In this document: positions 1-64,000 of the stretch, in pieces | How positions within the stretch are numbered: position 1 is the first letter of the stretch | How the letters are laid out: each line of letters opens with the position of its first letter | Assembly: GCF_006064855.1 (NCBI RefSeq) | Contig: NZ_CP040754.1 | Location: 62,001-126,000 of the forward strand | Source of the DNA: Sulfitobacter sp. BSw21498 | GTDB lineage: Bacteria > Pseudomonadota > Alphaproteobacteria > Rhodobacterales > Rhodobacteraceae | Direction of reading: 5' to 3' | Length of the DNA stretch: 64,000 nt | Program-made: the position numbers and the translations under genes | Notes under the pieces: model-generated | The model's database searches: none | The model's input: only the letters and a program-made list of their open reading frames with translations | What the model was told of the DNA's origin: nothing

Positions 1-2
1 AT

Positions 3-143
3 GGCGGGTCGGGTTTCACCGAAGACACCGGCATCTACGAGATGTATCCGATGATGCGCCTGTTGCGCACCGCCCCGGTGAACAGGGAATTGTGCCTTAG
101 CTATATTGGCAACAAAGTCATGGGTTTGCCCCGGTCCTATTAA
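3..143 (+). CDS. Acyl-CoA dehydrogenase, C-terminal end (partial)
   Basis: Only the last 46 codons are in the window; the gene runs off the left edge. The visible peptide opens with GGSGFTED, which matches the HGGxGF motif near the C-terminus of acyl-CoA dehydrogenases, and ends in GNKVMGLPRSY. That ending resembles the tails of the two related enzymes at 9084-10247 (GMPRSF) and 33326-34492 (GLPKSY). It probably oxidises an acyl-CoA to the 2-enoyl-CoA and passes electrons to ETF. It lies 30 bases before the ligase gene in the same direction, so it is likely the upstream part of the same operon. Confidence 0.8.
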   Translation, partial: GGSGFTEDTGIYEMYPMMRLLRTAPVNRELCLSYIGNKVMGLPRSY

Positions 144-173
144 GCCGGGCAAATGTGAATGGAGGGCGATGAT

Positions 174-1565
174 ATGAAATTCGCAATGCAGTACCGCCGC
201 GCGGATGCGTTGGAAAAGGCAAATGCCGAATGCTGGCATGACATCGAAATGGCTCCGCCGAACGCGGTGCGCCGCGTCCAGGAGGAAAACCTGGTCGCGC
301 AGATGGCTTATCTGAAAGAGAACTCCGATTTTTACCGCGATATTCTAGCTCAGGCGGGCGTCGCATTTGACGATATTCGCACCATCGAAGACCTGCAAAA
401 GCTGCCCTATACGTTCAAGACCGACATCCGCGAAAGCCTTGCGTCGCGAAAGCCTTTTGGCCGACATCTGGCGGCAGACCCAAAAGACGTCATCCAGATG
501 CAGGCGTCGTCCGGCACTACCGGCAGCCCGTCGTATGTGGCATTGACTGAAACAGATGTCGAAGTCTGGAACGAAATGTCGGCGCGGTGTTTCTTTGCCA
601 ACGGCATCCGCCCCGGTGACCTGGTGTTGCACGGGTTTTCGCTGGCCAAAGGCTTTGTCGGCGGTATTCCGGTGATGCAGGCGCTGCAATACATGGGTGC
701 TGTTGATGTGCCGATCGGCGCTGATGGCGGGGCGGACCGGCTGTTGCGGGCCTGCGCCGACACCCGCCCGCGCTGTATCGTCGGGGCGCCGAACTTTGTG
801 TTGCATCTTGGCGAAAAGGCCGAGGAAATTCTTGGGGTCAAAGCCTCGGAGCTGGGCGTCGAACGCATTATTGTCGGCGGCGAGCCGGGCGGCGGCATTC
901 CTGCCATTCGCAACCGTATTGAGGAACTCTGGGGTGCCAAATGTTGCGAAATGCTGGGCGGCACCGATCTGGGCGTGGCCTATTGGGCAGAATGCGACGA
1001 TCAATCCGGCATGCATATGGTCAGCATGGATCACATCATTACCGAACTTCTGGACTCGGATACCGGCGAAATCATCCCCTTTGACGAGGGCGCAAAAGGC
1101 GAAATGATCTATACTGCCATCACCCGTCAAGCCAGCCCTGTATTGCGCTTTCGGTCGGGGGACTTCATCGAAGTTCTGGGCACTTCCTGTTCGTGCGGTC
1201 GAACTGGGCCAAAAATCCGCTGTGTTGGGCGCACTGACGACATGTTGATCGTGCGCGGCGCGAATGTGTTTCCGTCCGCAATTCACAGCATCATCAATGA
1301 CATGATGCCCGACACCAACGGGATTATGCGCGTGGTGGCCGATTTTGACGGCCACACCACTCAGGGTGCCCTGAAAGTGATCGTGGAGCGCGGTCCGGAC
1401 AGATCGCCCCAGGACGATCCCGACCTGAAATCAACCATCGAAACCCGGCTACGAGAAGCGTTGGTTTTCAAAGCGGATGTCACAATCGTCGCAGCCAACA
1501 CGTTTGAAAAGCCGGGTGCCGCCAAAGTTGCACTTACTCTCAGTGAATTTCCGGAGTTGCCATGA
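174..1565 (+). CDS. PaaK-like AMP-forming acyl/aryl-CoA ligase
   Basis: The protein is about 463 residues, the usual size of phenylacetate-CoA ligase relatives. It carries the adenylate-forming P-loop SSGTTGSP near residue 110 and a later GGTDLG motif. I chose ATG 174 over ATG 159 because GGAGGG at 161-166 gives a 7-base spacing. By family it activates a carboxylic acid with ATP and CoA. The substrate is unknown; the neighbouring carboxylase, lyase and beta-oxidation genes suggest a branched or cyclic acid rather than necessarily phenylacetate. Its stop overlaps the next gene by 4 bases (ATGA), which points to translational coupling. Confidence 0.85.
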   Translation: MKFAMQYRRADALEKANAECWHDIEMAPPNAVRRVQEENLVAQMAYLKENSDFYRDILAQAGVAFDDIRTIEDLQKLPYTFKTDIRESLASRKPFGRHLAADPKDVIQMQASSGTTGSPSYVALTETDVEVWNEMSARCFFANGIRPGDLVLHGFSLAKGFVGGIPVMQALQYMGAVDVPIGADGGADRLLRACADTRPRCIVGAPNFVLHLGEKAEEILGVKASELGVERIIVGGEPGGGIPAIRNRIEELWGAKCCEMLGGTDLGVAYWAECDDQSGMHMVSMDHIITELLDSDTGEIIPFDEGAKGEMIYTAITRQASPVLRFRSGDFIEVLGTSCSCGRTGPKIRCVGRTDDMLIVRGANVFPSAIHSIINDMMPDTNGIMRVVADFDGHTTQGALKVIVERGPDRSPQDDPDLKSTIETRLREALVFKADVTIVAANTFEKPGAAKVALTLSEFPELP

Positions 1566-3169
1566 CCCAGCTGAAAACGACGATCAACACAGGGTCGGAA
1601 GAGTTTCGCGCCAACGAGGCGCATTATCGCGGGAAACTGGACGAGTTGCATGAGTTGCGCCGCGCGCAACGCATCGGTGGACCAAAGAAGGCGCGCGAGC
1701 GTCATGTGGCCAAAGGCAAAATGCTGCCCCGTGAACGTGTAGAGCGGCTAATTGATCCGGGCAGCCCGTTTCTTGAACTGGGCGATTTGGCAGGGCTTGG
1801 GAAATATGAAGACGTGCCACCGGGGGCCAGCATCATCACCGGAATCGGGGTGATCGAGGGTCGCCAGTGCATGATTATCGCCAATGATGCGACTGTGAAA
1901 GGTGGAACCTACTTTGGCATGACCTGCAAGAAACATGTGCGGGCACAGCGTATTGCGTGGCAAAACCGACTGCCCGTGATTACACTGGTCGACAGCGGAG
2001 GGGCGTTCTTGCCCGAAATCGCAAATATCTTTCCCGACGAGGGCCAGTTCGGTTCGATCTTTCACCAGCAGGTTGGCATGTCGGGGGACGGCGTGCCACA
2101 GATTGCTGTGGTCATGGGGCCATGTACGGCGGGCGGAGCCTATATTCCGGCGCTTTGCGACGAGATTGTGATCGTGCGCGGCCAAGGCTTCATGTATCTT
2201 GGCGGACCCGAGCTAACTTTTGCTGCGACCGGCGAAAAGGTAGACGCCGAAACGCTGGGCGGGGGCAAAATGCACAGCTCGGTGTCGGGAGTTACCGACC
2301 ATCTGGCCGAAGATGACGCCCACGCACTGGCCATCACTCGCCAGATAGTATCGCATTTAGGGGAAATATCGAGCCCCCGAAAAACCCCTGCCGCGGCCAT
2401 CCCTCCCGCTTATCCGGTTGAGGATATTCACGGCATCGTCAGCCGCGATGCCAAAGTGCCCACCGACAACCGCGAGATTGTTGCCCGCCTTGTGGATGGT
2501 AGCGATTTTCACGAATTCAAACCGCTGTATGGCGACACCATGATGACCGGCTGGGCGCGCATTCATGGCCACGAGGTTGGCATCCTTGCCAACACTGGCG
2601 TGCTGTTCGTCGAGGCGGCACTGAAGGCCACGCATTTCATCAACCTTTGTGTTCAACGCGACATTCCGCTGGTGTTTCTGGTGGATGTGAATGGGTTCAT
2701 GGTCGGCCGCGAGGCCGAACAGGCCGGCATCGCCAAGGCCGGGGCCAAGATGATCACCGCCATGTCGTCGGCCCGGGTGCCAAAATATACGGTGATTACC
2801 GGTGGGTCTTATGGTGCCGGCTATCTGGCGATGCTAGGCCGTCCATTTCAACCAGACGCGATGTTCATGTGGCCCTCGGGGCGCTCGGCAATCATGGGGC
2901 CGGAACAGGCCGCCAGTGTTTTGGCACAGGTGCGCGCGCAAATTCTGGCACGCGACAACATGACATGGACCCCTGAAGAAGAAGAAGTCTTTAAGGCTCC
3001 GGTTCGCAAGGAATACGAAGATTTCCAGGGTGCCTATAATTTTGCGTCAAATCTGTGGGCCGACAACGTGATTGAACCCTCCGAGACCCGTGATGTGCTG
3101 GCGTTGCTGCTGGATGTCGCCTCGCGGCGACCGAAAGTTGAAACCAATTTTGGCGTGTTCCGGTTCTGA
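1562..3169 (+). CDS. Acyl-CoA carboxylase, carboxyltransferase (beta) subunit
   Basis: This 535-residue protein has the two-lobed carboxyltransferase fold of methylcrotonyl-CoA and geranyl-CoA carboxylase beta subunits. Typical stretches are LVDSGGAFLPE, GPCTAGGAYIPA and, in the C-terminal lobe, GGSYGAGYLAM. It moves the carboxyl group from biotin to the acyl-CoA and should form a complex with the alpha subunit encoded next. Compared with methylcrotonyl-CoA carboxylase as I know it, FLPEIANIFPDE replaces the usual NLPNQDEVFPD-type loop near the active site, so a different substrate is plausible. The pairing with an HMG-CoA-lyase-like gene downstream recalls Liu (leucine) and Atu (acyclic terpene) pathways. 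Confidence 0.88.
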   Translation: MTQLKTTINTGSEEFRANEAHYRGKLDELHELRRAQRIGGPKKARERHVAKGKMLPRERVERLIDPGSPFLELGDLAGLGKYEDVPPGASIITGIGVIEGRQCMIIANDATVKGGTYFGMTCKKHVRAQRIAWQNRLPVITLVDSGGAFLPEIANIFPDEGQFGSIFHQQVGMSGDGVPQIAVVMGPCTAGGAYIPALCDEIVIVRGQGFMYLGGPELTFAATGEKVDAETLGGGKMHSSVSGVTDHLAEDDAHALAITRQIVSHLGEISSPRKTPAAAIPPAYPVEDIHGIVSRDAKVPTDNREIVARLVDGSDFHEFKPLYGDTMMTGWARIHGHEVGILANTGVLFVEAALKATHFINLCVQRDIPLVFLVDVNGFMVGREAEQAGIAKAGAKMITAMSSARVPKYTVITGGSYGAGYLAMLGRPFQPDAMFMWPSGRSAIMGPEQAASVLAQVRAQILARDNMTWTPEEEEVFKAPVRKEYEDFQGAYNFASNLWADNVIEPSETRDVLALLLDVASRRPKVETNFGVFRF

Positions 3170-3179
3170 GGAGAGTATC

Positions 3180-5201
3180 ATGAAAATCAATACATTGCTC
3201 ATTGCCAACCGTGGCGAGATTGCCTGCCGAATTGCCCGCACCGCGCGCGCGCAGGGTATCACCCCCGTGGGCGTTCACTCAGAGGCAGACGCGAACGCAC
3301 TGCATGTGCGCGAAATTGGTCGCTCCATCCTGATCGGGGCGGGGCCGGCCAGCGAAAGCTACCTCAGGATCGACGCTGTGCTTGACGCCGCGCGCCAAGT
3401 GGGTGCCGATGCGATCCATCCCGGCTATGGCTTTCTGGCCGAGAATCCGGATTTTGCCAATGCTGTCGAAGCCGCCGGGATGATCTTTGTCGGCCCAACG
3501 GCCGAAACGCTGGATCGTTTCGGTGACAAGGCCAGCGCCAAAGACGCGGCGATTGCGGCAGGCGTTCCGGTGGTCTCTGGCGCGAGCGGTGCCAAATCCG
3601 ACCCCGCCGAAATTGCCGCCGCAGTGCGCGAGATGGGCTTCCCGGTGCTTCTCAAGGCTGTTGGTGGCGGTGGCGGGCGCGGTCAGCGTCTGGTCGAAAC
3701 TGAGAACACATTGGTGCAAGACATCGAAGGGGCCCTGCGTGAGGCGAAGTCCACATTCGGGTCCGAGGGCATGTTGCTGGAACGCTTCCTGCCTGCCGCG
3801 CGACACGTCGAGGTGCAAATTGCGGGCGACGGCGCGGGCCATGTGGTGCATCTGTTTGAACGCGACTGCACTCTGCAGCGCCGTCATCAAAAGGTGATCG
3901 AGGAAGCTCCGGCATGGGGTCTGCCACGTACCTTGCTTGACCAGATTGCAACGGATGCGGTGAAACTGGGAGAGAGCTTGAACTATCGTGGATTGGGTAC
4001 GGTTGAGTTTCTGGTCGCGGGCGACAACTATTTTTTCCTCGAGGTTAATCCGCGGATTCAGGTCGAACACCCGGTGACCGAAGCGATCACCGGCCTTGAT
4101 CTGGTGGCGATGCATCTGCGCATTGCCCAGGGCGCGGGCCTTGGGATCACCCAAGGTGATATCACCTGCACTGGCCACGCCGTCGAGGCGCGGCTGTATG
4201 CCGAAGACCCCGCCAATAACTTTGCGCCTTCAACCGGCAAGATCACCACCCTATCGCTGCCCAAGGGCATCCGCATCGACAGCGGTGTCGAAACCGGCGA
4301 CGAGGTTAGCCCGTTTTACGATCCGATGATTGCCAAGCTTATTGTTCACGCGGTCGACCGCGAAACGGCGCTGGCCCGGCTGGCCGAGGCGTTAGATCAC
4401 ACCATCGTCGCGGGCGTTCAGTCAAACCGTAGTTTCCTGACGGCGCTGGCGCGCGATCCCGAATTTGCCGCGATGAACGTGCATACCCGCTGGATCGACA
4501 CCCGCCTTGATGCGCTGACCACACCTCCGGCAGACGCAACCGCCAACCTGTGGCGCGCTGTCGCAGCCGTGCTATTTGTCAGCAACGGGCGAACTAACGA
4601 CACCACCAATCCTTGGAGCAATCGTTCGACCTTTACTGGCTGGCGGCTAAACGCAGGCGATGCTTTGGTCGAGGCGGACCAGCGTGTCACCCTGATGGGA
4701 TCGGAGAAGGGTGCCAAGCACGAAGAACTGCGCGTAGGCCCGATTGGGTCGGGCGGTTATTTTACCGTTTTTGATGCGAATGAAGTGCCTTTGTCCCTGA
4801 CCTGTCTTGAACTGGAAACAGGGCGCTGGCGCGTTACCCATAACGGCGAAACCCTGATGCTGGAAGCCCGCGTCACCGGCAATGCTATCGAAATCACCAC
4901 GGCCGACGCCCGCCGCCTGTTTCACGCCGCCCCGCCCCTGGCTTTTGCGGGCAGTGAAGGGGCAGCCGAGCGGATGGTGGAATCCCCGCTCACCGGTATG
5001 ATCGTTGATGTTGTTGTTTCTGATGGAGATTTGGTCGTCGAAGGCGATGTAATCGCCGTTATGGAATCCATGAAGATGGAAATATCGATAAAGGCTGCAG
5101 CGGCAGGAATCGCCATCAACATTTCTGTAACCAAAGGCATGATGGTCGACCGCGGTCAGACCATCGCCGAAATTGCCCCTAATGAAAGCGAACCGAAATG
5201 A
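3180..5201 (+). CDS. Acyl-CoA carboxylase, biotin carboxylase/BCCP (alpha) subunit
   Basis: The start is ATG 3180, preceded by GAGGAGAG; longer upstream reading would overlap the beta subunit. The 673-residue product begins with a biotin carboxylase ATP-grasp module: KAVGGGGGRGQR is the glycine loop, RRHQKVIEEAPA and EVNPRIQVEHPVTE are the catalytic segments. It ends with a biotinyl domain whose VMESMKME motif places the biotinylated lysine near residue 632. It carboxylates biotin with bicarbonate and ATP and hands it to the beta subunit. The glycine loop has GGRGQR where GGKGMR is common. Its stop overlaps the lyase gene by 4 bases. Confidence 0.9.
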   Translation: MKINTLLIANRGEIACRIARTARAQGITPVGVHSEADANALHVREIGRSILIGAGPASESYLRIDAVLDAARQVGADAIHPGYGFLAENPDFANAVEAAGMIFVGPTAETLDRFGDKASAKDAAIAAGVPVVSGASGAKSDPAEIAAAVREMGFPVLLKAVGGGGGRGQRLVETENTLVQDIEGALREAKSTFGSEGMLLERFLPAARHVEVQIAGDGAGHVVHLFERDCTLQRRHQKVIEEAPAWGLPRTLLDQIATDAVKLGESLNYRGLGTVEFLVAGDNYFFLEVNPRIQVEHPVTEAITGLDLVAMHLRIAQGAGLGITQGDITCTGHAVEARLYAEDPANNFAPSTGKITTLSLPKGIRIDSGVETGDEVSPFYDPMIAKLIVHAVDRETALARLAEALDHTIVAGVQSNRSFLTALARDPEFAAMNVHTRWIDTRLDALTTPPADATANLWRAVAAVLFVSNGRTNDTTNPWSNRSTFTGWRLNAGDALVEADQRVTLMGSEKGAKHEELRVGPIGSGGYFTVFDANEVPLSLTCLELETGRWRVTHNGETLMLEARVTGNAIEITTADARRLFHAAPPLAFAGSEGAAERMVESPLTGMIVDVVVSDGDLVVEGDVIAVMESMKMEISIKAAAAGIAINISVTKGMMVDRGQTIAEIAPNESEPK

Positions 5202-6157
5202 GCGATTTTCCCAAATTCGTCGAAATCCGCGAGGAAGGCCCGCGCGAAGGCTTCCAGATCGAGAAAACGATTTATCCTATCGAGCAGCGTATTGAGCTCA
5301 TTGATCTGCTGTCCGACACAGGTTTGAAACGTATTCAGGTCGGTAGCTTTGTCAGTCCGAAATACGTGCCGCAAATGGCTGACACGGGAGAGCTGTTTCA
5401 ACGCATCAAACGCGTGCCCGGTGTCAATTACACGGCGCTTTGGCTGAACGACAAAGGGTTTCGCAAGGCGATGACCGCGCATGATGTCGATATCGACCCG
5501 CGCTTGCTTTTCTACCCCTCCGATAGGTTTTCGCGGAAAAACAACAACGCCTCATCAATGGAAATGCGCGAGAAACAGCGTGAATGGGTCAAGCTTTACA
5601 AAGCCGAGGGGCTGACAGTTGACGCGGCTTATGTGATGACCGCATTTGGCTGCAATTTCGAAGGCGAGATTCCGCAGGAACGGGTGCTAGACGATTTCCG
5701 TTTCATCCTTGATCTGTGCGCCGATGAAAACATCCCGTTGCCAATTCTTGTGATCGCTGACACGATGGGTTGGGGCAACCCCGAAGCGGTCAAACGCATG
5801 ATCGGAGCACTGCGCGACATGGCCCCCGAGGCCCGCCTCGGCATGCATATCCATGACACGCGCGGGCTTGGTATCGCCAATGTCTATGCCGCACTCAGCA
5901 TGGGTGTGGACATGTTCGAAAGCTCGGTTGCGGGACTTGGGGGATGTCCTTTTGCCGGTCATGGCCACGCCCGAGCGGCAGGCAATGTCAGCACCGAAGA
6001 TATGGTATTCCTGTGTCACGAACTGGGGATCGAAACCGGCATTGACTTGGATAAACTGATCCTTGCCGCGCAGAAAGCCGAAACAATCATCGGGGCTCCT
6101 TTGATGGGCCGGGTGATGCATACTGGCGGGCTGGAAAAGTACCGCAAGGCAAAGTGA
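5198..6157 (+). CDS. HMG-CoA-lyase-like enzyme
   Basis: The 319-residue protein is a DRE-TIM barrel lyase of the hydroxymethylglutaryl-CoA lyase family. It has the metal-binding HIHDTRG segment and the active-site loop GLGGCP with its cysteine near residue 250. In this family the enzyme splits a 3-hydroxy-3-methyl-glutaryl-CoA-type thioester into acetyl-CoA plus a keto acid. The loop after GGCP reads FAGHGHARAAGNVSTED, a few residues longer than the usual YAxGASGNVATED, so the substrate may be larger than HMG-CoA. Coupling to a carboxylase supports a carboxylate-hydrate-cleave route that removes a beta-methyl branch. Confidence 0.85.
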   Translation: MSDFPKFVEIREEGPREGFQIEKTIYPIEQRIELIDLLSDTGLKRIQVGSFVSPKYVPQMADTGELFQRIKRVPGVNYTALWLNDKGFRKAMTAHDVDIDPRLLFYPSDRFSRKNNNASSMEMREKQREWVKLYKAEGLTVDAAYVMTAFGCNFEGEIPQERVLDDFRFILDLCADENIPLPILVIADTMGWGNPEAVKRMIGALRDMAPEARLGMHIHDTRGLGIANVYAALSMGVDMFESSVAGLGGCPFAGHGHARAAGNVSTEDMVFLCHELGIETGIDLDKLILAAQKAETIIGAPLMGRVMHTGGLEKYRKAK

Positions 6158-6167
6158 GGGGAAAAAG

Positions 6168-7082
6168 ATGACAAAGATAATGGATGGCAAGGTTGTTCTG
6201 GTGACCGGGGCTGGGGGCGGCATCGGGCGCGATATTGCGCTGGCTGCTGCTGCCGCCGGGGCTGCGGTGGTGGTCAACGATTTGGGTGCATCGCTGAAGG
6301 GCACGGGACAGACCGAGCTGGCCGCGCAAAAAGTCGTCGATGAAATAACCGCCGCAGGTGGGTCTGCCGTCGCCAACGCAGACAGTGTGGCCGATCCCGA
6401 TGCGGCCCGCGAGATGGTTGATCTGGCGGTCAGGGAGTTCGGTCGTATTGACGCAGTGGTCAACAACGCCGGCATCCTGCGCGATGGGTTTTTTCACAAG
6501 ATGACCTACGAGGATTTCGACGCTGTGGTGAAGGTCCATCTTTACGGTGCATTTAATACCAGCCGGGCTGCCGCGGATCACTTCCGCACTCAAGAAAGCG
6601 GTGCGTTGGTGCACATGACGTCAACCTCAGGCCTGATTGGAAACCTTGCCCAAGCAAATTATGCTGCGGCAAAACTGGCCATCACGGCGTTTTCCAAATC
6701 CGTCGCGCTGGATATGAAACGATGGAACGTGCGGTCAAACTGCATCGCGCCTTTCGCTTGGAGCCGGATGATTTCGTCAATCAAGGTGGACACTCCCGAG
6801 CAGGAAGCGCGGGTTGAGAAACTCAAGCAGATGACTCCTGCCAAGGTCGCGCCGATGGCTGTCTATCTTGCGTCCGACAGGGCCGCAGATGTCACTGGCC
6901 AGATTTTTGCGGTGCGTAACAACGAGATATTCCTGGTTAATCAGCCCCGCCCGATCCGGTCTGTGCATTCCGGCGATGGCTGGACACCCGAGGCAATCGC
7001 CAATCATGCGATCCCTGCTTTAAAGGCCGATTTCATGCCGCTTGAAGTGTCAGCCGATGTGTTTTCGTGGGATCCGGTCTGA
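6168..7082 (+). CDS. Short-chain dehydrogenase, 3-hydroxyacyl-CoA dehydrogenase-like
   Basis: A 304-residue SDR with the NAD(P)-binding motif TGAGGGIG near the N-terminus, the NNAG motif, and a catalytic serine/YAAAK pair. Overall it resembles the dehydrogenase unit of peroxisomal multifunctional enzyme type 2 (17-beta-HSD4), which oxidises (3R)-hydroxyacyl-CoAs of branched and sterol side chains. The C-terminal 70 residues extend past the SDR core (from about residue 240), as in that group. A GAGGGGAAAAAG ribosome site precedes the ATG. Assignment to 3-hydroxyacyl-CoA oxidation is by family and operon context. Confidence 0.8.
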   Translation: MTKIMDGKVVLVTGAGGGIGRDIALAAAAAGAAVVVNDLGASLKGTGQTELAAQKVVDEITAAGGSAVANADSVADPDAAREMVDLAVREFGRIDAVVNNAGILRDGFFHKMTYEDFDAVVKVHLYGAFNTSRAAADHFRTQESGALVHMTSTSGLIGNLAQANYAAAKLAITAFSKSVALDMKRWNVRSNCIAPFAWSRMISSIKVDTPEQEARVEKLKQMTPAKVAPMAVYLASDRAADVTGQIFAVRNNEIFLVNQPRPIRSVHSGDGWTPEAIANHAIPALKADFMPLEVSADVFSWDPV

Positions 7083-7876
7083 TGGGAAAACGCAAGGATA
7101 AATTGACCTCTTCAATTGGCTGGAGCACTGCTGATAAAATCTCTGTGCGCGGGCTGGATCTGCCCAATGAGATTTTGGGGCATATGAACCTGGGTGATCT
7201 GGCGTTTTTGCAACTGACTGGGCGAAAGGCGACACCTGAGGAATCCAAGGTCTTCAATGCCATCGTGATAACTCTGGTCGAACACGGCATCACCCCGTCG
7301 GCGATTGCCGCGCGGATGACCTATATGGGCGCGCCGGAATCGTTGCAGGCAGCAGTGGCGGCGGGGCTTTGCGGGCTGGGCACGGTGTTTGTCGGCTCGA
7401 TGGAAGGCGCGTCAAAGATGCTCTACGAGGCGTTGCCACACGACAAGCTGGGCACCGGTGTTGATCTGGATGCGCTGGCGGTTGAAACGGTGGCCGGTTT
7501 CCGCGACCGCAAGGCCATCGTGCCGGGGCTGGGGCATCCTGTGCACAAACCCGTTGACCCACGCACGCCGCGATTGTTCGAAATTGCCGCCCAGAACGGC
7601 AAATCCGGCGAGTACGTCGCCTTAATGCAGAAAATCCAGACCGAGGCCGAGGCCCGATCTGGCAAGATGCTGCCGATCAATGCCACCGGTGCCATTGGCG
7701 CGATCTGCTGCGAGTTTGGCTTCCCCTGGAAAATTGTGCGTGGCTTTGGTGTGATGGCCCGCGCCATCGGGCTGGTTGGCCATATCCTTGAGGAAAGCGA
7801 AAACCCCATATCCTATGATATCTGGCAGCGCGTCGAAGAGGAAATCCTCGAAACCAGCGGGCCGGGGGCAGGCTGA
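7082..7876 (+). CDS. Citryl-CoA-lyase-like protein (citrate synthase fold)
   Basis: The start at 7082 overlaps the SDR stop (TGATG). The 264-residue protein is much shorter than citrate synthase but keeps its core: GLGTVFVGSMEGASKML and PGLGHPVHKPVDPR, where the GHPVH histidine corresponds to the citrate-synthase active site, and NATGAIGAICCEFG near the C-terminus. Such short forms are usually annotated citryl-CoA lyase, which would cleave a hydroxyacyl-CoA to acetyl-CoA and an oxo acid. Beside a class III CoA transferase, a citramalyl- or malyl-CoA-type substrate is possible, but this is inference. Confidence 0.72.
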   Translation: MGKRKDKLTSSIGWSTADKISVRGLDLPNEILGHMNLGDLAFLQLTGRKATPEESKVFNAIVITLVEHGITPSAIAARMTYMGAPESLQAAVAAGLCGLGTVFVGSMEGASKMLYEALPHDKLGTGVDLDALAVETVAGFRDRKAIVPGLGHPVHKPVDPRTPRLFEIAAQNGKSGEYVALMQKIQTEAEARSGKMLPINATGAIGAICCEFGFPWKIVRGFGVMARAIGLVGHILEESENPISYDIWQRVEEEILETSGPGAG

Positions 7877-9078
7877 TGACCGCACCGCCGTGCAATGGTG
7901 CTGGGATGCGACCGCTGGACGGTATCCTGGTGGTTAGTCTGGAACAGGCGGTTTCCGCCCCTTATTGCACGCGGTTATTGGGCGATCAGGGTGCGCGGGT
8001 GATCAAGGTTGAACGCCCCGATGGCGGCGATTTTGCCCGCAATTACGACACCCGCATTAATGGTGAAAGCAGCTATTTCATCTGGGGCAATCGTTCCAAG
8101 GAGAGCCTGACGCTGGACCTGAAATCGCCCGATGGGATTGCCACGCTGAAATCCATCCTGTCGCGTGCCGATGTGTTTGTGCAAAATCTTGCGCCTGGTG
8201 CTGCCGAACGGCTGGGTCTGGGAGAGGCCGAGCTGCGCAAAGACAATCCAGGCCTGATCACCTGTTCGATCTCCGGCTTCGGGCCGGGTGGGCCATATGA
8301 CGGGCGCAAGGCGTATGATCTACTTATTCAGGCCGAGGCCGGATTTTTGTCGATTACTGGTACCCCCAACTCGCCCGCGAAGTCCGGCATATCCATCGCC
8401 GATATCTGCTCCGGGGTCACTGCCTATCATTCGATCCTGGCCGCGCTTTTGATGCGCGCAAAGACCGGGGCGGGCGATCATATCGAAATCTCGATGCTCG
8501 AAGCGATGGCCGAATGGATGGGTTATCCGATGTATTATGCCTATGATGGCGCACCCCCGCCGCCGCGCACCGGTGCCGGACATGCCACGATTTATCCCTA
8601 TGGTCCGTTTGAAACCTCGGATGGTCAGGTGCTGTTCGGGTTGCAAAATGATCGCGAATGGAAGGCGTTCTGCGAACAGGTGCTGGAACGCCCGGACATG
8701 GCGCTTGATCCTCGGTTTGTTGGCAATTCCAGGCGCTCAGATCATCGTGATGTAATCGCGGGGGTGATTGGTGACGTATTGCCAAAACTTACCACGACCG
8801 AGGCGCTGTCACGGCTAAATAGGGCCGGGATTGGCACCGCCGAAGTGCGAGATATGGCCGGGCTGTGGGCGCATCCGCAGCTGGCCGCGCGCGGGCGTTG
8901 GCAACAGATTGACACGCCAGCGGGCGCGATGCCCGCGCTGACCCCGACGAGCGGACAAGGCTGGAAGCCACAGATGGCTCCGGTGCCGCGCCTTGGTGAA
9001 CATACCCAACAAATACTGGAAGAATTCGGACCGGGGAGTGTGTCGGACGCAACCGCCGATCCGAAGAATGGAGCGTGA
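7876..9078 (+). CDS. Class III (CaiB/BaiF) CoA transferase
   Basis: A 400-residue class III CoA transferase whose ATG overlaps the preceding stop by one base; a second ATG at 7906 (MRPLDG) is also possible. AYDLLIQAEAG contains an aspartate at the position of the formyl-CoA transferase nucleophile (Asp169), so true transfer of CoA between carboxylates is likely. Next to the citryl-CoA-lyase-like gene it probably prepares or recycles the CoA ester of a dicarboxylic or hydroxy acid. The donor and acceptor cannot be read from the sequence. Confidence 0.85.
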   Translation: MTAPPCNGAGMRPLDGILVVSLEQAVSAPYCTRLLGDQGARVIKVERPDGGDFARNYDTRINGESSYFIWGNRSKESLTLDLKSPDGIATLKSILSRADVFVQNLAPGAAERLGLGEAELRKDNPGLITCSISGFGPGGPYDGRKAYDLLIQAEAGFLSITGTPNSPAKSGISIADICSGVTAYHSILAALLMRAKTGAGDHIEISMLEAMAEWMGYPMYYAYDGAPPPPRTGAGHATIYPYGPFETSDGQVLFGLQNDREWKAFCEQVLERPDMALDPRFVGNSRRSDHRDVIAGVIGDVLPKLTTTEALSRLNRAGIGTAEVRDMAGLWAHPQLAARGRWQQIDTPAGAMPALTPTSGQGWKPQMAPVPRLGEHTQQILEEFGPGSVSDATADPKNGA

Positions 9079-9083
9079 TTATA

Positions 9084-10247
9084 GTGAAAACCTCGGCCCC
9101 CGATACCCATGATGACCTGCGTGACGCGCTACGTTCGCTTTGTGCCGGATTTCCCCCTGAATATCACCGCAAACACGGTGCCGCGGAAACATATCCCGTA
9201 GAATTCGTCGATGCTCTGACCGAGGCCGGCTGGCTGGCGGCGATGATCCCCGAAGAATTCGGCGGCTCGGGTCTTGGCCTGACCGAGGCCAGCATCGTGA
9301 TGGAAGAGATCAACCGATCAGGCGGCAACGCTGGCCATTGCCACGGTCAGATGTACAATATGGGTACTTTGCTTCGACATGGTTCGGATGTGCAAAAGCA
9401 GCAATACCTGCCGGGCATCGCCTCGGGCAAACTGCGGCTGCAATCCATGGCGGTGACTGAACCGACAACTGGCACCGATACCACCAAGCTGAAGACCACC
9501 GCCGTGAAAAAGGGCGACCGTTATGTGATCAACGGCCAGAAGGTCTGGATCAGCCGGTTGCAGCATTCTGACCTGATGATCCTGCTGGCGCGCACAACAC
9601 CGCTGGCCGACGTCAAACGCAAGTCACATGGCATGTCGATCTTTATTGTCGATCTGAAGGACGCCATCGGCAACGGGATGGAGATCCAGCCGATCGACAA
9701 TCTGGTGGGCCACGAAACCAACGAGGTATTTTTTGACAATCTCGTAATCCCTGCCGAAAACCTGATCGGCGAAGAGGGGCGCGGGTTTCACCATATTCTT
9801 GATGGGCTAAATGCAGAACGAACCCTGATTGCTGCGGAATGTATTGGTGATGGCTATTGGTTCGTTGAAAAGTCGCGCGATTATGCCTGTGAGCGGGTGG
9901 TTTTCGACCGTCCCATCGGGAAAAATCAGGGTGTTCAATTTCCAATCTCAAAATCCTACGTCGCCATTGAGGCCGCTAATCTAATGCGGTTTGAGGCGTG
10001 CAAACGCTTTGACGCAGGTCAGGATTGCGGCGCGCAGGCCAATATGGCCAAACTGTTAGCCGCCGACGCCTCTTGGGAGGCTGCCAATGCCTGCATCCAG
10101 ACCCATGGTGGCTTTGGCTTTGCTCGCGAATACGACGTCGAGCGCAAGTTCCGCGAAACTCGACTATATCAAGTCGCCCCGATCTCAACCAATCTGATCC
10201 TGTCTTATGTCGGCGAGCATATCCTTGGAATGCCAAGGTCTTTTTGA
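9084..10247 (+). CDS. Acyl-CoA dehydrogenase
   Basis: GTG 9084 is preferred because GGAG at 9070-9073 gives a 10-base spacing; GTG 9075 would leave only one base. The 387-residue flavoprotein shows TEPTTGTDTTKLKTTA, NGQKVWIS and a C-terminal THGGFGFAREYDVERKFRE. The catalytic base is likely the glutamate in GLNAERTLIAAE, at the position used by isovaleryl-CoA dehydrogenase rather than by short/medium-chain enzymes. It should form a 2-enoyl-CoA with ETF as acceptor. It is close in length and motifs to the enzyme at 33326-34492, suggesting an internal duplication in the island. Confidence 0.88.
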   Translation: MKTSAPDTHDDLRDALRSLCAGFPPEYHRKHGAAETYPVEFVDALTEAGWLAAMIPEEFGGSGLGLTEASIVMEEINRSGGNAGHCHGQMYNMGTLLRHGSDVQKQQYLPGIASGKLRLQSMAVTEPTTGTDTTKLKTTAVKKGDRYVINGQKVWISRLQHSDLMILLARTTPLADVKRKSHGMSIFIVDLKDAIGNGMEIQPIDNLVGHETNEVFFDNLVIPAENLIGEEGRGFHHILDGLNAERTLIAAECIGDGYWFVEKSRDYACERVVFDRPIGKNQGVQFPISKSYVAIEAANLMRFEACKRFDAGQDCGAQANMAKLLAADASWEAANACIQTHGGFGFAREYDVERKFRETRLYQVAPISTNLILSYVGEHILGMPRSF

Positions 10248-10251
10248 GCCA

Positions 10252-11106
10252 ATGACCAAAGAAATTGATTTACCCTCCCTCAAGGACTGGGTCGGAAGGT
10301 CCGAAAAGGTCGGCGATTATTTGACAAATTCGCTGGTCGACAGGTTTTGCGCCACACTTGATCCATTCCTGTGGCTTGAGGGGAGAGGAGCTCCATTGGG
10401 CATTCATTGGTGTACCACCGTGTCGGCCACCCATAAAAGTAAACTTTCAGAGGACGGTCACGCCGAAAAAGGTGATTTTTTGCCGCCTGTGCGGCTTCCT
10501 GCCCGGATGTGGGCCGGAGGTGAAATCATCCACCACCAAAGACTTTCTTCAGACTCGCCGGTGACCCGGATTTCAAGGGTTTCGGACGTTGTTGCTAAAA
10601 ATGGGAAAAGCGGACCTCTAATCTTTGTAACGGTCGAGCAGGAATTCTTCTCGCAGGATCGCCTGTGCATATCTGAACGCCAGGATCTCGTTTTCAGAGA
10701 TTTTCCAAAGACCGGTAATCCCCCAAGCTCCAAGCCAGCATCGCAGAGCGATACGAACCGGGGCACCCAACTGGGCAAGCTGACACCTGATCCGTTATTG
10801 TTGTTTCGCTACTCGGCCCTGACCTTCAATTCTCATCGTATCCATTATGATCAGGACTATGCCCGCAACACCGAAGGCTATGTCGACCTTGTGGTGCATG
10901 GTCCGTTGCAGGCCACGCTGTTGCTAAATCTCGCTGCTAAAATCGCCGGTAAACCACCCCGCCGCTTTTCCTTCCGGGGTCTGGCGCCGGTTACACTGGG
11001 AAGCTCGATCTCGTTATTTCATACTGAAGAAAATAGCGGCGGCAAGGTCTGGTGCGAGGCGGATAATGGCGTAAGAAGTTTTGTGGCACAGTACAGTGAT
11101 AATTGA
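10252..11106 (+). CDS. MaoC/FAS1-like hydratase, mesaconyl-C4-CoA hydratase type
   Basis: A 284-residue double hot-dog protein starting 4 bases after the dehydrogenase stop. The C-terminal domain contains RYSALTFNSHRIHYDQDYA and VVHGPLQATLLL, the signature of the mesaconyl-C4-CoA hydratase/HTD2 family; the N-terminal domain is the degenerate FAS1-dehydratase-like half. It would add water across an enoyl-CoA double bond. Mesaconyl-C4-CoA hydration gives citramalyl-CoA, which fits the presence of a citrate-synthase-fold lyase and class III transferase in the same operon. That pathway reading is speculative. It is the last gene before the convergent - strand operon. Confidence 0.72.
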   Translation: MTKEIDLPSLKDWVGRSEKVGDYLTNSLVDRFCATLDPFLWLEGRGAPLGIHWCTTVSATHKSKLSEDGHAEKGDFLPPVRLPARMWAGGEIIHHQRLSSDSPVTRISRVSDVVAKNGKSGPLIFVTVEQEFFSQDRLCISERQDLVFRDFPKTGNPPSSKPASQSDTNRGTQLGKLTPDPLLLFRYSALTFNSHRIHYDQDYARNTEGYVDLVVHGPLQATLLLNLAAKIAGKPPRRFSFRGLAPVTLGSSISLFHTEENSGGKVWCEADNGVRSFVAQYSDN

Positions 11107-11141
11107 CCCGGTGCGCAGTCGTCGTGTCTTCTGCTAAGACT

Positions 11142-12338
11142 TCACATATCCCGGCGATCAACAATCAATTCGGCATCTTCGGGCAGTTGGTCGATGAACT
11201 CCACCTTGTCAGCACGGATGCGCGCGGTCCTCTGAAACGCATCTGCTGCGGCCTTTGTGGTGGTGCCCTTGTCGGTGCCGTGGTCCAGAACCAGATGCAG
11301 GCGCACTGTATCACGATCATTTTCGCGCGTGACCACAGCCTGCGCTGCGATGGCCCCTGATACCGCAATCACAACTTCTTCGATTGCCCGGGGGTAGATG
11401 AATATCTCGCGCACTTTTACTGCGGCACCGACCCGCCCCTGAATGGCCGAAAGTCGGGTGACTCGACCATCCGCCTCACTTTCCAGCGCATAGGCACTGT
11501 CGCCAGTGCCAAACCGGATCATCGGCCAGTCGGCTTGGCGCGCGGTGACGACGATCTCGCCTGTTTCGCCATCCGCCAATGGCGTGCCGCTTTCGGGGTC
11601 ACATATCTGCACGATCCGGTCGGGGTGAACCAGATACCCTTCGCCACCGTCCTCATAGCCGACAAGCCCCAGATCGGCGGTGGCATAGGCCGCCCAGGTT
11701 TTTACACCATAGTCGGATTCGATCCGGCGACGCTTGGCCATCCAGTCGCCCATTTCTCCACCAAGAAAGGCGGATTTCACGGTCCAGGCTTCGCGGCCAT
11801 AGGTTTCGATCACCTTGTCGGCCAACGCCAGAAAAAACGCAGTGCTGGCGCAGATCGACGTAACACCGGTTTCGCGAATGATCTGGGCCTGCAATTCACG
11901 GTTTCCGGTTCCTCCCGGAATCACGGTCGCACCAACGACCTGCGCCGCCTCATCAAACAGTAGGCCCGCGGGGACAAGATGATAGGCCCAAGTGTTCAGG
12001 ATGATATCGGCATTTGTGATCCCTGCAGATCTGAACAACAGGTCAAGCCCATGGCCGCCCACACCGGGCAACGACGGCTCAAATATCGGGCCCGGAGACA
12101 CATAGATGCGCGATACCTCTTTGGGATCGGCGACGAGGAACCCGCCGAAAGGCGGGTTCGCTCTTTGGAGCGTAAGCAACTCCTCTTTTTTCATCACCGG
12201 CAGGCGGGAGAGATCCGCCAGTGATGAAACCTTGGATGGGTCAAAACCCGCTTTGTCAAACCGTGCCTTCAGTCCCGGTGCCACTTGTGCTGCTTTGGCA
12301 TAGGCTCTGGCAATTTCCGTATAGACAGCGTCAGACAT
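11142..12338 (-). CDS. Degenerate PaaK-like AMP-binding protein
   Basis: A 398-residue relative of phenylacetate-CoA ligases; the ATG at 12338 has GGGAGG five bases upstream. The C-terminal ligase hallmarks remain (GETGEIVVTARQ, RFGTGDSAYAL, KVREIFIYPRAIEEV). However, the P-loop position reads YVSPGPIFEPS instead of the SSGTTGxP that binds ATP phosphates, as seen in the paralogue at 174-1565. It may not adenylate with normal efficiency, or may serve as a CoA-ester-binding or esterase-like protein. It ends its operon, tail to tail with the hydratase gene 35 bases away. Confidence 0.75.
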   Translation of the reverse strand: MSDAVYTEIARAYAKAAQVAPGLKARFDKAGFDPSKVSSLADLSRLPVMKKEELLTLQRANPPFGGFLVADPKEVSRIYVSPGPIFEPSLPGVGGHGLDLLFRSAGITNADIILNTWAYHLVPAGLLFDEAAQVVGATVIPGGTGNRELQAQIIRETGVTSICASTAFFLALADKVIETYGREAWTVKSAFLGGEMGDWMAKRRRIESDYGVKTWAAYATADLGLVGYEDGGEGYLVHPDRIVQICDPESGTPLADGETGEIVVTARQADWPMIRFGTGDSAYALESEADGRVTRLSAIQGRVGAAVKVREIFIYPRAIEEVVIAVSGAIAAQAVVTRENDRDTVRLHLVLDHGTDKGTTTKAAADAFQRTARIRADKVEFIDQLPEDAELIVDRRDM

Positions 12339-12364
12339 GGTGGCCTCCCTTGTTGTTGGTTGAC

Positions 12365-13174
12365 CTAGAGCGGGCAATCTTTGCGGAAATTTGGCGCGCG
12401 TTTTTCGCGGTGTGAAAGTACACCTTCTTTTACGTCATCGCCCATAAATCCCAGCATCTCCAGGGCGGTCGAAGCGTCAAAGATAGGCCCGGCCTGACGC
12501 AGCCAGTTGTTCAGTGAGTATTTGGTCCAGCGAAGTGCGCTTTGCGATCCCGTGGCCATTTCAGTCGCGGTATCAATCGAGATCTGTTCAAGTTCGTCAT
12601 CCTCGACGCACATCGACACCATGCCAATACGTTCGGCCTCTTCACCGCTTATCGGCTTGCAGGTCAACAGGTAGTATTTGGCTTTGGCCATGCCGCACAG
12701 GAGGGGCCAGATGATCGCGGCACAATCGCCCGCAGCGACACCCAAACGCGGGTGGCCATCAACGATTTTGGCGCGTTTTCCCGCGATCGAGATATCGGCA
12801 AGGATACCCACAACAAGGCCCGCACCAGCCGCCGGGCCGTTGATCGCCGAGATGATAATCTTGTTACAATTGATGATGTTGTAAACCAAATCCTTGGCTT
12901 CTTTCCATGTCTTCATCACCGTGTCGAAATTGCCGGTGATGCCTTCGATCAAACTGAAGTCGCCGCCTGCCGAAAACGCTTTGCCCCGGCCTGTAACGAT
13001 TACTGCATTGATGTCCTGGTCGCGGTCAATGTCGATCCAGATATCGGTCATTTGGGTGTGGGTTTCGGCATCAACCGAGTTATAAGTCTCTGGCCGGTCA
13101 AAAGTGATGCGCAAAACGCGATCTGCCGGGTAGTCGAAAGACAATTTTGGGTACTTCGTTGCGTAGTCAAACAT
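12365..13174 (-). CDS. Enoyl-CoA hydratase/isomerase family protein
   Basis: A 269-residue crotonase. ATG 13174 ([10 protein letters not shown]) follows GAGGAAA. The oxyanion-hole segments are present ([11 protein letters not shown] and [17 protein letters not shown]). By eye alignment with rat enoyl-CoA hydratase, the two catalytic glutamates are replaced: the first falls in VDGHPRLG (His) and the second in KYYLLTCK (Tyr). Simple syn-hydration is therefore doubtful; isomerase, hydrolase or retro-aldol chemistry are alternatives within the superfamily. It follows the acyl-CoA dehydrogenase pair in the same operon. Confidence 0.8.
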
Positions 13175-13203
13175 TTTAGTTTCCTCTGTTTGGCAAATGA
13201 TCG

Positions 13204-14349
13204 TCACAGGCCCAAAACGGCCTTAGACAAGATATTTCGTTGGATTTCGTTTGAGCCGCCGTAGATTGTCGTCGGCCGTGCTTTGTAAAAACTGGCCAAC
13301 ACATCGACCCCGACATTGCCCACCTGCAGCGGCCCGATACTGCCACCATCGGGGCCTGCGACCTCGATCATCAGTTCCGATATCCGCTGATAGGTCTCGG
13401 TCACCCAGATTTTCAACATCGAGACATCGGCTCCCAATGTCTCTCCGCGCTTAAGCTGATCGGCAAAGCGGCTGTATAGGGCTGCGTGGTCTTCAACGTC
13501 CAGCGCCGCCTCGGCGTAGCGATCCCGAAACACGGGGTCGTCAAAGGCACCGCGACCACGGGCAAAAGTTTCAAGCTGACCCAATGCATTCTGCGCAAGG
13601 CCGGGTGAGCCGATGAATATCCGCTCAAAGCTGAGCAGCGCCTTGGCCATGCTCCAACCCTTGTTGATCTCGCCCACCAGGTTGGCGCGTGGGGTGCGGG
13701 CGTTGTCAAAAAACACCTCGCAAAACTCGGTCTCGCCAGCCAGCGTGGTGATCGTGCGCACGTCGACGCCTGGCTGATCCATGCTGGCCAGAACAAAACT
13801 GATGCCCTGTTGTTTTTTAGGCGCATCGGGGTCGGTACGCACGAGCATGAAGATGTGGGTGGCGTCATGCGCCATCGTGGTCCAGATCTTCTGGCCGTTG
13901 ATGACGAAATTATCGCCATCAATCATAGCACTGGTACGCAGATTTGCCAGATCAGAGCCCGCTCCGGGTTCGGAATAACCCTGACACCAGATGTCTTCAC
14001 AGCTCAGGATCCGCGGCAGCCAATAATCCTTTTGTGCCTCGGTGCCGAATTTGATAATCAGCGGACCAACCATCTGGATCCCCATGTCTCGACCCCGGTT
14101 GACGCCATAGTGTTGCTGTTCTTCGTAAAAGATCAGCAGTTTGGCCGCCTCCAAGCCCATGCCGCCAAATTCGATGGGCCAGGCAGGTGCGACCCAGCCT
14201 TTGGCGTGTAGCTTCACATGCCAGTGCTCAATCTCGGCAAACTTAGGTCGGTGCGGCAGGTGACGTAGTTCTTCGGGATATTCGGCCTCGAAAAAAGCCC
14301 TGACCTCTCGGCGAAACTCTTCATCGCTTATTCCATTCCAGTCGGTCAT
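13204..14349 (-). CDS. Acyl-CoA dehydrogenase, FadE-type subunit of a pair
   Basis: A 381-residue acyl-CoA dehydrogenase with CQGYSEPGAGSDLANLRTSA, NGQKIWTT, LLSFERIFIG (likely catalytic glutamate) and YGGSNEIQRNILSKAVLGL. It overlaps the next upstream gene by 4 bases. Adjacent unequal dehydrogenase genes of this kind are known to form alpha2beta2 enzymes in bacterial steroid side-chain degradation (ChsE1-ChsE2 and similar pairs). I infer that this protein and that of 14346-15455 form one such heteromer. Its substrate would be a bulky or branched acyl-CoA. Confidence 0.85.
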   Translation of the reverse strand: MTDWNGISDEEFRREVRAFFEAEYPEELRHLPHRPKFAEIEHWHVKLHAKGWVAPAWPIEFGGMGLEAAKLLIFYEEQQHYGVNRGRDMGIQMVGPLIIKFGTEAQKDYWLPRILSCEDIWCQGYSEPGAGSDLANLRTSAMIDGDNFVINGQKIWTTMAHDATHIFMLVRTDPDAPKKQQGISFVLASMDQPGVDVRTITTLAGETEFCEVFFDNARTPRANLVGEINKGWSMAKALLSFERIFIGSPGLAQNALGQLETFARGRGAFDDPVFRDRYAEAALDVEDHAALYSRFADQLKRGETLGADVSMLKIWVTETYQRISELMIEVAGPDGGSIGPLQVGNVGVDVLASFYKARPTTIYGGSNEIQRNILSKAVLGL

Positions 14350-15455
14350 TGCGCGGCCACCTCTGTTTCATTTGCATCCAGCCAGCGGCGGCGATGAAAC
14401 GCCGCATCCCCCAGCCAAGCCGACAGGACAAGCGCCCGGTTCAGTAACAAGCCGACATCGAATTCATCCGTGTACCCGACCGCGCCATGCAGCTGGATCG
14501 CCTCGCGGGTGATTTTTTGCGCGGCGGTACAGGCGCGGGCCTTGGCGCGGCTTGCCTGTCGCACCCGTTCTAGCGTCGAACCTGCTTGATCCATCGCGGC
14601 CAGCGCCTCGCGTACGGCGGCCTGGGAAACTTCCTGCGAGACATGCATATCAACGGCACGGTGCTGAATCACCTGAAACGAACCAATCGGCTTGTCAAAT
14701 TGTTCGCGTGTTTTGATATAGTCCAGTGTCAGTACCAGCGCTGTACCGCTTAGCCCGACCAGTTCGGCGGCGGCTAATGCGGTCGTATCCGCAACGGCAT
14801 TAGTCAGCGCATCAGTGACCTGCGCGCCTTCGGCCAGCACCTCTGCCGGGGTGTCCGCAAAGCTTATGCCCCAAAGCTCGCTGGCATCCGATTGCAGCCG
14901 GGTCTGCATCAGCAGACCAGACGCATCCGCCGCGATGCGCACCAGAACCGAACCTCGCGGCCCCTCGGCGAGGACCAGAATATGGTCCGCACCACTGGCC
15001 CCCACCACCCAATCCTTACTGCCGGTCAGTGTGGTTCCATCAAAACGGCATTCGATATCATCCGATAGGCCCGTCGCGCAGCGTTCCTGCCAGGCCACGG
15101 CCAACACGACATCGCCAGCGATGGCGGCTTCCAGCATCGGATCCTGCCGGCACAGCCGCTGCATCAGCCCGATTGCCAGCCCGATTGTCGGCACCACCGG
15201 CTCAGGCGCGGTCACGCGGCCAATCTCTTCGGCCACGACACCAGCCGCCGTCAGCCCCATACCAAGCCCCCCGGCCTCTTCGGGGGCTGCGACCCCCAGT
15301 ACACCGGCAGCAGCCAGTTCCTGCCAGATACCCGCGTCCCAGGGCGTATCGTCATCACGCACGCGGCGGGCGCGCCCAAGTCCGCCCGCCCGATCCAGCA
15401 GCGTACCAACGCTGTCGCGCAAAAGCCGTAGGTCTTCGTCTTGTACCATAGTCAT
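14346..15455 (-). CDS. Acyl-CoA dehydrogenase, second subunit of a pair
   Basis: A 369-residue divergent acyl-CoA dehydrogenase. It keeps DYIKTREQFDKPIGSFQVIQHRAVDM and IQLHGAVGYTDEFDVG, which contribute to FAD binding and the C-terminal helical domain, but the middle domain is poorly conserved: where the partner has SEPGAGSD there is WQERCATGLSDD. This asymmetry is typical of the smaller subunit of heteromeric steroid-type dehydrogenases. AGGAAG lies 7 bases before ATG 15455, and the start overlaps the MaoC gene stop by 4 bases. Confidence 0.82.
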   Translation of the reverse strand: MTMVQDEDLRLLRDSVGTLLDRAGGLGRARRVRDDDTPWDAGIWQELAAAGVLGVAAPEEAGGLGMGLTAAGVVAEEIGRVTAPEPVVPTIGLAIGLMQRLCRQDPMLEAAIAGDVVLAVAWQERCATGLSDDIECRFDGTTLTGSKDWVVGASGADHILVLAEGPRGSVLVRIAADASGLLMQTRLQSDASELWGISFADTPAEVLAEGAQVTDALTNAVADTTALAAAELVGLSGTALVLTLDYIKTREQFDKPIGSFQVIQHRAVDMHVSQEVSQAAVREALAAMDQAGSTLERVRQASRAKARACTAAQKITREAIQLHGAVGYTDEFDVGLLLNRALVLSAWLGDAAFHRRRWLDANETEVAAQ

Positions 15456-15901
15456 TTCAGGTCTTCCTTTCGGCGCTGGATCATCACTGGGGTCTCAACG
15501 CTCATAACCAACTCACCGGCGGGGTTTCGCGCTTCGAGCGTGTAAATCAAAACACCCCGGTCAGGCTTGCTGCGCGATGGGACCAAAGACTGAACTTCGA
15601 TCCGGATATTCAGTGGTTCTTCTGGGCGCACTGGTCGCAGCCAGCGCAGCTGGTCAAACCCGATACCACCAATGTTGGCGACGTCGACCATCAAGTCCTG
15701 CATGATAGGTTTGAACACGGTCAGAAGTGTCTGGAAACCAGAGGCGATCAGCCCGCCGTGGATACCTTCAGCATAGGCTTCATCCGTATGCAGACGCTGA
15801 GGGTCCCATTCCTGAGCAAACTCCATGATCTGCTGTTTGGTCAACGGCGCAGAGCGAAATTCGAAAACCTGACCAACACTGAAATCTTCCAAATACTTCA
15901 T
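15452..15901 (-). CDS. MaoC-type enoyl-CoA hydratase
   Basis: A single-domain 149-residue hot-dog protein with AQEWDPQRLHTDEAYAE, matching the catalytic Asp-x4-His arrangement of (R)-specific enoyl-CoA hydratases, followed by GGLIASGFQTL. It should hydrate the product of the dehydrogenase pair encoded next in the operon. Both ends overlap neighbours by 4 bases, so translation is probably coupled from the transglutaminase-like gene through to the dehydrogenases. Confidence 0.82.
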   Translation of the reverse strand: MKYLEDFSVGQVFEFRSAPLTKQQIMEFAQEWDPQRLHTDEAYAEGIHGGLIASGFQTLLTVFKPIMQDLMVDVANIGGIGFDQLRWLRPVRPEEPLNIRIEVQSLVPSRSKPDRGVLIYTLEARNPAGELVMSVETPVMIQRRKEDLK

Positions 15902-16620
15902 TTTGCAGGTGAGCCTTCGGGACTAGCAAAACCCGCATCAAAGAACTCACCGGAAATCCTGCGCCGGTTGAATTCCTTCAGCTTCGGATATGTCTCACCA
16001 AATGCGGTCAGGAACTCCTGCATCGGCGCATCCACAAACAAGCCCCGATCATTGACGTATTCCATATGGCGGCGGTTCGTGTCGTCAAATTCGTGAAACA
16101 GCGCGTCGTGCTCTCCGTCAAATTCCAGCGGCTTGACGCCAAAACGCTGGCACAATTCCATGTTGAAGGCCGGGGTCACCTTGAAAGATGATGCACCCAG
16201 CCAAAGCTGAACATAGCCGTGGTAGATGAACAGGTCGGTGCCCATCAGCTCGGCCAGTTTGGGCGTATTCAAGTGGTTGCGAACATCGGCAAAGCCAAGC
16301 GCCGCCGGAATGCCAACGGCCCGCAGGCATGCAGCCAAGAGGATCGCCTTGGGCACGCAAAACGCCGAGTCCATGTCCGCGATAACACTTGCTCTATAAT
16401 CCTCAGCGGTCAGAGAAAACGTATAGGGATCATACCGCAAATCGTCGCGCACAGCCTGAAACAGGCGCACCGCCATGTCCTTTTTGGATGCATCCGGTGC
16501 CATGTTGCGCAGCGCCCGCATCACAAAGGCCTGCACCTCCCTGCTATCGCTATCGACATAGTGCGCGGGAGAGACAAATCGTTCCGCTTCAGCGGAACGT
16601 TCCGACATCGGCTCAGACAT
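15898..16620 (-). CDS. Transglutaminase-like superfamily protein
   Basis: A 240-residue protein with the cysteine-protease-like transglutaminase core: DSAFCVPKAILLAACLRAVG (catalytic Cys), YHGYVQLWL (His) and KVTPAFN (third residue). ATG 16620 has GGGAGG 8 bases upstream. It is cytoplasmic by appearance, with no signal peptide. It is the first gene after the operator-promoter at 16651-16678, so it leads an acyl-CoA operon. A transglutaminase-like enzyme has no obvious step in beta-oxidation; amide or thioester hydrolysis, for example of a conjugated acid, is one guess. Confidence 0.75.
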   Translation of the reverse strand: MSEPMSERSAEAERFVSPAHYVDSDSREVQAFVMRALRNMAPDASKKDMAVRLFQAVRDDLRYDPYTFSLTAEDYRASVIADMDSAFCVPKAILLAACLRAVGIPAALGFADVRNHLNTPKLAELMGTDLFIYHGYVQLWLGASSFKVTPAFNMELCQRFGVKPLEFDGEHDALFHEFDDTNRRHMEYVNDRGLFVDAPMQEFLTAFGETYPKLKEFNRRRISGEFFDAGFASPEGSPAK

Positions 16621-16652
16621 TGTAACCCCTCCCAAAGGAATTCAAACAAGTT

Positions 16653-16668
16653 TCTAACATTTGTTAGA
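16653..16668 (-). promoter_or_regulatory. Operator palindrome 1 (TCTAACA-TT-TGTTAGA)
   Basis: A perfect 7-bp inverted repeat with a 2-base centre. On the - strand it fills the space between a possible -35 (TTTGGA, 16673-16678) and -10 (TAGAAA, 16651-16656) with a 16-base spacer, just upstream of the transglutaminase-like gene at 16620. The same palindrome recurs at four other promoters in the window. Bound protein would block RNA polymerase, so repression is inferred. Confidence 0.75.
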
Positions 16669-16722
16669 TTATTCCAAACAGCGTCAGCCGTCAACCTATT
16701 CTGACGCCTCAGCGACCACTAT

Positions 16723-17841
16723 TTACAACCCAAACTCGGCATTTTGCTCACCCAGATCGGGCGCGGCGCGACTGTCGGCGACTGCCCCGCGAAATTCTGG
16801 TGCAATCGGCAAAGGCAGTGCCGGAACTTGCTCGCCCCCAACCGAAACCACCCGCCCGAACGTGTCGCGCGCCGTGAAATGCGGATCGGCTGCGGCCTCG
16901 GCCGGTGTCTTGACAATGGTGCAGCAGCAATCCGCCGCTTCCAGCAATGGTGCCCAATGAGCAGATGGTTTGACCACAATCCGGCGCGCGACCTCGGCCT
17001 TTGTCGCCGCTGGATCGGCAAGGTCATCGCGCAGGTCCCGCGGCAGGTCGATGACATTGCAAAATGCGTCCCAGAATTTCTGCTCCAGCGCCCCGACCGC
17101 AACCTGTCGGCCGTCTGATGCCGAATAGAGCCTGTAACGTGCCCTGCCCCCAGTCAGCCTGTCACCGCCATTTTCAATAGGCTCGCCCGCGATGACCCCC
17201 TTGGCGTGCGCCCAATAGGCGAAGGCAAACGCGCCCTCAGACATGGCGATATCCAGATGGACGCCTTGCCCGGTCTTGTCGCGCTGGCGCAGCGCAAGCA
17301 GGATATTCATGATTGCCGGATAGGTTCCCCCGCCGATATCGGCGATCAGACCAAACGGTGCGGTCGGACTGTCAACCGAACCTGAACTAAGCGACAGGAC
17401 ACCCGCATCCCCAACATAGTTCATGTCATGCCCGGCAACGTCTCGTTTCGGGCCGCTCTGGCCGTACCCTGTTATTGAACAATAGATGATTTTGGAGTTA
17501 AGCGTCCTGACCGCATCATACCCCAGTCCCAACCGTTCCATGACGCCAGGACGGAATTGCTCGACGATAACATCGGCCTTTTCGATTAGCGACCGCAAAC
17601 TGGCCACAGCCCCTTCCGCCTTGAGGTCCAGCGCGATGCTTTTCTTGCCCCGGTTCAGGATAGCATAGCCCAGACTGCGGCCCTCGATCATTGGCTCTGT
17701 CAGGCGCATGTCTTCGCCGGAGCCCGGACGCTCCAGTTTGATGACCTCCGCCCCGGCTTCGGCCAGCATCAGCGTGGCCATCGGACCGGGCAAAAGTGTG
17801 CTAAAATCCAGCACCAGAATATCGTCAAGCGGTTGTGTCAA
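16723..17841 (-). CDS. Alpha-methylacyl-CoA racemase-like class III family protein
   Basis: A 372-residue member of the CaiB/BaiF fold. Rather than the transferase aspartate it has GHDMNYVG near residue 138, LIADIGGG after it, and EQKFWDAF further on. These match the His126, Asp156 and Glu241 regions of alpha-methylacyl-CoA racemase, which interconverts 2R and 2S methyl-branched acyl-CoAs before dehydrogenation. This fits degradation of isoprenoid or steroid side chains. It lies downstream of the hydratase-2 and aldolase genes and upstream of the operator at 16653. Confidence 0.83.
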   Translation of the reverse strand: MTQPLDDILVLDFSTLLPGPMATLMLAEAGAEVIKLERPGSGEDMRLTEPMIEGRSLGYAILNRGKKSIALDLKAEGAVASLRSLIEKADVIVEQFRPGVMERLGLGYDAVRTLNSKIIYCSITGYGQSGPKRDVAGHDMNYVGDAGVLSLSSGSVDSPTAPFGLIADIGGGTYPAIMNILLALRQRDKTGQGVHLDIAMSEGAFAFAYWAHAKGVIAGEPIENGGDRLTGGRARYRLYSASDGRQVAVGALEQKFWDAFCNVIDLPRDLRDDLADPAATKAEVARRIVVKPSAHWAPLLEAADCCCTIVKTPAEAAADPHFTARDTFGRVVSVGGEQVPALPLPIAPEFRGAVADSRAAPDLGEQNAEFGL

Positions 17842-17853
17842 ATGTCTCTCTCC

Positions 17854-18711
17854 TCAGGCAAGCCTTGCAGCGCCATTGTTCAGCACCACCACGTTACGTT
17901 CGGGTACCACTGCTCGAAACCGAACCTCTGTGCCGTCCCGCCAGATTTCGAAGCGCACAGTTTCACCGGGGTAAACCGGCGCGGAAAAACGCACATCCAA
18001 ACCGGTCAGGCGGCTTGCATCATAGTCGCAGATCGTCTTCAAGATCGCTCGGCAGCCCAGACCATAGGTTGCCAGACCATGAAGGATCGGACGGTCAAAC
18101 CCCACCGATCTCGCAACCGCCGGGTCGGCATGAAGTGGGTTGTAATCACCGCTCAGTCGGTAAATCAGCGCTTGGCGCGGCAGTGTGGTCAGATCGCAAA
18201 TATGGTCCGGTGCCCGATCCGGCAACGTAGCCGGAATAGGCCCAGCAATCTTCTCACCACCGAAGCCGCCATCACCACGCGCAAAGGTCGACATCGAAAC
18301 CCGCGCCAGCGTCTCATTGCTGGCCGCGTCAATGATATCGCGGCTGATATGAAGCACCGCGCCCTTGCCTTCGCCCTTGTCAGAAATATGATCAATCCGG
18401 GTGCGCCCGATCACCTTACCCTCGACAGGCAGGGGCTTGAACACATCCAACCATTGTTCACCGTGCAGGACCTTTTTCCATTCGACCCCTGTGCGCGGGT
18501 CGCTCAGCCAGAAACCGGGATATCCCAGAATGACGGCCATGCTTGGCGCGGCCAGCAGACCGTCTTCATAGACATAGGCCAGTTCTTTTTCATCGTTTGG
18601 GTCCTCTCCGAACCCCAGACCAAGGGCATAAAGCATCGTGTCCCGCTTGGTATAGCTGTGCTCCAGGTCTTTGAATTCCCAAGCGTTCAGCGCATCAATA
18701 TCCAAAGGCAT
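17854..18711 (-). CDS. Hydratase-2-like MaoC protein (double hot-dog)
   Basis: A 285-residue protein starting at ATG 18711 (MPLDIDALN) after AAGGAA; longer reading upstream would enter the aldolase gene. The C-terminal hot-dog has YRLSGDYNPLHADPAVARS and RPILHGLATYG, the hydratase-2 motif of peroxisomal multifunctional enzyme 2, which makes (3R)-hydroxyacyl-CoA from 2E-enoyl-CoA of branched or sterol side chains. The N-terminal half resembles the substrate-binding half of the same enzyme. It lies 22 bases after the aldolase gene. Confidence 0.85.
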   Translation of the reverse strand: MPLDIDALNAWEFKDLEHSYTKRDTMLYALGLGFGEDPNDEKELAYVYEDGLLAAPSMAVILGYPGFWLSDPRTGVEWKKVLHGEQWLDVFKPLPVEGKVIGRTRIDHISDKGEGKGAVLHISRDIIDAASNETLARVSMSTFARGDGGFGGEKIAGPIPATLPDRAPDHICDLTTLPRQALIYRLSGDYNPLHADPAVARSVGFDRPILHGLATYGLGCRAILKTICDYDASRLTGLDVRFSAPVYPGETVRFEIWRDGTEVRFRAVVPERNVVVLNNGAARLA

Positions 18712-18733
18712 TTCCGGTTTTTCCTTGCTTAAA

Positions 18734-19885
18734 TCAAACGGTGCTGGCCGCGCCGAGAATGGCCGTAACTTGGCTAGACAATACCCCACCATTGCCATGC
18801 GCCAGCGCCAGCTCCACGTTATCCTGTTGCAACCCCGGCGCATCACCTCTGATCTGGCGTGCGGCCTCGATCACCGTGAAGATGCCGTACATTCCGGGGT
18901 GCACACATGACAGCCCACCGCCATTGGTGTTGACTGGCAACGCCCCGCCCGGCGCGATCCGGCCATCGGCAACAAATCCGCCGCCTTCGCCCTTGGCGCA
19001 GAACCCGAGATCTTCGAGAAACAGGATGGTGTTGATGGTAAACGCATCATACAGCTCAACGACGTCGATATCGCCCGGCGTCACCCCGGCCATCGCAAAG
19101 GCACGTTTGCCGGAGTCGCGCGCCGCCGTAACCGTGAAATCCTGCATTTGCGAGATTTGCCGATGGCTGCTGGCCGCCGCAGACCCCAGGACATAGACTG
19201 GTGCCTTGGGGAAATCCCGCGCCCGATCGGCCCGCACCATCACGATGGCACCACCGCCATCGGTCACTAGGCAACAATCGCGCGTGGTCAGCGGATCGCC
19301 CACCATACGCGCACCCAGTACATCTTCGCGGGTCAACGCGTCGCGCTCAAAGGCTTCGGGATTATGCCGGGCCCAGGCGCGTGCCGCAACGGCTACGTCG
19401 GCCAGTTGTTCGCGTGTCGTGCCATATTCATACATATGCCGCGCCGCAGCCATCGCATATGCCGAGATCGGATAGCGCGGGTTATACAGCCCTTCGTAGG
19501 GCGGCAGCTTTGACGCGGTCACAAGCCGCCCTGACGCCGTACGCTGATTGGATCCGTAACAGATCAGCGCCACATCACAAAGCCCAGCCTGCAACGCCAG
19601 TGTCGCCGAGGTCAGATAGTTCACAAACGACGAACCGCCCGTCATCGTGCCATCGACATAGCGCGGCTGAATCCCCAGATATTCGGCCGCCATGAGGACC
19701 GGCATGGCATCTTCCATCATGGTGCAGAACAGACCATCGACATCGCTCAGCTTCAGTCCGGCATCGTCCAGCGCCGCGAGTGCTGATTGCGCCATAATGT
19801 CATAGGCCGAAAACCCCGGTGCCTCGCCAAAACCTGCATGCCCCACGCCGACGATCGCGGATTTTCCGCGCAATTGATCAACCAT
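18734..19885 (-). CDS. Thiolase-fold aldolase (SCP-x/Ltp2-type)
   Basis: A 383-residue thiolase-superfamily protein. The nucleophile region reads TMTGGSSFVNYL, so the cysteine of true thiolases is missing, while VVELYDAFTINTILFLEDLGF and GGGLSCVHPGMYG are kept. This pattern fits the Ltp2/Sal-type retro-aldolases that cut tertiary beta-hydroxyacyl-CoAs in steroid side-chain degradation, which work in complex with a DUF35 protein. A DUF35 gene sits immediately upstream (3-base gap). A carrier or degenerate thiolase role cannot be excluded. Confidence 0.8.
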   Translation of the reverse strand: MVDQLRGKSAIVGVGHAGFGEAPGFSAYDIMAQSALAALDDAGLKLSDVDGLFCTMMEDAMPVLMAAEYLGIQPRYVDGTMTGGSSFVNYLTSATLALQAGLCDVALICYGSNQRTASGRLVTASKLPPYEGLYNPRYPISAYAMAAARHMYEYGTTREQLADVAVAARAWARHNPEAFERDALTREDVLGARMVGDPLTTRDCCLVTDGGGAIVMVRADRARDFPKAPVYVLGSAAASSHRQISQMQDFTVTAARDSGKRAFAMAGVTPGDIDVVELYDAFTINTILFLEDLGFCAKGEGGGFVADGRIAPGGALPVNTNGGGLSCVHPGMYGIFTVIEAARQIRGDAPGLQQDNVELALAHGNGGVLSSQVTAILGAASTV

Positions 19886-19888
19886 GGT

Positions 19889-20266
19889 TCATTCCTCCAC
19901 CGGCTTACACAGCACGGCAGGAACACCGTCAATTTCACCGACAAAGGCCGTGACCGGCAACCCGATCGTCACCTCGGCAGGAGAGATTTCATCGACCCGG
20001 CTCATCATCCGCACCCCCTCAGCCAGTTCAACCATGCAAACGTTATAGTCACCCCCACGCTCAGGCTTTCGCCGCACGGTGGTCGTGGTGTGAACGATAC
20101 CGCCGCAGGATGCCGGGTGCCATGTCAAGGACTGCCCTTTGCAATGTGGGCACAAAACGCGCGGGAAAAAAATGAACTTTTTGCAATCATTACATTGCTG
20201 CAAGTTGATCTGCCCCTTTGCCAATCCGTCCCGGAAGGTTTTATCCGGCCCCTGATTTTCCGGCAT
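19889..20266 (-). CDS. DUF35 OB-fold/zinc-ribbon protein, partner of the aldolase
   Basis: A 125-residue protein with an N-terminal zinc ribbon (CNDC and CPHC, 13 residues apart) and a C-terminal OB fold. DUF35 proteins bind thiolase-fold aldolases and are needed for their folding or activity, as described for Ltp2 with the ChsH2 DUF35 domain. Gene order and the 3-base gap to the aldolase gene support a complex. It is the first gene of its operon, with the shared operator at 20310-20325 just upstream. Confidence 0.85.
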   Translation of the reverse strand: MPENQGPDKTFRDGLAKGQINLQQCNDCKKFIFFPRVLCPHCKGQSLTWHPASCGGIVHTTTTVRRKPERGGDYNVCMVELAEGVRMMSRVDEISPAEVTIGLPVTAFVGEIDGVPAVLCKPVEE

Positions 20267-20309
20267 TTCGACTGCTCCTTCGATAGATCGAATCTAAGTT
20301 GCCTTCAAT

Positions 20310-20325
20310 TCTAACACCTGTTAGA
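20310..20325. promoter_or_regulatory. Operator palindrome 2 with divergent promoters
   Basis: A perfect TCTAACA-CC-TGTTAGA palindrome in the 100-bp gap between the DUF35 gene (-) and a CoA transferase gene (+). On + a possible -35 TTGCCT (20299-20304) and -10 TAGATT (20322-20327) flank it. On - a possible TTGCAT (plus 20330-20335) and TAGAAT (plus 20308-20313) do the same with a 16-base spacer. The two promoters would face each other across one operator, so one bound dimer could shut both. Confidence 0.78.
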
Positions 20326-20366
20326 TTTAATGCAACTCTCCACCTCAATAAAAGCGGGTTCTAACC

Positions 20367-21533
20367 ATGAGCATCAGTAAAGACGGCATGCTTGCAGGCG
20401 TCAGGGTCATCGACATGACGTCGGTTGTATTCGGCCCCCTTGCCACGCAAATGCTTGGTGATCTGGGTGCCGATGTCATCAAGGTCGAAAGCCCCGAAGG
20501 CGACATGCTGCGTCAGGTGCAACCTGCCCGGACGCCTGGTATGGGTGCGGCATTTCTGGGCACAAATCGCAACAAGCGCAGCATTACCCTTGATCTGAAA
20601 ACCCAAAAGGACCGCGCCGCTTTGCTTGACCTGCTGGATGATGCGGATGTATTTGTATCCAGCGTCCGCCCCGCTGCGCTGGCGCGGCTGTCCCTTTCCC
20701 CCGAGACCCTGCGCGAACGCAATCCCAAGCTGATTACCGTGGCCGCAGTCGGGTTCGGCTCGGACGGGCCGTATCGCAACAAGCCCGCCTATGACGACAG
20801 CGTCCAGTCTGTCTCCGGCATGGCCGGACTGGCCACAATGTGCAACCCGGACAATCCACCTGCCTATGCTCCCACGATTATCGCCGACAAGCTTGGCGGG
20901 GTCACTGCGGCCTATGCGATCATGGCCGCGCTGTATCACCGCGAACGGACCGGGCAGGCCCAACATGTCGAGGTTCCGATGTTCGAAACACTGGCCTCCT
21001 TCCTACTGGTCGAACATATGGCCGAGGCAACATTTGAATCCGAACCGCAAAGCTTCGGATACCAACGGATGCTGGTCCCGCATCGACGCCCAGTAAAAAC
21101 CGCAGATGGCTATATCACCATCCTGCCCTACTCGAATGCGCAATGGGCGCGGTTTTTCAAAGCCGTGGGGCGCGACGACATGCTCGATCATTCCTGGGTC
21201 ACGAACATGGACGAACGCAGCCGGAATATCGGAGGGATCTATGACATGGTGGCGCAAATAGCGACGACACGCACCACCGCCCAGTGGATTGAACTGACCG
21301 AACAAGCCGACATTCCGGCCATGCCCGTGCGGATGCTGTCAGATCTGCCGCAAGACCCCCATCTGGCCGCGACAGGATTTTTCCAAACCATCGACCATCC
21401 CACTGAAGGGGCCGTCTGGACCACCAAACCGCCCATCAAATTCTCTGCCACACCTGCGCGCCACGACATCACTCCGCCGCCTGCACTGGGTGAGCACAAC
21501 CCTGACATCCTGAAACGGCCCAAGCCCAAGTGA
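20367..21533 (+). CDS. Class III (CaiB/BaiF) CoA transferase
   Basis: A 388-residue CaiB-family protein. PAYDDSVQSVSGMAGL contains an aspartate aligned with the formyl-CoA transferase nucleophile, so it is a likely genuine CoA transferase rather than a racemase. It is a single-gene unit: the operator-promoter lies upstream and a strong bidirectional terminator lies 20 bases after the stop. No strong Shine-Dalgarno sequence is seen before ATG 20367. It may activate a growth substrate using CoA from an end product; the substrate is unknown. Confidence 0.85.
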   Translation: MSISKDGMLAGVRVIDMTSVVFGPLATQMLGDLGADVIKVESPEGDMLRQVQPARTPGMGAAFLGTNRNKRSITLDLKTQKDRAALLDLLDDADVFVSSVRPAALARLSLSPETLRERNPKLITVAAVGFGSDGPYRNKPAYDDSVQSVSGMAGLATMCNPDNPPAYAPTIIADKLGGVTAAYAIMAALYHRERTGQAQHVEVPMFETLASFLLVEHMAEATFESEPQSFGYQRMLVPHRRPVKTADGYITILPYSNAQWARFFKAVGRDDMLDHSWVTNMDERSRNIGGIYDMVAQIATTRTTAQWIELTEQADIPAMPVRMLSDLPQDPHLAATGFFQTIDHPTEGAVWTTKPPIKFSATPARHDITPPPALGEHNPDILKRPKPK

Positions 21534-21553
21534 TCAGCCGCCCCAAACCGGGA

Positions 21554-21580
21554 AAAGGCCCGCCTAACCGGCGGGCCTTT
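21554..21580. terminator. Bidirectional rho-independent terminator
   Basis: An 11-bp perfect stem (AAAGGCCCGCC pairing with GGCGGGCCTTT) around a TAACC loop. A run of A before and T after the core makes it symmetric. It lies between the convergent CoA transferase and etfA genes and can end transcripts from both sides. Confidence 0.88.
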
Positions 21581-21616
21581 AGGGTATCGTAAGGTCGGAA
21601 ATTTGGCGACCATGTA

Positions 21617-22543
21617 TCAGAGCTTTTCGAGCAGTTCAGGCACGGCCTCGAACAGATCTGCAACCAGCCCGTAATCGGCAACCTGAAAGATCGGCGCTTC
21701 TTCATCTTTGTTGATCGCGACGATGATCTTGCTGTCTTTCATCCCGGCCAGGTGCTGGATCGCGCCTGATATACCGACTGCTACATAGAGGCTAGGGGCC
21801 ACAACCTTACCTGTTTGGCCAACCTGCCAATCGTTCGGGGCATAGCCCGAATCGACCGCAGCGCGGGATGCGCCAACAGCCGCGCCCAGCTTGTCCGCCA
21901 GCTTTTCGATCAGCGCAAAGTCTTCTTCAGACCCAACACCGCGGCCACCGGACACAACAACACCGGCCGAAGTCAGCTCGGGGCGGTCGCTTGCCGCCAC
22001 GTGGTCTTCGACCCAGGACGACAGACCGGGATCTTCAACCGCCGAGATCGTCTCGACCGAGGCAGACCCGCCGTCGCCAGCAGCATCAAATGTCGACGCG
22101 CGGAAAGTGATGACTTTCTTCGCGTCAGAAGATTTAACCGTTTGAACCGCATTGCCCGCATAGATCGGCCGCTCAAACGTATCGGCATCAATCACGCCGG
22201 AGGCGTCAGAGATGATCATCACATCCAGCAGTGCCGCAACCCGTGGCATCACGTTCTTTGCGTCTGTCGTGGCAGGGGCAACGATGTGATCGTAATCGCC
22301 CGCCATCGACACGATAAGCGCTGCCGTGGATTCCGCGAGGCGGTGACCCAGCGTGGCATCCTCGGCGACAAGCACCTTGGAAACCCCGTCGATTTTTGAC
22401 GCCGCTTCACCTGCCGCAGCAGCTGAGCCGCCACAGGCCAGTATGGTGATATCGCCCAATGCTTTGGCGGCAGTCACGGCCTTGGCCGTGGCATCCATCG
22501 CCAATTCGCCATCGGTTATTTCTGCAAGGAGTAGAACAGCCAT
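21617..22543 (-). CDS. etfA: Electron transfer flavoprotein alpha subunit
   Basis: A 308-residue ETF alpha subunit. The C-terminal FAD domain shows [35 protein letters not shown] and [21 protein letters not shown], all diagnostic. With EtfB it carries electrons from acyl-CoA dehydrogenases to ETF-ubiquinone oxidoreductase. The start overlaps etfB's stop by one base. It is the last gene of the long - strand run that starts with the SDR at 32747, and ends just before the bidirectional terminator. Placing ETF here fits the many dehydrogenases of the island. Confidence 0.95.
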
Positions 22544-23301
22544 TACACGGCCCCCGCTTCTTTAAGTTTCGCTACCAGTTCATCCACGGATGCAACCATG
22601 ATACCGGCTGCGCGCTCTGCTGGTTCAACGGTTTTCACGATCTCCAGGCGGTTGGAAACATCAACGCCGTAATCTGCCGGTGTCTTTTCATCCATCGGCT
22701 TTTTCTTTGCCTTCATGATGTTGGGCAGGGACGCATACCGTGGCTCGTTCAGGCGCAAATCAACGGTGATGACCGTGGGCATCGAAACTTCGATGGTCTG
22801 CAAACCGCCGTCCACTTCACGTGTGACTTTGGCTTTGTCGCCTGCAATCTCCACTTCGGATGCAAATGTCGCCTGCGACCACCCCATCAACGCTGCCAGC
22901 ATCTGGCCGGTCGCGTTCATGTCATTGTCGATGGCCTGCTTGCCGCACATCACCAGACCAGGCTGCTCTTCATCCACAATCGCTTTGAGGATCTTGGCAA
23001 CGGCCAGTGGTTCGATGTCGTTGTGTACGTCGTCTGTGGCGACAACGAGGATCGCGCGGTCCGCGCCCATGGCCAAAGCGGTGCGCAATGTTTCCTGAGC
23101 CTGCTTGACGCCGATGGAAACAACCACGACCTCTTCGACCTGACCGGCTTCTTTCAGACGGATCGCCTGTTCGACGGAAATTTCGTCAAACGGGTTCATC
23201 GACATTTTTACATTAGCAAGATCAACACCCGATCCGTCCGCTTTGACGCGCACTTTCACGTTGTAGTCAATCACGCGCTTTACAGGTACAAGTACCTTCA
23301 T
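22543..23301 (-). CDS. etfB: Electron transfer flavoprotein beta subunit
   Basis: A 252-residue ETF beta subunit with [19 protein letters not shown] at the start, the AMP-binding region MGADRAILV, and the recognition loop near [17 protein letters not shown] lies 9 bases before the ATG. It forms a heterodimer with EtfA. The 46-bp gap to the upstream crotonase could hold an extra promoter, but no clear -35/-10 pair and no copy of the shared operator were found in it. Confidence 0.95.
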
Positions 23302-23347
23302 GGGCGATAATCTCCTCTTGAGGTTAGTATATTTTGAATCTCTTTAC

Positions 23348-24130
23348 TCAGCAGTCTCGGAATCTCGGCTTTCGTTTCTCTGTGAAAGCATTCATTGCTT
23401 CGGGAAAATCATGCGCGCCAAGCAGAATGGTCTGCGCGCGGCACTCAATGTCCAAAGCTTCCTCGAAAGAGCACTCCGCGGCCTCACGCATCACGCGTTT
23501 GCTGCAATTCATTCCAAACATCGGGTTTGCTGCCATCTCGGTCGCGATTGCGATCGCGGCAGCTTCGGTTTCGTCAGCGGGCACACATTCTTCTACTGCC
23601 CGCATCTGATGGGCCGTCTTGCCCGAAATCTCACGCCCGGTCAGCACCAGAAGGCGTGCCGCGCCTGACCCCATGCGCTGTTGCAACAGCCAGCTCGATC
23701 CCGTGTCGGGGCAGCCACCCACTTTTGAAAAAACTTGGCAGAACCGCGCATCTTCAGCGGCGACAATCACGTCGGCACACAGCGCCAAACTCATTCCTGC
23801 GCCATAGGCGACGCCATTCACGGCAGCAATCAGCGGCTTGTTGAACCCGTATGCCGCGCGCCCGCCACTATGCACCTTGTCAACCATCTCATAGGTTGCA
23901 CGCGCGCCTTTTGCGATCTCGGACCGAAACCCGACAAGATCACCGCCGCTTGAAAAATAATCGCCGCCAGTCATCACAACGGCACGCACCGCATCATCCC
24001 TTTGCGCCACATCAAGAGCCGCAATAAACTGGTCAACAAATGCCAGGCTATAAGGGTTCCGGCGCGCGGGCTGCGTGAATCGCAAGACCCCCACCCCGTT
24101 GTCGACGTCAAATCGCATAAGGTCAGACAT
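23348..24130 (-). CDS. Enoyl-CoA hydratase/isomerase family protein
   Basis: A 260-residue crotonase with oxyanion segments DYFSSGGDLVGF and VNGVAYGAGMSLALCADVI. The active-site stretch FCQVFSKVGGCPDTGSSW lacks the two hydratase glutamates but has an aspartate as in PaaG-type isomerases (VPDSGG). Double-bond isomerisation of an enoyl-CoA is therefore more likely than hydration. It lies between another crotonase and etfB in the transporter-linked operon. Confidence 0.83.
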   Translation of the reverse strand: MSDLMRFDVDNGVGVLRFTQPARRNPYSLAFVDQFIAALDVAQRDDAVRAVVMTGGDYFSSGGDLVGFRSEIAKGARATYEMVDKVHSGGRAAYGFNKPLIAAVNGVAYGAGMSLALCADVIVAAEDARFCQVFSKVGGCPDTGSSWLLQQRMGSGAARLLVLTGREISGKTAHQMRAVEECVPADETEAAAIAIATEMAANPMFGMNCSKRVMREAAECSFEEALDIECRAQTILLGAHDFPEAMNAFTEKRKPRFRDC

Positions 24131-24147
24131 ATCAAGCTCCTGGTTAC

Positions 24148-24930
24148 CTATCTACCCTGCCAAACCGGGGGGCGTTTTTCAGCAAAAGCCCGCGGGCCTT
24201 CGATGGCATCCTGGCTGGCGTAGACAACTTCATGCAACCGCTTGCCTTCTTCTAATCCAGCAGCACAGCCCAGATCCATCGTTGCGCGCACACTTGCTTT
24301 GGCGGCGATCACCGACAACGGCGCGCCCGAAGCGATGCGGTCCGCCAGTTCGCGGGCACGGGTCCGTACGGCGTCAGGTGTTTCTTCCAGGTAATTAGTA
24401 AAACCATAGTCGTGCAGCCGTTCGATCGGCATCAGATCCCCCGTCAGGACAATCTCCATCAGGACCGGTTGCGGTAGCATCGACAGGCCCGGGGCCGCCC
24501 ACGGCGATCCTCGACCAATCTTGACCTCGGTTATGCCAACCTTCGTTCCTTTCAGTCCGACCCGCAGGTCGCTCATCAGGGTCAGCATCATGCCACCGGC
24601 CATTAGCGATCCGGTCATCGCTGAAATAATCGGCTTGGAACAGGTCCGCATCCGGTCATGGAACGGATCGCGCATTTTGGACAGGATATCGATACCTTCG
24701 TCGCGGGCAATCTCGGCAGCTTCCTTGAGATCGAGCCCGGCGCTGAACACACCACAATCGGCGGAGGTCAGGATGACGACGCGGATACTATCGTCAGCCT
24801 CGATCTGTTCCCAGGCATCCGCCAACCCGTTCGCTGCCACTACTGACAAGGCATTCTTTCGCTCTGGTCGGTTAATAAAAACTGTTGCCACACCGTTTTC
24901 AACGGTGAGTTCAATTGGGTTATCTGTCAT
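24148..24930 (-). CDS. Enoyl-CoA hydratase
   Basis: A 260-residue crotonase; ATG 24930 (MTDNPIEL) has AAGGA 6 bases upstream. Of the crotonases in this window it alone keeps both catalytic glutamates by eye alignment: the first in GITEVKIG and the second in VLMEIVLTGD. It is thus the best candidate for a normal 2-enoyl-CoA hydratase. It is 92 bases downstream of the substrate-binding protein gene, separated from it by a GC-rich hairpin that may lower expression of the distal genes. Confidence 0.86.
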   Translation of the reverse strand: MTDNPIELTVENGVATVFINRPERKNALSVVAANGLADAWEQIEADDSIRVVILTSADCGVFSAGLDLKEAAEIARDEGIDILSKMRDPFHDRMRTCSKPIISAMTGSLMAGGMMLTLMSDLRVGLKGTKVGITEVKIGRGSPWAAPGLSMLPQPVLMEIVLTGDLMPIERLHDYGFTNYLEETPDAVRTRARELADRIASGAPLSVIAAKASVRATMDLGCAAGLEEGKRLHEVVYASQDAIEGPRAFAEKRPPVWQGR

Positions 24931-24992
24931 GGAATGTCCTTGAGATACGGGTTTGAGCAAAACTGGTTCGTGTTGGTTCAAACCCGGTGGAA

Positions 24993-25014
24993 GGCTGGGG
25001 GCGAACCCCCAGCC
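24993..25014 (-). terminator. Hairpin after the substrate-binding protein gene
   Basis: A perfect 9-bp stem (GGCTGGGGG/CCCCCAGCC) with a CGAA/TTCG tetraloop, 8 bases after the stop of the binding-protein gene. In the - direction there is no long T run, so it may be a partial terminator or an mRNA-stabilising hairpin that raises binding-protein expression relative to downstream genes. Confidence 0.55.
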
Positions 25015-25022
25015 ACGTTTTC

Positions 25023-26273
25023 TTACTCAACCGTGAACTTGCTTGAGCTTTCTTTGACCACGTCCCAGATTACGTCGGTATAGGCTGCGGTCCAGTCCTG
25101 CTGAGGGACCCAGGTTTTGCCATCCCACATCTCGATACGGGTCTTACCGCCGCCGCCGTGATCATCCGCTGTCACCGTAATGGGGGCGAACAGACCGTTG
25201 GCGTCAAAATCCACGATGCTTTCATAGCCAGCCTTCATGGAATCGGGCGTAACTGGGAAACCATTCTGCTCGACCGCAAGGCGCGCCGCTTCAAATGCAG
25301 CCGAGTAGATCGCCAGACCGGTATTGTAATACACGTCGTTGATCTTTTCGACCGGCCCGGCACCTTTGCCCGCGCCGTAAACGTCGGCAAGGATTTCCTG
25401 AATGATCGGAAGATCCTGCCCGCCGGCCACATTGGTCCCCCGCTTGAGCCCGATTGCGGCCTCGGCTCCGATGTTGGCGATGTCCACCTCATTCAGCCAG
25501 TTGACCGAGATATAATTGCTGATCGGAAAGCCGTTGCGTTTCATCTCCTTGGCAGCAACGACGTGCCCACCTGCGAGAAGCCAGGCAACCACATAGTCGG
25601 GCTTGTCGCGACGCACTTTGGTCCAAACGCTCGCCTGATCACTGCCGGGCAGCGGCACCGGATAAAGCAAAAGCTCAAAGCCTTCTTTTTCGGCCAGTGT
25701 TTTCAGGATTTCGATCGGTTCCTGACCAAAGGGATAGTCCAGATAGGCGAAACCGACCTTGACACCTTTCATGTCACCACCGCTTTGCTCTTTGATATAG
25801 GCAATATCGTTAGCGGCTTGGCCCCAATAGGTGGGACCAACCGGGAAGATCTGGCTGAACACCGATCCATCAGCGGCGTCCCCCCGGCCTACAAGAGATT
25901 GAATCAGAATATTCTTGTCTTTCATAATCCGCGGCAGCACAGCGACGGAAACCGGCGTCGACAGCGTGTCGAACACAAACACGCCTTCACGCTTGAGCTT
26001 TTCGTAGCATTCAATACCACGCTGCGGCTCGTTGCCGTGATCTTCAACGATGATTTCAATTTCATGACCACCGATGCCGCCCTTCATATTGGTTAGGGTG
26101 GCCAGATCTTGCGCAGCCTGCGTGATTTGCGGCGTCACAAATGTGTAGGACTTGCTCAGATCATAACACAAACCGAACTTGATCTTGTCCTCAGCTGCAT
26201 TCGCGGCCGACAGGCTCGTCAGCCCCATCACGGCTGCCGCAGCCAATCGTTTTACATAAGTCTTGGTTTTCAT
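25023..26273 (-). CDS. ABC transporter periplasmic substrate-binding protein (LivJ/LivK type)
   Basis: A 416-residue type I periplasmic binding protein. It begins with a signal peptide (MKTKTYVKRLAAAAVMG, cleavage likely after SAANA), then KIKFGLCYDLSKSYTFVTPQ and GGIGGHEIEIIVEDHGN typical of the branched-chain amino acid binding family. Relatives in catabolic clusters bind aromatic, terpenoid or steroid acids rather than amino acids. Its genetic link to permeases, ATPases, a CoA ligase and ETF suggests it captures the carboxylic acid that the island degrades. Confidence 0.9.
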   Translation of the reverse strand: MKTKTYVKRLAAAAVMGLTSLSAANAAEDKIKFGLCYDLSKSYTFVTPQITQAAQDLATLTNMKGGIGGHEIEIIVEDHGNEPQRGIECYEKLKREGVFVFDTLSTPVSVAVLPRIMKDKNILIQSLVGRGDAADGSVFSQIFPVGPTYWGQAANDIAYIKEQSGGDMKGVKVGFAYLDYPFGQEPIEILKTLAEKEGFELLLYPVPLPGSDQASVWTKVRRDKPDYVVAWLLAGGHVVAAKEMKRNGFPISNYISVNWLNEVDIANIGAEAAIGLKRGTNVAGGQDLPIIQEILADVYGAGKGAGPVEKINDVYYNTGLAIYSAAFEAARLAVEQNGFPVTPDSMKAGYESIVDFDANGLFAPITVTADDHGGGGKTRIEMWDGKTWVPQQDWTAAYTDVIWDVVKESSSKFTVE

Positions 26274-26311
26274 TGGTTGGTCCCTCCTCTGTGAACATTC
26301 AAACGCAAACG

Positions 26312-27130
26312 CTAGCTCAGCCAGCGCTTCCGTCTGCTGTAGTGCTTGATGTCGTGAAAATTCTTGCCTTCACCTCCACCGAGATAAAACTCCTGAATGT
26401 CGGAGTTTGCCTTCAGCGCCTCTGCCGAATCGTGCATCACGACGCGGCCATTTTCGATCAGATAGCCGTGCGAAACGATCTCCAGCGCGGCCAGCGCGTT
26501 TTGCTCTACCAGTAAAACCGACAGGCCATCTTCCTTGTTGATACGCTGGATAATTCCAAAAATTTCGGCCACCAGAAACGGAGCAAGCCCGAGGCTGGGT
26601 TCGTCCAACATCAACAGGCGCGGTTGGGTCATTAGCGCACGCCCGATGGCCAACATTTGTTGTTCGCCGCCTGACAGATACCCCGACTGTGATGCTTTGC
26701 GTTCCGCAAGGCGCGGAAAATATTCGTATATGCGGGCTTTTTCCGAATTCACCTTTTGGCGCGACATCGACATCGGCGCTGCCGCCTCAAGGTTTTCATC
26801 CGGTGTCATATGCTCGAATACCCGGCGGCCTTCAATGACGTGGCAGATACCCATCGCAACGCGGTCTTGCGGCAGGATGTTGCCGATAAGTTTACCGTCA
26901 AAGCAAATTTCCCCCCGGCTGACCTTGCCCCGTTCGGCCTTTAGCAATCCACTGATTGCTTTCAGGGTGGTGCTTTTGCCTGCTCCGTTGGAACCCAAAA
27001 GGGCAACCATTCCTCCACGGGGAACCTCGATCGAGACCCCTTTAATCGCGAGCAGAACTGAATCGTACAAAACTTCAATGCTGTTCAGAGACAGTATCTG
27101 GTCGGTCGCTGTGGTTTTAGGCTGTGCCAT
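26312..27130 (-). CDS. ABC transporter ATP-binding protein (LivF type)
   Basis: A 272-residue ATPase with Walker A GSNGAGKST, signature LSGGEQQMLAIGRAL and Walker B LLMLDEPSLGLAP, a LivF pattern. Compared with typical LivF (about 235 residues) it has a longer N-terminus and a basic C-terminal tail (HYSRRKRWLS). It pairs with the LivG-type ATPase at 31029-31832 to drive import through the two permeases encoded between them. Confidence 0.92.
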   Translation of the reverse strand: MAQPKTTATDQILSLNSIEVLYDSVLLAIKGVSIEVPRGGMVALLGSNGAGKSTTLKAISGLLKAERGKVSRGEICFDGKLIGNILPQDRVAMGICHVIEGRRVFEHMTPDENLEAAAPMSMSRQKVNSEKARIYEYFPRLAERKASQSGYLSGGEQQMLAIGRALMTQPRLLMLDEPSLGLAPFLVAEIFGIIQRINKEDGLSVLLVEQNALAALEIVSHGYLIENGRVVMHDSAEALKANSDIQEFYLGGGEGKNFHDIKHYSRRKRWLS

Positions 27131-27138
27131 GTCGCCCC

Positions 27139-28212
27139 CTATTTCTTAAGCTGGTCAAAGGGCCAAACCATCAGGTAATCCCTGACATTGGCGTAGAGTT
27201 TTCCAAGCCCCAAGGGCTCGACCATCAGGAAGATGACAATCAGTGCGCCGTAGGCCGCGTTCGGAATGTGCGCTAGCGTTTCGATGCCTAAATCCAACCC
27301 CAAAAGATTAGCTCCCAATGAGAACAACTGGTTCACGACCCCGGGCATGAGCAGGATGAGTGCGGCTCCCAGATAGCTTCCAAGAATGCTGCCGAGCCCG
27401 CCCACAATCACCATCGCCAGAACCTGAATGGATACGTTCACGGCAAACTGTTCTGGGGCCGCAAGAAAGTAGAACGTCGACACTAGGATCGCGCCGCTGA
27501 CACCTGCGATAAATGACGATGCGGCAAACGCGACAAGTTTATAGTAAAAACTGTTCACACCCAGAATAGCTGCGGCAAAATCCTTTTCCCGCACGGCAAC
27601 CAAGGCCCGGCCCAATCCGGTGCGTCGCAGGTTGAGCATGAAGATCGTGACCAGAACGCACCAGCCGAATGCAACGTAATACAGACCTGCATCCGAAGTA
27701 ATGTCCTGCCCCAACAACGCAAAGGTGGGCGATTGCAAGGACGCGTGCGATCCCCCTGCGATCGTTGGCGAATGGGTCAGTACCCAGTCCATCACGAACT
27801 GCATCGCAAGGGTTGTGAGGGCCAGGTAAAGCCCCTTGGTCCGCAGCGCCGCAAAAGCAAACAGACTTCCGATTACCGAAGAGGCTAGACCGCCTATAAG
27901 CAAGGCAAACTCCCATGGAATTCCGAATTTCGCCGCGTGAACAGCCGAATAGGCACCAACGGCCATAACGGCCGCATATCCCAGATGCAGTTGTCCGGCC
28001 CAACCCGTTACAAGGTTCAGTCCCAATACGGCCGCCGTCCAGATCAGCCAAGGCAGAATGTAACTGTTCAGATAAAGCGAACTGACCAGATAGGGTGCTG
28101 CGAGCCCGAGCAGCAAGAAGAACACAACGGCGTTGCGATCAGCCGGAACCGGGAAGAGCTTGCTATCAGAAACGTAACTATTGTGGCGAACACCTGAGAG
28201 ACCGTAAAACAT
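27139..28212 (-). CDS. ABC transporter permease (LivM type)
   Basis: A 357-residue inner-membrane permease with many hydrophobic segments, the GLNLVTGWAGQLHLGYAAVMAVGAY motif typical of LivM, and REKDFAAAILGVN, the ATPase-contact EAA-like loop. It starts 3 bases after the LivH-type gene stop. Together with that permease it should form the transmembrane channel of the importer. Confidence 0.9.
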   Translation of the reverse strand: MFYGLSGVRHNSYVSDSKLFPVPADRNAVVFFLLLGLAAPYLVSSLYLNSYILPWLIWTAAVLGLNLVTGWAGQLHLGYAAVMAVGAYSAVHAAKFGIPWEFALLIGGLASSVIGSLFAFAALRTKGLYLALTTLAMQFVMDWVLTHSPTIAGGSHASLQSPTFALLGQDITSDAGLYYVAFGWCVLVTIFMLNLRRTGLGRALVAVREKDFAAAILGVNSFYYKLVAFAASSFIAGVSGAILVSTFYFLAAPEQFAVNVSIQVLAMVIVGGLGSILGSYLGAALILLMPGVVNQLFSLGANLLGLDLGIETLAHIPNAAYGALIVIFLMVEPLGLGKLYANVRDYLMVWPFDQLKK

Positions 28213-28215
28213 AAT

Positions 28216-29103
28216 CTAGACCCTTTCGATGTCATGACGGCCAAACAGGCCATGCGGGCGGATCATCACCGTCAGGATCAACACGGCAGCGACAATCAGA
28301 TCCCGGCTGCCACCTCCGACAATTTCATCTAGATAAAATGAACCGACACTTTCCAGAATGCCCAGAATGATACCGGCGACAATCGCGCCGATGATACTGT
28401 CCAGCCCGCCCAAAACGGCCACTGTCAGCCCCTTGAGCAGCAGGATCGACAACGACTGATCGACGCCCTGGATTTCGCCCCAAATCACACCGGTTGCCAC
28501 CGCCACGATCGACGCCAGTCCCCAGGACAGGCCAACACCCCGTTCAACCGAAATACCCACAGACCAGGATGCCATATAATCGTCAGAAATGGCCCGCAAA
28601 CGAATACCAAGCCGACTGCGGAAGAACAGAAAAAAGGCAACAAACAGGGCGAGCGCAACACTGGCACCGACAATGTGGATACGGCTAAGAAGCACGTCCC
28701 CCACAAAGAGCGGTTCATAGCTGACCCCCAAATCAACCGAACGCGAAGACCCGCCCCAAATCGCCAGGGTGGTGCCGCGCAGAAAGATGTCGATCCCCAT
28801 TGTCATCATCAGGATCATAATGACCGGGCGCCCCGCCAATCGGCGCAGCGCAACTTTTTCGATGCCGATGCCCACAAAGAACATGATCACCACCGCCAAA
28901 GGAATGGCCACCCAAAGCGGCAACCCCATATTATGCGAGAATGCCAGCACCACATAGGCACCCAACATGGTTAGGGCCCCCTGAGCCAAGTTTGGCACCG
29001 ACGACGATTTGTAAATCAGGACAAGCCCAATTGCAAAAAGCGAGTAAAGCAGGCCTGTCAGCGCGCCATTCACTGTCAGCTCTGCCAGAAAAACTAAATC
29101 CAT
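28216..29103 (-). CDS. ABC transporter permease (LivH type)
   Basis: A 295-residue membrane protein with LivH features: an N-terminal NGALTGLLYSLFAIGLVLIYKSS segment, RLRAISDDYMASWSVGI (coupling loop) and GLTVAVLGGLDSIIGAIVAGI. It is one base from the ligase gene and 3 bases from the LivM-type gene, so the transporter and ligase are tightly co-transcribed. Confidence 0.9.
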   Translation of the reverse strand: MDLVFLAELTVNGALTGLLYSLFAIGLVLIYKSSSVPNLAQGALTMLGAYVVLAFSHNMGLPLWVAIPLAVVIMFFVGIGIEKVALRRLAGRPVIMILMMTMGIDIFLRGTTLAIWGGSSRSVDLGVSYEPLFVGDVLLSRIHIVGASVALALFVAFFLFFRSRLGIRLRAISDDYMASWSVGISVERGVGLSWGLASIVAVATGVIWGEIQGVDQSLSILLLKGLTVAVLGGLDSIIGAIVAGIILGILESVGSFYLDEIVGGGSRDLIVAAVLILTVMIRPHGLFGRHDIERV

Positions 29104-29104
29104 C

Positions 29105-31039
29105 TTATATCTCCCTGATCAACAGGGTGCGTTCGACAGTCCCCGTTTCGCCTGTTTCGTACGTTACGACCGCTTTGACGTGAATATCGGCTGCACCGTT
29201 ATAAAGCGCCTCGATCACCTGACCGTAGCGTTCTTCTACAACTTTGCGCCGCAGTTTACGGGTTCGTGTAATCTCGCCGTCATCCGGATCAAATTCTTTG
29301 TGCAATGAAACATAGCGATGCAATTGCAGGCCTTCGGTCACCGCCTTGTTCACCCGAACAAATGCCTCTTTCACCAATTCAGCCACCTCAGGTCTTTGGG
29401 AAAGATCCGCATAGGATACGTAGGGCACACCGTTGACTTCGGCCCAATGCCCGACCGCCTCGGCATCGATACAGATCATTGCCGTCAATTCGTCCCGTCC
29501 CGCGCCAACCACAGCGGCATCTTTGATGTAGGGGCTGAACTTGAGACGGTTTTCGATATAGTTGGGAACATATCGTTCGCCGCTTTGGGTAAAGACTACC
29601 TCGGATACGCGCCCCAGAACAACGAGATGGCCGTCGTCTTCCAGATAACCGGCGTCGCCGCTGTGCAACCATCCATCCTGCAATGCCTCGGCCGAGGCCG
29701 CCTCATTTTTGAAGTACCCTTTGAACACGCTGTCCGCCTTCATGAGGATTTCGCCATCGTCGGCAATCTTCACTTCGACGCCCGGCAAGGGCTTGCCGAC
29801 GGTATGCAACTTCACCTCGCCAGGGGCCTGGATAGCGTTGAACGCGCTGTTTTCGGTCTGGCCGTAAAGCTGGCGCAATTTGATACCAAGGGCCCGGTAA
29901 AAAATGAAAGTATCTTCGCCGATAGCTTCACCACCGGTGAAGGCGCGTTTAAGGTGGATCAAGCCGAACTGGTCCTTGATCGGGCCAAAAATAAGTTTCT
30001 CGCCGACCAGCCGACCCAGCCGCTCAAAGGGTCCGCCACTGAGACCGTTCAGCTTGCGCCGTTCGGCCTCGACAGCCCGATCCATAAAGAAATGATAGAG
30101 CCATTTCTTCAGAGGCGTTGAATTCTCCATGCCCACCTGAATGGCAGTCAACATGTGATCCCAACTGCGCGGTGCGGCGAGATACAGGCTGGGTGCAATC
30201 TCGCGCAGGTCACGCTGCACGGTTTCCTGACGCTCCGGCACGCTGACGGTAAAGCGGAACGCGATCGCCGACGCCACCGTCAGAGCAAAGTCACCAACCC
30301 ATGCCATTGGCAGATAGGCCAAAATTTCTTCGCCATATTCAAAAGCACCTCCGGCATGGGCATTGCGCGCACCCGACAACACATTCTTTTGGCTCAGCAC
30401 GATCCCCTTAGGCTTGCCCGTCGTACCCGAGGAATGCATGAACACCGCCGGATCTTCTGGCTTGGACTCCTCAATCAGGTGCCGACGCAAATCCGGATCG
30501 GCAGACAGTCTCTTGGCACCCGCTTCCACCAGGCTTTCCCACGACTGCAGGCCAGGCGCATCATAGAGATTCAACCCGCGCGCCTCATCGTAAACGATAG
30601 ATGCCACCGACGTTCCAGCGTCGCGCAGCTCAAGGATCTTGTCGACCTGTTCTTGATCTTCGACCAAAGCGGCTACAACGTGGGCTTCCCCAAAGAAATG
30701 CTTCAACTCGTCAAGCGTCGCGCCGGGATAGGCCGGCATGGCATAGGCGCGCAGCATCGACATCGCGGTCATTCCAGCATAAAGCCTCACGCGATTGTCA
30801 CCCAGAATAATGACCGCGTCACCGGGCTTCACGCCCAGAGCCATGAAGCCGGCGGCGCAGCGCAGCACCTCCTCAGCATAGGCAGACCAGGTCACTTCCC
30901 GCCAGATACCACGGTCTTTCTCGCGCATCGCAATATCATTGCCATACTCTCTTGCATTGCGCATCAGAAGGCGCGCAATAGTATCGTCCCCGGCGTTTGG
31001 CACGGCCTTTAGAACGGTGGATGAAGGATTATTCGGCAT
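29105..31039 (-). CDS. AMP-forming acyl-CoA ligase within the transporter operon
   Basis: A 644-residue long-chain-type acyl-CoA synthetase. ATG 31039 is chosen because GGAGG lies 5 bases upstream; this overlaps the LivG-type gene by 11 bases. Motifs include HSSGTTGKPKGIVLS (P-loop) and GDAGYLEDDGHLVVLGR (adenylation), with a C-terminal domain ending near GEITRTRKLRR. Ligases of this group commonly sit inside branched-chain-type ABC operons and probably trap the imported acid as its CoA ester. An unusual HFFMDRAVEAERRKLNGLSG insertion also occurs in long-chain ligases. Confidence 0.88.
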   Translation of the reverse strand: MPNNPSSTVLKAVPNAGDDTIARLLMRNAREYGNDIAMREKDRGIWREVTWSAYAEEVLRCAAGFMALGVKPGDAVIILGDNRVRLYAGMTAMSMLRAYAMPAYPGATLDELKHFFGEAHVVAALVEDQEQVDKILELRDAGTSVASIVYDEARGLNLYDAPGLQSWESLVEAGAKRLSADPDLRRHLIEESKPEDPAVFMHSSGTTGKPKGIVLSQKNVLSGARNAHAGGAFEYGEEILAYLPMAWVGDFALTVASAIAFRFTVSVPERQETVQRDLREIAPSLYLAAPRSWDHMLTAIQVGMENSTPLKKWLYHFFMDRAVEAERRKLNGLSGGPFERLGRLVGEKLIFGPIKDQFGLIHLKRAFTGGEAIGEDTFIFYRALGIKLRQLYGQTENSAFNAIQAPGEVKLHTVGKPLPGVEVKIADDGEILMKADSVFKGYFKNEAASAEALQDGWLHSGDAGYLEDDGHLVVLGRVSEVVFTQSGERYVPNYIENRLKFSPYIKDAAVVGAGRDELTAMICIDAEAVGHWAEVNGVPYVSYADLSQRPEVAELVKEAFVRVNKAVTEGLQLHRYVSLHKEFDPDDGEITRTRKLRRKVVEERYGQVIEALYNGAADIHVKAVVTYETGETGTVERTLLIREI

Positions 31040-31832
31040 GTGCGCCTCCGATATAGGCCTCGATAACGCGCGGATTTTTAATGACTTCTCTTGGGATGCC
31101 GCTGGCAATCATTTCGCCATAATTCAGCGCCAACATTCGGTCACAGATCCCGATGATAACGTCCATATGATGCTCGATCAGCAGGACACTGACGCCGCGC
31201 TCGGCGCGGGCATCCAGAATGAACCGCGCCATGTACTCTTTTTCTTCTTGGTTCATCCCGGCCATCGGTTCATCCAGTATCAGAAGATGCGGTTCGGCCA
31301 CCAAAGCACGGGCCAACTCCACACGTTTCTTCAACCCGATCGGGATTCCGTCGACCATCTCGTGCCGGATGCTTTCCAGTTGAAGAAAGTCGATTACCTC
31401 TTCCACGACTTCTCGGTTGGCAATTTCCTGGGGCCGCGCCAACCACCAGTATAGCGCCGTGCGGATCACGCCAGGGTTCATATGGATGTGACGCCCCAAT
31501 AAAATATTGTCGAGCACGCTCATTCCGTTGAACAACGCAAGGTTCTGGAATGTCCGCGCAACTCCCATGCCCGCAACCTTGTGCGGCGCGGTTCCAGTAA
31601 TATCCCTACCGCCCAACAGGATCTTCCCCTTTTGTGGCGGGTAAAAGCCGGTGATCGCGTTGGTCAGCGTCGTTTTTCCACTGCCGTTGGGACCGACAAG
31701 ACCGAAGATTTCGCCTTTCTCAAGTCTCAGATCCACGCCCGATACCGCGACAAGCCCGCCAAACCGCCGCTCTATGCCGATGCATTCCAAAACCGGCACC
31801 TGGCCGCTGCCTGATGTTACAGGTCCATTCAT
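31029..31832 (-). CDS. ABC transporter ATP-binding protein (LivG type)
   Basis: A 267-residue ATPase with Walker A GPNGSGKTT, Walker B LLILDEPMAGMNQEE and the LivG-typical GVARTFQNLALF segment. The signature region reads GLKKRVELARAL, lacking the usual LSGGQ glycines (LivG relatives often have LSYGxQRRLEIARAL), so this half-site may be degenerate. GGGAGG lies 9 bases before ATG 31832. It is the second gene of the operon after the SDR. Confidence 0.9.
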   Translation of the reverse strand: MNGPVTSGSGQVPVLECIGIERRFGGLVAVSGVDLRLEKGEIFGLVGPNGSGKTTLTNAITGFYPPQKGKILLGGRDITGTAPHKVAGMGVARTFQNLALFNGMSVLDNILLGRHIHMNPGVIRTALYWWLARPQEIANREVVEEVIDFLQLESIRHEMVDGIPIGLKKRVELARALVAEPHLLILDEPMAGMNQEEKEYMARFILDARAERGVSVLLIEHHMDVIIGICDRMLALNYGEMIASGIPREVIKNPRVIEAYIGGAHAE

Positions 31833-31883
31833 CCGTGCGCGCCTCCCAGCAAATCAAAACTCACCATCCCGCCGTTCTCTCTC

Positions 31884-32747
31884 TCAGTCTATCTTGAAGT
31901 AATCAGGACGTCCCGTCGGCCAGGGATCACCCCACATCTGCTGACCGCCATCTATGTTTAGAACCTCTCCGGTTATAAATTTGCCCGACAGTGCCGCCAT
32001 ATAAACAACTCCTTCGGCAACATCCCATTCGTCGCCCGCCCGGCGCATGGGGTTGGATTCCTTGAACGTCGCGGCACCCTCGGCTGGATAATTTCCAAAC
32101 CCGGTACTTTCGCAGCATCCAGGTGCGACACAGTTCACACGTACACCGTAAGGTGCCCATTCAACTGCGACAGATTTGGACAGGAATATCACCCCGGCGC
32201 GTGCCGCGGCGGTATGGGCGATACCGGGCATTCCGCGCCAGACATCTGCGACGATGCTGACAATATTGCCCTGGGTTCCGGTCTCGACCCAATTTTTCGC
32301 TACCGCCTGCATCATCCACCAGGTACCATTCAGATTGGTGTCGATCACCGCGTTCCAACCTTTTATGGAAAAGTCCAAGGCCGGCTGCGGAAACTGTCCG
32401 CCTGCATTGTTGACCAGAACATGCAGCCCACCGAAACGTTCATGAACAGCGTCCACAAAGGCGGCAACCTGTTCAGGGTCGCGTATCGTCATTTCGCGCG
32501 CCATCACTTCGCCGCCAAACGAACGCAGGAATTCCGCCGCGCTTTCCAGTTTTTCAGGGTTGCGCCCACAGATCGCCAGCCGTGCGCCCAGGCGGGCGAA
32601 CAATGCCGCGATAGCCAGGCCAAGCCCGCCACCCGCACCAGTCACGACAACAGTCTGGTCCTGGAAAAGACCCAGCGCATAGACGGTATTTCGGTCCCGT
32701 AGTTCGGTTCGTGTGAACCCAAAAACCGGCTCTTGCGAGTCAGTCAT
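31884..32747 (-). CDS. Short-chain dehydrogenase, dienoyl-CoA-reductase-like
   Basis: A 287-residue SDR with TGAGGGLG and NNAGG nucleotide-binding motifs. The canonical YxxxK site is replaced: the region reads HTAAARAGV, as in 2,4-dienoyl-CoA reductases and peroxisomal enoyl-CoA reductases, which lack the tyrosine. It may reduce a double bond of an unsaturated acyl-CoA with NADPH. It shares this feature with the SDR at 42094-42945. A G-rich ribosome site precedes the ATG. It heads the long transporter-ETF operon, with operator 3 upstream. Confidence 0.8.
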   Translation of the reverse strand: MTDSQEPVFGFTRTELRDRNTVYALGLFQDQTVVVTGAGGGLGLAIAALFARLGARLAICGRNPEKLESAAEFLRSFGGEVMAREMTIRDPEQVAAFVDAVHERFGGLHVLVNNAGGQFPQPALDFSIKGWNAVIDTNLNGTWWMMQAVAKNWVETGTQGNIVSIVADVWRGMPGIAHTAAARAGVIFLSKSVAVEWAPYGVRVNCVAPGCCESTGFGNYPAEGAATFKESNPMRRAGDEWDVAEGVVYMAALSGKFITGEVLNIDGGQQMWGDPWPTGRPDYFKID

Positions 32748-32759
32748 CTTTCCCCCCCT

Positions 32760-32777
32760 GCTAGCAATTTCGCTAGC
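32760..32777. repeat. GCTAGC-N6-GCTAGC paired repeat
   Basis: Two copies of the self-complementary hexamer GCTAGC separated by AATTTC, lying between the SDR start codon (32747) and operator 3. It falls in the presumed 5' leader and could be a second regulatory site or a short hairpin. No other copy was noticed at the other operator promoters. Confidence 0.4.
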
Positions 32778-32788
32778 GTTTCAAAAAA

Positions 32789-32804
32789 CCTAACATGCGT
32801 TAGA
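32789..32804 (-). promoter_or_regulatory. Operator palindrome 3 (one mismatch)
   Basis: CCTAACA-TG-CGTTAGA on +, an imperfect copy of the shared palindrome. On the - strand it lies between a possible -35 TTGCCA (plus 32810-32815) and -10 TAGGTT (plus 32787-32792), spacer 17, directing transcription into the SDR, ABC importer, ligase, crotonases and ETF. The mismatched half-sites may give weaker repression than at the perfect copies. Confidence 0.68.
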
Positions 32805-32846
32805 TTTTTTGGCAAGATTTATGTGATCTCTCAAATTAGGTGTATT

Positions 32847-33314
32847 TTACTGAGTTGCGTTTAGCTGACGCAGCATGCGAAGCGGCTCGTAGACAATACA
32901 TTCGCTGCCATCCGCCTTGAGCACCCGGTTTCGGCTGCGCACCAGACCACGTCCCGGCCTAGATGTTAGACGGGCCTCGATAATTTCGACTTCAACGTGG
33001 ATTGTATCACCGACAAAAGTAGGCCCCTTCACACTGAAATCAGCATGAAGAAACGCCAGACCCGTGCCCTCCATCGTGTGCGTCAACAGCCCCTCGGCCA
33101 TTGCGTAAACCATCACCCCAGGCACCACCCGCCCATGCGCCGCAGCGCCGTCGCGGGCATGCTCAGTATCGGTGAACAATGATTCCGTCATCCACATCAG
33201 GTTACAGAACCCAACAAGGTCAGCCTCGGTCACTGTCCGGCTGCGGGTTTCGAAGCGGGCACCAATCTCGACTTCATCGAAATAGAAGCCGGTGGTGCGC
33301 AATACATCTTTCAT
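32847..33314 (-). CDS. MaoC-like hot-dog protein, divergent
   Basis: A 155-residue MaoC-family protein with AAAHGRVVPGVMVYAMAEGL and FSVKGPTFVGDTIHVEVEI. The usual catalytic stretch (GDxNPxHxD) reads NLMWMTESLFTD here, so the Asp-His pair of enoyl-CoA hydratases is missing. It might be a thioesterase, a non-catalytic subunit or act on another substrate. It is the last gene of the - strand operon that begins with the thiolase at 37809. Confidence 0.75.
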   Translation of the reverse strand: MKDVLRTTGFYFDEVEIGARFETRSRTVTEADLVGFCNLMWMTESLFTDTEHARDGAAAHGRVVPGVMVYAMAEGLLTHTMEGTGLAFLHADFSVKGPTFVGDTIHVEVEIIEARLTSRPGRGLVRSRNRVLKADGSECIVYEPLRMLRQLNATQ

Positions 33315-33325
33315 AGTGGCCCCTT

Positions 33326-34492
33326 TCAGTAGGATTTTGGCAGCCCAAGCGCCTTTTCGGCAATGAACGACATCAGCATATGCGGCGTCACCGGTACGAT
33401 GTGGAACAACAACGCCTCGCGGACCAGCCGCTCAACATGATATTCCTTGGCGTATCCAAAACCGCCAAACGTCATCTGGGCCGTCTGCGTCGCCTCCACT
33501 GCGGCTTCCGCTGCCAGCAGCTTTGCAGCATTCGCCTCGACACCACATGGCTCGCCCGCATCATACAGAGCCGCGGCATGCATCACCATCAGATTGGCGG
33601 ATTCGACCCTGGCCCAGGCTTTGGCAAGCGGATGCTGGATGCCCTGATTCTGCCCGATCGGACGGCCGAAGACATGTCGCTCCTTTGCATATTCCGACGC
33701 CCGTTTGATCGCGTTTCGCGCAATGCCGACGCATTCCGCCGCCACCAGTATGCGTTCGGGATTCAGACCGTGTAGGGTCTGGCGGAACCCTTGGCCTTCT
33801 TCGCCGATCATATCCTCGGCTGGAACAGGCAGCCCGTCGATGAACACCTCATTGGAATCTACCGCTTTGCGGCCCATTTTTTCGATCTCGCGCACGTCCA
33901 CAAAGGTCCGGTCCAGCGTCGTGTAAAACAGGGTCAACCCCTCGGTGGGCTTTGTAACCTCTTCCAGCGGCGTGGTGCGGGCCAACAACAGCATCTTGTG
34001 AGCCACCTGCGCGGTTGAAATCCAGACCTTCTGGCCATGCACCACATACCGGTCGCCCTGTCGGATTGCCCGTGTCTTGAGCTTTGTTGTATCCAGCCCC
34101 GTCGTCGGTTCGGTTACCGCAAAACAGGCCTTTTCGCGCCCCTCCAGAAGCGGCACCAGCATCCGCTGTTTTTGCTCCGGGGTGCCGAATTTTACCACTG
34201 GATTGAGCCCGAAAATGTTCATGTGGATGGCCGACGCACCGCTGGCACCACCGCCCGATTCCGCGATGGCCTGCATCATGATTGCCGCCTCGGTTATGCC
34301 CAGTCCGGCACCGCCGACCTCTTCCGGCAATGCGATACCCAGCCAGCCGCCATCCGCCAAAGCCTTGTGTAAGTCGTGGGGGAAGCCCCCATTGCGGTCT
34401 TTTTCCAGCCAGTATTCATCATCAAAATCGGCACAGATACGCAAAACGGTGTCGCGGATTTCCTGCTGCGCCTCAGTATACCGATAAGTCAT
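33326..34492 (-). CDS. Acyl-CoA dehydrogenase
   Basis: A 388-residue acyl-CoA dehydrogenase with AVTEPTTGLDTTKLKTRAI, HGQKVWISTAQ, GLNPERILVAAEC (likely catalytic glutamate) and FGGFGYAKEYHVERLVREA. It is the closest relative in the window of the enzyme at 9084-10247; both end in a G(M/L)P(R/K)S(F/Y) tail. It overlaps the class III transferase gene by 4 bases. Electrons should go to the EtfAB encoded 10 kb away. Confidence 0.88.
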   Translation of the reverse strand: MTYRYTEAQQEIRDTVLRICADFDDEYWLEKDRNGGFPHDLHKALADGGWLGIALPEEVGGAGLGITEAAIMMQAIAESGGGASGASAIHMNIFGLNPVVKFGTPEQKQRMLVPLLEGREKACFAVTEPTTGLDTTKLKTRAIRQGDRYVVHGQKVWISTAQVAHKMLLLARTTPLEEVTKPTEGLTLFYTTLDRTFVDVREIEKMGRKAVDSNEVFIDGLPVPAEDMIGEEGQGFRQTLHGLNPERILVAAECVGIARNAIKRASEYAKERHVFGRPIGQNQGIQHPLAKAWARVESANLMVMHAAALYDAGEPCGVEANAAKLLAAEAAVEATQTAQMTFGGFGYAKEYHVERLVREALLFHIVPVTPHMLMSFIAEKALGLPKSY

Positions 34493-35712
34493 GCTTTTTC
34501 CTCGGATTCTTGCGGCATGCCCACCACCCCTGACGAGGCCAGCGCCGCGATTTCTTGTTCGTTCAAACCCAGATCGCGTAACACTGCGTGGCTGTCGGCG
34601 GCCTCGGCCCGGCCAAGCCAGCGTACGCTTCCCGGCGTGTCTGACAGGTGCGGCACCGCGCCGACCACCCGTGTCTGTTCTCCCGCTACATCCACGATGT
34701 CGCCGCGATGGGCGATCTGCGGATGGTTCACGATATCCTCGACGCTCAAAACCCTCGCAGCAACCGCGTCGTTTTTTGTAAACTCGGCCTGCACAGTGTC
34801 AAAATCACGCGCCCCAATGAACTTCTGAAGCGCGTCAAAAACCTCGGCCATATTGGCGCTGATCCCGGCCATTGTGGCAAAGCGCGGATTGTCGGCAAAT
34901 GCATCCCCGGCCGCCGTGCGCAACAGACGCCGAGCGGTTTCTGCCCCGCCTGCGGATACCGTGACCCAGACACCGTCGCTGGTGCGGAACATACCGCCGG
35001 GGGCAAAGTCCATCGGTTGGCGAAGACCGTTGCGCAGCGGCGACACGGCCGCGCCTGTCAGCGCAGGCACGTGATAGTCGATCAGCCGCAACAGCCCCTC
35101 GAACACCGCGAGGTCGATGACCTGCCCTTTTGCGGTTCCATTGCCACGCGCGTGCAGCGCCAGCATGACACCCAGTGCGCCCATCAGCCCGGTGGTTGAA
35201 TCCGCCGCCGGAAACCCTGGATGCATCGGCGGCCCGTTGGGGTATCCCGTCAGATGTGACAATCCGCTCATGGCTTCGGCTGCGCGACCAAAGGCCGGCG
35301 TCTTTTTCATCGGGCCTTCCTGCCCATAGCCCGAAATACGCAGGATGATCAAATCCGGGTTCCATCTGTGCAACACGTCGGGTCCGATATCAGCGCGTTC
35401 CAGCACGCCGGGCCGGAAATTCTCAACTAAAACATCACTGGCTTCGACCATGCGGCGCAGAATTGCGCGTCCTTCAGGGGTCTTCCAGTTAAGCGCCAAA
35501 ATGCGTTTGTTGCGCGCCAGTGTTTTCCACCACACACCTAGCCCGTCATCCTGCGCCTTGGGGCCGAGATCGCGCATCATGTCACCGCCGCGCGGGTTTT
35601 CGACCTTGATCACCTCGGCACCGAAATCGGCCAACAAAGTCGCCGCCAGCGGTCCGGCGATCACATGACCAAGTTCGATGATACTAATGTTTTTCAACGG
35701 TCCTTGTGACAC
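34489..35712 (-). CDS. Class III (CaiB/BaiF) family protein, atypical active site
   Basis: GTG 35712 (MSQGPLKNISIIELGHVIAGP) is preferred because AAGGAG lies 9 bases upstream; an ATG at 35733 is in frame but has no ribosome site and would place the AAGGAG inside the gene. The 407-residue protein belongs to the CaiB/BaiF family. Where transferases have the nucleophilic Asp, it reads PAFGRAAEAMSG, so the aspartate is absent. A large subgroup shares this AFGxxxEAMxG pattern; its chemistry is less certain, though CoA transfer is the usual annotation. Confidence 0.8.
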   Translation of the reverse strand: MSQGPLKNISIIELGHVIAGPLAATLLADFGAEVIKVENPRGGDMMRDLGPKAQDDGLGVWWKTLARNKRILALNWKTPEGRAILRRMVEASDVLVENFRPGVLERADIGPDVLHRWNPDLIILRISGYGQEGPMKKTPAFGRAAEAMSGLSHLTGYPNGPPMHPGFPAADSTTGLMGALGVMLALHARGNGTAKGQVIDLAVFEGLLRLIDYHVPALTGAAVSPLRNGLRQPMDFAPGGMFRTSDGVWVTVSAGGAETARRLLRTAAGDAFADNPRFATMAGISANMAEVFDALQKFIGARDFDTVQAEFTKNDAVAARVLSVEDIVNHPQIAHRGDIVDVAGEQTRVVGAVPHLSDTPGSVRWLGRAEAADSHAVLRDLGLNEQEIAALASSGVVGMPQESEEKA

Positions 35713-35750
35713 GCACACACTCTCCTTGGTCATTCAACAGCGGCGGCTAT

Positions 35751-36581
35751 TTAGATTACAAAACCCCCGCCGCAGATCACATATTGCCCGGAAATGAAGT
35801 TCGATTCCGGCGCACAAAACAGATAGACAGCCCCTGCGGCTTCCTCGGGTGTGCCGACACGGCCCAGTGGAATAGACGTTTCCATCTGGCTTAACAGATC
35901 GGGGCTGACACCGACGCGGATGTCCTTGCCTTCAACCTTGATCGTGCTGTCCCCCTTGGCGCTGCCTTCGGTCAGGCGCGTGCGGATCGGGCCAAAGGCC
36001 ACGGCATTGACGTTGACCTTGTATCGGCCCCACTCTTTTGCCATCGTTCTGGTCAGTCCGATGATGCCGGCCTTGGCAGCAGAATAGTTGATCTGCCCCG
36101 CGTTGCCGCCGGTTCCGGCGATGGACGAAATATTCACAACCTTGCGAAACACTTCCTGCCCCGCTTCAGCTTCGGCGCGGGCCTTGTCGCGGAACACTGG
36201 CGCGGCGGCTCTAAGGATCTGAAAGGGTGCTGTCAGATGAACATCTATGATGGCATGCCATTGCTCATCCGTCATTTTCTGGACTACGCTGTCCCAAGTA
36301 TAGCCCGCGTTGTTAACGATTATGTCCAGCCCGCCGAAGGCATTAACGCCGGTATCAACGAACCGTTGGGCAAAGCCATCTTCGGTCACCGACCCGGCGC
36401 AGACCGCGGCCTCACCGCCCATGTCACGGATCATTTCAGCGGTTTGCGCCGCCGGATCCGCATCCAGATCGTTGACCACGATCCGCGCACCTTCGGAGGC
36501 CAATTTCAAAGCGATCTCGCGGCCAATGCCGCGTCCAGATCCGGATACCAGCGCGACGCGCCCGTCAAGCCTAGCTGTCAT
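35751..36581 (-). CDS. Short-chain dehydrogenase, 3-hydroxyacyl-CoA dehydrogenase/FabG-like
   Basis: A 276-residue classical SDR. ATG 36581 has GGGGAGG 6 bases upstream. Motifs: SGSGRGIG, NNAG, and the Ser-Tyr-Lys triad in NISSIAG and INYSAAKAG. It likely oxidises a (3R)-hydroxyacyl-CoA to the 3-ketoacyl-CoA, feeding the SCP-x-type thiolase encoded just upstream in the same operon (43-base gap). Confidence 0.83.
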   Translation of the reverse strand: MTARLDGRVALVSGSGRGIGREIALKLASEGARIVVNDLDADPAAQTAEMIRDMGGEAAVCAGSVTEDGFAQRFVDTGVNAFGGLDIIVNNAGYTWDSVVQKMTDEQWHAIIDVHLTAPFQILRAAAPVFRDKARAEAEAGQEVFRKVVNISSIAGTGGNAGQINYSAAKAGIIGLTRTMAKEWGRYKVNVNAVAFGPIRTRLTEGSAKGDSTIKVEGKDIRVGVSPDLLSQMETSIPLGRVGTPEEAAGAVYLFCAPESNFISGQYVICGGGFVI

Positions 36582-36624
36582 GTCTATCCTCCCCAACCAC
36601 AGCGTCCGTGCAAATGCGCCGCCC

Positions 36625-37809
36625 TCATACCGCCTCGTACAGCGTCACGACACAAGCGCCCCCTAGGCCCAGATTATGTTGAAGCGCCAGCCGCGCCCCC
36701 GAAACCTGCCGGGCATCGGCCGTGCCGCGCAATTGCTGCACCAGCTCGGTGCATTGCGCGAGACCCGTGGCCCCCAACGGGTGCCCTTTAGACAAAAGTC
36801 CGCCCGACGGATTGGTTACATATTTGCCGCCATAGGTATTGTCGCCATCATCAACGAACTTTCCGGCCTCGCCACGACCGCAAAGGCCAAGCGCCTCGTA
36901 GGTGATCAACTCATTATGGGCAAAACAGTCATGCAGCTCGACGACGTTGATGTCTTCGGGGCCGATGCCTGCGGCCTCATAGACCTGATTGGCGGCCTTT
37001 TTAGCCATGCTGGTGCCAACAACTTCGCGCATATCGTGGGCATTGAAGGTTTCCGGCCCGTCGGTGGTCATCGCCTGTGCCGCAATCCGGACAGAGGAAT
37101 CCAGCCCGTGTTTGTCGGCAAACGCCTTTGAACAGATAATTGCCGCCGCCGCGCCGCAGGTCGGCGGGCAAGCCATCAACCGAGTCATGACACCGGGCCA
37201 AACCACTTTGGCGGCCAGAACCTCTTCGGCGGTTACCTCAGTGCGAAACAGGGCGACCGGGTTTTTTGAGGCGTGCCGACTAGACTTGGCGCGGATCTTG
37301 GCGAATGTTTCCAGGGTGGTGCCAAACTCGTCCATATGCGCCTTGCCGGCACCGCCGAAATACCGCAGCGCCAGCGGGATCTCAGGACTGCCAACCAGAT
37401 CGTCGGTTTCGTCGTCAAACGATTGGAATGGGCTTACCCGATCCTCGAACACCGACCCGATCGCGCCAGGCTTCATCTGCTCAAATCCTAAGGCCAGGAC
37501 GCACTCGACCGCCCCACTTTCAACGGCCTGACGCGCCAGAAAAAGCGCTGATGACCCTGTGGAGCAGTTGTTGTTGACGTTCAGAATCGGAATGCCGGTC
37601 ATGCCCACTTGATACAAGGCCCGCTGACCGCAGGTGCTGTCACCATAAACATAGCCGACATAGGCCTGCTGGATCAGGTCGTAGGACAATCCGGCATCCT
37701 GCAGCGCGCTGCGGGTGGCCTTTGCCGCCATCACGTCATAGCTTTCCGACGCGCCGGGTTTCTGAAAGGGGACCATTCCGACCCCGGTTACATAAGCCTT
37801 GGTGGACAT
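36625..37809 (-). CDS. SCP-x-type thiolase
   Basis: A 394-residue thiolase of the sterol carrier protein-x group. Unlike the aldolase at 18734-19885 it keeps the nucleophile (NNNCSTGSS, Cys82), HDCFAHNE, GGLLSKGHPLGATG and the C-terminal GLGGACVV cysteine. SCP-x thiolases cleave 3-keto-acyl-CoAs with a 2-methyl branch, releasing propionyl-CoA, as in bile-acid and phytanic-acid breakdown. It is the first gene of its operon, facing the ligase gene across the operator at 37874-37889. Confidence 0.88.
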   Translation of the reverse strand: MSTKAYVTGVGMVPFQKPGASESYDVMAAKATRSALQDAGLSYDLIQQAYVGYVYGDSTCGQRALYQVGMTGIPILNVNNNCSTGSSALFLARQAVESGAVECVLALGFEQMKPGAIGSVFEDRVSPFQSFDDETDDLVGSPEIPLALRYFGGAGKAHMDEFGTTLETFAKIRAKSSRHASKNPVALFRTEVTAEEVLAAKVVWPGVMTRLMACPPTCGAAAAIICSKAFADKHGLDSSVRIAAQAMTTDGPETFNAHDMREVVGTSMAKKAANQVYEAAGIGPEDINVVELHDCFAHNELITYEALGLCGRGEAGKFVDDGDNTYGGKYVTNPSGGLLSKGHPLGATGLAQCTELVQQLRGTADARQVSGARLALQHNLGLGGACVVTLYEAV

Positions 37810-37873
37810 TGAAGCCTCCCCTGATCAAAATCAGTTTCTCGTACGTATAGGACGGAAACGGTATTGGAATTTA

Positions 37874-37889
37874 TCTAACACATGTTAGA
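37874..37889. promoter_or_regulatory. Operator palindrome 4 with face-to-face promoters
   Basis: A perfect TCTAACA-CA-TGTTAGA palindrome between the divergent thiolase and ligase genes. For + a possible -35 TTGGAA (37864-37869) and -10 TAGAAT (37886-37891), spacer 16. For - a possible -35 TTGTAA (plus 37894-37899) and -10 TAGATA (plus 37872-37877), spacer 16. Each palindrome arm supplies the TAG of one -10 element. One dimer bound here would occlude both promoters. Confidence 0.8.
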
Positions 37890-37915
37890 ATAATTACAAT
37901 AGGTGGAGAAAAGCT

Positions 37916-39520
37916 ATGTGCAAGGCCCCTCTGAACCAGTTGAGCAGCGGCACCGTAGCGTCCCTCGGGCATGCACCTCAAAGCGCATCACGGACGGATG
38001 TTTACCAGCTTTTCCGCAATCGTGGGTCAGCTTTACCAGATGCCATCGCAATCGAGGACTCTGACGAACGGACGACTTATGCCGCTTTGCTTTGTCGTGT
38101 CGACCAGCTGGCCGGGCACTTCGCGGGACTCGGCCTGAACACCGGAGAGCGAATCGCAGTATTGTCACGCAACCGACGCGAATATGTCGAGGTCCAACTG
38201 GCCGCCGCCGCCACGGGCTTGATCGTCGCTTGCCTGAACTGGCGGCTTCTGGCCGCGGAATTGCGCCATTGCGTAACTCTGGTTTCCCCGCGCCTGATTA
38301 TTACCGAACTCGATCTGCAGGAATTGCTCGACCAGACCCCGAATATCCCGACACTGACCTTGGGCCGCGAATACGAGGACGCCCTGACGCAGGCCCCCCA
38401 TTTCACCCCGGTCACACAAGACCCCGAAAACGGGCTGGTCATTCTGTATACCAGCGGCACCACTGGCCTGCCCAAGGGGGCAGTCCTAAGCCATCGAGCG
38501 ATGATTGCCCGCGCGTCAGTCTTTGCCGCCGAACTAGGCCTTGCCCCAACGGACGCATTTGTCGCTTGGGCTCCAATGTTTCATATGGCCTCGACCGATC
38601 ACGCTCTGTCCACGCTTTTGCGCGGTGGCACCGTAGTTATGATCGACGGCTATGATCCGGAAGCTATATGCAGGTCCATTGAAACGCATCGCATTGGCTG
38701 GCTGGTTCTGATCCCCGGCATGATCGAATCATTCATCGCCCATTTTAAAGAAAAAGGAATTACACCCATAGGTATTCGAGTCTGCGGTGCCATGGCAGAT
38801 CTAGTTCCGCCGCATCAGATCTCCGAGATTACCACGTTATTGAATGCGCCTTATCTGAACAGTTTTGGCTCTACCGAAACCGGGTTGCCACCCGCCACGC
38901 GCTCTACAATCCCGATTGGCGTAACGCCTCAAATCCTGTCCAAGCAAATTAGCGCATTTTGTGAAATACGTCTGGTTGACGAAACCGACCAGGACGTGCC
39001 TGTCGGCACCCCCGGAGAGCTGTTGATGCGCGGGCCGACGTTGTTTTCCGGCTATTGGAATGCAGACGCCACCAATACCGAGGCGTTTCGCGATGGTTGG
39101 TTCCACTTGGGCGACGTGTTCCGACGCAATGCAGACGGAACACTGGGTTTCGCTGACCGGGCGAAATATCTCATCAAGACCGGCGGCGAAAACGTCTACC
39201 CCGCCGAGATCGAACGCGTGCTGATGGCCGATCCCAACGTCACCGACGCAGCCGTAGTCCGGGTGCCTGACGATCGCTGGGGCGAAGCGCCGGTGGCTTT
39301 TGTCTCACGCTCTGGCGACACTGCAACCCAGGACACGCTAATGGCCGCCTGCCGCGCCTCGCTCGCGACCTACAAGTTACCCCGCGAAATTCACTTTATT
39401 GCCTTTGAGGATTTTCCAAGGTCAACCAGCGGTAAAATCCAGCGGCACGTTCTGGAATCGTCATTACGCGCCGATCCAGGGGCAATCGAATTGCAAGAGC
39501 TAACCCGACCGGAAACGTAG
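37916..39520 (+). CDS. AMP-forming acyl-CoA ligase
   Basis: A 534-residue adenylate-forming ligase preceded by AGGTGGAG. It shows YTSGTTGLPKGAVLSH (P-loop), FGSTETG, GWFHLGDVFRRNADGT and KTGGENVYPAEIE, with the C-terminal catalytic lysine segment TSGKIQR. It activates a fatty, branched or steroid-derived acid to its CoA ester. Acting as a single-gene unit with its own operator and a downstream terminator, it may be an entry-point enzyme of the regulon. Confidence 0.88.
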   Translation: MCKAPLNQLSSGTVASLGHAPQSASRTDVYQLFRNRGSALPDAIAIEDSDERTTYAALLCRVDQLAGHFAGLGLNTGERIAVLSRNRREYVEVQLAAAATGLIVACLNWRLLAAELRHCVTLVSPRLIITELDLQELLDQTPNIPTLTLGREYEDALTQAPHFTPVTQDPENGLVILYTSGTTGLPKGAVLSHRAMIARASVFAAELGLAPTDAFVAWAPMFHMASTDHALSTLLRGGTVVMIDGYDPEAICRSIETHRIGWLVLIPGMIESFIAHFKEKGITPIGIRVCGAMADLVPPHQISEITTLLNAPYLNSFGSTETGLPPATRSTIPIGVTPQILSKQISAFCEIRLVDETDQDVPVGTPGELLMRGPTLFSGYWNADATNTEAFRDGWFHLGDVFRRNADGTLGFADRAKYLIKTGGENVYPAEIERVLMADPNVTDAAVVRVPDDRWGEAPVAFVSRSGDTATQDTLMAACRASLATYKLPREIHFIAFEDFPRSTSGKIQRHVLESSLRADPGAIELQELTRPET

Positions 39521-39558
39521 ATCGTTCATGAAAGCTTCAACATTGGCAAAGATACTCT

Positions 39559-39602
39559 GCCGACGTTGCGGCTTGGCGTAACGTCGGCCCTTGATCTTTT
39601 TT
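39559..39602 (+). terminator. Probable rho-independent terminator
   Basis: A 9-bp perfect stem (GCCGACGTT at 39559-39567 with AACGTCGGC at 39580-39588) with a 12-base loop, followed within 10 bases by a run of T. It lies 39 bases after the ligase stop and just before the promoter of the next gene, insulating the two units. Confidence 0.7.
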
Positions 39603-39617
39603 CTAACATATGTTTGA
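39602..39617 (+). promoter_or_regulatory. Operator palindrome 5 (one mismatch)
   Basis: TCTAACA-TA-TGTTTGA, one base from the perfect palindrome. A possible -35 TTGATC (39591-39596) and -10 TTTGAT (39613-39618) surround it with a 16-base spacer, upstream of the dehydrogenase at 39663. The geometry matches the other four copies. It partly overlaps the T run of the preceding terminator. Confidence 0.68.
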
Positions 39618-39662
39618 TTTTCCTTGATGGCCAGACAACGGGTCCACTCCGGAAGGACGAAA

Positions 39663-40877
39663 ATGAACGCTCACACTGGACCGTCGATTAAAGATATCGC
39701 CGCGATCAAAGCCAATTACGCCCTGAACGACGAACAGCGCGCCATCATCGACCATGTCGATCGTGTGGCGCGTGAAATCCTGCATCCGTTACAGGAAAAG
39801 ATGGATGCCGAGGAATGGTGGCCAGAAGATCTATTTTCAAAAATGGGAGAGCTGGGCCTGCTGGGGATTACGGCACCGGTTGAACTCGGCGGCAGCGGCC
39901 AGGATGAGTTCACTCAGGCCCTGGTGTCGGAAATCTTGTCGAAATGGAACCCGGCCGTGGGTCTGTCACACGGGGCGCATGACAATCTGTGTCTGAACAA
40001 CCTTCTGCGCAACGGGTCGCAAGGCCAGATCGAACAATACGTTCCCGGCCTGTGCAACGGCACACTGGTCGGAGCGCTTGGACTGACAGAGCCGGGTGCC
40101 GGGTCGGACGCACTGGGGTCTATGGCGACGACTGCGGTGCGCGACGGCGACGACTATGTGCTGAACGGCACCAAAATCTATATCACCAATGGACCGATCG
40201 CAGATATCGTCCTCGTTTATGCCAAGACCGACAAATCCAAAGGTGCCAAGGGCATTTCCGCCTTTATTGTCGAAACGGCTACACCCGGCTTCACGGTGGC
40301 GCAGAAACTCGACAAAATGGGCTTTCGCGGCTCTCCCACTGGCGAGCTTGTTTTCCAGGATTGCCGCGTGCCCGCCGGTAATATGATCGGGGCGGAAAAC
40401 ACTGGCGTTTCAGTGGTAATGAGTGGGCTGGACCTAGAGCGCGCCATGGTTGCGTTAATGTGCGTGGGTATGGCCGAACGGGCATTGGAACTGGCACTGG
40501 AATACTCGCAGCTGCGTGAGCAGTTCGGCAAGCCAATTTCACAGTTCCAGATGATGCAGTCCAAACTGGCCGAAATTTATGTCGATGTCGAAAGCGCGCG
40601 CGCCATGAGCTATCGCGCGCTGGCCGCCTGTGTTGGCTTGCCAAGAGGCGCGGGCGGGCGCGGTGAAATTCACAAGCTGACTGCCGCTGCCTGCCTTTAT
40701 GCCGCCGAAGCCTTCAACCGGTCTGTCACAGCAGCCTGCCACATCCATGGTGGGTCCGGCTATATGCAAGACACTGAGATCAACCGCCTGTACCGCGCCA
40801 ACAAGCTGTTGGAGATCGGTGCCGGCACGAGCGAGGTGCGTAAGATCATCATCGCCGAAGAACTTTTGCGCGGATAG
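39663..40877 (+). CDS. Acyl-CoA dehydrogenase, isovaleryl-CoA-dehydrogenase-like
   Basis: A 404-residue enzyme; ATG 39663 follows GGAAGGACG. Motifs: LTEPGAGSDALGSM, NGTKIYITNGPIAD, SGLDLERAMVALM (catalytic glutamate position of isovaleryl-CoA dehydrogenase), REQFGKPISQFQMMQ and HGGSGYMQDTEINRLYR. It probably desaturates a methyl-branched acyl-CoA. It starts a + strand operon and is a close paralogue of the next gene, including nearly identical DNA around the NGTKIYITNGPIAD segment. Confidence 0.88.
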   Translation: MNAHTGPSIKDIAAIKANYALNDEQRAIIDHVDRVAREILHPLQEKMDAEEWWPEDLFSKMGELGLLGITAPVELGGSGQDEFTQALVSEILSKWNPAVGLSHGAHDNLCLNNLLRNGSQGQIEQYVPGLCNGTLVGALGLTEPGAGSDALGSMATTAVRDGDDYVLNGTKIYITNGPIADIVLVYAKTDKSKGAKGISAFIVETATPGFTVAQKLDKMGFRGSPTGELVFQDCRVPAGNMIGAENTGVSVVMSGLDLERAMVALMCVGMAERALELALEYSQLREQFGKPISQFQMMQSKLAEIYVDVESARAMSYRALAACVGLPRGAGGRGEIHKLTAAACLYAAEAFNRSVTAACHIHGGSGYMQDTEINRLYRANKLLEIGAGTSEVRKIIIAEELLRG

Positions 40878-40887
40878 GAGCAAGAAC

Positions 40888-42081
40888 ATGACCACGCATC
40901 TGCGCAACAACGCACCCAGCCACTTTGTCACCACCGACCAACAGGCCCTTGCTGATCAGGCCCACCGATTTTTCCAGTCTGAATTCCACCACCTGAACGC
41001 AGAAATGGATGACACTGACGACCTGCCCGCATCGGTTTTCCCGAAGCTGGGGGAGATGGGGTATCTTGGCTTAAATGTTTCGCCCGAATACGGCGGTGCC
41101 GGGCTCGATTTTACATCGGCTTGTGTCATCACCGAAGAGCTGTCTCGTGCAAACGCCGCGATCGGCCTTAGCCAGGTCGCGCATGACAATCTGTGCGTCA
41201 ACAACATTTATCGTAACGCCAATGATGAACTGCGGCGCAAATTCTTGCCGGGGCTATGTGAAGGCAAACTGATTGGTGCATTGGGGCTGACCGAACCGGG
41301 TGCCGGGTCGGACGCCCTAGGCTCGATGCGCACCACCGCCCGCAAGGATGGCGGCGACTACGTCCTGAACGGCACCAAAATCTATATCACCAACGGTCCG
41401 ATCGCAGACATCGTTCTTGTTTACGCCAAAACCTCGCCAGAAAAAGGTGCCAAGGGGATTTCTGCGTTCATCGTTGAAGCGGGGACACCCGGCTTCAAAG
41501 TCGCTCAAAAGCTGAACAAAATGGGCTTTCGCGGCTCGCCTACCGGCGAGTTGGTTTTTGATGAGTGCCGTGTCCCCGTGGAAAATATGGTGGGCCTGCC
41601 CGATACAGGCGTTGCCATCACCATGAGCGGGCTTGATCTAGAGCGCGCAATTGTCTGTTTTAACGCAATGGGTATCGCCCGTCGCGCTCTGGAGATATCC
41701 ATCGACTATGCCAAGACGCGGCAGCAATTTGGAAAGCCAATCGCCAGTTTCCAGATGGTTCAGGGGATGTTGGCCGACATGTACACAGAAATAGAGGTCG
41801 CCCGGACGCTGTCCTTTCGTACTGCGGCAATGTGCGAGGGTCTCGAAGAGGGCGCAGGTGGGCGCGGCGAGATTCACAAATTGACCGCCGCTGCGGTTTT
41901 TAAAGCCGCTGCGGCGACATCGTTTGTGCTGGACAGGGCGGTGCAAATTCACGGTGGCGCGGGCTATATGCGCGACACCGAGGTGAACCGGCTCTACCGC
42001 ACTGGCCGGGTTCTCGAGGTCGGTGCAGGCACGCAGGAAGTGCGCAAGCTGATCATCTCTGGCGAACTTCTGAAAAACTGA
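40888..42081 (+). CDS. Acyl-CoA dehydrogenase, tandem paralogue
   Basis: ATG 40888 follows GGAG by 8 bases; upstream in-frame starts lie inside the preceding gene. The 397-residue enzyme has LTEPGAGSDALGSMRTTA, NGTKIYITNGPIAD, SGLDLERAIVCFN, RQQFGKPIASFQMVQ and HGGAGYMRDTEVNRLYR. It closely matches the preceding dehydrogenase across the middle domain. The two may form a heteromer or act on successive intermediates. Confidence 0.88.
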   Translation: MTTHLRNNAPSHFVTTDQQALADQAHRFFQSEFHHLNAEMDDTDDLPASVFPKLGEMGYLGLNVSPEYGGAGLDFTSACVITEELSRANAAIGLSQVAHDNLCVNNIYRNANDELRRKFLPGLCEGKLIGALGLTEPGAGSDALGSMRTTARKDGGDYVLNGTKIYITNGPIADIVLVYAKTSPEKGAKGISAFIVEAGTPGFKVAQKLNKMGFRGSPTGELVFDECRVPVENMVGLPDTGVAITMSGLDLERAIVCFNAMGIARRALEISIDYAKTRQQFGKPIASFQMVQGMLADMYTEIEVARTLSFRTAAMCEGLEEGAGGRGEIHKLTAAAVFKAAAATSFVLDRAVQIHGGAGYMRDTEVNRLYRTGRVLEVGAGTQEVRKLIISGELLKN

Positions 42082-42093
42082 CGGGCTAGCAAC

Positions 42094-42945
42094 ATGATTT
42101 CACAGACACACCCACGTTATGCGCCCGACCTGATGGCCGGTCAGGTGGCGCTTGTCACCGGATCGGGCTCTGGCATGGGGCGGGCAACCGCGCTGGAAAT
42201 GGCCGGTTGCGGGGCGCGACTGGCCCTGTTCGCACGCCGGTCGGAACCATTGGAAGAAACCGCCAAAATGATCCGCGCGCGTGGCGGCGACGCCTTTGTC
42301 GTGCCCGGCGACACCCGCGACGAGGACACCATCGAAGCCGCCATGCTGAAGATCAAGGACCACTACGGACAGCTGGACGTGCTGGTCAACAATGCGGGCG
42401 GCCAATATATCGCCGCAGCACGTGACATTACCAACAAAGGGTTCGAGGCGGTGATCCGCAACAACCTCATCGGTTCGTGGCAGATGACGCGTGCGGCGGC
42501 CGATCATTTCATGTTTGAACGCGGCGGGTCGGTGGTGTTCGTCACAGCGATTTCCGCACGCACGGCACTAACCGGATTTACCCACACCGTTGCGGCGCGT
42601 GCCGGTGTCACCGGCATGATGAAAACGCTGGCGGCCGAATGGGGCGAATATGGCATCCGGCTGAACTGTGTCGCTCCCGGCACAATCAAGACCGACGCCC
42701 TTGGCCGCTATCCGATTACGTCCGAGCAGTGGCAAATGCTGAACCGCTCGGTCCTGAACAGGATGGGCACAGCCGAAGATATATCGGGCATGATCATCTA
42801 TCTTGCCTCCAGGTTGGGTGGCTTCATCACTGGCGAGGATGTTTACGTCGATGGCGGTGAAACGCTTCACCTGGGCCACGACGCCCGCGATATGATCAAC
42901 CCTGAACTGTTTGAACAAAGAAAACGCGGCGACGGCAAAGAATAA
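42094..42945 (+). CDS. Short-chain dehydrogenase, dienoyl-CoA-reductase-like
   Basis: A 283-residue SDR with TGSGSGMG and NNAGG. As in the SDR at 31884-32747, the tyrosine of YxxxK is replaced (HTVAARAGV), which is typical of 2,4-dienoyl-CoA reductase relatives. The segment NCVAPGTIKTDALGRYP is also like its paralogue's NCVAPGCCESTGFGNYP, so the two probably arose by duplication. A reductase step on an unsaturated acyl-CoA is the best guess. Confidence 0.8.
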   Translation: MISQTHPRYAPDLMAGQVALVTGSGSGMGRATALEMAGCGARLALFARRSEPLEETAKMIRARGGDAFVVPGDTRDEDTIEAAMLKIKDHYGQLDVLVNNAGGQYIAAARDITNKGFEAVIRNNLIGSWQMTRAAADHFMFERGGSVVFVTAISARTALTGFTHTVAARAGVTGMMKTLAAEWGEYGIRLNCVAPGTIKTDALGRYPITSEQWQMLNRSVLNRMGTAEDISGMIIYLASRLGGFITGEDVYVDGGETLHLGHDARDMINPELFEQRKRGDGKE

Positions 42946-42976
42946 CTGCCCCACCCCACACTGAAAAGGAACGCAG

Positions 42977-43780
42977 ATGACCGATCCGATCGTCCTGCTA
43001 GACATTAAAGACCGTATTGCAACGGTCACCCTGAACGACCCCGACCGGCGCAACCCGATCACCGGCAATAACATGATCGAGGCTATGCTGGACGTCTTTG
43101 ATCAGGTGCAGCGCAACCCGGATGTCAGCGTGATGGTCCTGACCGGGGCGGGGTCCGCCTTTTGCGCCGGTGGCGACATTAAGGCCATGCACAACAAAAC
43201 CGATCAATTTGGTCTACCGCCTCTTGACGTCGCGGAGAGCTATATCAATGGAATTCAGCGTATCCCGATCGCGCTTTATAATCTGGATGTTCCGACAATC
43301 GCTGCTGTGAACGGCGCGGCGGTCGGTGCCGGGTGTGACCTGACCATGATGTGCGACATGCGGATCGCCTCGGAGAAGGCAAAGTTCGGTGAAGTCTTCC
43401 TCAACCTGGGGATTATCCCCGGCGATGCGGGCAGTTGGTTTCTGATCCGTCGGCTGGGCTATCAGATGGCAGCCGAACTGACGTTTTCGGCGCGGATGAT
43501 AGACGCGGCCGAAGCGCTGGACCTTGATATGGTGCTAGAGGTTGTGCCCCACAACGATCTGATGGCCAGGGCGCGCGCAAAAGCCGCCGTCATTGCCGCC
43601 AAGCCGCCGCGCACGGTGCGCACCGCCAAAAGGTTGTTGCGTAATGCCGAGCGCATGGATCTGCCTGATTTTCTGAACACCGCTGCCGCCTATCAGGCAC
43701 TCATGCACCAAACCGGTGACCATCACGAAGCACTGTCGGCTTTCCTGGAAAAGCGTCAGCCGACATATTCGGGGAAATAG
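42977..43780 (+). CDS. Enoyl-CoA hydratase/isomerase family protein
   Basis: A 267-residue crotonase with GSAFCAGGDIKAM and VNGAAVGAGCDLTMMCDMR oxyanion-hole segments. In GEVFLNLGIIPGDAGSW the first hydratase glutamate is not conserved but an Asp is present, and AAELTFSARMI retains a glutamate at the second catalytic position. Hydratase or isomerase function are both possible. AAAGGAACGC precedes the ATG. Confidence 0.84.
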   Translation: MTDPIVLLDIKDRIATVTLNDPDRRNPITGNNMIEAMLDVFDQVQRNPDVSVMVLTGAGSAFCAGGDIKAMHNKTDQFGLPPLDVAESYINGIQRIPIALYNLDVPTIAAVNGAAVGAGCDLTMMCDMRIASEKAKFGEVFLNLGIIPGDAGSWFLIRRLGYQMAAELTFSARMIDAAEALDLDMVLEVVPHNDLMARARAKAAVIAAKPPRTVRTAKRLLRNAERMDLPDFLNTAAAYQALMHQTGDHHEALSAFLEKRQPTYSGK

Positions 43781-43791
43781 GGCATGCTGCA

Positions 43792-44280
43792 ATGAGTGAT
43801 ACCAAAGATGCAGAACGGTTTGCGATGATCGCAAGCGTCTGGAATTCGAGGGCCAAGGGCCTGATCGCCGAGATGGACTTAAAGATCGAACGCGCCGACC
43901 GGCAAGGCGTTGAAATACGGATGCCATTCAACCCAGATTTCTGTTTGGATGAAGAAGGCACAATGTTGCACGGCGGTGTCCTGACAGCACTCCTGGACAG
44001 CGCCTTTGGGCTAGCCAACTTTCTGGCGATCGACGACGTCCAGACAATGGCAACCCTCGATCTGCGTGTCGACTATCTGCGCCCGGCAAGTTCGCGTGCC
44101 GACGTCATTGTGTTTGCCGATTGCTATCGGCAGACCCGACACATCGCATTCGGAACCGGAAAAATCTGGTTTGACACCGCTGATTGCGAAGAGGTCGCCC
44201 GAGGATCGGCAACCTTTGCCCTGACACGCGGAAAGGGCAGTTTGTTGGATAAAATGAATACAGGAGGCCCAGGCGGATGA
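43792..44280 (+). CDS. PaaI-like hot-dog thioesterase
   Basis: A 162-residue acyl-CoA thioesterase-type hot-dog protein with MLHGGVLTALLDSAFG, the HGG motif and catalytic aspartate of the PaaI group, and LRVDYLRPASSRADV. It may release CoA from dead-end or stalled intermediates. It overlaps the next thioesterase gene by 4 bases. Confidence 0.85.
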   Translation: MSDTKDAERFAMIASVWNSRAKGLIAEMDLKIERADRQGVEIRMPFNPDFCLDEEGTMLHGGVLTALLDSAFGLANFLAIDDVQTMATLDLRVDYLRPASSRADVIVFADCYRQTRHIAFGTGKIWFDTADCEEVARGSATFALTRGKGSLLDKMNTGGPGG

Positions 44281-44678
44281 AGCTCAGCGACATACAGGCG
44301 CGATGTGATCGTGTGCCGTTCTTCCGTCACTTGGGTTTTTCAGTAACTGAAGCCAACGACACGCATTTTGTGGCACGTATGCCATTCGAACAGCGACACA
44401 TAGGCAACCCCGTACTTGATACATATCATGGCGGGATAATTGCAAGTTTTATGGAAGCAATTGCCTCGTTGACCGTGTTGGATGATCTAGAATCACCTCC
44501 ATCGAAACCGATCAATCTGACCGTTGACTATCTTCGACCCGGGCTGCCGGGCACGTTGAACACACGCGCCACGGTCTCGCGTAAAGGTCGGCGAATGGCA
44601 AGCGTCGAAACCATTGCCTGGCTCGAAGATGAGGGAAAGCCAGTCGCAAAGGGCCTATTCCACTTTCTGTTGGTCTGA
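44277..44678 (+). CDS. PaaI-like hot-dog thioesterase, second copy
   Basis: A 133-residue hot-dog protein with TYHGGIIASFMEAIAS and LTVDYLRPGLPGTL. In place of the aspartate of the preceding protein there is a glutamate (FMEAI). AGGAGG precedes the ATG. The tandem pair may act as a heteromeric thioesterase. It is the last recognisable gene of the catabolic island. Confidence 0.83.
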   Translation: MKLSDIQARCDRVPFFRHLGFSVTEANDTHFVARMPFEQRHIGNPVLDTYHGGIIASFMEAIASLTVLDDLESPPSKPINLTVDYLRPGLPGTLNTRATVSRKGRRMASVETIAWLEDEGKPVAKGLFHFLLV

Positions 44679-45505
44679 TTCCAATGGACCCTCAAAAGGG
44701 CACCTCTAAAAATTGCCCCGGCCTTGGCGCTCCGACATGATGGGACAGTGAACAGGCAGATGGAGATGCATTGATGGCACAGACGGCACTTGCCGATCTT
44801 TCTGACCGTTACCCATGCTTGTTTACGAGGACCTCCGCCAGCAAACCTAACATGTGTGCGCTTTTGCGAATTTGGTTCTCTTTCAATCAGCTAGCCCACT
44901 ATCAGCTGCTATTGCTTGACGGCTTTCGAAGAACGCCAAGAAGGGCAATCACATCTACTGGTGACGTTTTTTTGGCCCTCGCTATCACCTCTGGGCATAA
45001 TTCAGGATCAATGAACGCGGCGGCGCCTTTCTTGCCAATCCAAAGGATCGACAGCTCAGAAATCTCCCAGGCGTACACCCAACCAACCGTGTGCTTGCCA
45101 TCGGGTCCAATCAGCCGAGCAATGGGTGATGCTTCTTCGTTAAAATGGGTCACTATCTAATTCACTTTGGACTTGCTGGCCGGATGTCGGGATGCCAGAA
45201 AACTGCTTGGTTTCGTGGGTTTGAGAGGTTACCTAAGAGCGGTGGCGCGAGAAATTCGCTGGCTGGAGACCGCCTCGACTTGAATGCTTTTGATCATGAA
45301 TCCTGAGAGGTACTTCGGCCTCGTTTGATAAAATGGCGTTGTCAAAATTCATGCCCAACCCTCACGTGCAATCTCCACTTTGTACTCGCCTATCATGGCG
45401 CTGGACCCCTATTCGGGAAATTACCAGCCGAAGACAATAGTCTACCATACGAATGTAGAATATATTGCGTGGTTAAATACTCTACATCCGGGCTCTGCCT
45501 TTGGC
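44679..45505. other. Gene-poor junction between catabolic island and T4SS region
   Basis: About 0.8 kb without a convincing conserved gene apart from the weak 83-codon frame at 44902-45153. Composition is less GC-rich than the island. A lone half-operator (CCTAACATG) occurs near 44846. No tRNA, integrase, insertion sequence or clear att repeat was recognised. Confidence 0.5.
44902..45153 (-). CDS. Hypothetical small protein (weak)
   Basis: An 83-residue frame starting with GTG and lacking a good ribosome site. The predicted protein is soluble, with a plausible composition: VGWVYAWEISELSILWIGKK in the middle and PELCPEVIARAKKTSPVDVIALLG towards the end. I do not recognise a family. A + strand frame covers the same bases (from 44774) with a better ribosome site but a less protein-like sequence. 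Confidence 0.4.
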   Translation of the reverse strand: MTHFNEEASPIARLIGPDGKHTVGWVYAWEISELSILWIGKKGAAAFIDPELCPEVIARAKKTSPVDVIALLGVLRKPSSNSS

Positions 45506-45718
45506 ATGAAGCTACGGATACAACTTGGTCTAAATATTCAGGAGGCGCGCCGATCCAAGGGGTTCAGCCAAGAAACCCTTGCACATCGCGCAGACATTGA
45601 TCGCGGCTATATTGGCAAGATCGAGAACGCAAAGCATGCCGCGTCGATCGATATGGTCGAAGCGATTGCGGAGGCATTGGATATTGAGGCGCAAGAACTT
45701 CTTAAGCCTAGAATTTGA
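45506..45718 (+). CDS. XRE-family helix-turn-helix regulator
   Basis: A 70-residue protein beginning MKLRIQLGLNIQEARRSKG, with the helix-turn-helix FSQETLAHRADIDRGYIGKIE and MVEAIAEALDIEAQELL, i.e. little more than a Cro/C1-type DNA-binding domain. In-frame ATGs at 45380 and 45395 would add about 40 unrelated residues; none of the starts has a clear ribosome site. Its place beside the secretion operon suggests local regulation of that element, but no target site is evident. Confidence 0.8.
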   Translation: MKLRIQLGLNIQEARRSKGFSQETLAHRADIDRGYIGKIENAKHAASIDMVEAIAEALDIEAQELLKPRI

Positions 45719-45751
45719 TTGCGTGCCATTTCCACCGCCGGGCGGGCAAGG

Positions 45752-46030
45752 CTAACGTTCAACCAACCCCAAGAACCGCCCATATTCTTCGCTAACTTCA
45801 CGCGCTTCCTGAAACGCGCGTGCCCTTTCGCTGTCAAGGCAGCGGAAATAGCTCTGAATGTCCTGAATGTAGGCCTCAAAGTCGTTCCGGATGAGGTCTG
45901 CGTATTCTTGAGCAGCTTGCGGGTCGTTCGGCACGAAAGGCCGTGAGGGCGCAAAACAGGTTTCTGCTAACGCACTATCGGCTAGAAACATGAGAGACAC
46001 GATAACGAGCACACAGCGATTTTGCTGCAT
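45752..46030 (-). CDS. Small secreted protein of unknown function beside T4SS
   Basis: A 92-residue protein from ATG 46030. It has a signal peptide (MQQNRCVLVIVSLMFLADSALA) and a mature part with two cysteines (TCFAPSRPFVPND and YFRCLDSERARAF) and mostly helical, charged sequence. I do not recognise a named family. It is divergent from the secretion operon across a 180-bp AT-rich gap that probably contains the promoters of both. Confidence 0.65.
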   Translation of the reverse strand: MQQNRCVLVIVSLMFLADSALAETCFAPSRPFVPNDPQAAQEYADLIRNDFEAYIQDIQSYFRCLDSERARAFQEAREVSEEYGRFLGLVER

Positions 46031-46213
46031 ACGACTGCGCCAAAACGACCATGTAACCTTGAAAGAATCCACTCTGCATGCCTAATGGGTGCGCAACCAC
46101 AGTACAGCCGCAACACATAAATATATCTTGCGGATTATAATATACTATCGTACCTCTGGGCTTCAAGTAGAAATGCCCAGCGTTACGCCTTTTGAGAAAG
46201 CGTGAGCCGAGCC

Positions 46214-46567
46214 ATGAACTGGGAAGTCGAAGCACCAAATGTGGTCACGGAGGCTAGATTCCGCGAACTTGTGGAAAGCGGCTATAGCGCCGAAATCTTG
46301 TGCCAGGAATCTGCGCACAAGAAAGGTCCGAGCTATTACGGCATCTGGATTATGCGTGCCGTTTCTGACGACGGTGTGGAAAAGCTATTGGTCACGGCTC
46401 GGACCCGCACAACTCACAACGATATCAAAATCCGCGAATTCAAAACCATCACGGGTGTTGTGTCTTTCCTTGTTGGTATCGGCTTCTCGCATGCCGATGT
46501 CCCGCTCGAAGAAGGGCAGCGGACCACGCATAAGCTCAATGCACCCGTTAAAGGCGGCAGCGACTAG
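46214..46567 (+). CDS. Hypothetical protein at the start of the T4SS operon
   Basis: A 117-residue soluble protein from ATG 46214 ([11 protein letters not shown]); a GTG at 46202 adds four residues. It contains [24 protein letters not shown] and a C-terminal [18 protein letters not shown]. No family recognised. It overlaps the virB1 gene by 29 bases, so it is the first gene of the operon. Confidence 0.65.
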
Positions 46568-47231
46568 CCTTCTCTTCATTTGGCTGCTTGCACCACCTGC
46601 TTCAGCCCAAATGGTTCTGGTCATGGAGAGCGACGGCTCACTGACCGCCACGCAATCCCAAAACAGCTTTGCACGGAATTACAACGACGGCGTAGGCCAA
46701 GGCTCGGCGGCCGATGCGCTGGCTATATTTGATGAACCTGATGTTGTCCCAACAACAGAAGAAATCCGCATAGCCGCCATCGCGCCGCGTGCTCCCCTGC
46801 CCCGTGCGGACGTTCTTTCAGCGATTGAGGCCACAGCGCTACGTTATGGCAGCCATACCGGTTTGCGCAGCGCGGGACTTTCGGTTTCAGATTGGCTCGC
46901 CCTCTTCCGCGCAAACATCGAGATTGAAAGCGCTTACCGTCAGAGTGCCGTTTCCAGTGCTGGTGCCATTGGCCTTGGACAGCTGATGCCTGCGACCGCC
47001 CGCGATCTTGGTGTCGATCCCCGCGACCCTTTGCAGAACCTTGACGGTTCAGCCAGCTACCTTGCGATGATGCTCCAGCAATTCCGCGATCCGCGTCTTG
47101 CATTGGCAGCCTACAACGCCGGCCCCGACGCCGTGCGCCAATATGGCGGCATCCCCCCCTACCGAGAAACCCAAAATCATGTGGCCCGCGTCATGGCGGT
47201 GGTCGCTCGACTGGAAGGAACAAACCCATGA
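46539..47231 (+). CDS. virB1: VirB1-type lytic transglycosylase
   Basis: A 230-residue exported protein: ATG 46539 starts a signal peptide ([20 protein letters not shown], cleavage near ASAQ). The SLT domain contains [20 protein letters not shown] with the catalytic glutamate, [13 protein letters not shown] and [17 protein letters not shown]. It would open peptidoglycan for assembly of the secretion channel. It overlaps the upstream hypothetical gene and, by 4 bases, virB2. Confidence 0.88.
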
Positions 47232-47521
47232 GACATCTATCTTCATTATTCATCGCATCATTGGCGCTGTTTCTATTGGTCGCAGAGCCAGCCCTTGCGC
47301 AAAGCATCGATCTCTCTCCGATCCAAAGCTTGTTGCAGGGCATCGTCGATGCGCTGACAGGTCCACTCGGCGTGGTCATCGCTACACTCGCCGTGCTTGG
47401 CGTCTTTCTCAGCTGGTTCTTCAACATCATCGATCTGCGCCAAGCACTCTGGGTACTCGTCGGCATCGCCGGTGTTGCGGCTGCCCCCACAATCGTCGCC
47501 GCAGTCTTTGCTGGTGGCTGA
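47228..47521 (+). CDS. virB2: VirB2/TrbC-type pilin
   Basis: A 97-residue protein with a signal peptide (cleavage near ALAQ) and two hydrophobic helices, [18 protein letters not shown] and [20 protein letters not shown], the layout of VirB2/TrbC pilins. It should be the major pilus subunit. Its position between virB1 and virB3 matches the classical order. Confidence 0.85.
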
Positions 47522-47792
47522 GCGCTCACCACTCTTCCTCGGCCTTGTGCGCCCGCCGAAGCTACTGGGCCTGCCCATCATGTATGCGATGGTCTGGCTC
47601 TTTGGCTCGGTGCTGCTGTTCGTATGGGTCCAGTACATCGTGATCCTTGGGGTTGCGATCGTGCTCTATCCCGTCCTTTGGAAAGCGGCCGATTGGGATC
47701 CCCGCTTTATCGACGTGATGATGACAGCGCTGCAGGAAACACCGCCCACCCGAAACCGGCAAATTCATGGTGGGGACAGTTATGCCCCGTGA
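47514..47792 (+). CDS. virB3: VirB3 inner-membrane protein
   Basis: A 92-residue protein starting from GTG 47514 ([19 protein letters not shown]), overlapping virB2 by 8 bases; the upstream part of this frame lies inside virB2. The LxLVRPxKLxGLP motif and adjoining hydrophobic segments (MYAMVWLFGSVLLFVWVQYIVILGVAI) are typical of VirB3/TrbD. It works with VirB4 at the inner membrane. Confidence 0.82.
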   Translation: MAERSPLFLGLVRPPKLLGLPIMYAMVWLFGSVLLFVWVQYIVILGVAIVLYPVLWKAADWDPRFIDVMMTALQETPPTRNRQIHGGDSYAP

Positions 47793-50157
47793 TGAAACTA
47801 ACGACGAAGCCGTCGATACCCGCACTTTGACGCCGACCTGGTACGCCCGGGAAACCCGCCTCGCGCATATGCTGCCCTATGTCAGTCTGGTCGATGACCA
47901 GACTGTGCGGACGCGGGTGAACGAGCTGTTCCAGTGTATCCGGCTGGACGGTGTCAACAGCTACACGACCGATGATGCGTATCTCGACAAGGTCACAGCA
48001 CTCTTTGCCCGTCTCGTCGCCCAGCTAGGTCCAGAATTCAGCTATTACGTGCATAAGGTCTCAAAAGCGATCGCGCCGGAGCTTGAACCCGTGCGCGCCG
48101 GGAGTTTTGCAGGCGAAGTGGATCGCCAGTGGCGCGAGAAGCTGGCGACCAGCGGGCTGCGCGACAAAACACTGACACTCACAGTCATGCACCGTCCGCC
48201 GTCCAAGAGTTTTCTTCCGTTCCTCAATCGCAGCGCACCTGAGCGCTTCAAAGAAGAAACACAAAAACGCCTTCGACGGCTGAACGAGGCCGTGAATGTC
48301 TTTGCCTCGGGGCTGGCCGATCTCAAACCGCGCGTGCTGTCGGCGAAGTCTGGTGAACTGGTTGGGTTCCTCGGGGCGCTCAATACCGGTCAGGAACTGC
48401 CGCTCTTTCCTGCCAGTACCTACGGTTTCCTGTCCTTCAATGTTGCCAACACCCGCGTGACCTTCCGGGAAGATCATTTTGAACTTTCCGACGGCGTGGT
48501 TGGCCATCGCTATGGCAAGAGCTTCACCATCGGCGAATACTCCGAGGCAACCTCCTGCACCATGTTCGACATGCTCAACCTGCCTGTCGACATGATAGTC
48601 ACCCATTCGTTCACGCCAATCAATTCCAACCTCATGGCCGGGCGGATCAAGCGACAGAAACGACAGATGCAGGCGTCACAGGACGCGGCCCTGTCGCTGA
48701 TGGAAGCGCTGGATATCGCCGCGGATGATCTCGAGGCGAAACGCCAGAGCTTTGGTGAACACCATATGGTCGTGACGATCTTCTGCGACACGCTTGATGA
48801 ACTGCAGACGTTGAGCGCTGAAATCGTCAACGCCGCCGCAGCTGAAGGCGTGAAGATGATCGGCGAGCGGGTTGCAGCGAAAGCGCATTATCTCAGCCAA
48901 CATCCCGGCAACCAACCCAAGCGCGTGCGCGCCAGTGCCATCACCAATCGCAACTTTGCAGATTTCGCGGCGTTTCATCGAACGCAACTTGGCAAGGACG
49001 CCAGTGAGGTGCCTTGGGGCAAAGTGATCACCATGCTGCCGACGCCGGAGCAAAGTGCCTATCGGTTTTCGTATCACGAGCAAGGCAGCCCAGACAAAGA
49101 ACCTACCAGCGGTCACACCCTGATCATGGGGCGGCCCGGCTCAGGTAAATCCGTCCTCTCCGCATTTCTTATGACCCAAGCCCGTCGAGCAGGCGCGCGG
49201 ATCTTCGTCTTTGATTACCGACTTGGTATGGAGATGGCGGTCCGCGCTAATGGGGGCAGCTATGCTGCGTTGAAGGCTGGACAAGCCACCGGCCTCAACC
49301 CGCTTTGGACCGAGGTGGACGATCGCGGCACGGCTTGGTTGTCGGACTGGCTGGCCACCCTGCTCTACCGCGCGGACAAGCCGCTGACGCCTGTCCAAAT
49401 GAACCGCATCCAAGAGGTCGTGCGCCAGAACGCAAACGCTACGGATCCAGCTTTGCGTAATTGGAAAGACTTTGCCTCGCTCTTTGTCTCCACCGATGAT
49501 GGCGGCGATTTGCACCAACGCCTGCTCGAGTGGACCAGCGATGGTCGCTATGGCTGGATATTTGGCCAATCCTTGGAAGACACGTTCTCTCTCGAAGGCG
49601 ACGTCGTTGGCTTTGATCTGACTGGCATTCTGGATTCTGAGTCCGAGAAAGAACGCATGGCCGTTCTGAGCTACCTGTTCCGCCGCGTCGAACGTGAGAT
49701 TGAAGACCGCCACCCCACTATCATCATCATCGATGAGGCCTGGAAAGCCCTCGACAACGCCTACTTTGCCGAACGCCTGTCCAACTGGCTGGTGACGGCG
49801 CGCAAGCAAAACACCGTAGCTGTGATGATGACGCAATATGCAAGCCAGCTGGAACGCACGCGCACCGGCAAGACCATCGTTGAAGCGGTGCCAACGCAAA
49901 TTCTTCTACCCAACATCCGCGCCCATGCGTCCGACTACGCCATGCTGAACCTCTTCGAGAAAGAACTCGACGTGTTGCTGAACACAGGCAGCAATTCACG
50001 ACTGGCGCTTATTCGCGACGACCAAGGTTCCATTGTTGTCGATGCAGATCTCAGGGCTTTAGGCCCCAACCTCACCATCCTTGGCGGCATGGAAAAAGGC
50101 GAAGCCCTTGTTGGTGCTGACTACCGCGACCGTCCTGATTTCTGGAGACTGCTATGA
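47782..50157 (+). CDS. virB4: VirB4 secretion ATPase
   Basis: A 791-residue ATPase. ATG 47782 (MPRDETNDEAV) follows GGGGACAG by 7 bases; an in-frame ATG at 47767 is the alternative. The N-terminal CagE/TrbE domain is followed by Walker A GRPGSGKSVLSAF (near residue 450) and Walker B IIIIDEAWKAL (near 650), then MMTQYASQLE. It energises pilus biogenesis and substrate transfer. Confidence 0.93.
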   Translation: MPRDETNDEAVDTRTLTPTWYARETRLAHMLPYVSLVDDQTVRTRVNELFQCIRLDGVNSYTTDDAYLDKVTALFARLVAQLGPEFSYYVHKVSKAIAPELEPVRAGSFAGEVDRQWREKLATSGLRDKTLTLTVMHRPPSKSFLPFLNRSAPERFKEETQKRLRRLNEAVNVFASGLADLKPRVLSAKSGELVGFLGALNTGQELPLFPASTYGFLSFNVANTRVTFREDHFELSDGVVGHRYGKSFTIGEYSEATSCTMFDMLNLPVDMIVTHSFTPINSNLMAGRIKRQKRQMQASQDAALSLMEALDIAADDLEAKRQSFGEHHMVVTIFCDTLDELQTLSAEIVNAAAAEGVKMIGERVAAKAHYLSQHPGNQPKRVRASAITNRNFADFAAFHRTQLGKDASEVPWGKVITMLPTPEQSAYRFSYHEQGSPDKEPTSGHTLIMGRPGSGKSVLSAFLMTQARRAGARIFVFDYRLGMEMAVRANGGSYAALKAGQATGLNPLWTEVDDRGTAWLSDWLATLLYRADKPLTPVQMNRIQEVVRQNANATDPALRNWKDFASLFVSTDDGGDLHQRLLEWTSDGRYGWIFGQSLEDTFSLEGDVVGFDLTGILDSESEKERMAVLSYLFRRVEREIEDRHPTIIIIDEAWKALDNAYFAERLSNWLVTARKQNTVAVMMTQYASQLERTRTGKTIVEAVPTQILLPNIRAHASDYAMLNLFEKELDVLLNTGSNSRLALIRDDQGSIVVDADLRALGPNLTILGGMEKGEALVGADYRDRPDFWRLL

Positions 50158-50321
50158 AACGCACTTTGACCCTTCTCGCCGCACTCGGCGTCCTCGCCTC
50201 CTGCGCGCAGTACCAAGAGCCTCAAGCCAACTGCTTTACGTTCTTGGCTGCCGTTGCTCCGGTTGCGCCAGATTGCATCTTTACCCCTATGAACGGGTCG
50301 GAGGGTGATGTTGCTGTCTAA
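50154..50321 (+). CDS. Short VirB7-like lipoprotein
   Basis: A 55-residue protein overlapping the virB4 stop by 4 bases (ATGA). It begins MKRTLTLLAALGVLASCAQY with lipobox LASC, giving a mature protein of about 39 residues with two more cysteines (ANCFTF and PDCIF). Size, lipobox and place in the operon fit VirB7, the lipoprotein that anchors the outer-membrane core; some systems have it after virB6 instead. Easily missed because of its length. Confidence 0.75.
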   Translation: MKRTLTLLAALGVLASCAQYQEPQANCFTFLAAVAPVAPDCIFTPMNGSEGDVAV

Positions 50322-51465
50322 GCTCGCTCATATCCTCTGCGTGTCTTTGCTGCCCGGTCTCGCGGTCGCACAAGGCGTGCCAACGGTCGACAACGGTCTG
50401 ACCGCGCGCGACATTGTGGAAACCGGTGATCGTGAAGTCGATCTTGCGACTCAAGCTGACAAGCTATCCGTGCGCGAACTCATCGCCGAGATCGAGCGCG
50501 AACAACTGGAAACGCTGGCGCGTATCCTCAATGCCCAATCGAGCTTTGGAGGCCAAGGCCTGCCCGCAATGGTGTCGGGTTTGGAATCTGGCAGTGGAGA
50601 TCCTGCCCGATCGGTGGAGGCAGTCTATGGCTCAGGCGAGGTTGATCCCAATCCCGCGGGGACGCAGATGTTTGGCGATGCGGCCCAGAATATCGAACAA
50701 CTTATTATCCGCGTCGCTCAAGAAACCAGCGGCTTTGCGGGCGTAGGGCGCGCCGGACTCTCTCCCGTCCAATGGCGCGCCCTTCTACAGGCCCTGATCT
50801 GGCAGGAAAGCCGTTTTACCATCGGTGCGCGTTCTCCCGTTGGCGCATTTGGCCTGACCCAAATCATGCCGGGCACCGCGAGCGACCTCGGTATCAATCC
50901 TGCCTACTATGACAGCCCTTACCTGCAGGTGCATGGCGGTGCGCGGTACTTGGCCACGCAACTCAACACCTTTGACGGCAACATCATCAACGCGCTTGCC
51001 GCCTATAACGCTGGTCCTGGAAGGGTCTTTGAGTACAGCGGCGTGCCTCCGTTCGTTGAGACCCAGCACTACGTCACCGTCATCCCAGAACGCTACAATC
51101 TTTATCTCAGCCGGATCGGCGGTATCGAAGCCCTGGGAACAATCGATCCATCTCTTCTGGCCAATGCCAATCTCTCGATCACAGGGCATGGCGCTGCTTT
51201 CTACGGAAACAATTCCCCTGCTGCTATCAGACAGGCCGCCCTGCGGATCCGTGACATCGTGGAGCGCATTTCGACGACCGAGGATGTGCAGGAGAGTGTC
51301 GCGCTCAACACTTATGCCCGCGCTGAACTCGTGCGCCTCGTCGCGGCTCGCATTCGCCTGCAAGCAGCAAGAACACGGGCCTTGAGCGCGGTTGAATTGG
51401 CCCAAGCCTCCGCCCGCATGGCCGAAAGGAATTTCATGGATTTCACAATCGAGGAGATGGACTGA
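50308..51465 (+). CDS. VirB5-like protein with inserted lytic transglycosylase domain
   Basis: A 385-residue exported protein; ATG 50308 lies just after GGAGG, so a TTG at 50311 is also possible. After the signal peptide it reads AQGVPTVDNGLTARDI, like AQGVPVVDTQNIAQNI of the next gene's product. An SLT domain follows ([46 protein letters not shown]). The C-terminus has ESVALNTYARAELVRLVAAR and AERNFMDFTIEEM, matching ESVDLNTRVTAELAIALVAM and AEEQRFMDFTLPDL of the next protein. I read this as a VirB5 scaffold carrying a transglycosylase. Confidence 0.82.
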   Translation: MLLSKLAHILCVSLLPGLAVAQGVPTVDNGLTARDIVETGDREVDLATQADKLSVRELIAEIEREQLETLARILNAQSSFGGQGLPAMVSGLESGSGDPARSVEAVYGSGEVDPNPAGTQMFGDAAQNIEQLIIRVAQETSGFAGVGRAGLSPVQWRALLQALIWQESRFTIGARSPVGAFGLTQIMPGTASDLGINPAYYDSPYLQVHGGARYLATQLNTFDGNIINALAAYNAGPGRVFEYSGVPPFVETQHYVTVIPERYNLYLSRIGGIEALGTIDPSLLANANLSITGHGAAFYGNNSPAAIRQAALRIRDIVERISTTEDVQESVALNTYARAELVRLVAARIRLQAARTRALSAVELAQASARMAERNFMDFTIEEMD

Positions 51466-52280
51466 TGCATCGATCCAAATGGCTTTTGAGGACTGCCTTG
51501 GCTGGGACGCTCGCTCTCGGACTCCACGCGACGTCACCTACCTCGGTCTTCGCGCAAGGCGTTCCTGTGGTCGACACCCAAAACATCGCCCAAAATATCC
51601 AGCAGCTCCGACAGATGATCGAAGACGAGATCCTGCAAAACGAGCAGTTGGTGCAGCTCCGCGAACAGCTTGCGACACTCACCGACCAACTTGCGGAACT
51701 GCAACGCACCTATGAGGCCCTGACCCGTCTTGCCGAACTGCCGGAAATAATCCGCACTCAAATGGAGGACGAGCTTAACGGTCTCCTCGACCAAGAGTTC
51801 GGCGATATCATCGCGACCATCGAGGCCATTAAGAATGGGGACTTCTCGGGCCTGTCCGGGTCGGGTGCAGGCGAGATCGAAACCCAGATGGACCGCGTCT
51901 TGGCTGATCTTGGATTTGACGACGACACGCTTTCGGAAATGGCCAGCAGCGGGAACGCAAGTGCCAATCGGATTGCGACCCAAGCCACAACTGGTGCGCT
52001 GGTCTCGGCCGCTGCGCAAAACAGCTACGGCGATGCAGGCCAATCACTTGAGCGCGTCGATCGGCTGGTCGGCCTGATCGATGACATGGATGAGTTGAAG
52101 GAAAGCGTCGATCTCAACACGCGTGTGACGGCAGAACTTGCGATTGCGCTTGTTGCCATGTGGCAGCTTGAAGCCATTCAAACCGTCGGTGACGGCACCG
52201 GTGGTGTGATCGATGCCGCAACCATCGCCGAAGAGCAGCGGTTCATGGATTTCACCTTGCCTGATCTCAGTGCTGATTAA
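51465..52280 (+). CDS. virB5: VirB5-like pilus-associated protein
   Basis: A 271-residue protein with a signal peptide (cleavage near SVFAQ), long amphipathic helices with coiled-coil character (about residues 40-95), and a conserved C-terminal helix ending RFMDFTLPDLSAD. This is the layout of VirB5/TrbJ minor pilins. It shares N- and C-terminal motifs with the product of the upstream gene. Start overlaps the upstream stop by one base. Confidence 0.82.
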   Translation: MHRSKWLLRTALAGTLALGLHATSPTSVFAQGVPVVDTQNIAQNIQQLRQMIEDEILQNEQLVQLREQLATLTDQLAELQRTYEALTRLAELPEIIRTQMEDELNGLLDQEFGDIIATIEAIKNGDFSGLSGSGAGEIETQMDRVLADLGFDDDTLSEMASSGNASANRIATQATTGALVSAAAQNSYGDAGQSLERVDRLVGLIDDMDELKESVDLNTRVTAELAIALVAMWQLEAIQTVGDGTGGVIDAATIAEEQRFMDFTLPDLSAD

Positions 52281-52296
52281 ACCTGGGGTGTAAAGC

Positions 52297-52950
52297 GTGG
52301 TGAGTGAACAAGACATTATTGAAGAAGAGCTGGTATACGGTGCCCTGCGGCGCGAACGTCTTTGGCAGCGGCTTGGCTTGATTGGCCTCATCTTTGGTAT
52401 TCTGGGGTGTCTGAGTGCTGCGGCTGTCTCGATCCTCGATATTGATCCGCCGCCCGTCGTTGTCCCTTACGATCCATCGACTGGCTTTGCACTGCCAGAA
52501 GCCTCAGTCGGAGCAACGACCGTCACAGAGAACCAAGCCATCATTGAGGCGGAAGTGTTCCGCTACATCAGTGATCGCGAGGTCTACAACCAACTCGACA
52601 ACGATGTCCGGGTCCGTAGTGTGCTGCGTCGCTCGGACGGTGCCGCCGAAGCCTCTCTGCGCCAAATCTGGAATAGCGCCAATGCGGACTACCCGCCCAC
52701 GCTTTATGGCACGAGCGGTCGGTTGGATGTCGAAGTCCTCAGCATCAACCGGATCGGCACCAATCGCGCCACAGTCCGCCTGCGCAAACGCCTCAACTCC
52801 ATCAATGGCGTTCAGACCGGCCTCTTCACTGCCACGCTTTTGTTTGAGTTCCGCCCTGAGGCCAGCCGCTCCATTGATCAGGTTTGGTCTAATCCCTTTG
52901 GCTTCACCGTACTGGAATATTCCATCCGCTCCGACAGATTGGAGAACTAG
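52297..52950 (+). CDS. virB8: VirB8 inner-membrane scaffold protein
   Basis: A 217-residue bitopic protein. GTG 52297 or the adjacent GTG 52300 starts it. A short cytoplasmic N-terminus is followed by one membrane helix (LGLIGLIFGILGCLSAAAVSIL, about residues 26-47) and a periplasmic NTF2-like VirB8 domain. It nucleates assembly of the channel with VirB9 and VirB10. Its C-terminus ends one base before the TTG of virB9. Confidence 0.87.
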   Translation: MVSEQDIIEEELVYGALRRERLWQRLGLIGLIFGILGCLSAAAVSILDIDPPPVVVPYDPSTGFALPEASVGATTVTENQAIIEAEVFRYISDREVYNQLDNDVRVRSVLRRSDGAAEASLRQIWNSANADYPPTLYGTSGRLDVEVLSINRIGTNRATVRLRKRLNSINGVQTGLFTATLLFEFRPEASRSIDQVWSNPFGFTVLEYSIRSDRLEN

Positions 52951-52951
52951 T

Positions 52952-53647
52952 TTGCTTACAAAGTTATTCAGTATTCTTATATTTGCCATGATGCCGGGTT
53001 TAGCCATTGCTGAAGCCATTCCGCGTGGCGGACCCAATGACAGCCGCGTCCGGCTTGCAACCTATCAAGAAGCGCAGGTCTATCGTCTCAGTGTGTCTCT
53101 GACACATGTGACCACTGTGGAATTTGGTGAGGGGGAAAGCATCCGCTCCATCATTGCAGGCGACACAGAAGGCTTTGAAATCGACGGCGTTCCGGGGGGA
53201 CAGGCCTTCGCGATCAAGCCCGTCGCGCGGGGCGTCCATACCAATGTGACGGTCTATACCAATCGCCGTAGCTATTACTTCAACGTCGAAGAGACCCAAA
53301 GTCCCACCTTCTATGTCGTGCAGTTCCGCTATCCTGATGATGACGCGAGACCGGCCCGCGCCATCGCCCAACAAGCGCCCAACTATAATTATGGGGCTAG
53401 CACTCAATCCGAGTTCACTCCGACACGCGTCTGGGATGACGGGACGTTTACGTATTTCGCATTTGCCCGAAATGCGCCTGTGCCAGCCATCTTCCGATAT
53501 TCCAGTGGCCGAGAGCGCACGGTAAACACGCAGGCCGTCGAGGACGGTGTAATCCGCGTCTCAGGCGTGAACACGCAGTGGGTGCTGCGTCTCGGGGAGG
53601 AGGTGGTTTGCATTCAAGCAACCCCACCAGCAGGGGCGTCATCATGA
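52952..53647 (+). CDS. virB9: VirB9 outer-membrane core protein
   Basis: A 231-residue protein. I chose TTG 52952 because GGAG at 52941-52944 gives good spacing and the resulting N-terminus is a clean signal peptide (MLTKLFSILIFAMMPGLAIAE). The mature part has the beta-rich VirB9/CagX domain: SIIAGDTEGFEI, TNVTVYTNRRSYYFNVE, and PTRVWDDGTFTYFAF with IFRYSSGRE. It forms the outer-membrane ring with VirB10 and a VirB7 lipoprotein. Confidence 0.88.
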   Translation: MLTKLFSILIFAMMPGLAIAEAIPRGGPNDSRVRLATYQEAQVYRLSVSLTHVTTVEFGEGESIRSIIAGDTEGFEIDGVPGGQAFAIKPVARGVHTNVTVYTNRRSYYFNVEETQSPTFYVVQFRYPDDDARPARAIAQQAPNYNYGASTQSEFTPTRVWDDGTFTYFAFARNAPVPAIFRYSSGRERTVNTQAVEDGVIRVSGVNTQWVLRLGEEVVCIQATPPAGASS

Positions 53648-55038
53648 GCGATACGGGAGACGCAGAGCTCGAGAAACGCCTCGCCGCACTAGAAATGGGC
53701 GGAAATCGAGGGAGTTCACCTAAGGCAAGACGCTCGCCCCTTCTTGCCCTCATCGTCGTCGCACTCGTTGGTGCAGGTGGCGCCGTTCTCTACGTGGTCT
53801 CCGGACCAGATGCGGAAACGGCTCTGCCAACAGCCACACCTGATGTGTTTCAAAATGAGGGTGACGGCTTCGGTGCAATCGAAGCCATACCTCCGCCCCC
53901 TGCCCCGGAAACCCAAATTGTCGTAGCCCCGACAGCGCCCAATGAGCCCAACGCAGAGCTCCTCGCGCAACTGGCTGCCCTTCAGGCCCAGATCGAGGAA
54001 TTGCGCAACGCCCCGGAACCCGTCGTCGAAGAAGACACGGCGGCTGCGGGCGCCATTGATGGGCTAACAGCTCAGATCGCGGCCTTGCAAACTGCGTCCC
54101 AAACAGCTCAACAGCTGTTTCAGGACGAACTGGCGGCGCGCGATCGCGAGCTGGAACAAATCCGAATGGACTTGGAGTTGGCCCAACTTGAGGCCAATCG
54201 GCCAGTGCCTGCACCGGTTCCTATCGGGCCGTCCGAAGAAGACCTCCTTGCGCGCGAGGCAGAACGGTTGCGCCGCGAAGAGGAAGCCCGCCGCATGGCT
54301 GATCTTGAGCGCCGCGCAGCAGAAGAACGCGCGTTTCAGGAGCGCCGCACTGCATCCCCTACAATTGCATTTGGCGGAACATCAGGAGCGAATGAAATCC
54401 CGCTTGCAGAGCGCACATTCGGCGAAGTGACGGATTTTGTCCTGAACGGCGCGCTGCCGACCTCCGTCACCCAAGCACAGGTGATCGCCAATCCTTCCAA
54501 CACCATCATTCAAGGCACTATGATTCAGGCTGTCATGGAAACCGCACTCGACAGCTCCCTGCCCGGACAAACCCGTGCAGTCGTTTCTGAGGACGTCTTC
54601 AGCTTTGATGGATCGCGCCTTCTTATCCCACGCGGGTCGCGGCTGATCGGGCGCTATCGCTCGGGGCTAGATATTGCAAAGCAGCGCGTCACCATCGCTT
54701 GGGACCGGATCATCCTACCAGACAATCAGACCGTCCAGATCAGTTCCTTTGGCGGCGACGAATTGGGACGCTCCGGCGTGACCGGCTTCGTGGACACGCG
54801 CTTTGCGGAACGCTTTGGATCTGCAGCTCTGATTTCGCTCATCTCGGCGGCCCCAAGTGCAGCAGCCGCCTCGGTCGAAGACGAAGCCGCCGCTGGTGTT
54901 CTGGAAGATGTAGGTGACGACCTCGCCGACGCGACTGACACCGTGATCAGCGACTATCTCTCCATCGGTCCCGTCATCTACGTCGACCAAGGCGCCCGCG
55001 TCACCGTCATGGTCGACCGCGATCTGGAGATATTTTGA
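53644..55038 (+). CDS. virB10: VirB10/TrbI channel protein
   Basis: A 464-residue protein from ATG 53644, overlapping virB9 by 4 bases. It has a short cytoplasmic part, one membrane helix (LLALIVVALVGAGGAVLYVV), a proline-rich stretch, a charged coiled-coil region (about 100-240, many Glu/Arg) and the C-terminal TrbI domain with GTMIQAVMETALDSSLPG, PRGSRLIGRYRSGLD and VYVDQGARVTVMVDRDL-like end. It spans both membranes and gates the channel. Confidence 0.9.
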   Translation: MSDTGDAELEKRLAALEMGGNRGSSPKARRSPLLALIVVALVGAGGAVLYVVSGPDAETALPTATPDVFQNEGDGFGAIEAIPPPPAPETQIVVAPTAPNEPNAELLAQLAALQAQIEELRNAPEPVVEEDTAAAGAIDGLTAQIAALQTASQTAQQLFQDELAARDRELEQIRMDLELAQLEANRPVPAPVPIGPSEEDLLAREAERLRREEEARRMADLERRAAEERAFQERRTASPTIAFGGTSGANEIPLAERTFGEVTDFVLNGALPTSVTQAQVIANPSNTIIQGTMIQAVMETALDSSLPGQTRAVVSEDVFSFDGSRLLIPRGSRLIGRYRSGLDIAKQRVTIAWDRIILPDNQTVQISSFGGDELGRSGVTGFVDTRFAERFGSAALISLISAAPSAAAASVEDEAAAGVLEDVGDDLADATDTVISDYLSIGPVIYVDQGARVTVMVDRDLEIF

Positions 55039-55042
55039 TCCT

Positions 55043-56029
55043 ATGTCGCTGAGCTATCTTCAAACCTCACTTGATAAGCTGGATGCCGCGTCCCGCGACG
55101 ATGTCATCGAGATTTGCATCAACCCCGACGGCACCTGCTGGGGTGAATTCCAAGGCGATCACTTCATGCGTTTGCTGGATCAGCGGCTGTCGGAGACTGT
55201 CGTCAAAGATCTGGGCAATCAGATTGCCTCCAGCGCAAACACCACCATGAGCAAAGACAGGCCCATCGTATCGGTCTCGATTGCCTACAAAGACCGCCCG
55301 ATCCGCGCGCAGGTCATCACGCCACCTGCTGTCATGTCGGCCATGTCGATCAGCTTGCGGTTCTTCTCAAGCCTTTCTCTCGATAAAATTGAGCTGTCGT
55401 TTCTGTTTGGCAAAGAGCGCAAACTCGAAGAATTACGGCAAGAGAAAACCCAACAACTGCGCGCAGTCGTGGTATCCGGCGTGATCGACGACGCGCTGGC
55501 CTTTTGCGTTGAGAATAGGCTCAACATGATCGTCTCGGGTGGTACGTCAACAGGCAAGACCGTGGCCGCCCGCAAGATACTTTCGCATGTCGGCGCTGAG
55601 GAGCGGATTATCACCATCGAGGAGGCCGCCGAGCTTCTGCCCGCGCAACCTAACGTGGTGACGCTGATCGCCAACCGCGATGCAGAGTTCCAAACGGCAG
55701 ACGTTCTTCTCACTGCGACGCTGCGCATGCGGCCGGATCGTATCATTCTCGGCGAGGTGCGCGGCAAAGAGGCCATGACCTTCTTGGAAGCCATTAACAC
55801 GGGTCACGGCGGATCAATGACCACGCTCCATGCCGAAACCCCGCAACTGGCGGTGCAGCGATTGGCGATCGCCGCCCTCAAAACAGAAATCCCGATGACC
55901 TATGCGGACATGGTTCGATACATCGAAAATTCCATCGACGTGATTATCCAGACCGGGCGTCACAACGGCGCGCGCGGCATCACCGAATTTTACCTCCCCA
56001 GCATGGAACAGATTGGAGCATCAGCATGA
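55043..56029 (+). CDS. virB11: VirB11 hexameric ATPase
   Basis: A 328-residue traffic ATPase with Walker A GGTSTGKTVAAR (near residue 165), an Asp box ERIITIEEAAELL, Walker B RIILGEVRGKEAMTFLEA and the His box TGHGGSMTTLHAE. It docks on VirB4 and drives pilus assembly and secretion. Five bases separate it from virB10. Confidence 0.93.
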   Translation: MSLSYLQTSLDKLDAASRDDVIEICINPDGTCWGEFQGDHFMRLLDQRLSETVVKDLGNQIASSANTTMSKDRPIVSVSIAYKDRPIRAQVITPPAVMSAMSISLRFFSSLSLDKIELSFLFGKERKLEELRQEKTQQLRAVVVSGVIDDALAFCVENRLNMIVSGGTSTGKTVAARKILSHVGAEERIITIEEAAELLPAQPNVVTLIANRDAEFQTADVLLTATLRMRPDRIILGEVRGKEAMTFLEAINTGHGGSMTTLHAETPQLAVQRLAIAALKTEIPMTYADMVRYIENSIDVIIQTGRHNGARGITEFYLPSMEQIGASA

Positions 56030-56229
56030 AAACCTATGAGTATGAAATCCTATCATTTCCAATGGATCGTAAAAACAGCCTCATTGAGATGCAGGCCGCG
56101 TTGAATGCGAAGGGCCAGATCGGGTGGGAGGTGGTCTCAATCAGCTCGTCCGAGTTTGCCAATATCGGGCACACGGCTTTCCTAAAACGTGAAACTTCCG
56201 AGGCCGCTGACGTTGGAGGCACGCGATGA
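56026..56229 (+). CDS. Small protein, DUF4177-like
   Basis: A 67-residue soluble protein: KTYEYEILSFPMD at the start, LNAKGQIGWEVVSISSSEF in the centre and TAFLKRE at the end. The pattern of a beta strand, a helix with N..G..GWE-V and a last strand resembles the DUF4177 family. No function is known for such proteins. It overlaps virB11 and the next gene by 4 bases each. Confidence 0.68.
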   Translation: MKTYEYEILSFPMDRKNSLIEMQAALNAKGQIGWEVVSISSSEFANIGHTAFLKRETSEAADVGGTR

Positions 56230-56639
56230 CGTATCGGATTGTCTGCCTCACTTGGCTTACCGTTGGTTTGGGTCTGCTTGCACCGCCCTCGGTGGCGGAG
56301 CGCAATCTGATCCCCAGCCTCGAGAAAATTCCAGATGTCTGTTCTGAGCGCCCAAACGAACCCGATTGGATGCAAAACATCGCGCTGCGCGACGCCTACC
56401 AGCGTGTCTTGGTCCAAGACATTTATCGGGCACAGAGCATGGCGCGGATCGTTGAAACGGGATCCTGCGACTGCGCCACGCGCTTCCCAACTTGGGATTC
56501 TGCGGAAAGCACCTTTCGGGAAAACCACGCCGATGCGGACCGTTCAGAAATGCTGCAAGCCTCGGACATTTACAACCGCCGTGCAAATGAACTTCGACCT
56601 CAAGCCCAAGCGATCTGCGAAGCCGCAGGCAATTGGTAG
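56226..56639 (+). CDS. Secreted hypothetical protein in T4SS operon
   Basis: A 137-residue protein with a signal peptide (MTYRIVCLTWLTVGLGLLAP, cleavage near SVAE) and four mature cysteines (DVCSERP, GSCDCATRFP, AICEAAG), suggesting disulphides. The remainder is helical. No family recognised. Placement between virB11 and virB6 suggests a periplasmic accessory of the secretion system. Confidence 0.7.
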   Translation: MTYRIVCLTWLTVGLGLLAPPSVAERNLIPSLEKIPDVCSERPNEPDWMQNIALRDAYQRVLVQDIYRAQSMARIVETGSCDCATRFPTWDSAESTFRENHADADRSEMLQASDIYNRRANELRPQAQAICEAAGNW

Positions 56640-56651
56640 GGACCTCCTGAA

Positions 56652-57728
56652 ATGAGCGTTGTCACCTACTTCGTTGAAACCTCCCAAGGCTATCTCGACA
56701 CCGCCGCCGAAACGCAATTCGGATCGGTAGCCGCAACGGTTGGGACGCTGCTCGTCCTTGGAACAACGGTCGTCGTGATCTTCGTCTTTCTGAACATGAT
56801 CTATCAGTACAAAGCGATGGACGGGCGAACGGCGTTCTGGCTAGCAATAAAGATCGGGCTCATCGGGATATTTGCAACCAATTGGGTTCAGTTCAATGCA
56901 CTGTCGTCGGCGATCCTTGCAGGGATCGACAGTATTGCAGGCGCACTTGTCGCATCCGTGGGCGGCGGCGTGCCCGGCCCTTCGGGCACATTCGCCGAAG
57001 AATTTGACCGACTCATTGCCGAGCTTGGCGAGTATCTCAATGCGGCAGGATCGGAACTCAACTGGATGGCGGGCGCAATGCTCGACATCGTTGGCGTGCT
57101 GATGTTGTCGATCCTTGGTGGGCTGGCGGCGTTCATTCTAGTCGCCTCACGTCTAATGATCGCCCTTCTCATCGGGATCGCGCCGATCATGATCTTTTTG
57201 ACACTGTTTGACGTCACCAAAGACTATTTTACGCGTTGGCTCTCCGCGCTGATCTCCTTTGCCATTTATCCGATTGTCCTGGCGGGCGTATTTGCAACGA
57301 TCACAGGAGTTGCCTCCGCATTGATCGGGGAGCTTGGCGATCCCGAAGGGGCAACAAACATCGGCGCGCTAATTCCCTTCTTTATGATGGTGTTGATGGC
57401 CAAAGGGTTCATCGTCGCAACGCCATTCATCGTACGGGCGATTTCTGGAAACATCATGATGCCTGCGCTCTCAGGAGGACTGGGTGGCAGCTACGGATTC
57501 ATGCGGGCGGCGATGGGCAATCAGCAAGCCTACAATCGCTATCTCGTTGGGGGGGCAAGTGGGGCAGAATACGCCGCACTCAGAGCGCGTCAGATGTTCG
57601 GGGTGCAACAAATGCCTCAACGGCCGGGAATGGCAAATGTGACACCCACAGGGGGCAATCCATCGACGGGGACTGGATCGCAAATGCTGGCACAGCTTGC
57701 GAGGCTAGGCAGATTGGGGAGACGATGA
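56652..57728 (+). CDS. virB6: VirB6/TrbL polytopic membrane protein
   Basis: A 358-residue protein with about six to eight hydrophobic segments, including LIGIFATNWVQFNALSSAIL, the conserved IALLIGIAPIMIFLTLFDVTKDYFTRWL region and FFMMVLMAKGFIVATPFIVRA, followed by a soluble Gly/Gln-rich tail. These match VirB6. It forms the inner-membrane part of the pore. Its location after virB11 differs from the Agrobacterium order. Confidence 0.87.
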   Translation: MSVVTYFVETSQGYLDTAAETQFGSVAATVGTLLVLGTTVVVIFVFLNMIYQYKAMDGRTAFWLAIKIGLIGIFATNWVQFNALSSAILAGIDSIAGALVASVGGGVPGPSGTFAEEFDRLIAELGEYLNAAGSELNWMAGAMLDIVGVLMLSILGGLAAFILVASRLMIALLIGIAPIMIFLTLFDVTKDYFTRWLSALISFAIYPIVLAGVFATITGVASALIGELGDPEGATNIGALIPFFMMVLMAKGFIVATPFIVRAISGNIMMPALSGGLGGSYGFMRAAMGNQQAYNRYLVGGASGAEYAALRARQMFGVQQMPQRPGMANVTPTGGNPSTGTGSQMLAQLARLGRLGRR

Positions 57729-57895
57729 GCATGTCGGACCCAGACGCGGAATTTGTAATTAAGGAGCAGGCCGACCTATGGGCCATGTCGCATGGGTTTA
57801 CCGATGCGGACGAAATGAAGCAGTGGGGCGAGCAAATGGAACGTGAGCGCCTTGCAAAATTTGCCTTAAAAGAGGTGACTGAGAATGAACAATAG
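57725..57895 (+). CDS. Small acidic hypothetical protein
   Basis: A 56-residue protein with GGGGAGACG directly before ATG 57725 and a 4-base overlap with virB6; ATG 57731 is an alternative. Sequence: MSMSDPDAEFVIKEQADLW at the start, then GFTDADEMKQWGEQMERERLAKF. It is a short helical, charged protein without a recognisable family. The strong ribosome site and coupling support translation. Confidence 0.6.
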   Translation: MSMSDPDAEFVIKEQADLWAMSHGFTDADEMKQWGEQMERERLAKFALKEVTENEQ

Positions 57896-58076
57896 TAGAG
57901 TAGCAGATCGCCTGGGTGGCTTTATCATCGGGCTTCCAACAGTGGCATTTCCCATATGGATTGCGGGTTGGTCGCCGTGGCTGGGCGTAATTACGACGAC
58001 CCTGTTTTTGGTTGTAGCCGTGTCTTATGTTTGCGGCGTTACGGCTAAATGGTTTCAACATGGCACTGCGAAGTAA
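57885..58076 (+). CDS. Small membrane protein
   Basis: A 63-residue protein with two hydrophobic segments (FIIGLPTVAFPIWIAGW and LGVITTTLFLVVAVSYVCG) and a short basic tail. It overlaps the preceding gene by 11 bases, with GGTGACTGAG upstream. Function unknown; it is the last gene of the secretion operon. Confidence 0.58.
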   Translation: MNNSRVADRLGGFIIGLPTVAFPIWIAGWSPWLGVITTTLFLVVAVSYVCGVTAKWFQHGTAK

Positions 58077-58580
58077 GCGCAGCTAGACAACACCTTCCGA
58101 TGACGCGTTTAACTCAATGTGTTGCTTACATGGGGTTCATTTTTAACACGTTGACCTTTTCATATCATATGAACAGGTAGTCTTTGACTGATTGGCAAGC
58201 AGCTGCCGCACCTTACAACAAATCGCGCAATATGGGCTGCTCTACTACTAGGGGTAGGACCATACAATAGTGAAACCAGCCGTTCGTGCATGATACAGCG
58301 AAAGAGGAAAACGAGCCACACTTCCATATGCTGGGGAGCGCAGGAATAACCGATTTCGGAAGGCAGAAAAGATTGCCCCCGAATTTCAACCACTCATCAA
58401 GCCAACCCACGCCGCCTTGCGGTATTACTAAGCAGACCTTGCCCGACGACGCAGATGTCAACTGAGAAGCCAAATGAAAGCAAACCATGCGATCGATTGG
58501 AGCAGTATCGTCAATGGCAATTCTGTCCCCCTGCCCGGAATTTCCGGACAGGATGTGATTTAGCGGCTTGGCTCAATCTG
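58077..58580. other. Intergenic region after the T4SS operon
   Basis: About 0.5 kb between the end of the + strand secretion operon and the - strand lipoprotein gene. A 91-codon - strand frame (58213-58488) exists but its sequence does not look like a conserved protein. The inverted repeat at 58530-58552 is the only clear structure seen. No tRNA or insertion sequence end was recognised. Confidence 0.5.
58530..58552. repeat. 23-bp inverted repeat
   Basis: CCTGCCCGGAA and TTCCGGACAGG around a single T; one position is mismatched on the + strand but becomes a G-U pair in RNA read from the - strand. It lies 28 bases after the stop of the lipoprotein gene, so it may act as its transcript-end hairpin, although no T run follows. 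Confidence 0.5.
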
Positions 58581-58988
58581 TCATAATCCTGCCGGATTTC
58601 CGTTTTCTAGCACAGATCGGTCCGTCACTTCGTTGTTTCGAACCCAGTGAATGGTATTGCCGCGTCTGAAAAGGGTAACGCAGCGCTCTTTCCCTTTACC
58701 CAATTCTTCCCATTGTCGGCAGTAACGGTCTCCCGAAACTCGCCAGGTCCCAGTATCTCTTCGGTTGCGCCTAGAAGTAGTGTAATCGATTTCCATTGTG
58801 CTCGCAGAAGAGTAGTAGATTACATAGCTTCCGGTATTGTCTGTTCCACGTAACGAGTTTCCCGGTAACAGGGTTTGAATTTCTGAACCCGTCATTCTTG
58901 TAAAATCACTTAACTCTGAAAGCTGATTTGTTGCGGAACAAGCACTGAGAGCTAGTGCAGCAGAACCAGCCAAGATGACATTTTTCAT
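58581..58988 (-). CDS. Predicted lipoprotein of unknown function
   Basis: A 135-residue protein with AAGGA before the ATG. MKNVILAGSAALALSAC gives a lipoprotein signal with lipobox LSAC. The mature part contains MTGSEIQTLLPGNSLRG, GSYVIYYSSASTMEIDY and TGTWRVSGDRYCRQWE with two cysteines later (CRQW and RCVT). It resembles small outer-membrane lipoproteins of alphaproteobacteria but I cannot name a family. It appears to be a single-gene unit. Confidence 0.75.
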   Translation of the reverse strand: MKNVILAGSAALALSACSATNQLSELSDFTRMTGSEIQTLLPGNSLRGTDNTGSYVIYYSSASTMEIDYTTSRRNRRDTGTWRVSGDRYCRQWEELGKGKERCVTLFRRGNTIHWVRNNEVTDRSVLENGNPAGL

Positions 58989-59229
58989 AGTTTTTCCTTT
59001 TTTGGATATGTTTCATCACTCGATTAGAAGTAAGTGTCGGATGATCTGTGCCGCGATGTCTTGAGATTAAACTGGACAACAAATTTGGCTTCACCAAGCC
59101 AATCGAAATATTCGTCAATTTTTGATTAAATGGCAGTTACCTGCCCTAGCAACCTCCAGTGAGACATCTGACTTATCAAAATCTATCGGTCGGTACTTAT
59201 GTCGATACGTCACGTGAGTTCCCATCACA

Positions 59230-60906
59230 TCAAGCGGCATGAAGCCGGCTAAAAAAATCTTGGGCAGGCCCTTTTGAGTCAAACACATCTTCCGGCAAAC
59301 CGCACTGGACGATCCGCCCATTACTAACGAATAAAACTAGATCCATCTGGCGCGCGATTTCGGTATTATGGGTGATCAAAATAGTAGTTGCGGAAGTTCC
59401 ATCCAACAATTGCCTTACAAGACTTGCGCCCTCTACATCCAGCGCGTCATCTGGTTCATCCAGCAATAGCAATTGGGCTTCAGAAAGCGCGGCTCTTACA
59501 AGCATGATGCGCCTCACTTCACCGCTAGAAAGGTTGCGACCCGCCTCGGCCACGTGGCCATCCAACCCTCCAAGCCGTTCTACCATACCTCGCAAACCGT
59601 ATGAGTTGGCCGCTTGAAGTATCTGGGCATCCGAAGGCTGTTGTGCCGCACCCATAGTCATCGCTCTACGCAGACTTCCTGCAAGGATTGGAGACTTGGA
59701 GCCAACAAATGATATCATTCGCTTGCGTACCGAACTGCTGAGGCTTGACGGTGCATGTTCGCCAATCAAGACTTTGCCTGCAATAGCTGCTTCAAGTCCG
59801 GCTGCTAACGCCAAGAGCGTCGACTTTCCTGAACCGTTAGGTCCCATAACAGCGACTTTCTGACCAGCTTCCACTACTAGATCAATGCCGGTTAAGTGTT
59901 CCGTCTCAACATTCTCAAAACGGACAGATTGCGGCTCATTAGCCAAAGGGCTGCCGAGGGATTTGGGGCGCGAAATACGTGGTTTGTTGAGGAGATCTAC
60001 GCACTTGTCTCGTGCTGCAATCCACGCACGATATCGGTCGCCAACACCGGCAAGATCGCGCATTGGCTTGATCATTAGTCCAACGGCGGCCATGGCACCT
60101 GCAACTTCGGCGGCAGGAATGCCTGATCTAAAAGCCGCAAATAGAAGTGACGCAGCCGCGAGGCCTGATATTGCAACGGGAATTGCTTGCAAAAGTGCTG
60201 CACCCCTAACGCGTTTGATTGCTGCCTCAATCATTTTGTCGGTTCGGCGCAGGAGTGTTCGATTCTCAACCTGCATTCTACCCATCAAGCGGAGTTCCGG
60301 TGCATGGGGGATGCGTTCACTCATATCTGCGGCCAAGCCACCCCGCCGAGAACGCAAGCGTCGGTGAATTTCACCAAGCCGAGGTGCAATCAGCGCCATA
60401 GTCAACAAGCCAAGCCCAATCGGGATTGAAGCCGCCAGCCCTAACACCGGATTGAGCAAAAAAAGGACAACAGTAGCCAGCGGCAATACGATCAGCGACG
60501 AGATTAAACGCGCAATGCCGAGACTGACCCAGTTACGTACCGCAGCAAGATCTCCGACAAAGCGGAGAGCCATGGAACCTTGGCGGCGCTGGTCTACATA
60601 TCCGACCGGCATGCGGGAAAAGTGATTGAAAAGTTTCAACCTTAAGTCCGACGCGTAGTGCTGGCCCACCTTCTCCGCCACCACCCGTTCCCAAATTCTC
60701 AATCCCGCAATAGAAATCCCAGCCAACGCGATCAGCCCTAAAGGCAAGAAAGGTGTCGTTGCAAGCGTGTCACGCAAGGCGGCAAATACATCTCGGGTTG
60801 CAAAGGCCGCCGTACCGGCCGCAATTGCCTGCCCAACTGCAAGCACTGCAACCTTTGCAATCCCAATACCACGTCCATTGCCAGTTATTCTTGGCAGTTC
60901 ACTCAT
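59230..60906 (-). CDS. ABC exporter, fused membrane and ATPase domains
   Basis: A 558-residue half-transporter. About six membrane segments occupy residues 1-300. The ATPase domain has Walker A GPNGSGKSTLLALA (near residue 350), signature LSSGEVRRIMLVRAAL (Gln of LSGGQ replaced) and Walker B LLLLDEPDDALD. There is no peptidase domain. Type I exporters of this size move lipids, peptides or small molecules. Its ATG overlaps the DUF1611-like gene stop by 4 bases, tying it to the biosynthetic genes upstream. Confidence 0.87.
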   Translation of the reverse strand: MSELPRITGNGRGIGIAKVAVLAVGQAIAAGTAAFATRDVFAALRDTLATTPFLPLGLIALAGISIAGLRIWERVVAEKVGQHYASDLRLKLFNHFSRMPVGYVDQRRQGSMALRFVGDLAAVRNWVSLGIARLISSLIVLPLATVVLFLLNPVLGLAASIPIGLGLLTMALIAPRLGEIHRRLRSRRGGLAADMSERIPHAPELRLMGRMQVENRTLLRRTDKMIEAAIKRVRGAALLQAIPVAISGLAAASLLFAAFRSGIPAAEVAGAMAAVGLMIKPMRDLAGVGDRYRAWIAARDKCVDLLNKPRISRPKSLGSPLANEPQSVRFENVETEHLTGIDLVVEAGQKVAVMGPNGSGKSTLLALAAGLEAAIAGKVLIGEHAPSSLSSSVRKRMISFVGSKSPILAGSLRRAMTMGAAQQPSDAQILQAANSYGLRGMVERLGGLDGHVAEAGRNLSSGEVRRIMLVRAALSEAQLLLLDEPDDALDVEGASLVRQLLDGTSATTILITHNTEIARQMDLVLFVSNGRIVQCGLPEDVFDSKGPAQDFFSRLHAA

Positions 60907-62000
60907 GCCGCCTGCTCGGCAGATTTTATGCCTAAAGTACCTTCGGTAGCCTTTTTCTGTGTCCGAATCCTCGCAAGCAATGCACCGGCAGACACGGGGT
61001 CAATGAGGCTTTCGCGTTTGACAACATGGGTTCCCGCGGCTGCCTCAGCTTCCTTTGTGGCAAGTGGAGAACAACTGACCATACCAGTTACAATACTGGG
61101 TTCTATATTCATTGCGCGAAGAGCAGAACATCCGCCGACCGTAGATGCAGCGCATGGCGCCGCAAAAAGAAAGCCGTCAATACCTGCACGAAAATCACTG
61201 CGATTGAGCAAGGCTGCTGTTTCACCTTGAAAAATGCCGTCAGCGAGCTCAACGATGGCGATCTCACAGCCGTTGTCAGCAGCGTGGTCAAGGAGTATTT
61301 CGGTACCCTTCATGATACGCGATATCGGTTCCATGTAAGTCGAAACCATTCCTGCATCCACAAAGTCTGCGACATAGTCTGCCCCAGCGTCTACGTAGGC
61401 ATTGTAGTCACCGTATGCTCCGGTGCCTGTCGCTTTTATTGTTGCTACCCGATAGCCAGCACGTGACAGGCCATGGGCAAAGCTCGCGACGGCGGTTGTC
61501 TTTCCTGCATTCATCGAAGCACCCACAGCCGCGATGACCGTCAAGTTCCGGGAACCGGTAAGTTCTGGAAGGCTGTAATCGGCAAGATTGACAGGATTGC
61601 CATCCCGGCCACAGAGCAGCCCAACAGGGATAACACGTGTCGGACCGGCCATCCGTTTGTTGGCCGCCCGCATCACGCCAATCACACCACCGCCAGCAAG
61701 CATATCCGATCCGTCAGGGTCGATTTTCGCATGACCTTCATACTGGTCCGGGGCGTAACGGCTGCCACAAACCAACACCACAAGATCTCCTCGGTATAAC
61801 TCAGAGGGCCGCCCATTGGTGAGTTGGATGCGTTTGTGCGATCCGATCTTTTCAACTCTTGCCAGAACAAGATCGCCTGTCTTTGCGTCCACAAAATTGG
61901 TCGTCAACCCGACGACATCTTCATGGACTACACGTCGAGTCGTAAACGCCCACTTGGCAGAATGCGACAGTTCAACGCTGTTAACTTTTTGGAATAACAT
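60903..62000 (-). CDS. P-loop protein, DUF1611-like
   Basis: A 365-residue protein. The N-terminal 140 residues form a separate beta-rich domain (RVVHEDVVGLTTNFVDAKTG, GSRYAPDQYEG). Then comes a P-loop, AAVGASMNAGKTTAVASFAH (near residue 160), with KATGTGAYGDYNAYVDAG and VELADGIFQGETAALL. The layout recalls DUF1611 proteins, some of which are amino-acid N-acyltransferases (DgcN). An ATP- or GTP-dependent modification of an amino acid or peptide is a reasonable guess. Coupled to the exporter gene. Confidence 0.65.
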   Translation of the reverse strand: MLFQKVNSVELSHSAKWAFTTRRVVHEDVVGLTTNFVDAKTGDLVLARVEKIGSHKRIQLTNGRPSELYRGDLVVLVCGSRYAPDQYEGHAKIDPDGSDMLAGGGVIGVMRAANKRMAGPTRVIPVGLLCGRDGNPVNLADYSLPELTGSRNLTVIAAVGASMNAGKTTAVASFAHGLSRAGYRVATIKATGTGAYGDYNAYVDAGADYVADFVDAGMVSTYMEPISRIMKGTEILLDHAADNGCEIAIVELADGIFQGETAALLNRSDFRAGIDGFLFAAPCAASTVGGCSALRAMNIEPSIVTGMVSCSPLATKEAEAAAGTHVVKRESLIDPVSAGALLARIRTQKKATEGTLGIKSAEQAA

Positions 62001-62010
62001 GCGAATTTCC

Positions 62011-62931
62011 TTACATATTTATAGTTTGAATTTCACTTGGAAGAGTCGCCCTTGAGCTAGGGTTTTTTGCGTCGCGATTCGCTGAACTCTTGGGCTTTTT
62101 AGCTTCACGGTTTGACAGTACGAAATTTACCAAGCCGCCTTTTTTTACGCATTCGGCGAAGTCATGCCCGCTTTCGGGAAGTTCCCGGATGCGGACGTCT
62201 GGAAGGGGCAAGCCACGTTCCTGTGCCGCCTTCAGCAGAGCCTTTTTCCATTGGTGTGCGCGATCAATGCGGTTCGCGCCCTGTTGGTGATCTATTTCAA
62301 CCCCGCTTCGGGTGTTGCTATCACAGTCGCCGTCAAGGGCACCCACTGCAATGTTTATGGGAATTTGCAAGAATTCGCGAAGGCGCGACTCCATCTGCGG
62401 TCCCCAATCATCTTTGCGCCCATCCCTTATGCCGAGACCATAGGGGAAAGGTTCAGCATCGGGGAAAGTGTACCAACCCGCAGAAGTCACCGACAGCGTT
62501 TTGATTAGATTTGGGTACAGCATCGCAAATCGATGGGCGAACTGCGCACCACCTGAAAAGCCGCTCAGCTCAAAACGTTTTGATTGCCAGAGTCCTGCCA
62601 AACGCAAGTCATTCATGAGCCCAAGCAGCGCAAGATCGGCTCGCCCCTTCCGCACGACTTGCTGGTATAGCGGCCATTGTTCTTCTCCAAACAACGGAGC
62701 AATGACCACTTGTCCGGCCTTTGCCGCACAGGCACCAAATTGCTGTGCTTGCATTTTGGCCCCCCTGCGGATGCCATGTACCGCTACCAATGGTGGGCGG
62801 CCAGCGTCTAACTCTGTAGGAATAGCAAGCCAGCATGGAAGACCATGACGACCCGAGCCAGCCTTGAATTCAAGTCTAAAGGCTCCAGGCGTTGAAAAGT
62901 TTTTTGTCACGATATTGTCTCCCAATGGCAT
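62011..62931 (-). CDS. Alpha/beta hydrolase
   Basis: A 306-residue alpha/beta hydrolase without a signal peptide. VAVHGIRRG is the oxyanion strand, GFSGGAQFAHRFAMLYP (near residue 125) holds the nucleophile serine, GALDGDCDS likely the acid and ESGHDFAEC the histidine. This resembles PHB-depolymerase/feruloyl-esterase-like hydrolases. Within this unit it might hydrolyse an ester or amide or catalyse peptide-bond formation. It has a basic, low-complexity C-terminal tail after residue 270 (NREAKKPKSSANRDAKN). Confidence 0.8.
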   Translation of the reverse strand: MPLGDNIVTKNFSTPGAFRLEFKAGSGRHGLPCWLAIPTELDAGRPPLVAVHGIRRGAKMQAQQFGACAAKAGQVVIAPLFGEEQWPLYQQVVRKGRADLALLGLMNDLRLAGLWQSKRFELSGFSGGAQFAHRFAMLYPNLIKTLSVTSAGWYTFPDAEPFPYGLGIRDGRKDDWGPQMESRLREFLQIPINIAVGALDGDCDSNTRSGVEIDHQQGANRIDRAHQWKKALLKAAQERGLPLPDVRIRELPESGHDFAECVKKGGLVNFVLSNREAKKPKSSANRDAKNPSSRATLPSEIQTINM

Positions 62932-62955
62932 TTGTAGCTTTGGCGGTTATTCGGC

Positions 62956-63528
62956 CTAACCAGCGGCCCCAAAGACCTGCTCCGACATCGCGGTAGGCAG
63001 CATGTCAAAAATCATGTGGATTCTATCCTGATCCCCGTCATTGTGTGCTTCATGCATCTTGTTATTGTCGAACCACCAAACTTCGCCTTCTTTCATGCGA
63101 ATTTCTTCGGATTCGGCTTTCAACCAAGAGCCAGCCGTAGATCTGAGAACGAAATGGTACCGTCCGCGAACTCTGTAGTATTCACCCTGATCGATATGGG
63201 GATAGACGCGCTTACCTGCGGGCAAACAAACAATTTTTGCGCGTCCAAGAATACAATCCTGATCTTCCGCAAATGTTTCAAGAAATGCGCGCACTGTAGG
63301 GTATTTCATGGATCCGGTTGTCCAGCGGCTTTCATGCACATCGCGACGCTTGCGTCCGTTGATTGCTGATTTTCGCAGACCTCTGATCGGAATGGCCAGC
63401 GCTTCGCGTTGGACGGCAATCTTGTCTTGGCGGCCAGTGGCGTCATCCCATGCACCGTCAACACTGGAAATCTCTTCCAGAAACGGCTTGGGATCGACGG
63501 ACTTTTTGATCAGTTTAAAGTTATCCAT
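62956..63528 (-). CDS. Aspartyl/asparaginyl beta-hydroxylase-family dioxygenase
   Basis: A 190-residue Fe(II)/2-oxoglutarate oxygenase: YPHIDQGEYY (near residue 110) gives the HxD metal pair, RYHFVLRS follows, and MHEAHNDGDQDRIHMIFDML supplies the distal histidine and 2-oxoglutarate-binding arginine. AGGAGAAC precedes the ATG. The family hydroxylates the beta-carbon of Asp, Asn or His, free or in peptides. As the first gene of the four-gene unit it likely tailors an amino-acid-derived product. Confidence 0.83.
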   Translation of the reverse strand: MDNFKLIKKSVDPKPFLEEISSVDGAWDDATGRQDKIAVQREALAIPIRGLRKSAINGRKRRDVHESRWTTGSMKYPTVRAFLETFAEDQDCILGRAKIVCLPAGKRVYPHIDQGEYYRVRGRYHFVLRSTAGSWLKAESEEIRMKEGEVWWFDNNKMHEAHNDGDQDRIHMIFDMLPTAMSEQVFGAAG

Positions 63529-63796
63529 TTTTTGTTCTCCTCGTTGGATGCAGAAATGGGATTAGCAGGTAGTACATGACAGTTCCCTGACAGCGCTCTT
63601 ACTTGTTTTGAACGGAGGCGAACGAGCGAAATCATCAAAGCTAAATCAGTGATCTAATCGACAGCATAGGGCGATTATCCGGACCAAAGTCCGAATGTTT
63701 CGGTCACCGGCGGGTACGCACAATTAGCGGATCAAATTGACCGTGATCGTCTTGACCTCGGACATAACCGGCGGGTCGTGGGGGACATGGTTCAAA
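63529..63796. other. Intergenic region with imperfect repeats
   Basis: No convincing gene. It contains a small hairpin (CGGAC/GTCCG, 63680-63693) and two related stretches, CACCGGCGGGTACG near 63705 and AACCGGCGGGTCGTG near 63766. A 17-codon - strand frame (MYYLLIPFLHPTRRTKNG) ends across the beta-hydroxylase start codon and could be a leader peptide, but evidence is slight. The promoter of the four-gene unit should lie here. Confidence 0.4.
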
Positions 63797-64000
63797 TCAC
63801 CTTGAACAAGTTGTTTCGTGGGTGTGTTCTAGGTGAGACTTTAGGAGCAATTGCTTTGACACATCACGCTCGACAAAGGCGGCGGCGAACACTTCCAATT
63901 TTTCGTTAGGCAAATCAATCAACTCTTGCCGTTCGCGTGCGAGGTCAATGTCAGCGGTATCGGATAGAGAGCTTACTGAAACGTATTCCCCCGCTAGCAT
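63797..64000 (-). pseudogene. VIT/CCC1-type transporter fragment (partial, truncated)
   Basis: The visible 67 residues begin LAGEYVSVSSLSDTADIDLARERQEL, a close match to the conserved MAAGEYVSVSSQADTExxDLARE segment of VIT/CCC1 iron/manganese transporters, which follows their second membrane helix. The gene continues past the right edge. It stops 45 residues after the motif, whereas full proteins have another 100 or more residues with three membrane helices. It therefore looks truncated or frameshifted, with HLEHTHETTCSR as an unrelated tail. Confidence 0.65.

Follow-up and report, generated by a model that had tools for sequence, protein, structure and literature searches.

FadR of Bacillus and AibR work as homodimers, with about 200 residues per chain, and two TetR units have reportedly been joined in engineered single-chain Tet transactivators, in which one chain acts as a dimer. 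According to the Mce3R paper, KstR2 is likewise a homodimer of ~200-residue chains (PMC11667970). The same paper describes Mce3R of Mycobacterium tuberculosis as a double TFR, with a structure on a nonpalindromic site (PDB 9b7y), asymmetric 25-bp operators, and halves related to distinct TetR subgroups; double TetRs are termed infrequent there, with 204 predicted in Actinomycetes (PMC11667970). Here we propose that a palindrome repeated before acyl-CoA catabolic genes of Sulfitobacter sp. BSw21498 serves as the operator for a double TetR that is plasmid-encoded and autoregulated, a single-chain repressor that would sit on one site as a pseudo-dimer and be released by a CoA thioester. We consider this reading probable.

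In the window, which is the whole stretch of 64,000 nucleotides analyzed, TCTAACAnnTGTTAGA had five matches at up to three mismatches, compared to a mean of 0.68 and a maximum of 3 in 100 dinucleotide shuffles. The copies at 16653..16668 (TCTAACATTTGTTAGA), 20310..20325 (TCTAACACCTGTTAGA), and 37874..37889 (TCTAACACATGTTAGA) were verified as perfect palindromes. The preliminary description gave one mismatch for each of the other two; this holds for 39602..39617 (TCTAACATATGTTTGA) but not for 32789..32804 (CCTAACATGCGTTAGA), which has two. In a genome scan with the 16-bp motif, all eight sites at up to two mismatches were on contig C2, from 47384 to 101617, and there were still eight at up to three mismatches in 146,000 of its 147,547 bases. 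The reversed pattern used as a control had seven matches genome-wide at up to two mismatches, none of them in these 146,000 bases of C2, and matched seven places there at three mismatches. A weight matrix trained on 83 distinct 22-mers from other loci scored seven C2 sites at 29.5–33.9 and the eighth at 19.5, while the next best place on C2 reached 9.0, the maximum of reversed C2 was 10.0, and the top scores of ten Markov sequences were 2.6–12.1. The seven canonical sites extend from 53146 to 101617, a distance of ~48 kb.

Each copy in the window lies just before a catabolic-type gene, as had been claimed. The copy at 16653 is upstream of the gene for a transglutaminase-like protein (15898..16635, minus strand), the first of a leftward run from 16635 to ~11142 that encodes MaoC, two acyl-CoA dehydrogenases, an enoyl-CoA hydratase, and one ORF without a Pfam match. 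The copy at 20310 lies between divergent genes. To its left, a ChsH2-like zinc-ribbon/OB-fold protein gene (19889..20266, minus strand) heads a leftward run with a thiolase (18734-19885), a MaoC/MFE-2 hydratase (17854-18846), and a CoA-transferase III (16723-17841); to its right is a CoA-transferase family III gene (20367..21533, plus strand). At 32789, the palindrome precedes a short-chain dehydrogenase gene (31884..32747, minus strand), the first gene before a leftward run for a branched-chain-type ABC transporter, an acyl-CoA ligase, enoyl-CoA hydratases, and ETF. The copy at 37874 separates a thiolase/lipid-transfer protein gene (36625..37809, minus strand; PRK08256 over cut-off) from a divergent AMP-binding acyl-CoA ligase gene (37916..39520, plus strand). 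The copy at 39602 precedes an acyl-CoA dehydrogenase ORF listed at 39624..40877 (plus strand), whose start is likely an in-frame ATG near 39663, ~45 bp past the operator. The ChsH2-like OB protein, the lipid-transfer thiolase, and an acyl-CoA dehydrogenase in which the middle domain had no match make a steroid or bile acid side chain a candidate substrate; two biotin carboxylase systems and an HMG-CoA-lyase-like gene make branched or isoprenoid acids another. None of these clues is decisive, nor is a B12 mutase whose nearest PDB entry is 2-hydroxyisobutyryl-CoA mutase.

The palindrome had been said to be bracketed by −35 and −10 elements at every site. Bracketing of this type (TTG at −10/−11, TAGA or TAGG at +12, and a 16–17-bp spacer around the palindrome) was found on both strands at 20310 and 37874 and at 32789, and the facing promoters claimed for 20310 and 37874 correspond to divergent, overlapping, antiparallel promoter-like elements. 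On the thiolase side of 37874, the bracketing arrangement had the second-best score, behind a variant in which this TTG is paired with a spacer of 18 bp. The claim holds less well at 39602, where the bracketing is poor and 357 of 500 flank shuffles scored as well, and at 16653, where TTGACG ~26 bp upstream gives a better promoter and its −10/start region overlaps the palindrome. TTGAC of this upstream element is kept in all six relatives shown. Among the 12 C2 promoter directions scanned, there were seven whose scores were reached in between 11 and 99 of 500 flank shuffles, and no promoter candidate was found for 53146 rightward or 58948 leftward. Since the scores were often matched by flank shuffles, the promoter part of our proposal leans more on conservation than on score.

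The preliminary description deduced one regulon with a regulator encoded outside the window and advised looking for a TetR-family gene with a copy of the motif in its own promoter. Such a gene was found: the double TetR gene (C2:51803-53104, minus strand; 433 aa) starts ~8.9 kb left of the window, site 53146 is upstream of its ORF, and an apparent own-promoter palindrome is present in 78 of 80 related loci. Pfam models TetR_N (112.7 bits, cut-off 24) and TetR_C_24 (104.4 bits, cut-off 26.4) each matched two stretches of the protein, and one open frame holds two complete TetR repeats, with halves 40–50% identical to each other. The conventional TetR dimer expected earlier thus gives way to a single-chain candidate. 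Relatives numbered 429 at E ≤ 1e-20 among 8000 candidates scored, and 119 of the 120 listed from these 429 are 408–486 aa long. The protein is encoded on 38 plasmid records, 21 from Pseudosulfitobacter, many of which are near-copies. In the predicted fold (pTM 0.83), the whole chain matches Mce3R (PDB 9b7y), the sole recognized double TetR among the best 60 of 137 PDB matches of the model. In a tree that holds no Mce3R sequence and calls for long-branch caution, the N and C halves cluster apart from the single relatives included; the fusion may be independent of that in Mce3R or may go back to a common origin. Both halves share the recognition-helix motif G-S-x-Y-Y-H-F, and their helix-2 residues differ. 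TetR207 (see below) and the single relatives shown also have the motif; because it is widespread among the TetRs here, it says little on specificity and was dropped as support for two equivalent heads. TetR217 (C2:50960-51613), which adjoins the double TetR, was rejected as a candidate; no site at up to three mismatches precedes it, and its branch is very long.

The palindrome is conserved across genera. Among six other double-TetR genomes examined, a site precedes the orthologous gene in all six for the 16653 type, in five each for the 20310 type (OB-fold gene), the 32789 type, and the 37874 type (thiolase), and in four for the 39602 type; conservation on the ligase side of 37874 was not seen in the genomes compared. 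The 20310, 37874, and 39602 types are also present in G131, which has these three conserved sites yet no double TetR in its assembly, perhaps owing to an assembly gap. Some orthologous flanks are alike in near relatives, as would be expected if the palindromes were not operators but chance matches or promoter DNA copied by shared ancestry. The likelihood of this is negligible: the palindrome is kept while the flanks diverge in 30 upstream regions that passed an ungapped 80% filter (among them at least one pair, L028/L030, in which a one-base shift is the main difference), it precedes different genes, and the own-promoter palindromes at related loci and the weight-matrix scores contradict this reading. 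G001 and G167 have one isolated copy of the palindrome, next to an HlyD-type gene and a single TetR from a different subfamily, and in G077 it lies within a longer perfect inverted repeat; these contexts indicate that the sequence alone is not diagnostic.

A single-domain paralogue of the double TetR, TetR207 (C2:46737-47360), has a related operator and accompanies it in six of seven genomes. The window sites could belong to a TetR207 homodimer, with the double TetR as a bystander or co-regulator, given that the island also encodes TetR207, that the TetR207 promoter contains a site with the shared core (CCTAACACTTGTTAGG), and that TetR207 is so often found in double-TetR genomes. We regard this as improbable. 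The own operator of TetR207 orthologues is consistently different (ACCTAACAnnTGTTAGGT or a close variant), and that of TetR207 itself is the C2 site scoring 19.5, against 29.5–33.9 at the other seven. Moreover, G031 has a 51% TetR207 relative but neither a double TetR (E ≤ 1e-60) nor a canonical site (up to one mismatch). G061 has a double TetR and seven sites with no TetR207 match at E ≤ 1e-40, a weak point because its assembly is 91% complete and another single TetR relative lies near its sites. Cross-binding between the two kinds of site is possible. The common core CTAACAnnTGTTAG and the overlapping occurrence of the regulators would also fit competition at this core in answer to two metabolites, which is unlikely as the two site types differ in outer base pairs and flanks.

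In the mechanism that we favor, the double TetR chain would fold as a covalent pseudo-dimer and place one HTH on each arm of a single TCTAACAnnTGTTAGA. At the seven canonical C2 sites, it would block one regulon for acyl-CoA catabolism with as many as 11 promoters, that of its own gene included. The palindrome would fill the −35/−10 spacer at several sites; between divergent genes, one bound chain would cover two overlapping antiparallel promoters, and at its own gene and 16653 it would cover the −10/start region. The releasing ligand would be an intermediate of the pathway and probably a CoA thioester, a response suggested by analogy with the fold neighbors FadR and AibR (solved with acyl-CoAs) and KstR2 (CoA-thioester pathways) and by the presence of CoA-thioester enzymes in the regulon. 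If the chains instead dimerized with each other (N–N, C–C), four HTHs could bridge two operators by looping. For Mce3R, a homodimer with two bound DNA duplexes is also reported (PMC11667970), and the thiolase upstream region holds two sites 78–83 bp apart in four genomes. However, each C2 promoter region carries one palindrome at up to three mismatches, the double TetR model matches a single Mce3R chain as a whole, and for Mce3R the paper favors an intrachain M1–M2 arrangement (PMC11667970), so that looping appears quite unlikely. As for the origin of the single chain on one site, we suggest only tentatively that both DNA-reading heads stayed equivalent after the duplication, which would account for the palindromic operator, while the ligand domains diverged, allowing one chain to sense and integrate two pathway intermediates for a plasmid regulon. 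The divergence of the ligand domains is proposed on the basis that, among 27 proteins, more positions are invariant in the C domain (45 of 147) than in the N domain (29 of 144).

In the literature searched, beyond whose reach lay subscription papers and preprints, no published account of a double TetR from Alphaproteobacteria was found; among the papers listed, those on this point concerned engineered Tet proteins and Mce3R. For this family, the present analysis defines a probable palindromic operator with seven canonical sites on one replicon, targets that are conserved beyond the genus, and a single-domain paralogue that tends to occur alongside and has a related operator. It also links a candidate regulator and regulon to an island for acyl-CoA catabolism found on marine plasmids. 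Direct tests could now address why TetR dimers turn covalent, whether two ligand sites are independent, and in what way a single bound chain acts on two promoters that overlap. TetR207 shares with the double TetR its C-domain family and the core CTAACAnnTGTTAG in its own promoter but is a single-domain protein, and its operator has outer C/G and no A/T flanks. KstR2, FadR, and AibR are single-domain TetRs of CoA-thioester pathways, whereas the present regulator is a two-domain chain. Single-chain Tet proteins, said to work as dimers, are man-made, in contrast to this natural chain with diverged halves. The double TetR resembles Mce3R in having two TetR repeats in one chain and, as modeled, a whole-chain fold match, although their identity is 15–16%. 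In contrast to the asymmetric 25-bp operators and halves from distinct TetR subgroups given for Mce3R (PMC11667970), it has a palindrome and halves that are 40–50% identical and cluster together against the singles included in the tree. Unlike Mce3R, it would use one site type for a multi-operon regulon in Alphaproteobacteria, and a nonpalindromic operator, absent here, is perhaps a trait of Mce3R and not of all double TFRs.

The 16-bp palindromic operator was exact at window positions 16653, 20310, and 37874, and carried one mismatch at 39602 and two at 32789. The preliminary description had given the same positions, three perfect copies, and the mismatch at 39602, but had counted only one at 32789. 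In 100 shuffled windows, matches at 3 mismatches averaged 0.68 (maximum, 3). We searched the whole genome (3,244,919 bases in two contigs) and obtained eight sites at ≤2 mismatches, all on C2 (contig NZ_CP040754.1, 147,547 bases, with the window at 62001–126000) between 47384 and 101617. The reversed pattern occurred at seven places genome-wide and at none in the 146,000 bases of C2 scanned. A symmetrised 22-bp weight matrix, for which other loci (L020–L122) supplied 83 distinct sites, scored seven of the C2 sites at 29.5–33.9, the eighth (47384) at 19.5, and everything else at ≤9.0, while reversed C2 reached 10.0 and the best of ten Markov sequences 12.1.

The sites to the left of the window led to an ORF on the minus strand (C2:51803–53104) encoding a 433-aa protein with two TetR_N and two TetR_C_24 stretches (double TetR). 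Site 53146 lies 41 bp before this ORF, with a divergent gene, labelled dehydrogenase in a relative's record, on its opposite side. At this promoter, both sides of the palindrome are flanked by A/T pairs, and the operator is somewhat longer than 16 bp. The earlier proposal of one regulon under a regulator encoded outside the window is upheld at the sequence level, with the double TetR as the probable autoregulated TetR-family regulator. We infer operator binding and repression by the double TetR, and likewise its ligand and stoichiometry.

Among 8,000 candidates scored, 429 relatives of the double TetR were found at E ≤ 1e-20, and 119 of the 120 listed were 408–486 aa long; therefore, an assembly artefact does not account for the fusion. 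Across an alignment of 27 proteins, the N and C halves of the same protein were 40–50% identical (mean, 45). Recognition-helix residues were alike in both halves (G, S, Y, Y, and F in 27/27, H in 26/27, and E in 21/27); since these residues are also present in TetR207, a single-domain paralogue, and in single relatives, the agreement alone does not prove equal specificity. When 54 halves were placed in one tree with 47 single TetRs, the N halves clustered at 98/93 and the C halves at 91/82, and both were jointly separated from the singles at 100/100. This topology fits one old duplication or fusion having given rise to the two halves, with the program's warning of long branches attached to it.

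To link the regulator to the motif, we retained 80 of 263 loci from an alignment-based genome scan for the double TetR. The motif starts 25–106 bp before the double TetR match in 78 of them (41 perfect, 31 with one mismatch, and 6 with two); of the exceptions, L036 starts where its contig does, and in L065 the site is 53 bp past the mechanical match start. Over all 80 loci (1,433,722 bases), the motif gave 175 matches versus 2 for the reversed pattern. The palindrome was present in all 30 upstream regions left by an ungapped 80% identity filter, an upper figure because two of them (L028 and L030) differ mainly by a shift.

Protein and motif searches both covered one draw of 198 genomes from the family to which the window belongs. 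The double TetR occurred at E ≤ 1e-60 in seven, with 6, 7, 7, 8, 8, 8, and 6 sites, respectively (≤1 mismatch); among the remaining 191, 20 such sites are spread over 16 genomes with a maximum of 3. That maximum belongs to G131, whose sites lie at thiolase, OB-fold, and acyl-CoA dehydrogenase genes, which are targets elsewhere. No double TetR was found there at E ≤ 1e-8, only a single-TetR relative (34%). The contig breaks off within its acyl-CoA dehydrogenase gene, at the flank that in G138 bears the regulator, and the absence is therefore likely an assembly gap. The palindrome elsewhere is open to other explanations: three genera lacking the double TetR carry lone perfect copies of TCTAACATATGTTAGA (L136:1586, L138:1589, and L137:1580). 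The copies in G001 and G167 are flanked by a single TetR from a different subfamily (TetR_C_33) and, divergent from it, an HlyD-type gene; the copy in G077 forms the middle of a longer inverted repeat, itself perfect.

TetR207 (C2:46737–47360, L011:6737–7360, minus strand) lies left of the window, upstream of carboxylase genes, and the odd site 47384 belongs to it. Its operator version is ACCTAACAnnTGTTAGGT, which orthologues in other genera keep exactly or closely, sometimes as imperfect variants. G031, in which neither the double TetR nor a canonical site at ≤1 mismatch was found, also reads as having a TetR207-type operator (ACCTAACGTTTGTTAGAG). Since TetR207 was found in six of the seven double-TetR genomes, co-occurrence alone cannot tell the two regulators apart; judged from sequence, the operator type in each regulator's own promoter does separate them.

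We compared stretches, not whole genomes, from six other double-TetR genomes. The double TetR's own site and site 16653, before its orthologous gene, were kept in 6/6; 20310 before the orthologous OB-fold gene, 32789, the thiolase side of 37874 (frequently as the one-mismatch form TCTACCATTTGTTAGA), and 58948, between divergent genes of the 2,4-dienoyl-CoA reductase type and for acyl-CoA dehydrogenase, in 5/6; and 39602 in 4/6. One missing case is the motif site G189:C8:125580, whose neighbourhood lies outside the compared stretches. The ligase side of 37874 was not seen conserved in these stretches. The 20310 counterparts have a CoA-transferase on their other side, and the protein that it matches best on C2 is a paralogue (44% identity, or 61% across one cut piece); G061 showed this side alone (47%). 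The 16653–20310 spacing of 3,657 bp is 3,660–3,663 bp in G138, G153, G161, G189, and G044, and 2,326 in G061. Sites without a C2 counterpart (e.g., L096:6580, L106:10952, and L119:11274) indicate that the regulons are not identical. Four loci of other genera carry two operator-like sites 78–83 bp apart before the thiolase (L094:9916/9998, L115:3588/3670, L117:7929/8007, and L120:593/676), whereas the window genome has a single one; the paired sites may permit looping or a second promoter.

Promoters were judged from oriented flanks and scored against 500 flank shuffles, and the promoter-like elements showed two geometries. With the operator inside the spacer, TTG lies at -10/-11 and TAGA/TAGG at +12, as at 20310 and 37874 (both strands), 32789, and 58948 rightward; it ranked second among the candidates at the last of these and on the thiolase side of 37874. 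With the operator over the -10/start, we found TTGCTG-17-TAAAAT for the double TetR gene on C2 (CTTGATTCG in many relatives), TTGACG ca. 26 bp upstream at 16653 (TTGAC in 6/6 relatives shown), and TTGACA-17-TAACAA for TetR207. At 39602, the upstream CTTGATC is retained in several relatives, and the -10 is poor on C2. The numbers of shuffles that scored as well were 3 (TetR207), 6 (16653), 11 (37874 rightward), 20 (32789), 38 (20310 rightward), 77 (37874 leftward), 79 (double TetR), 81 (20310 leftward), 99 (58948 rightward), and 357 (39602); the scan gave no candidate for 53146 rightward or 58948 leftward. Bracketing of the palindrome by -35 and -10 elements, first described for every site, holds at 20310, 37874, and 32789 and only poorly at 39602; at 16653, the operator lies over the -10/start. 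Divergent gene pairs surround 20310, 37874, 53146, and 58948; the "face-to-face" promoters described at the first two are therefore promoter-like elements, one for each gene of the divergent pair, that overlap in antiparallel orientation on the two strands.

The regulon comprises acyl-CoA ligases, acyl-CoA dehydrogenases, hydratases, CoA-transferases III, and thiolases of the lipid-transfer kind, together with a branched-chain-type ABC transporter and ETF. Downstream of the genes of the double TetR and its neighbour TetR217, and on the same strand as the former, lie the large and small subunits of a B12-dependent acyl-CoA mutase (C2:48832–51075); the nearest PDB match of the large subunit is 2-hydroxyisobutyryl-CoA mutase. 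The island also has two carboxyltransferase/biotin carboxylase pairs (window 1562–5201 and C2:42347–46740) and an HMG-CoA-lyase-like gene (window 5198–6157). Three catabolic-island ORFs (window 10207–11106, 11142–12377, and 32847–33314) had no Pfam match at E ≤ 1e-8. A TrbL/VirB6 conjugation protein gene (window 56652–57728) places the island on a replicon with transfer genes, and NZ_CP022419.1, which encodes a 99.8% identical regulator, is typed as conjugative.

The surprise would be the form of the regulator, apparently a double TetR in one chain acting on a palindrome. Mce3R of Mycobacterium tuberculosis is a precedent for this kind of protein; what is new in comparison is the host group, the operator symmetry, and the regulon.
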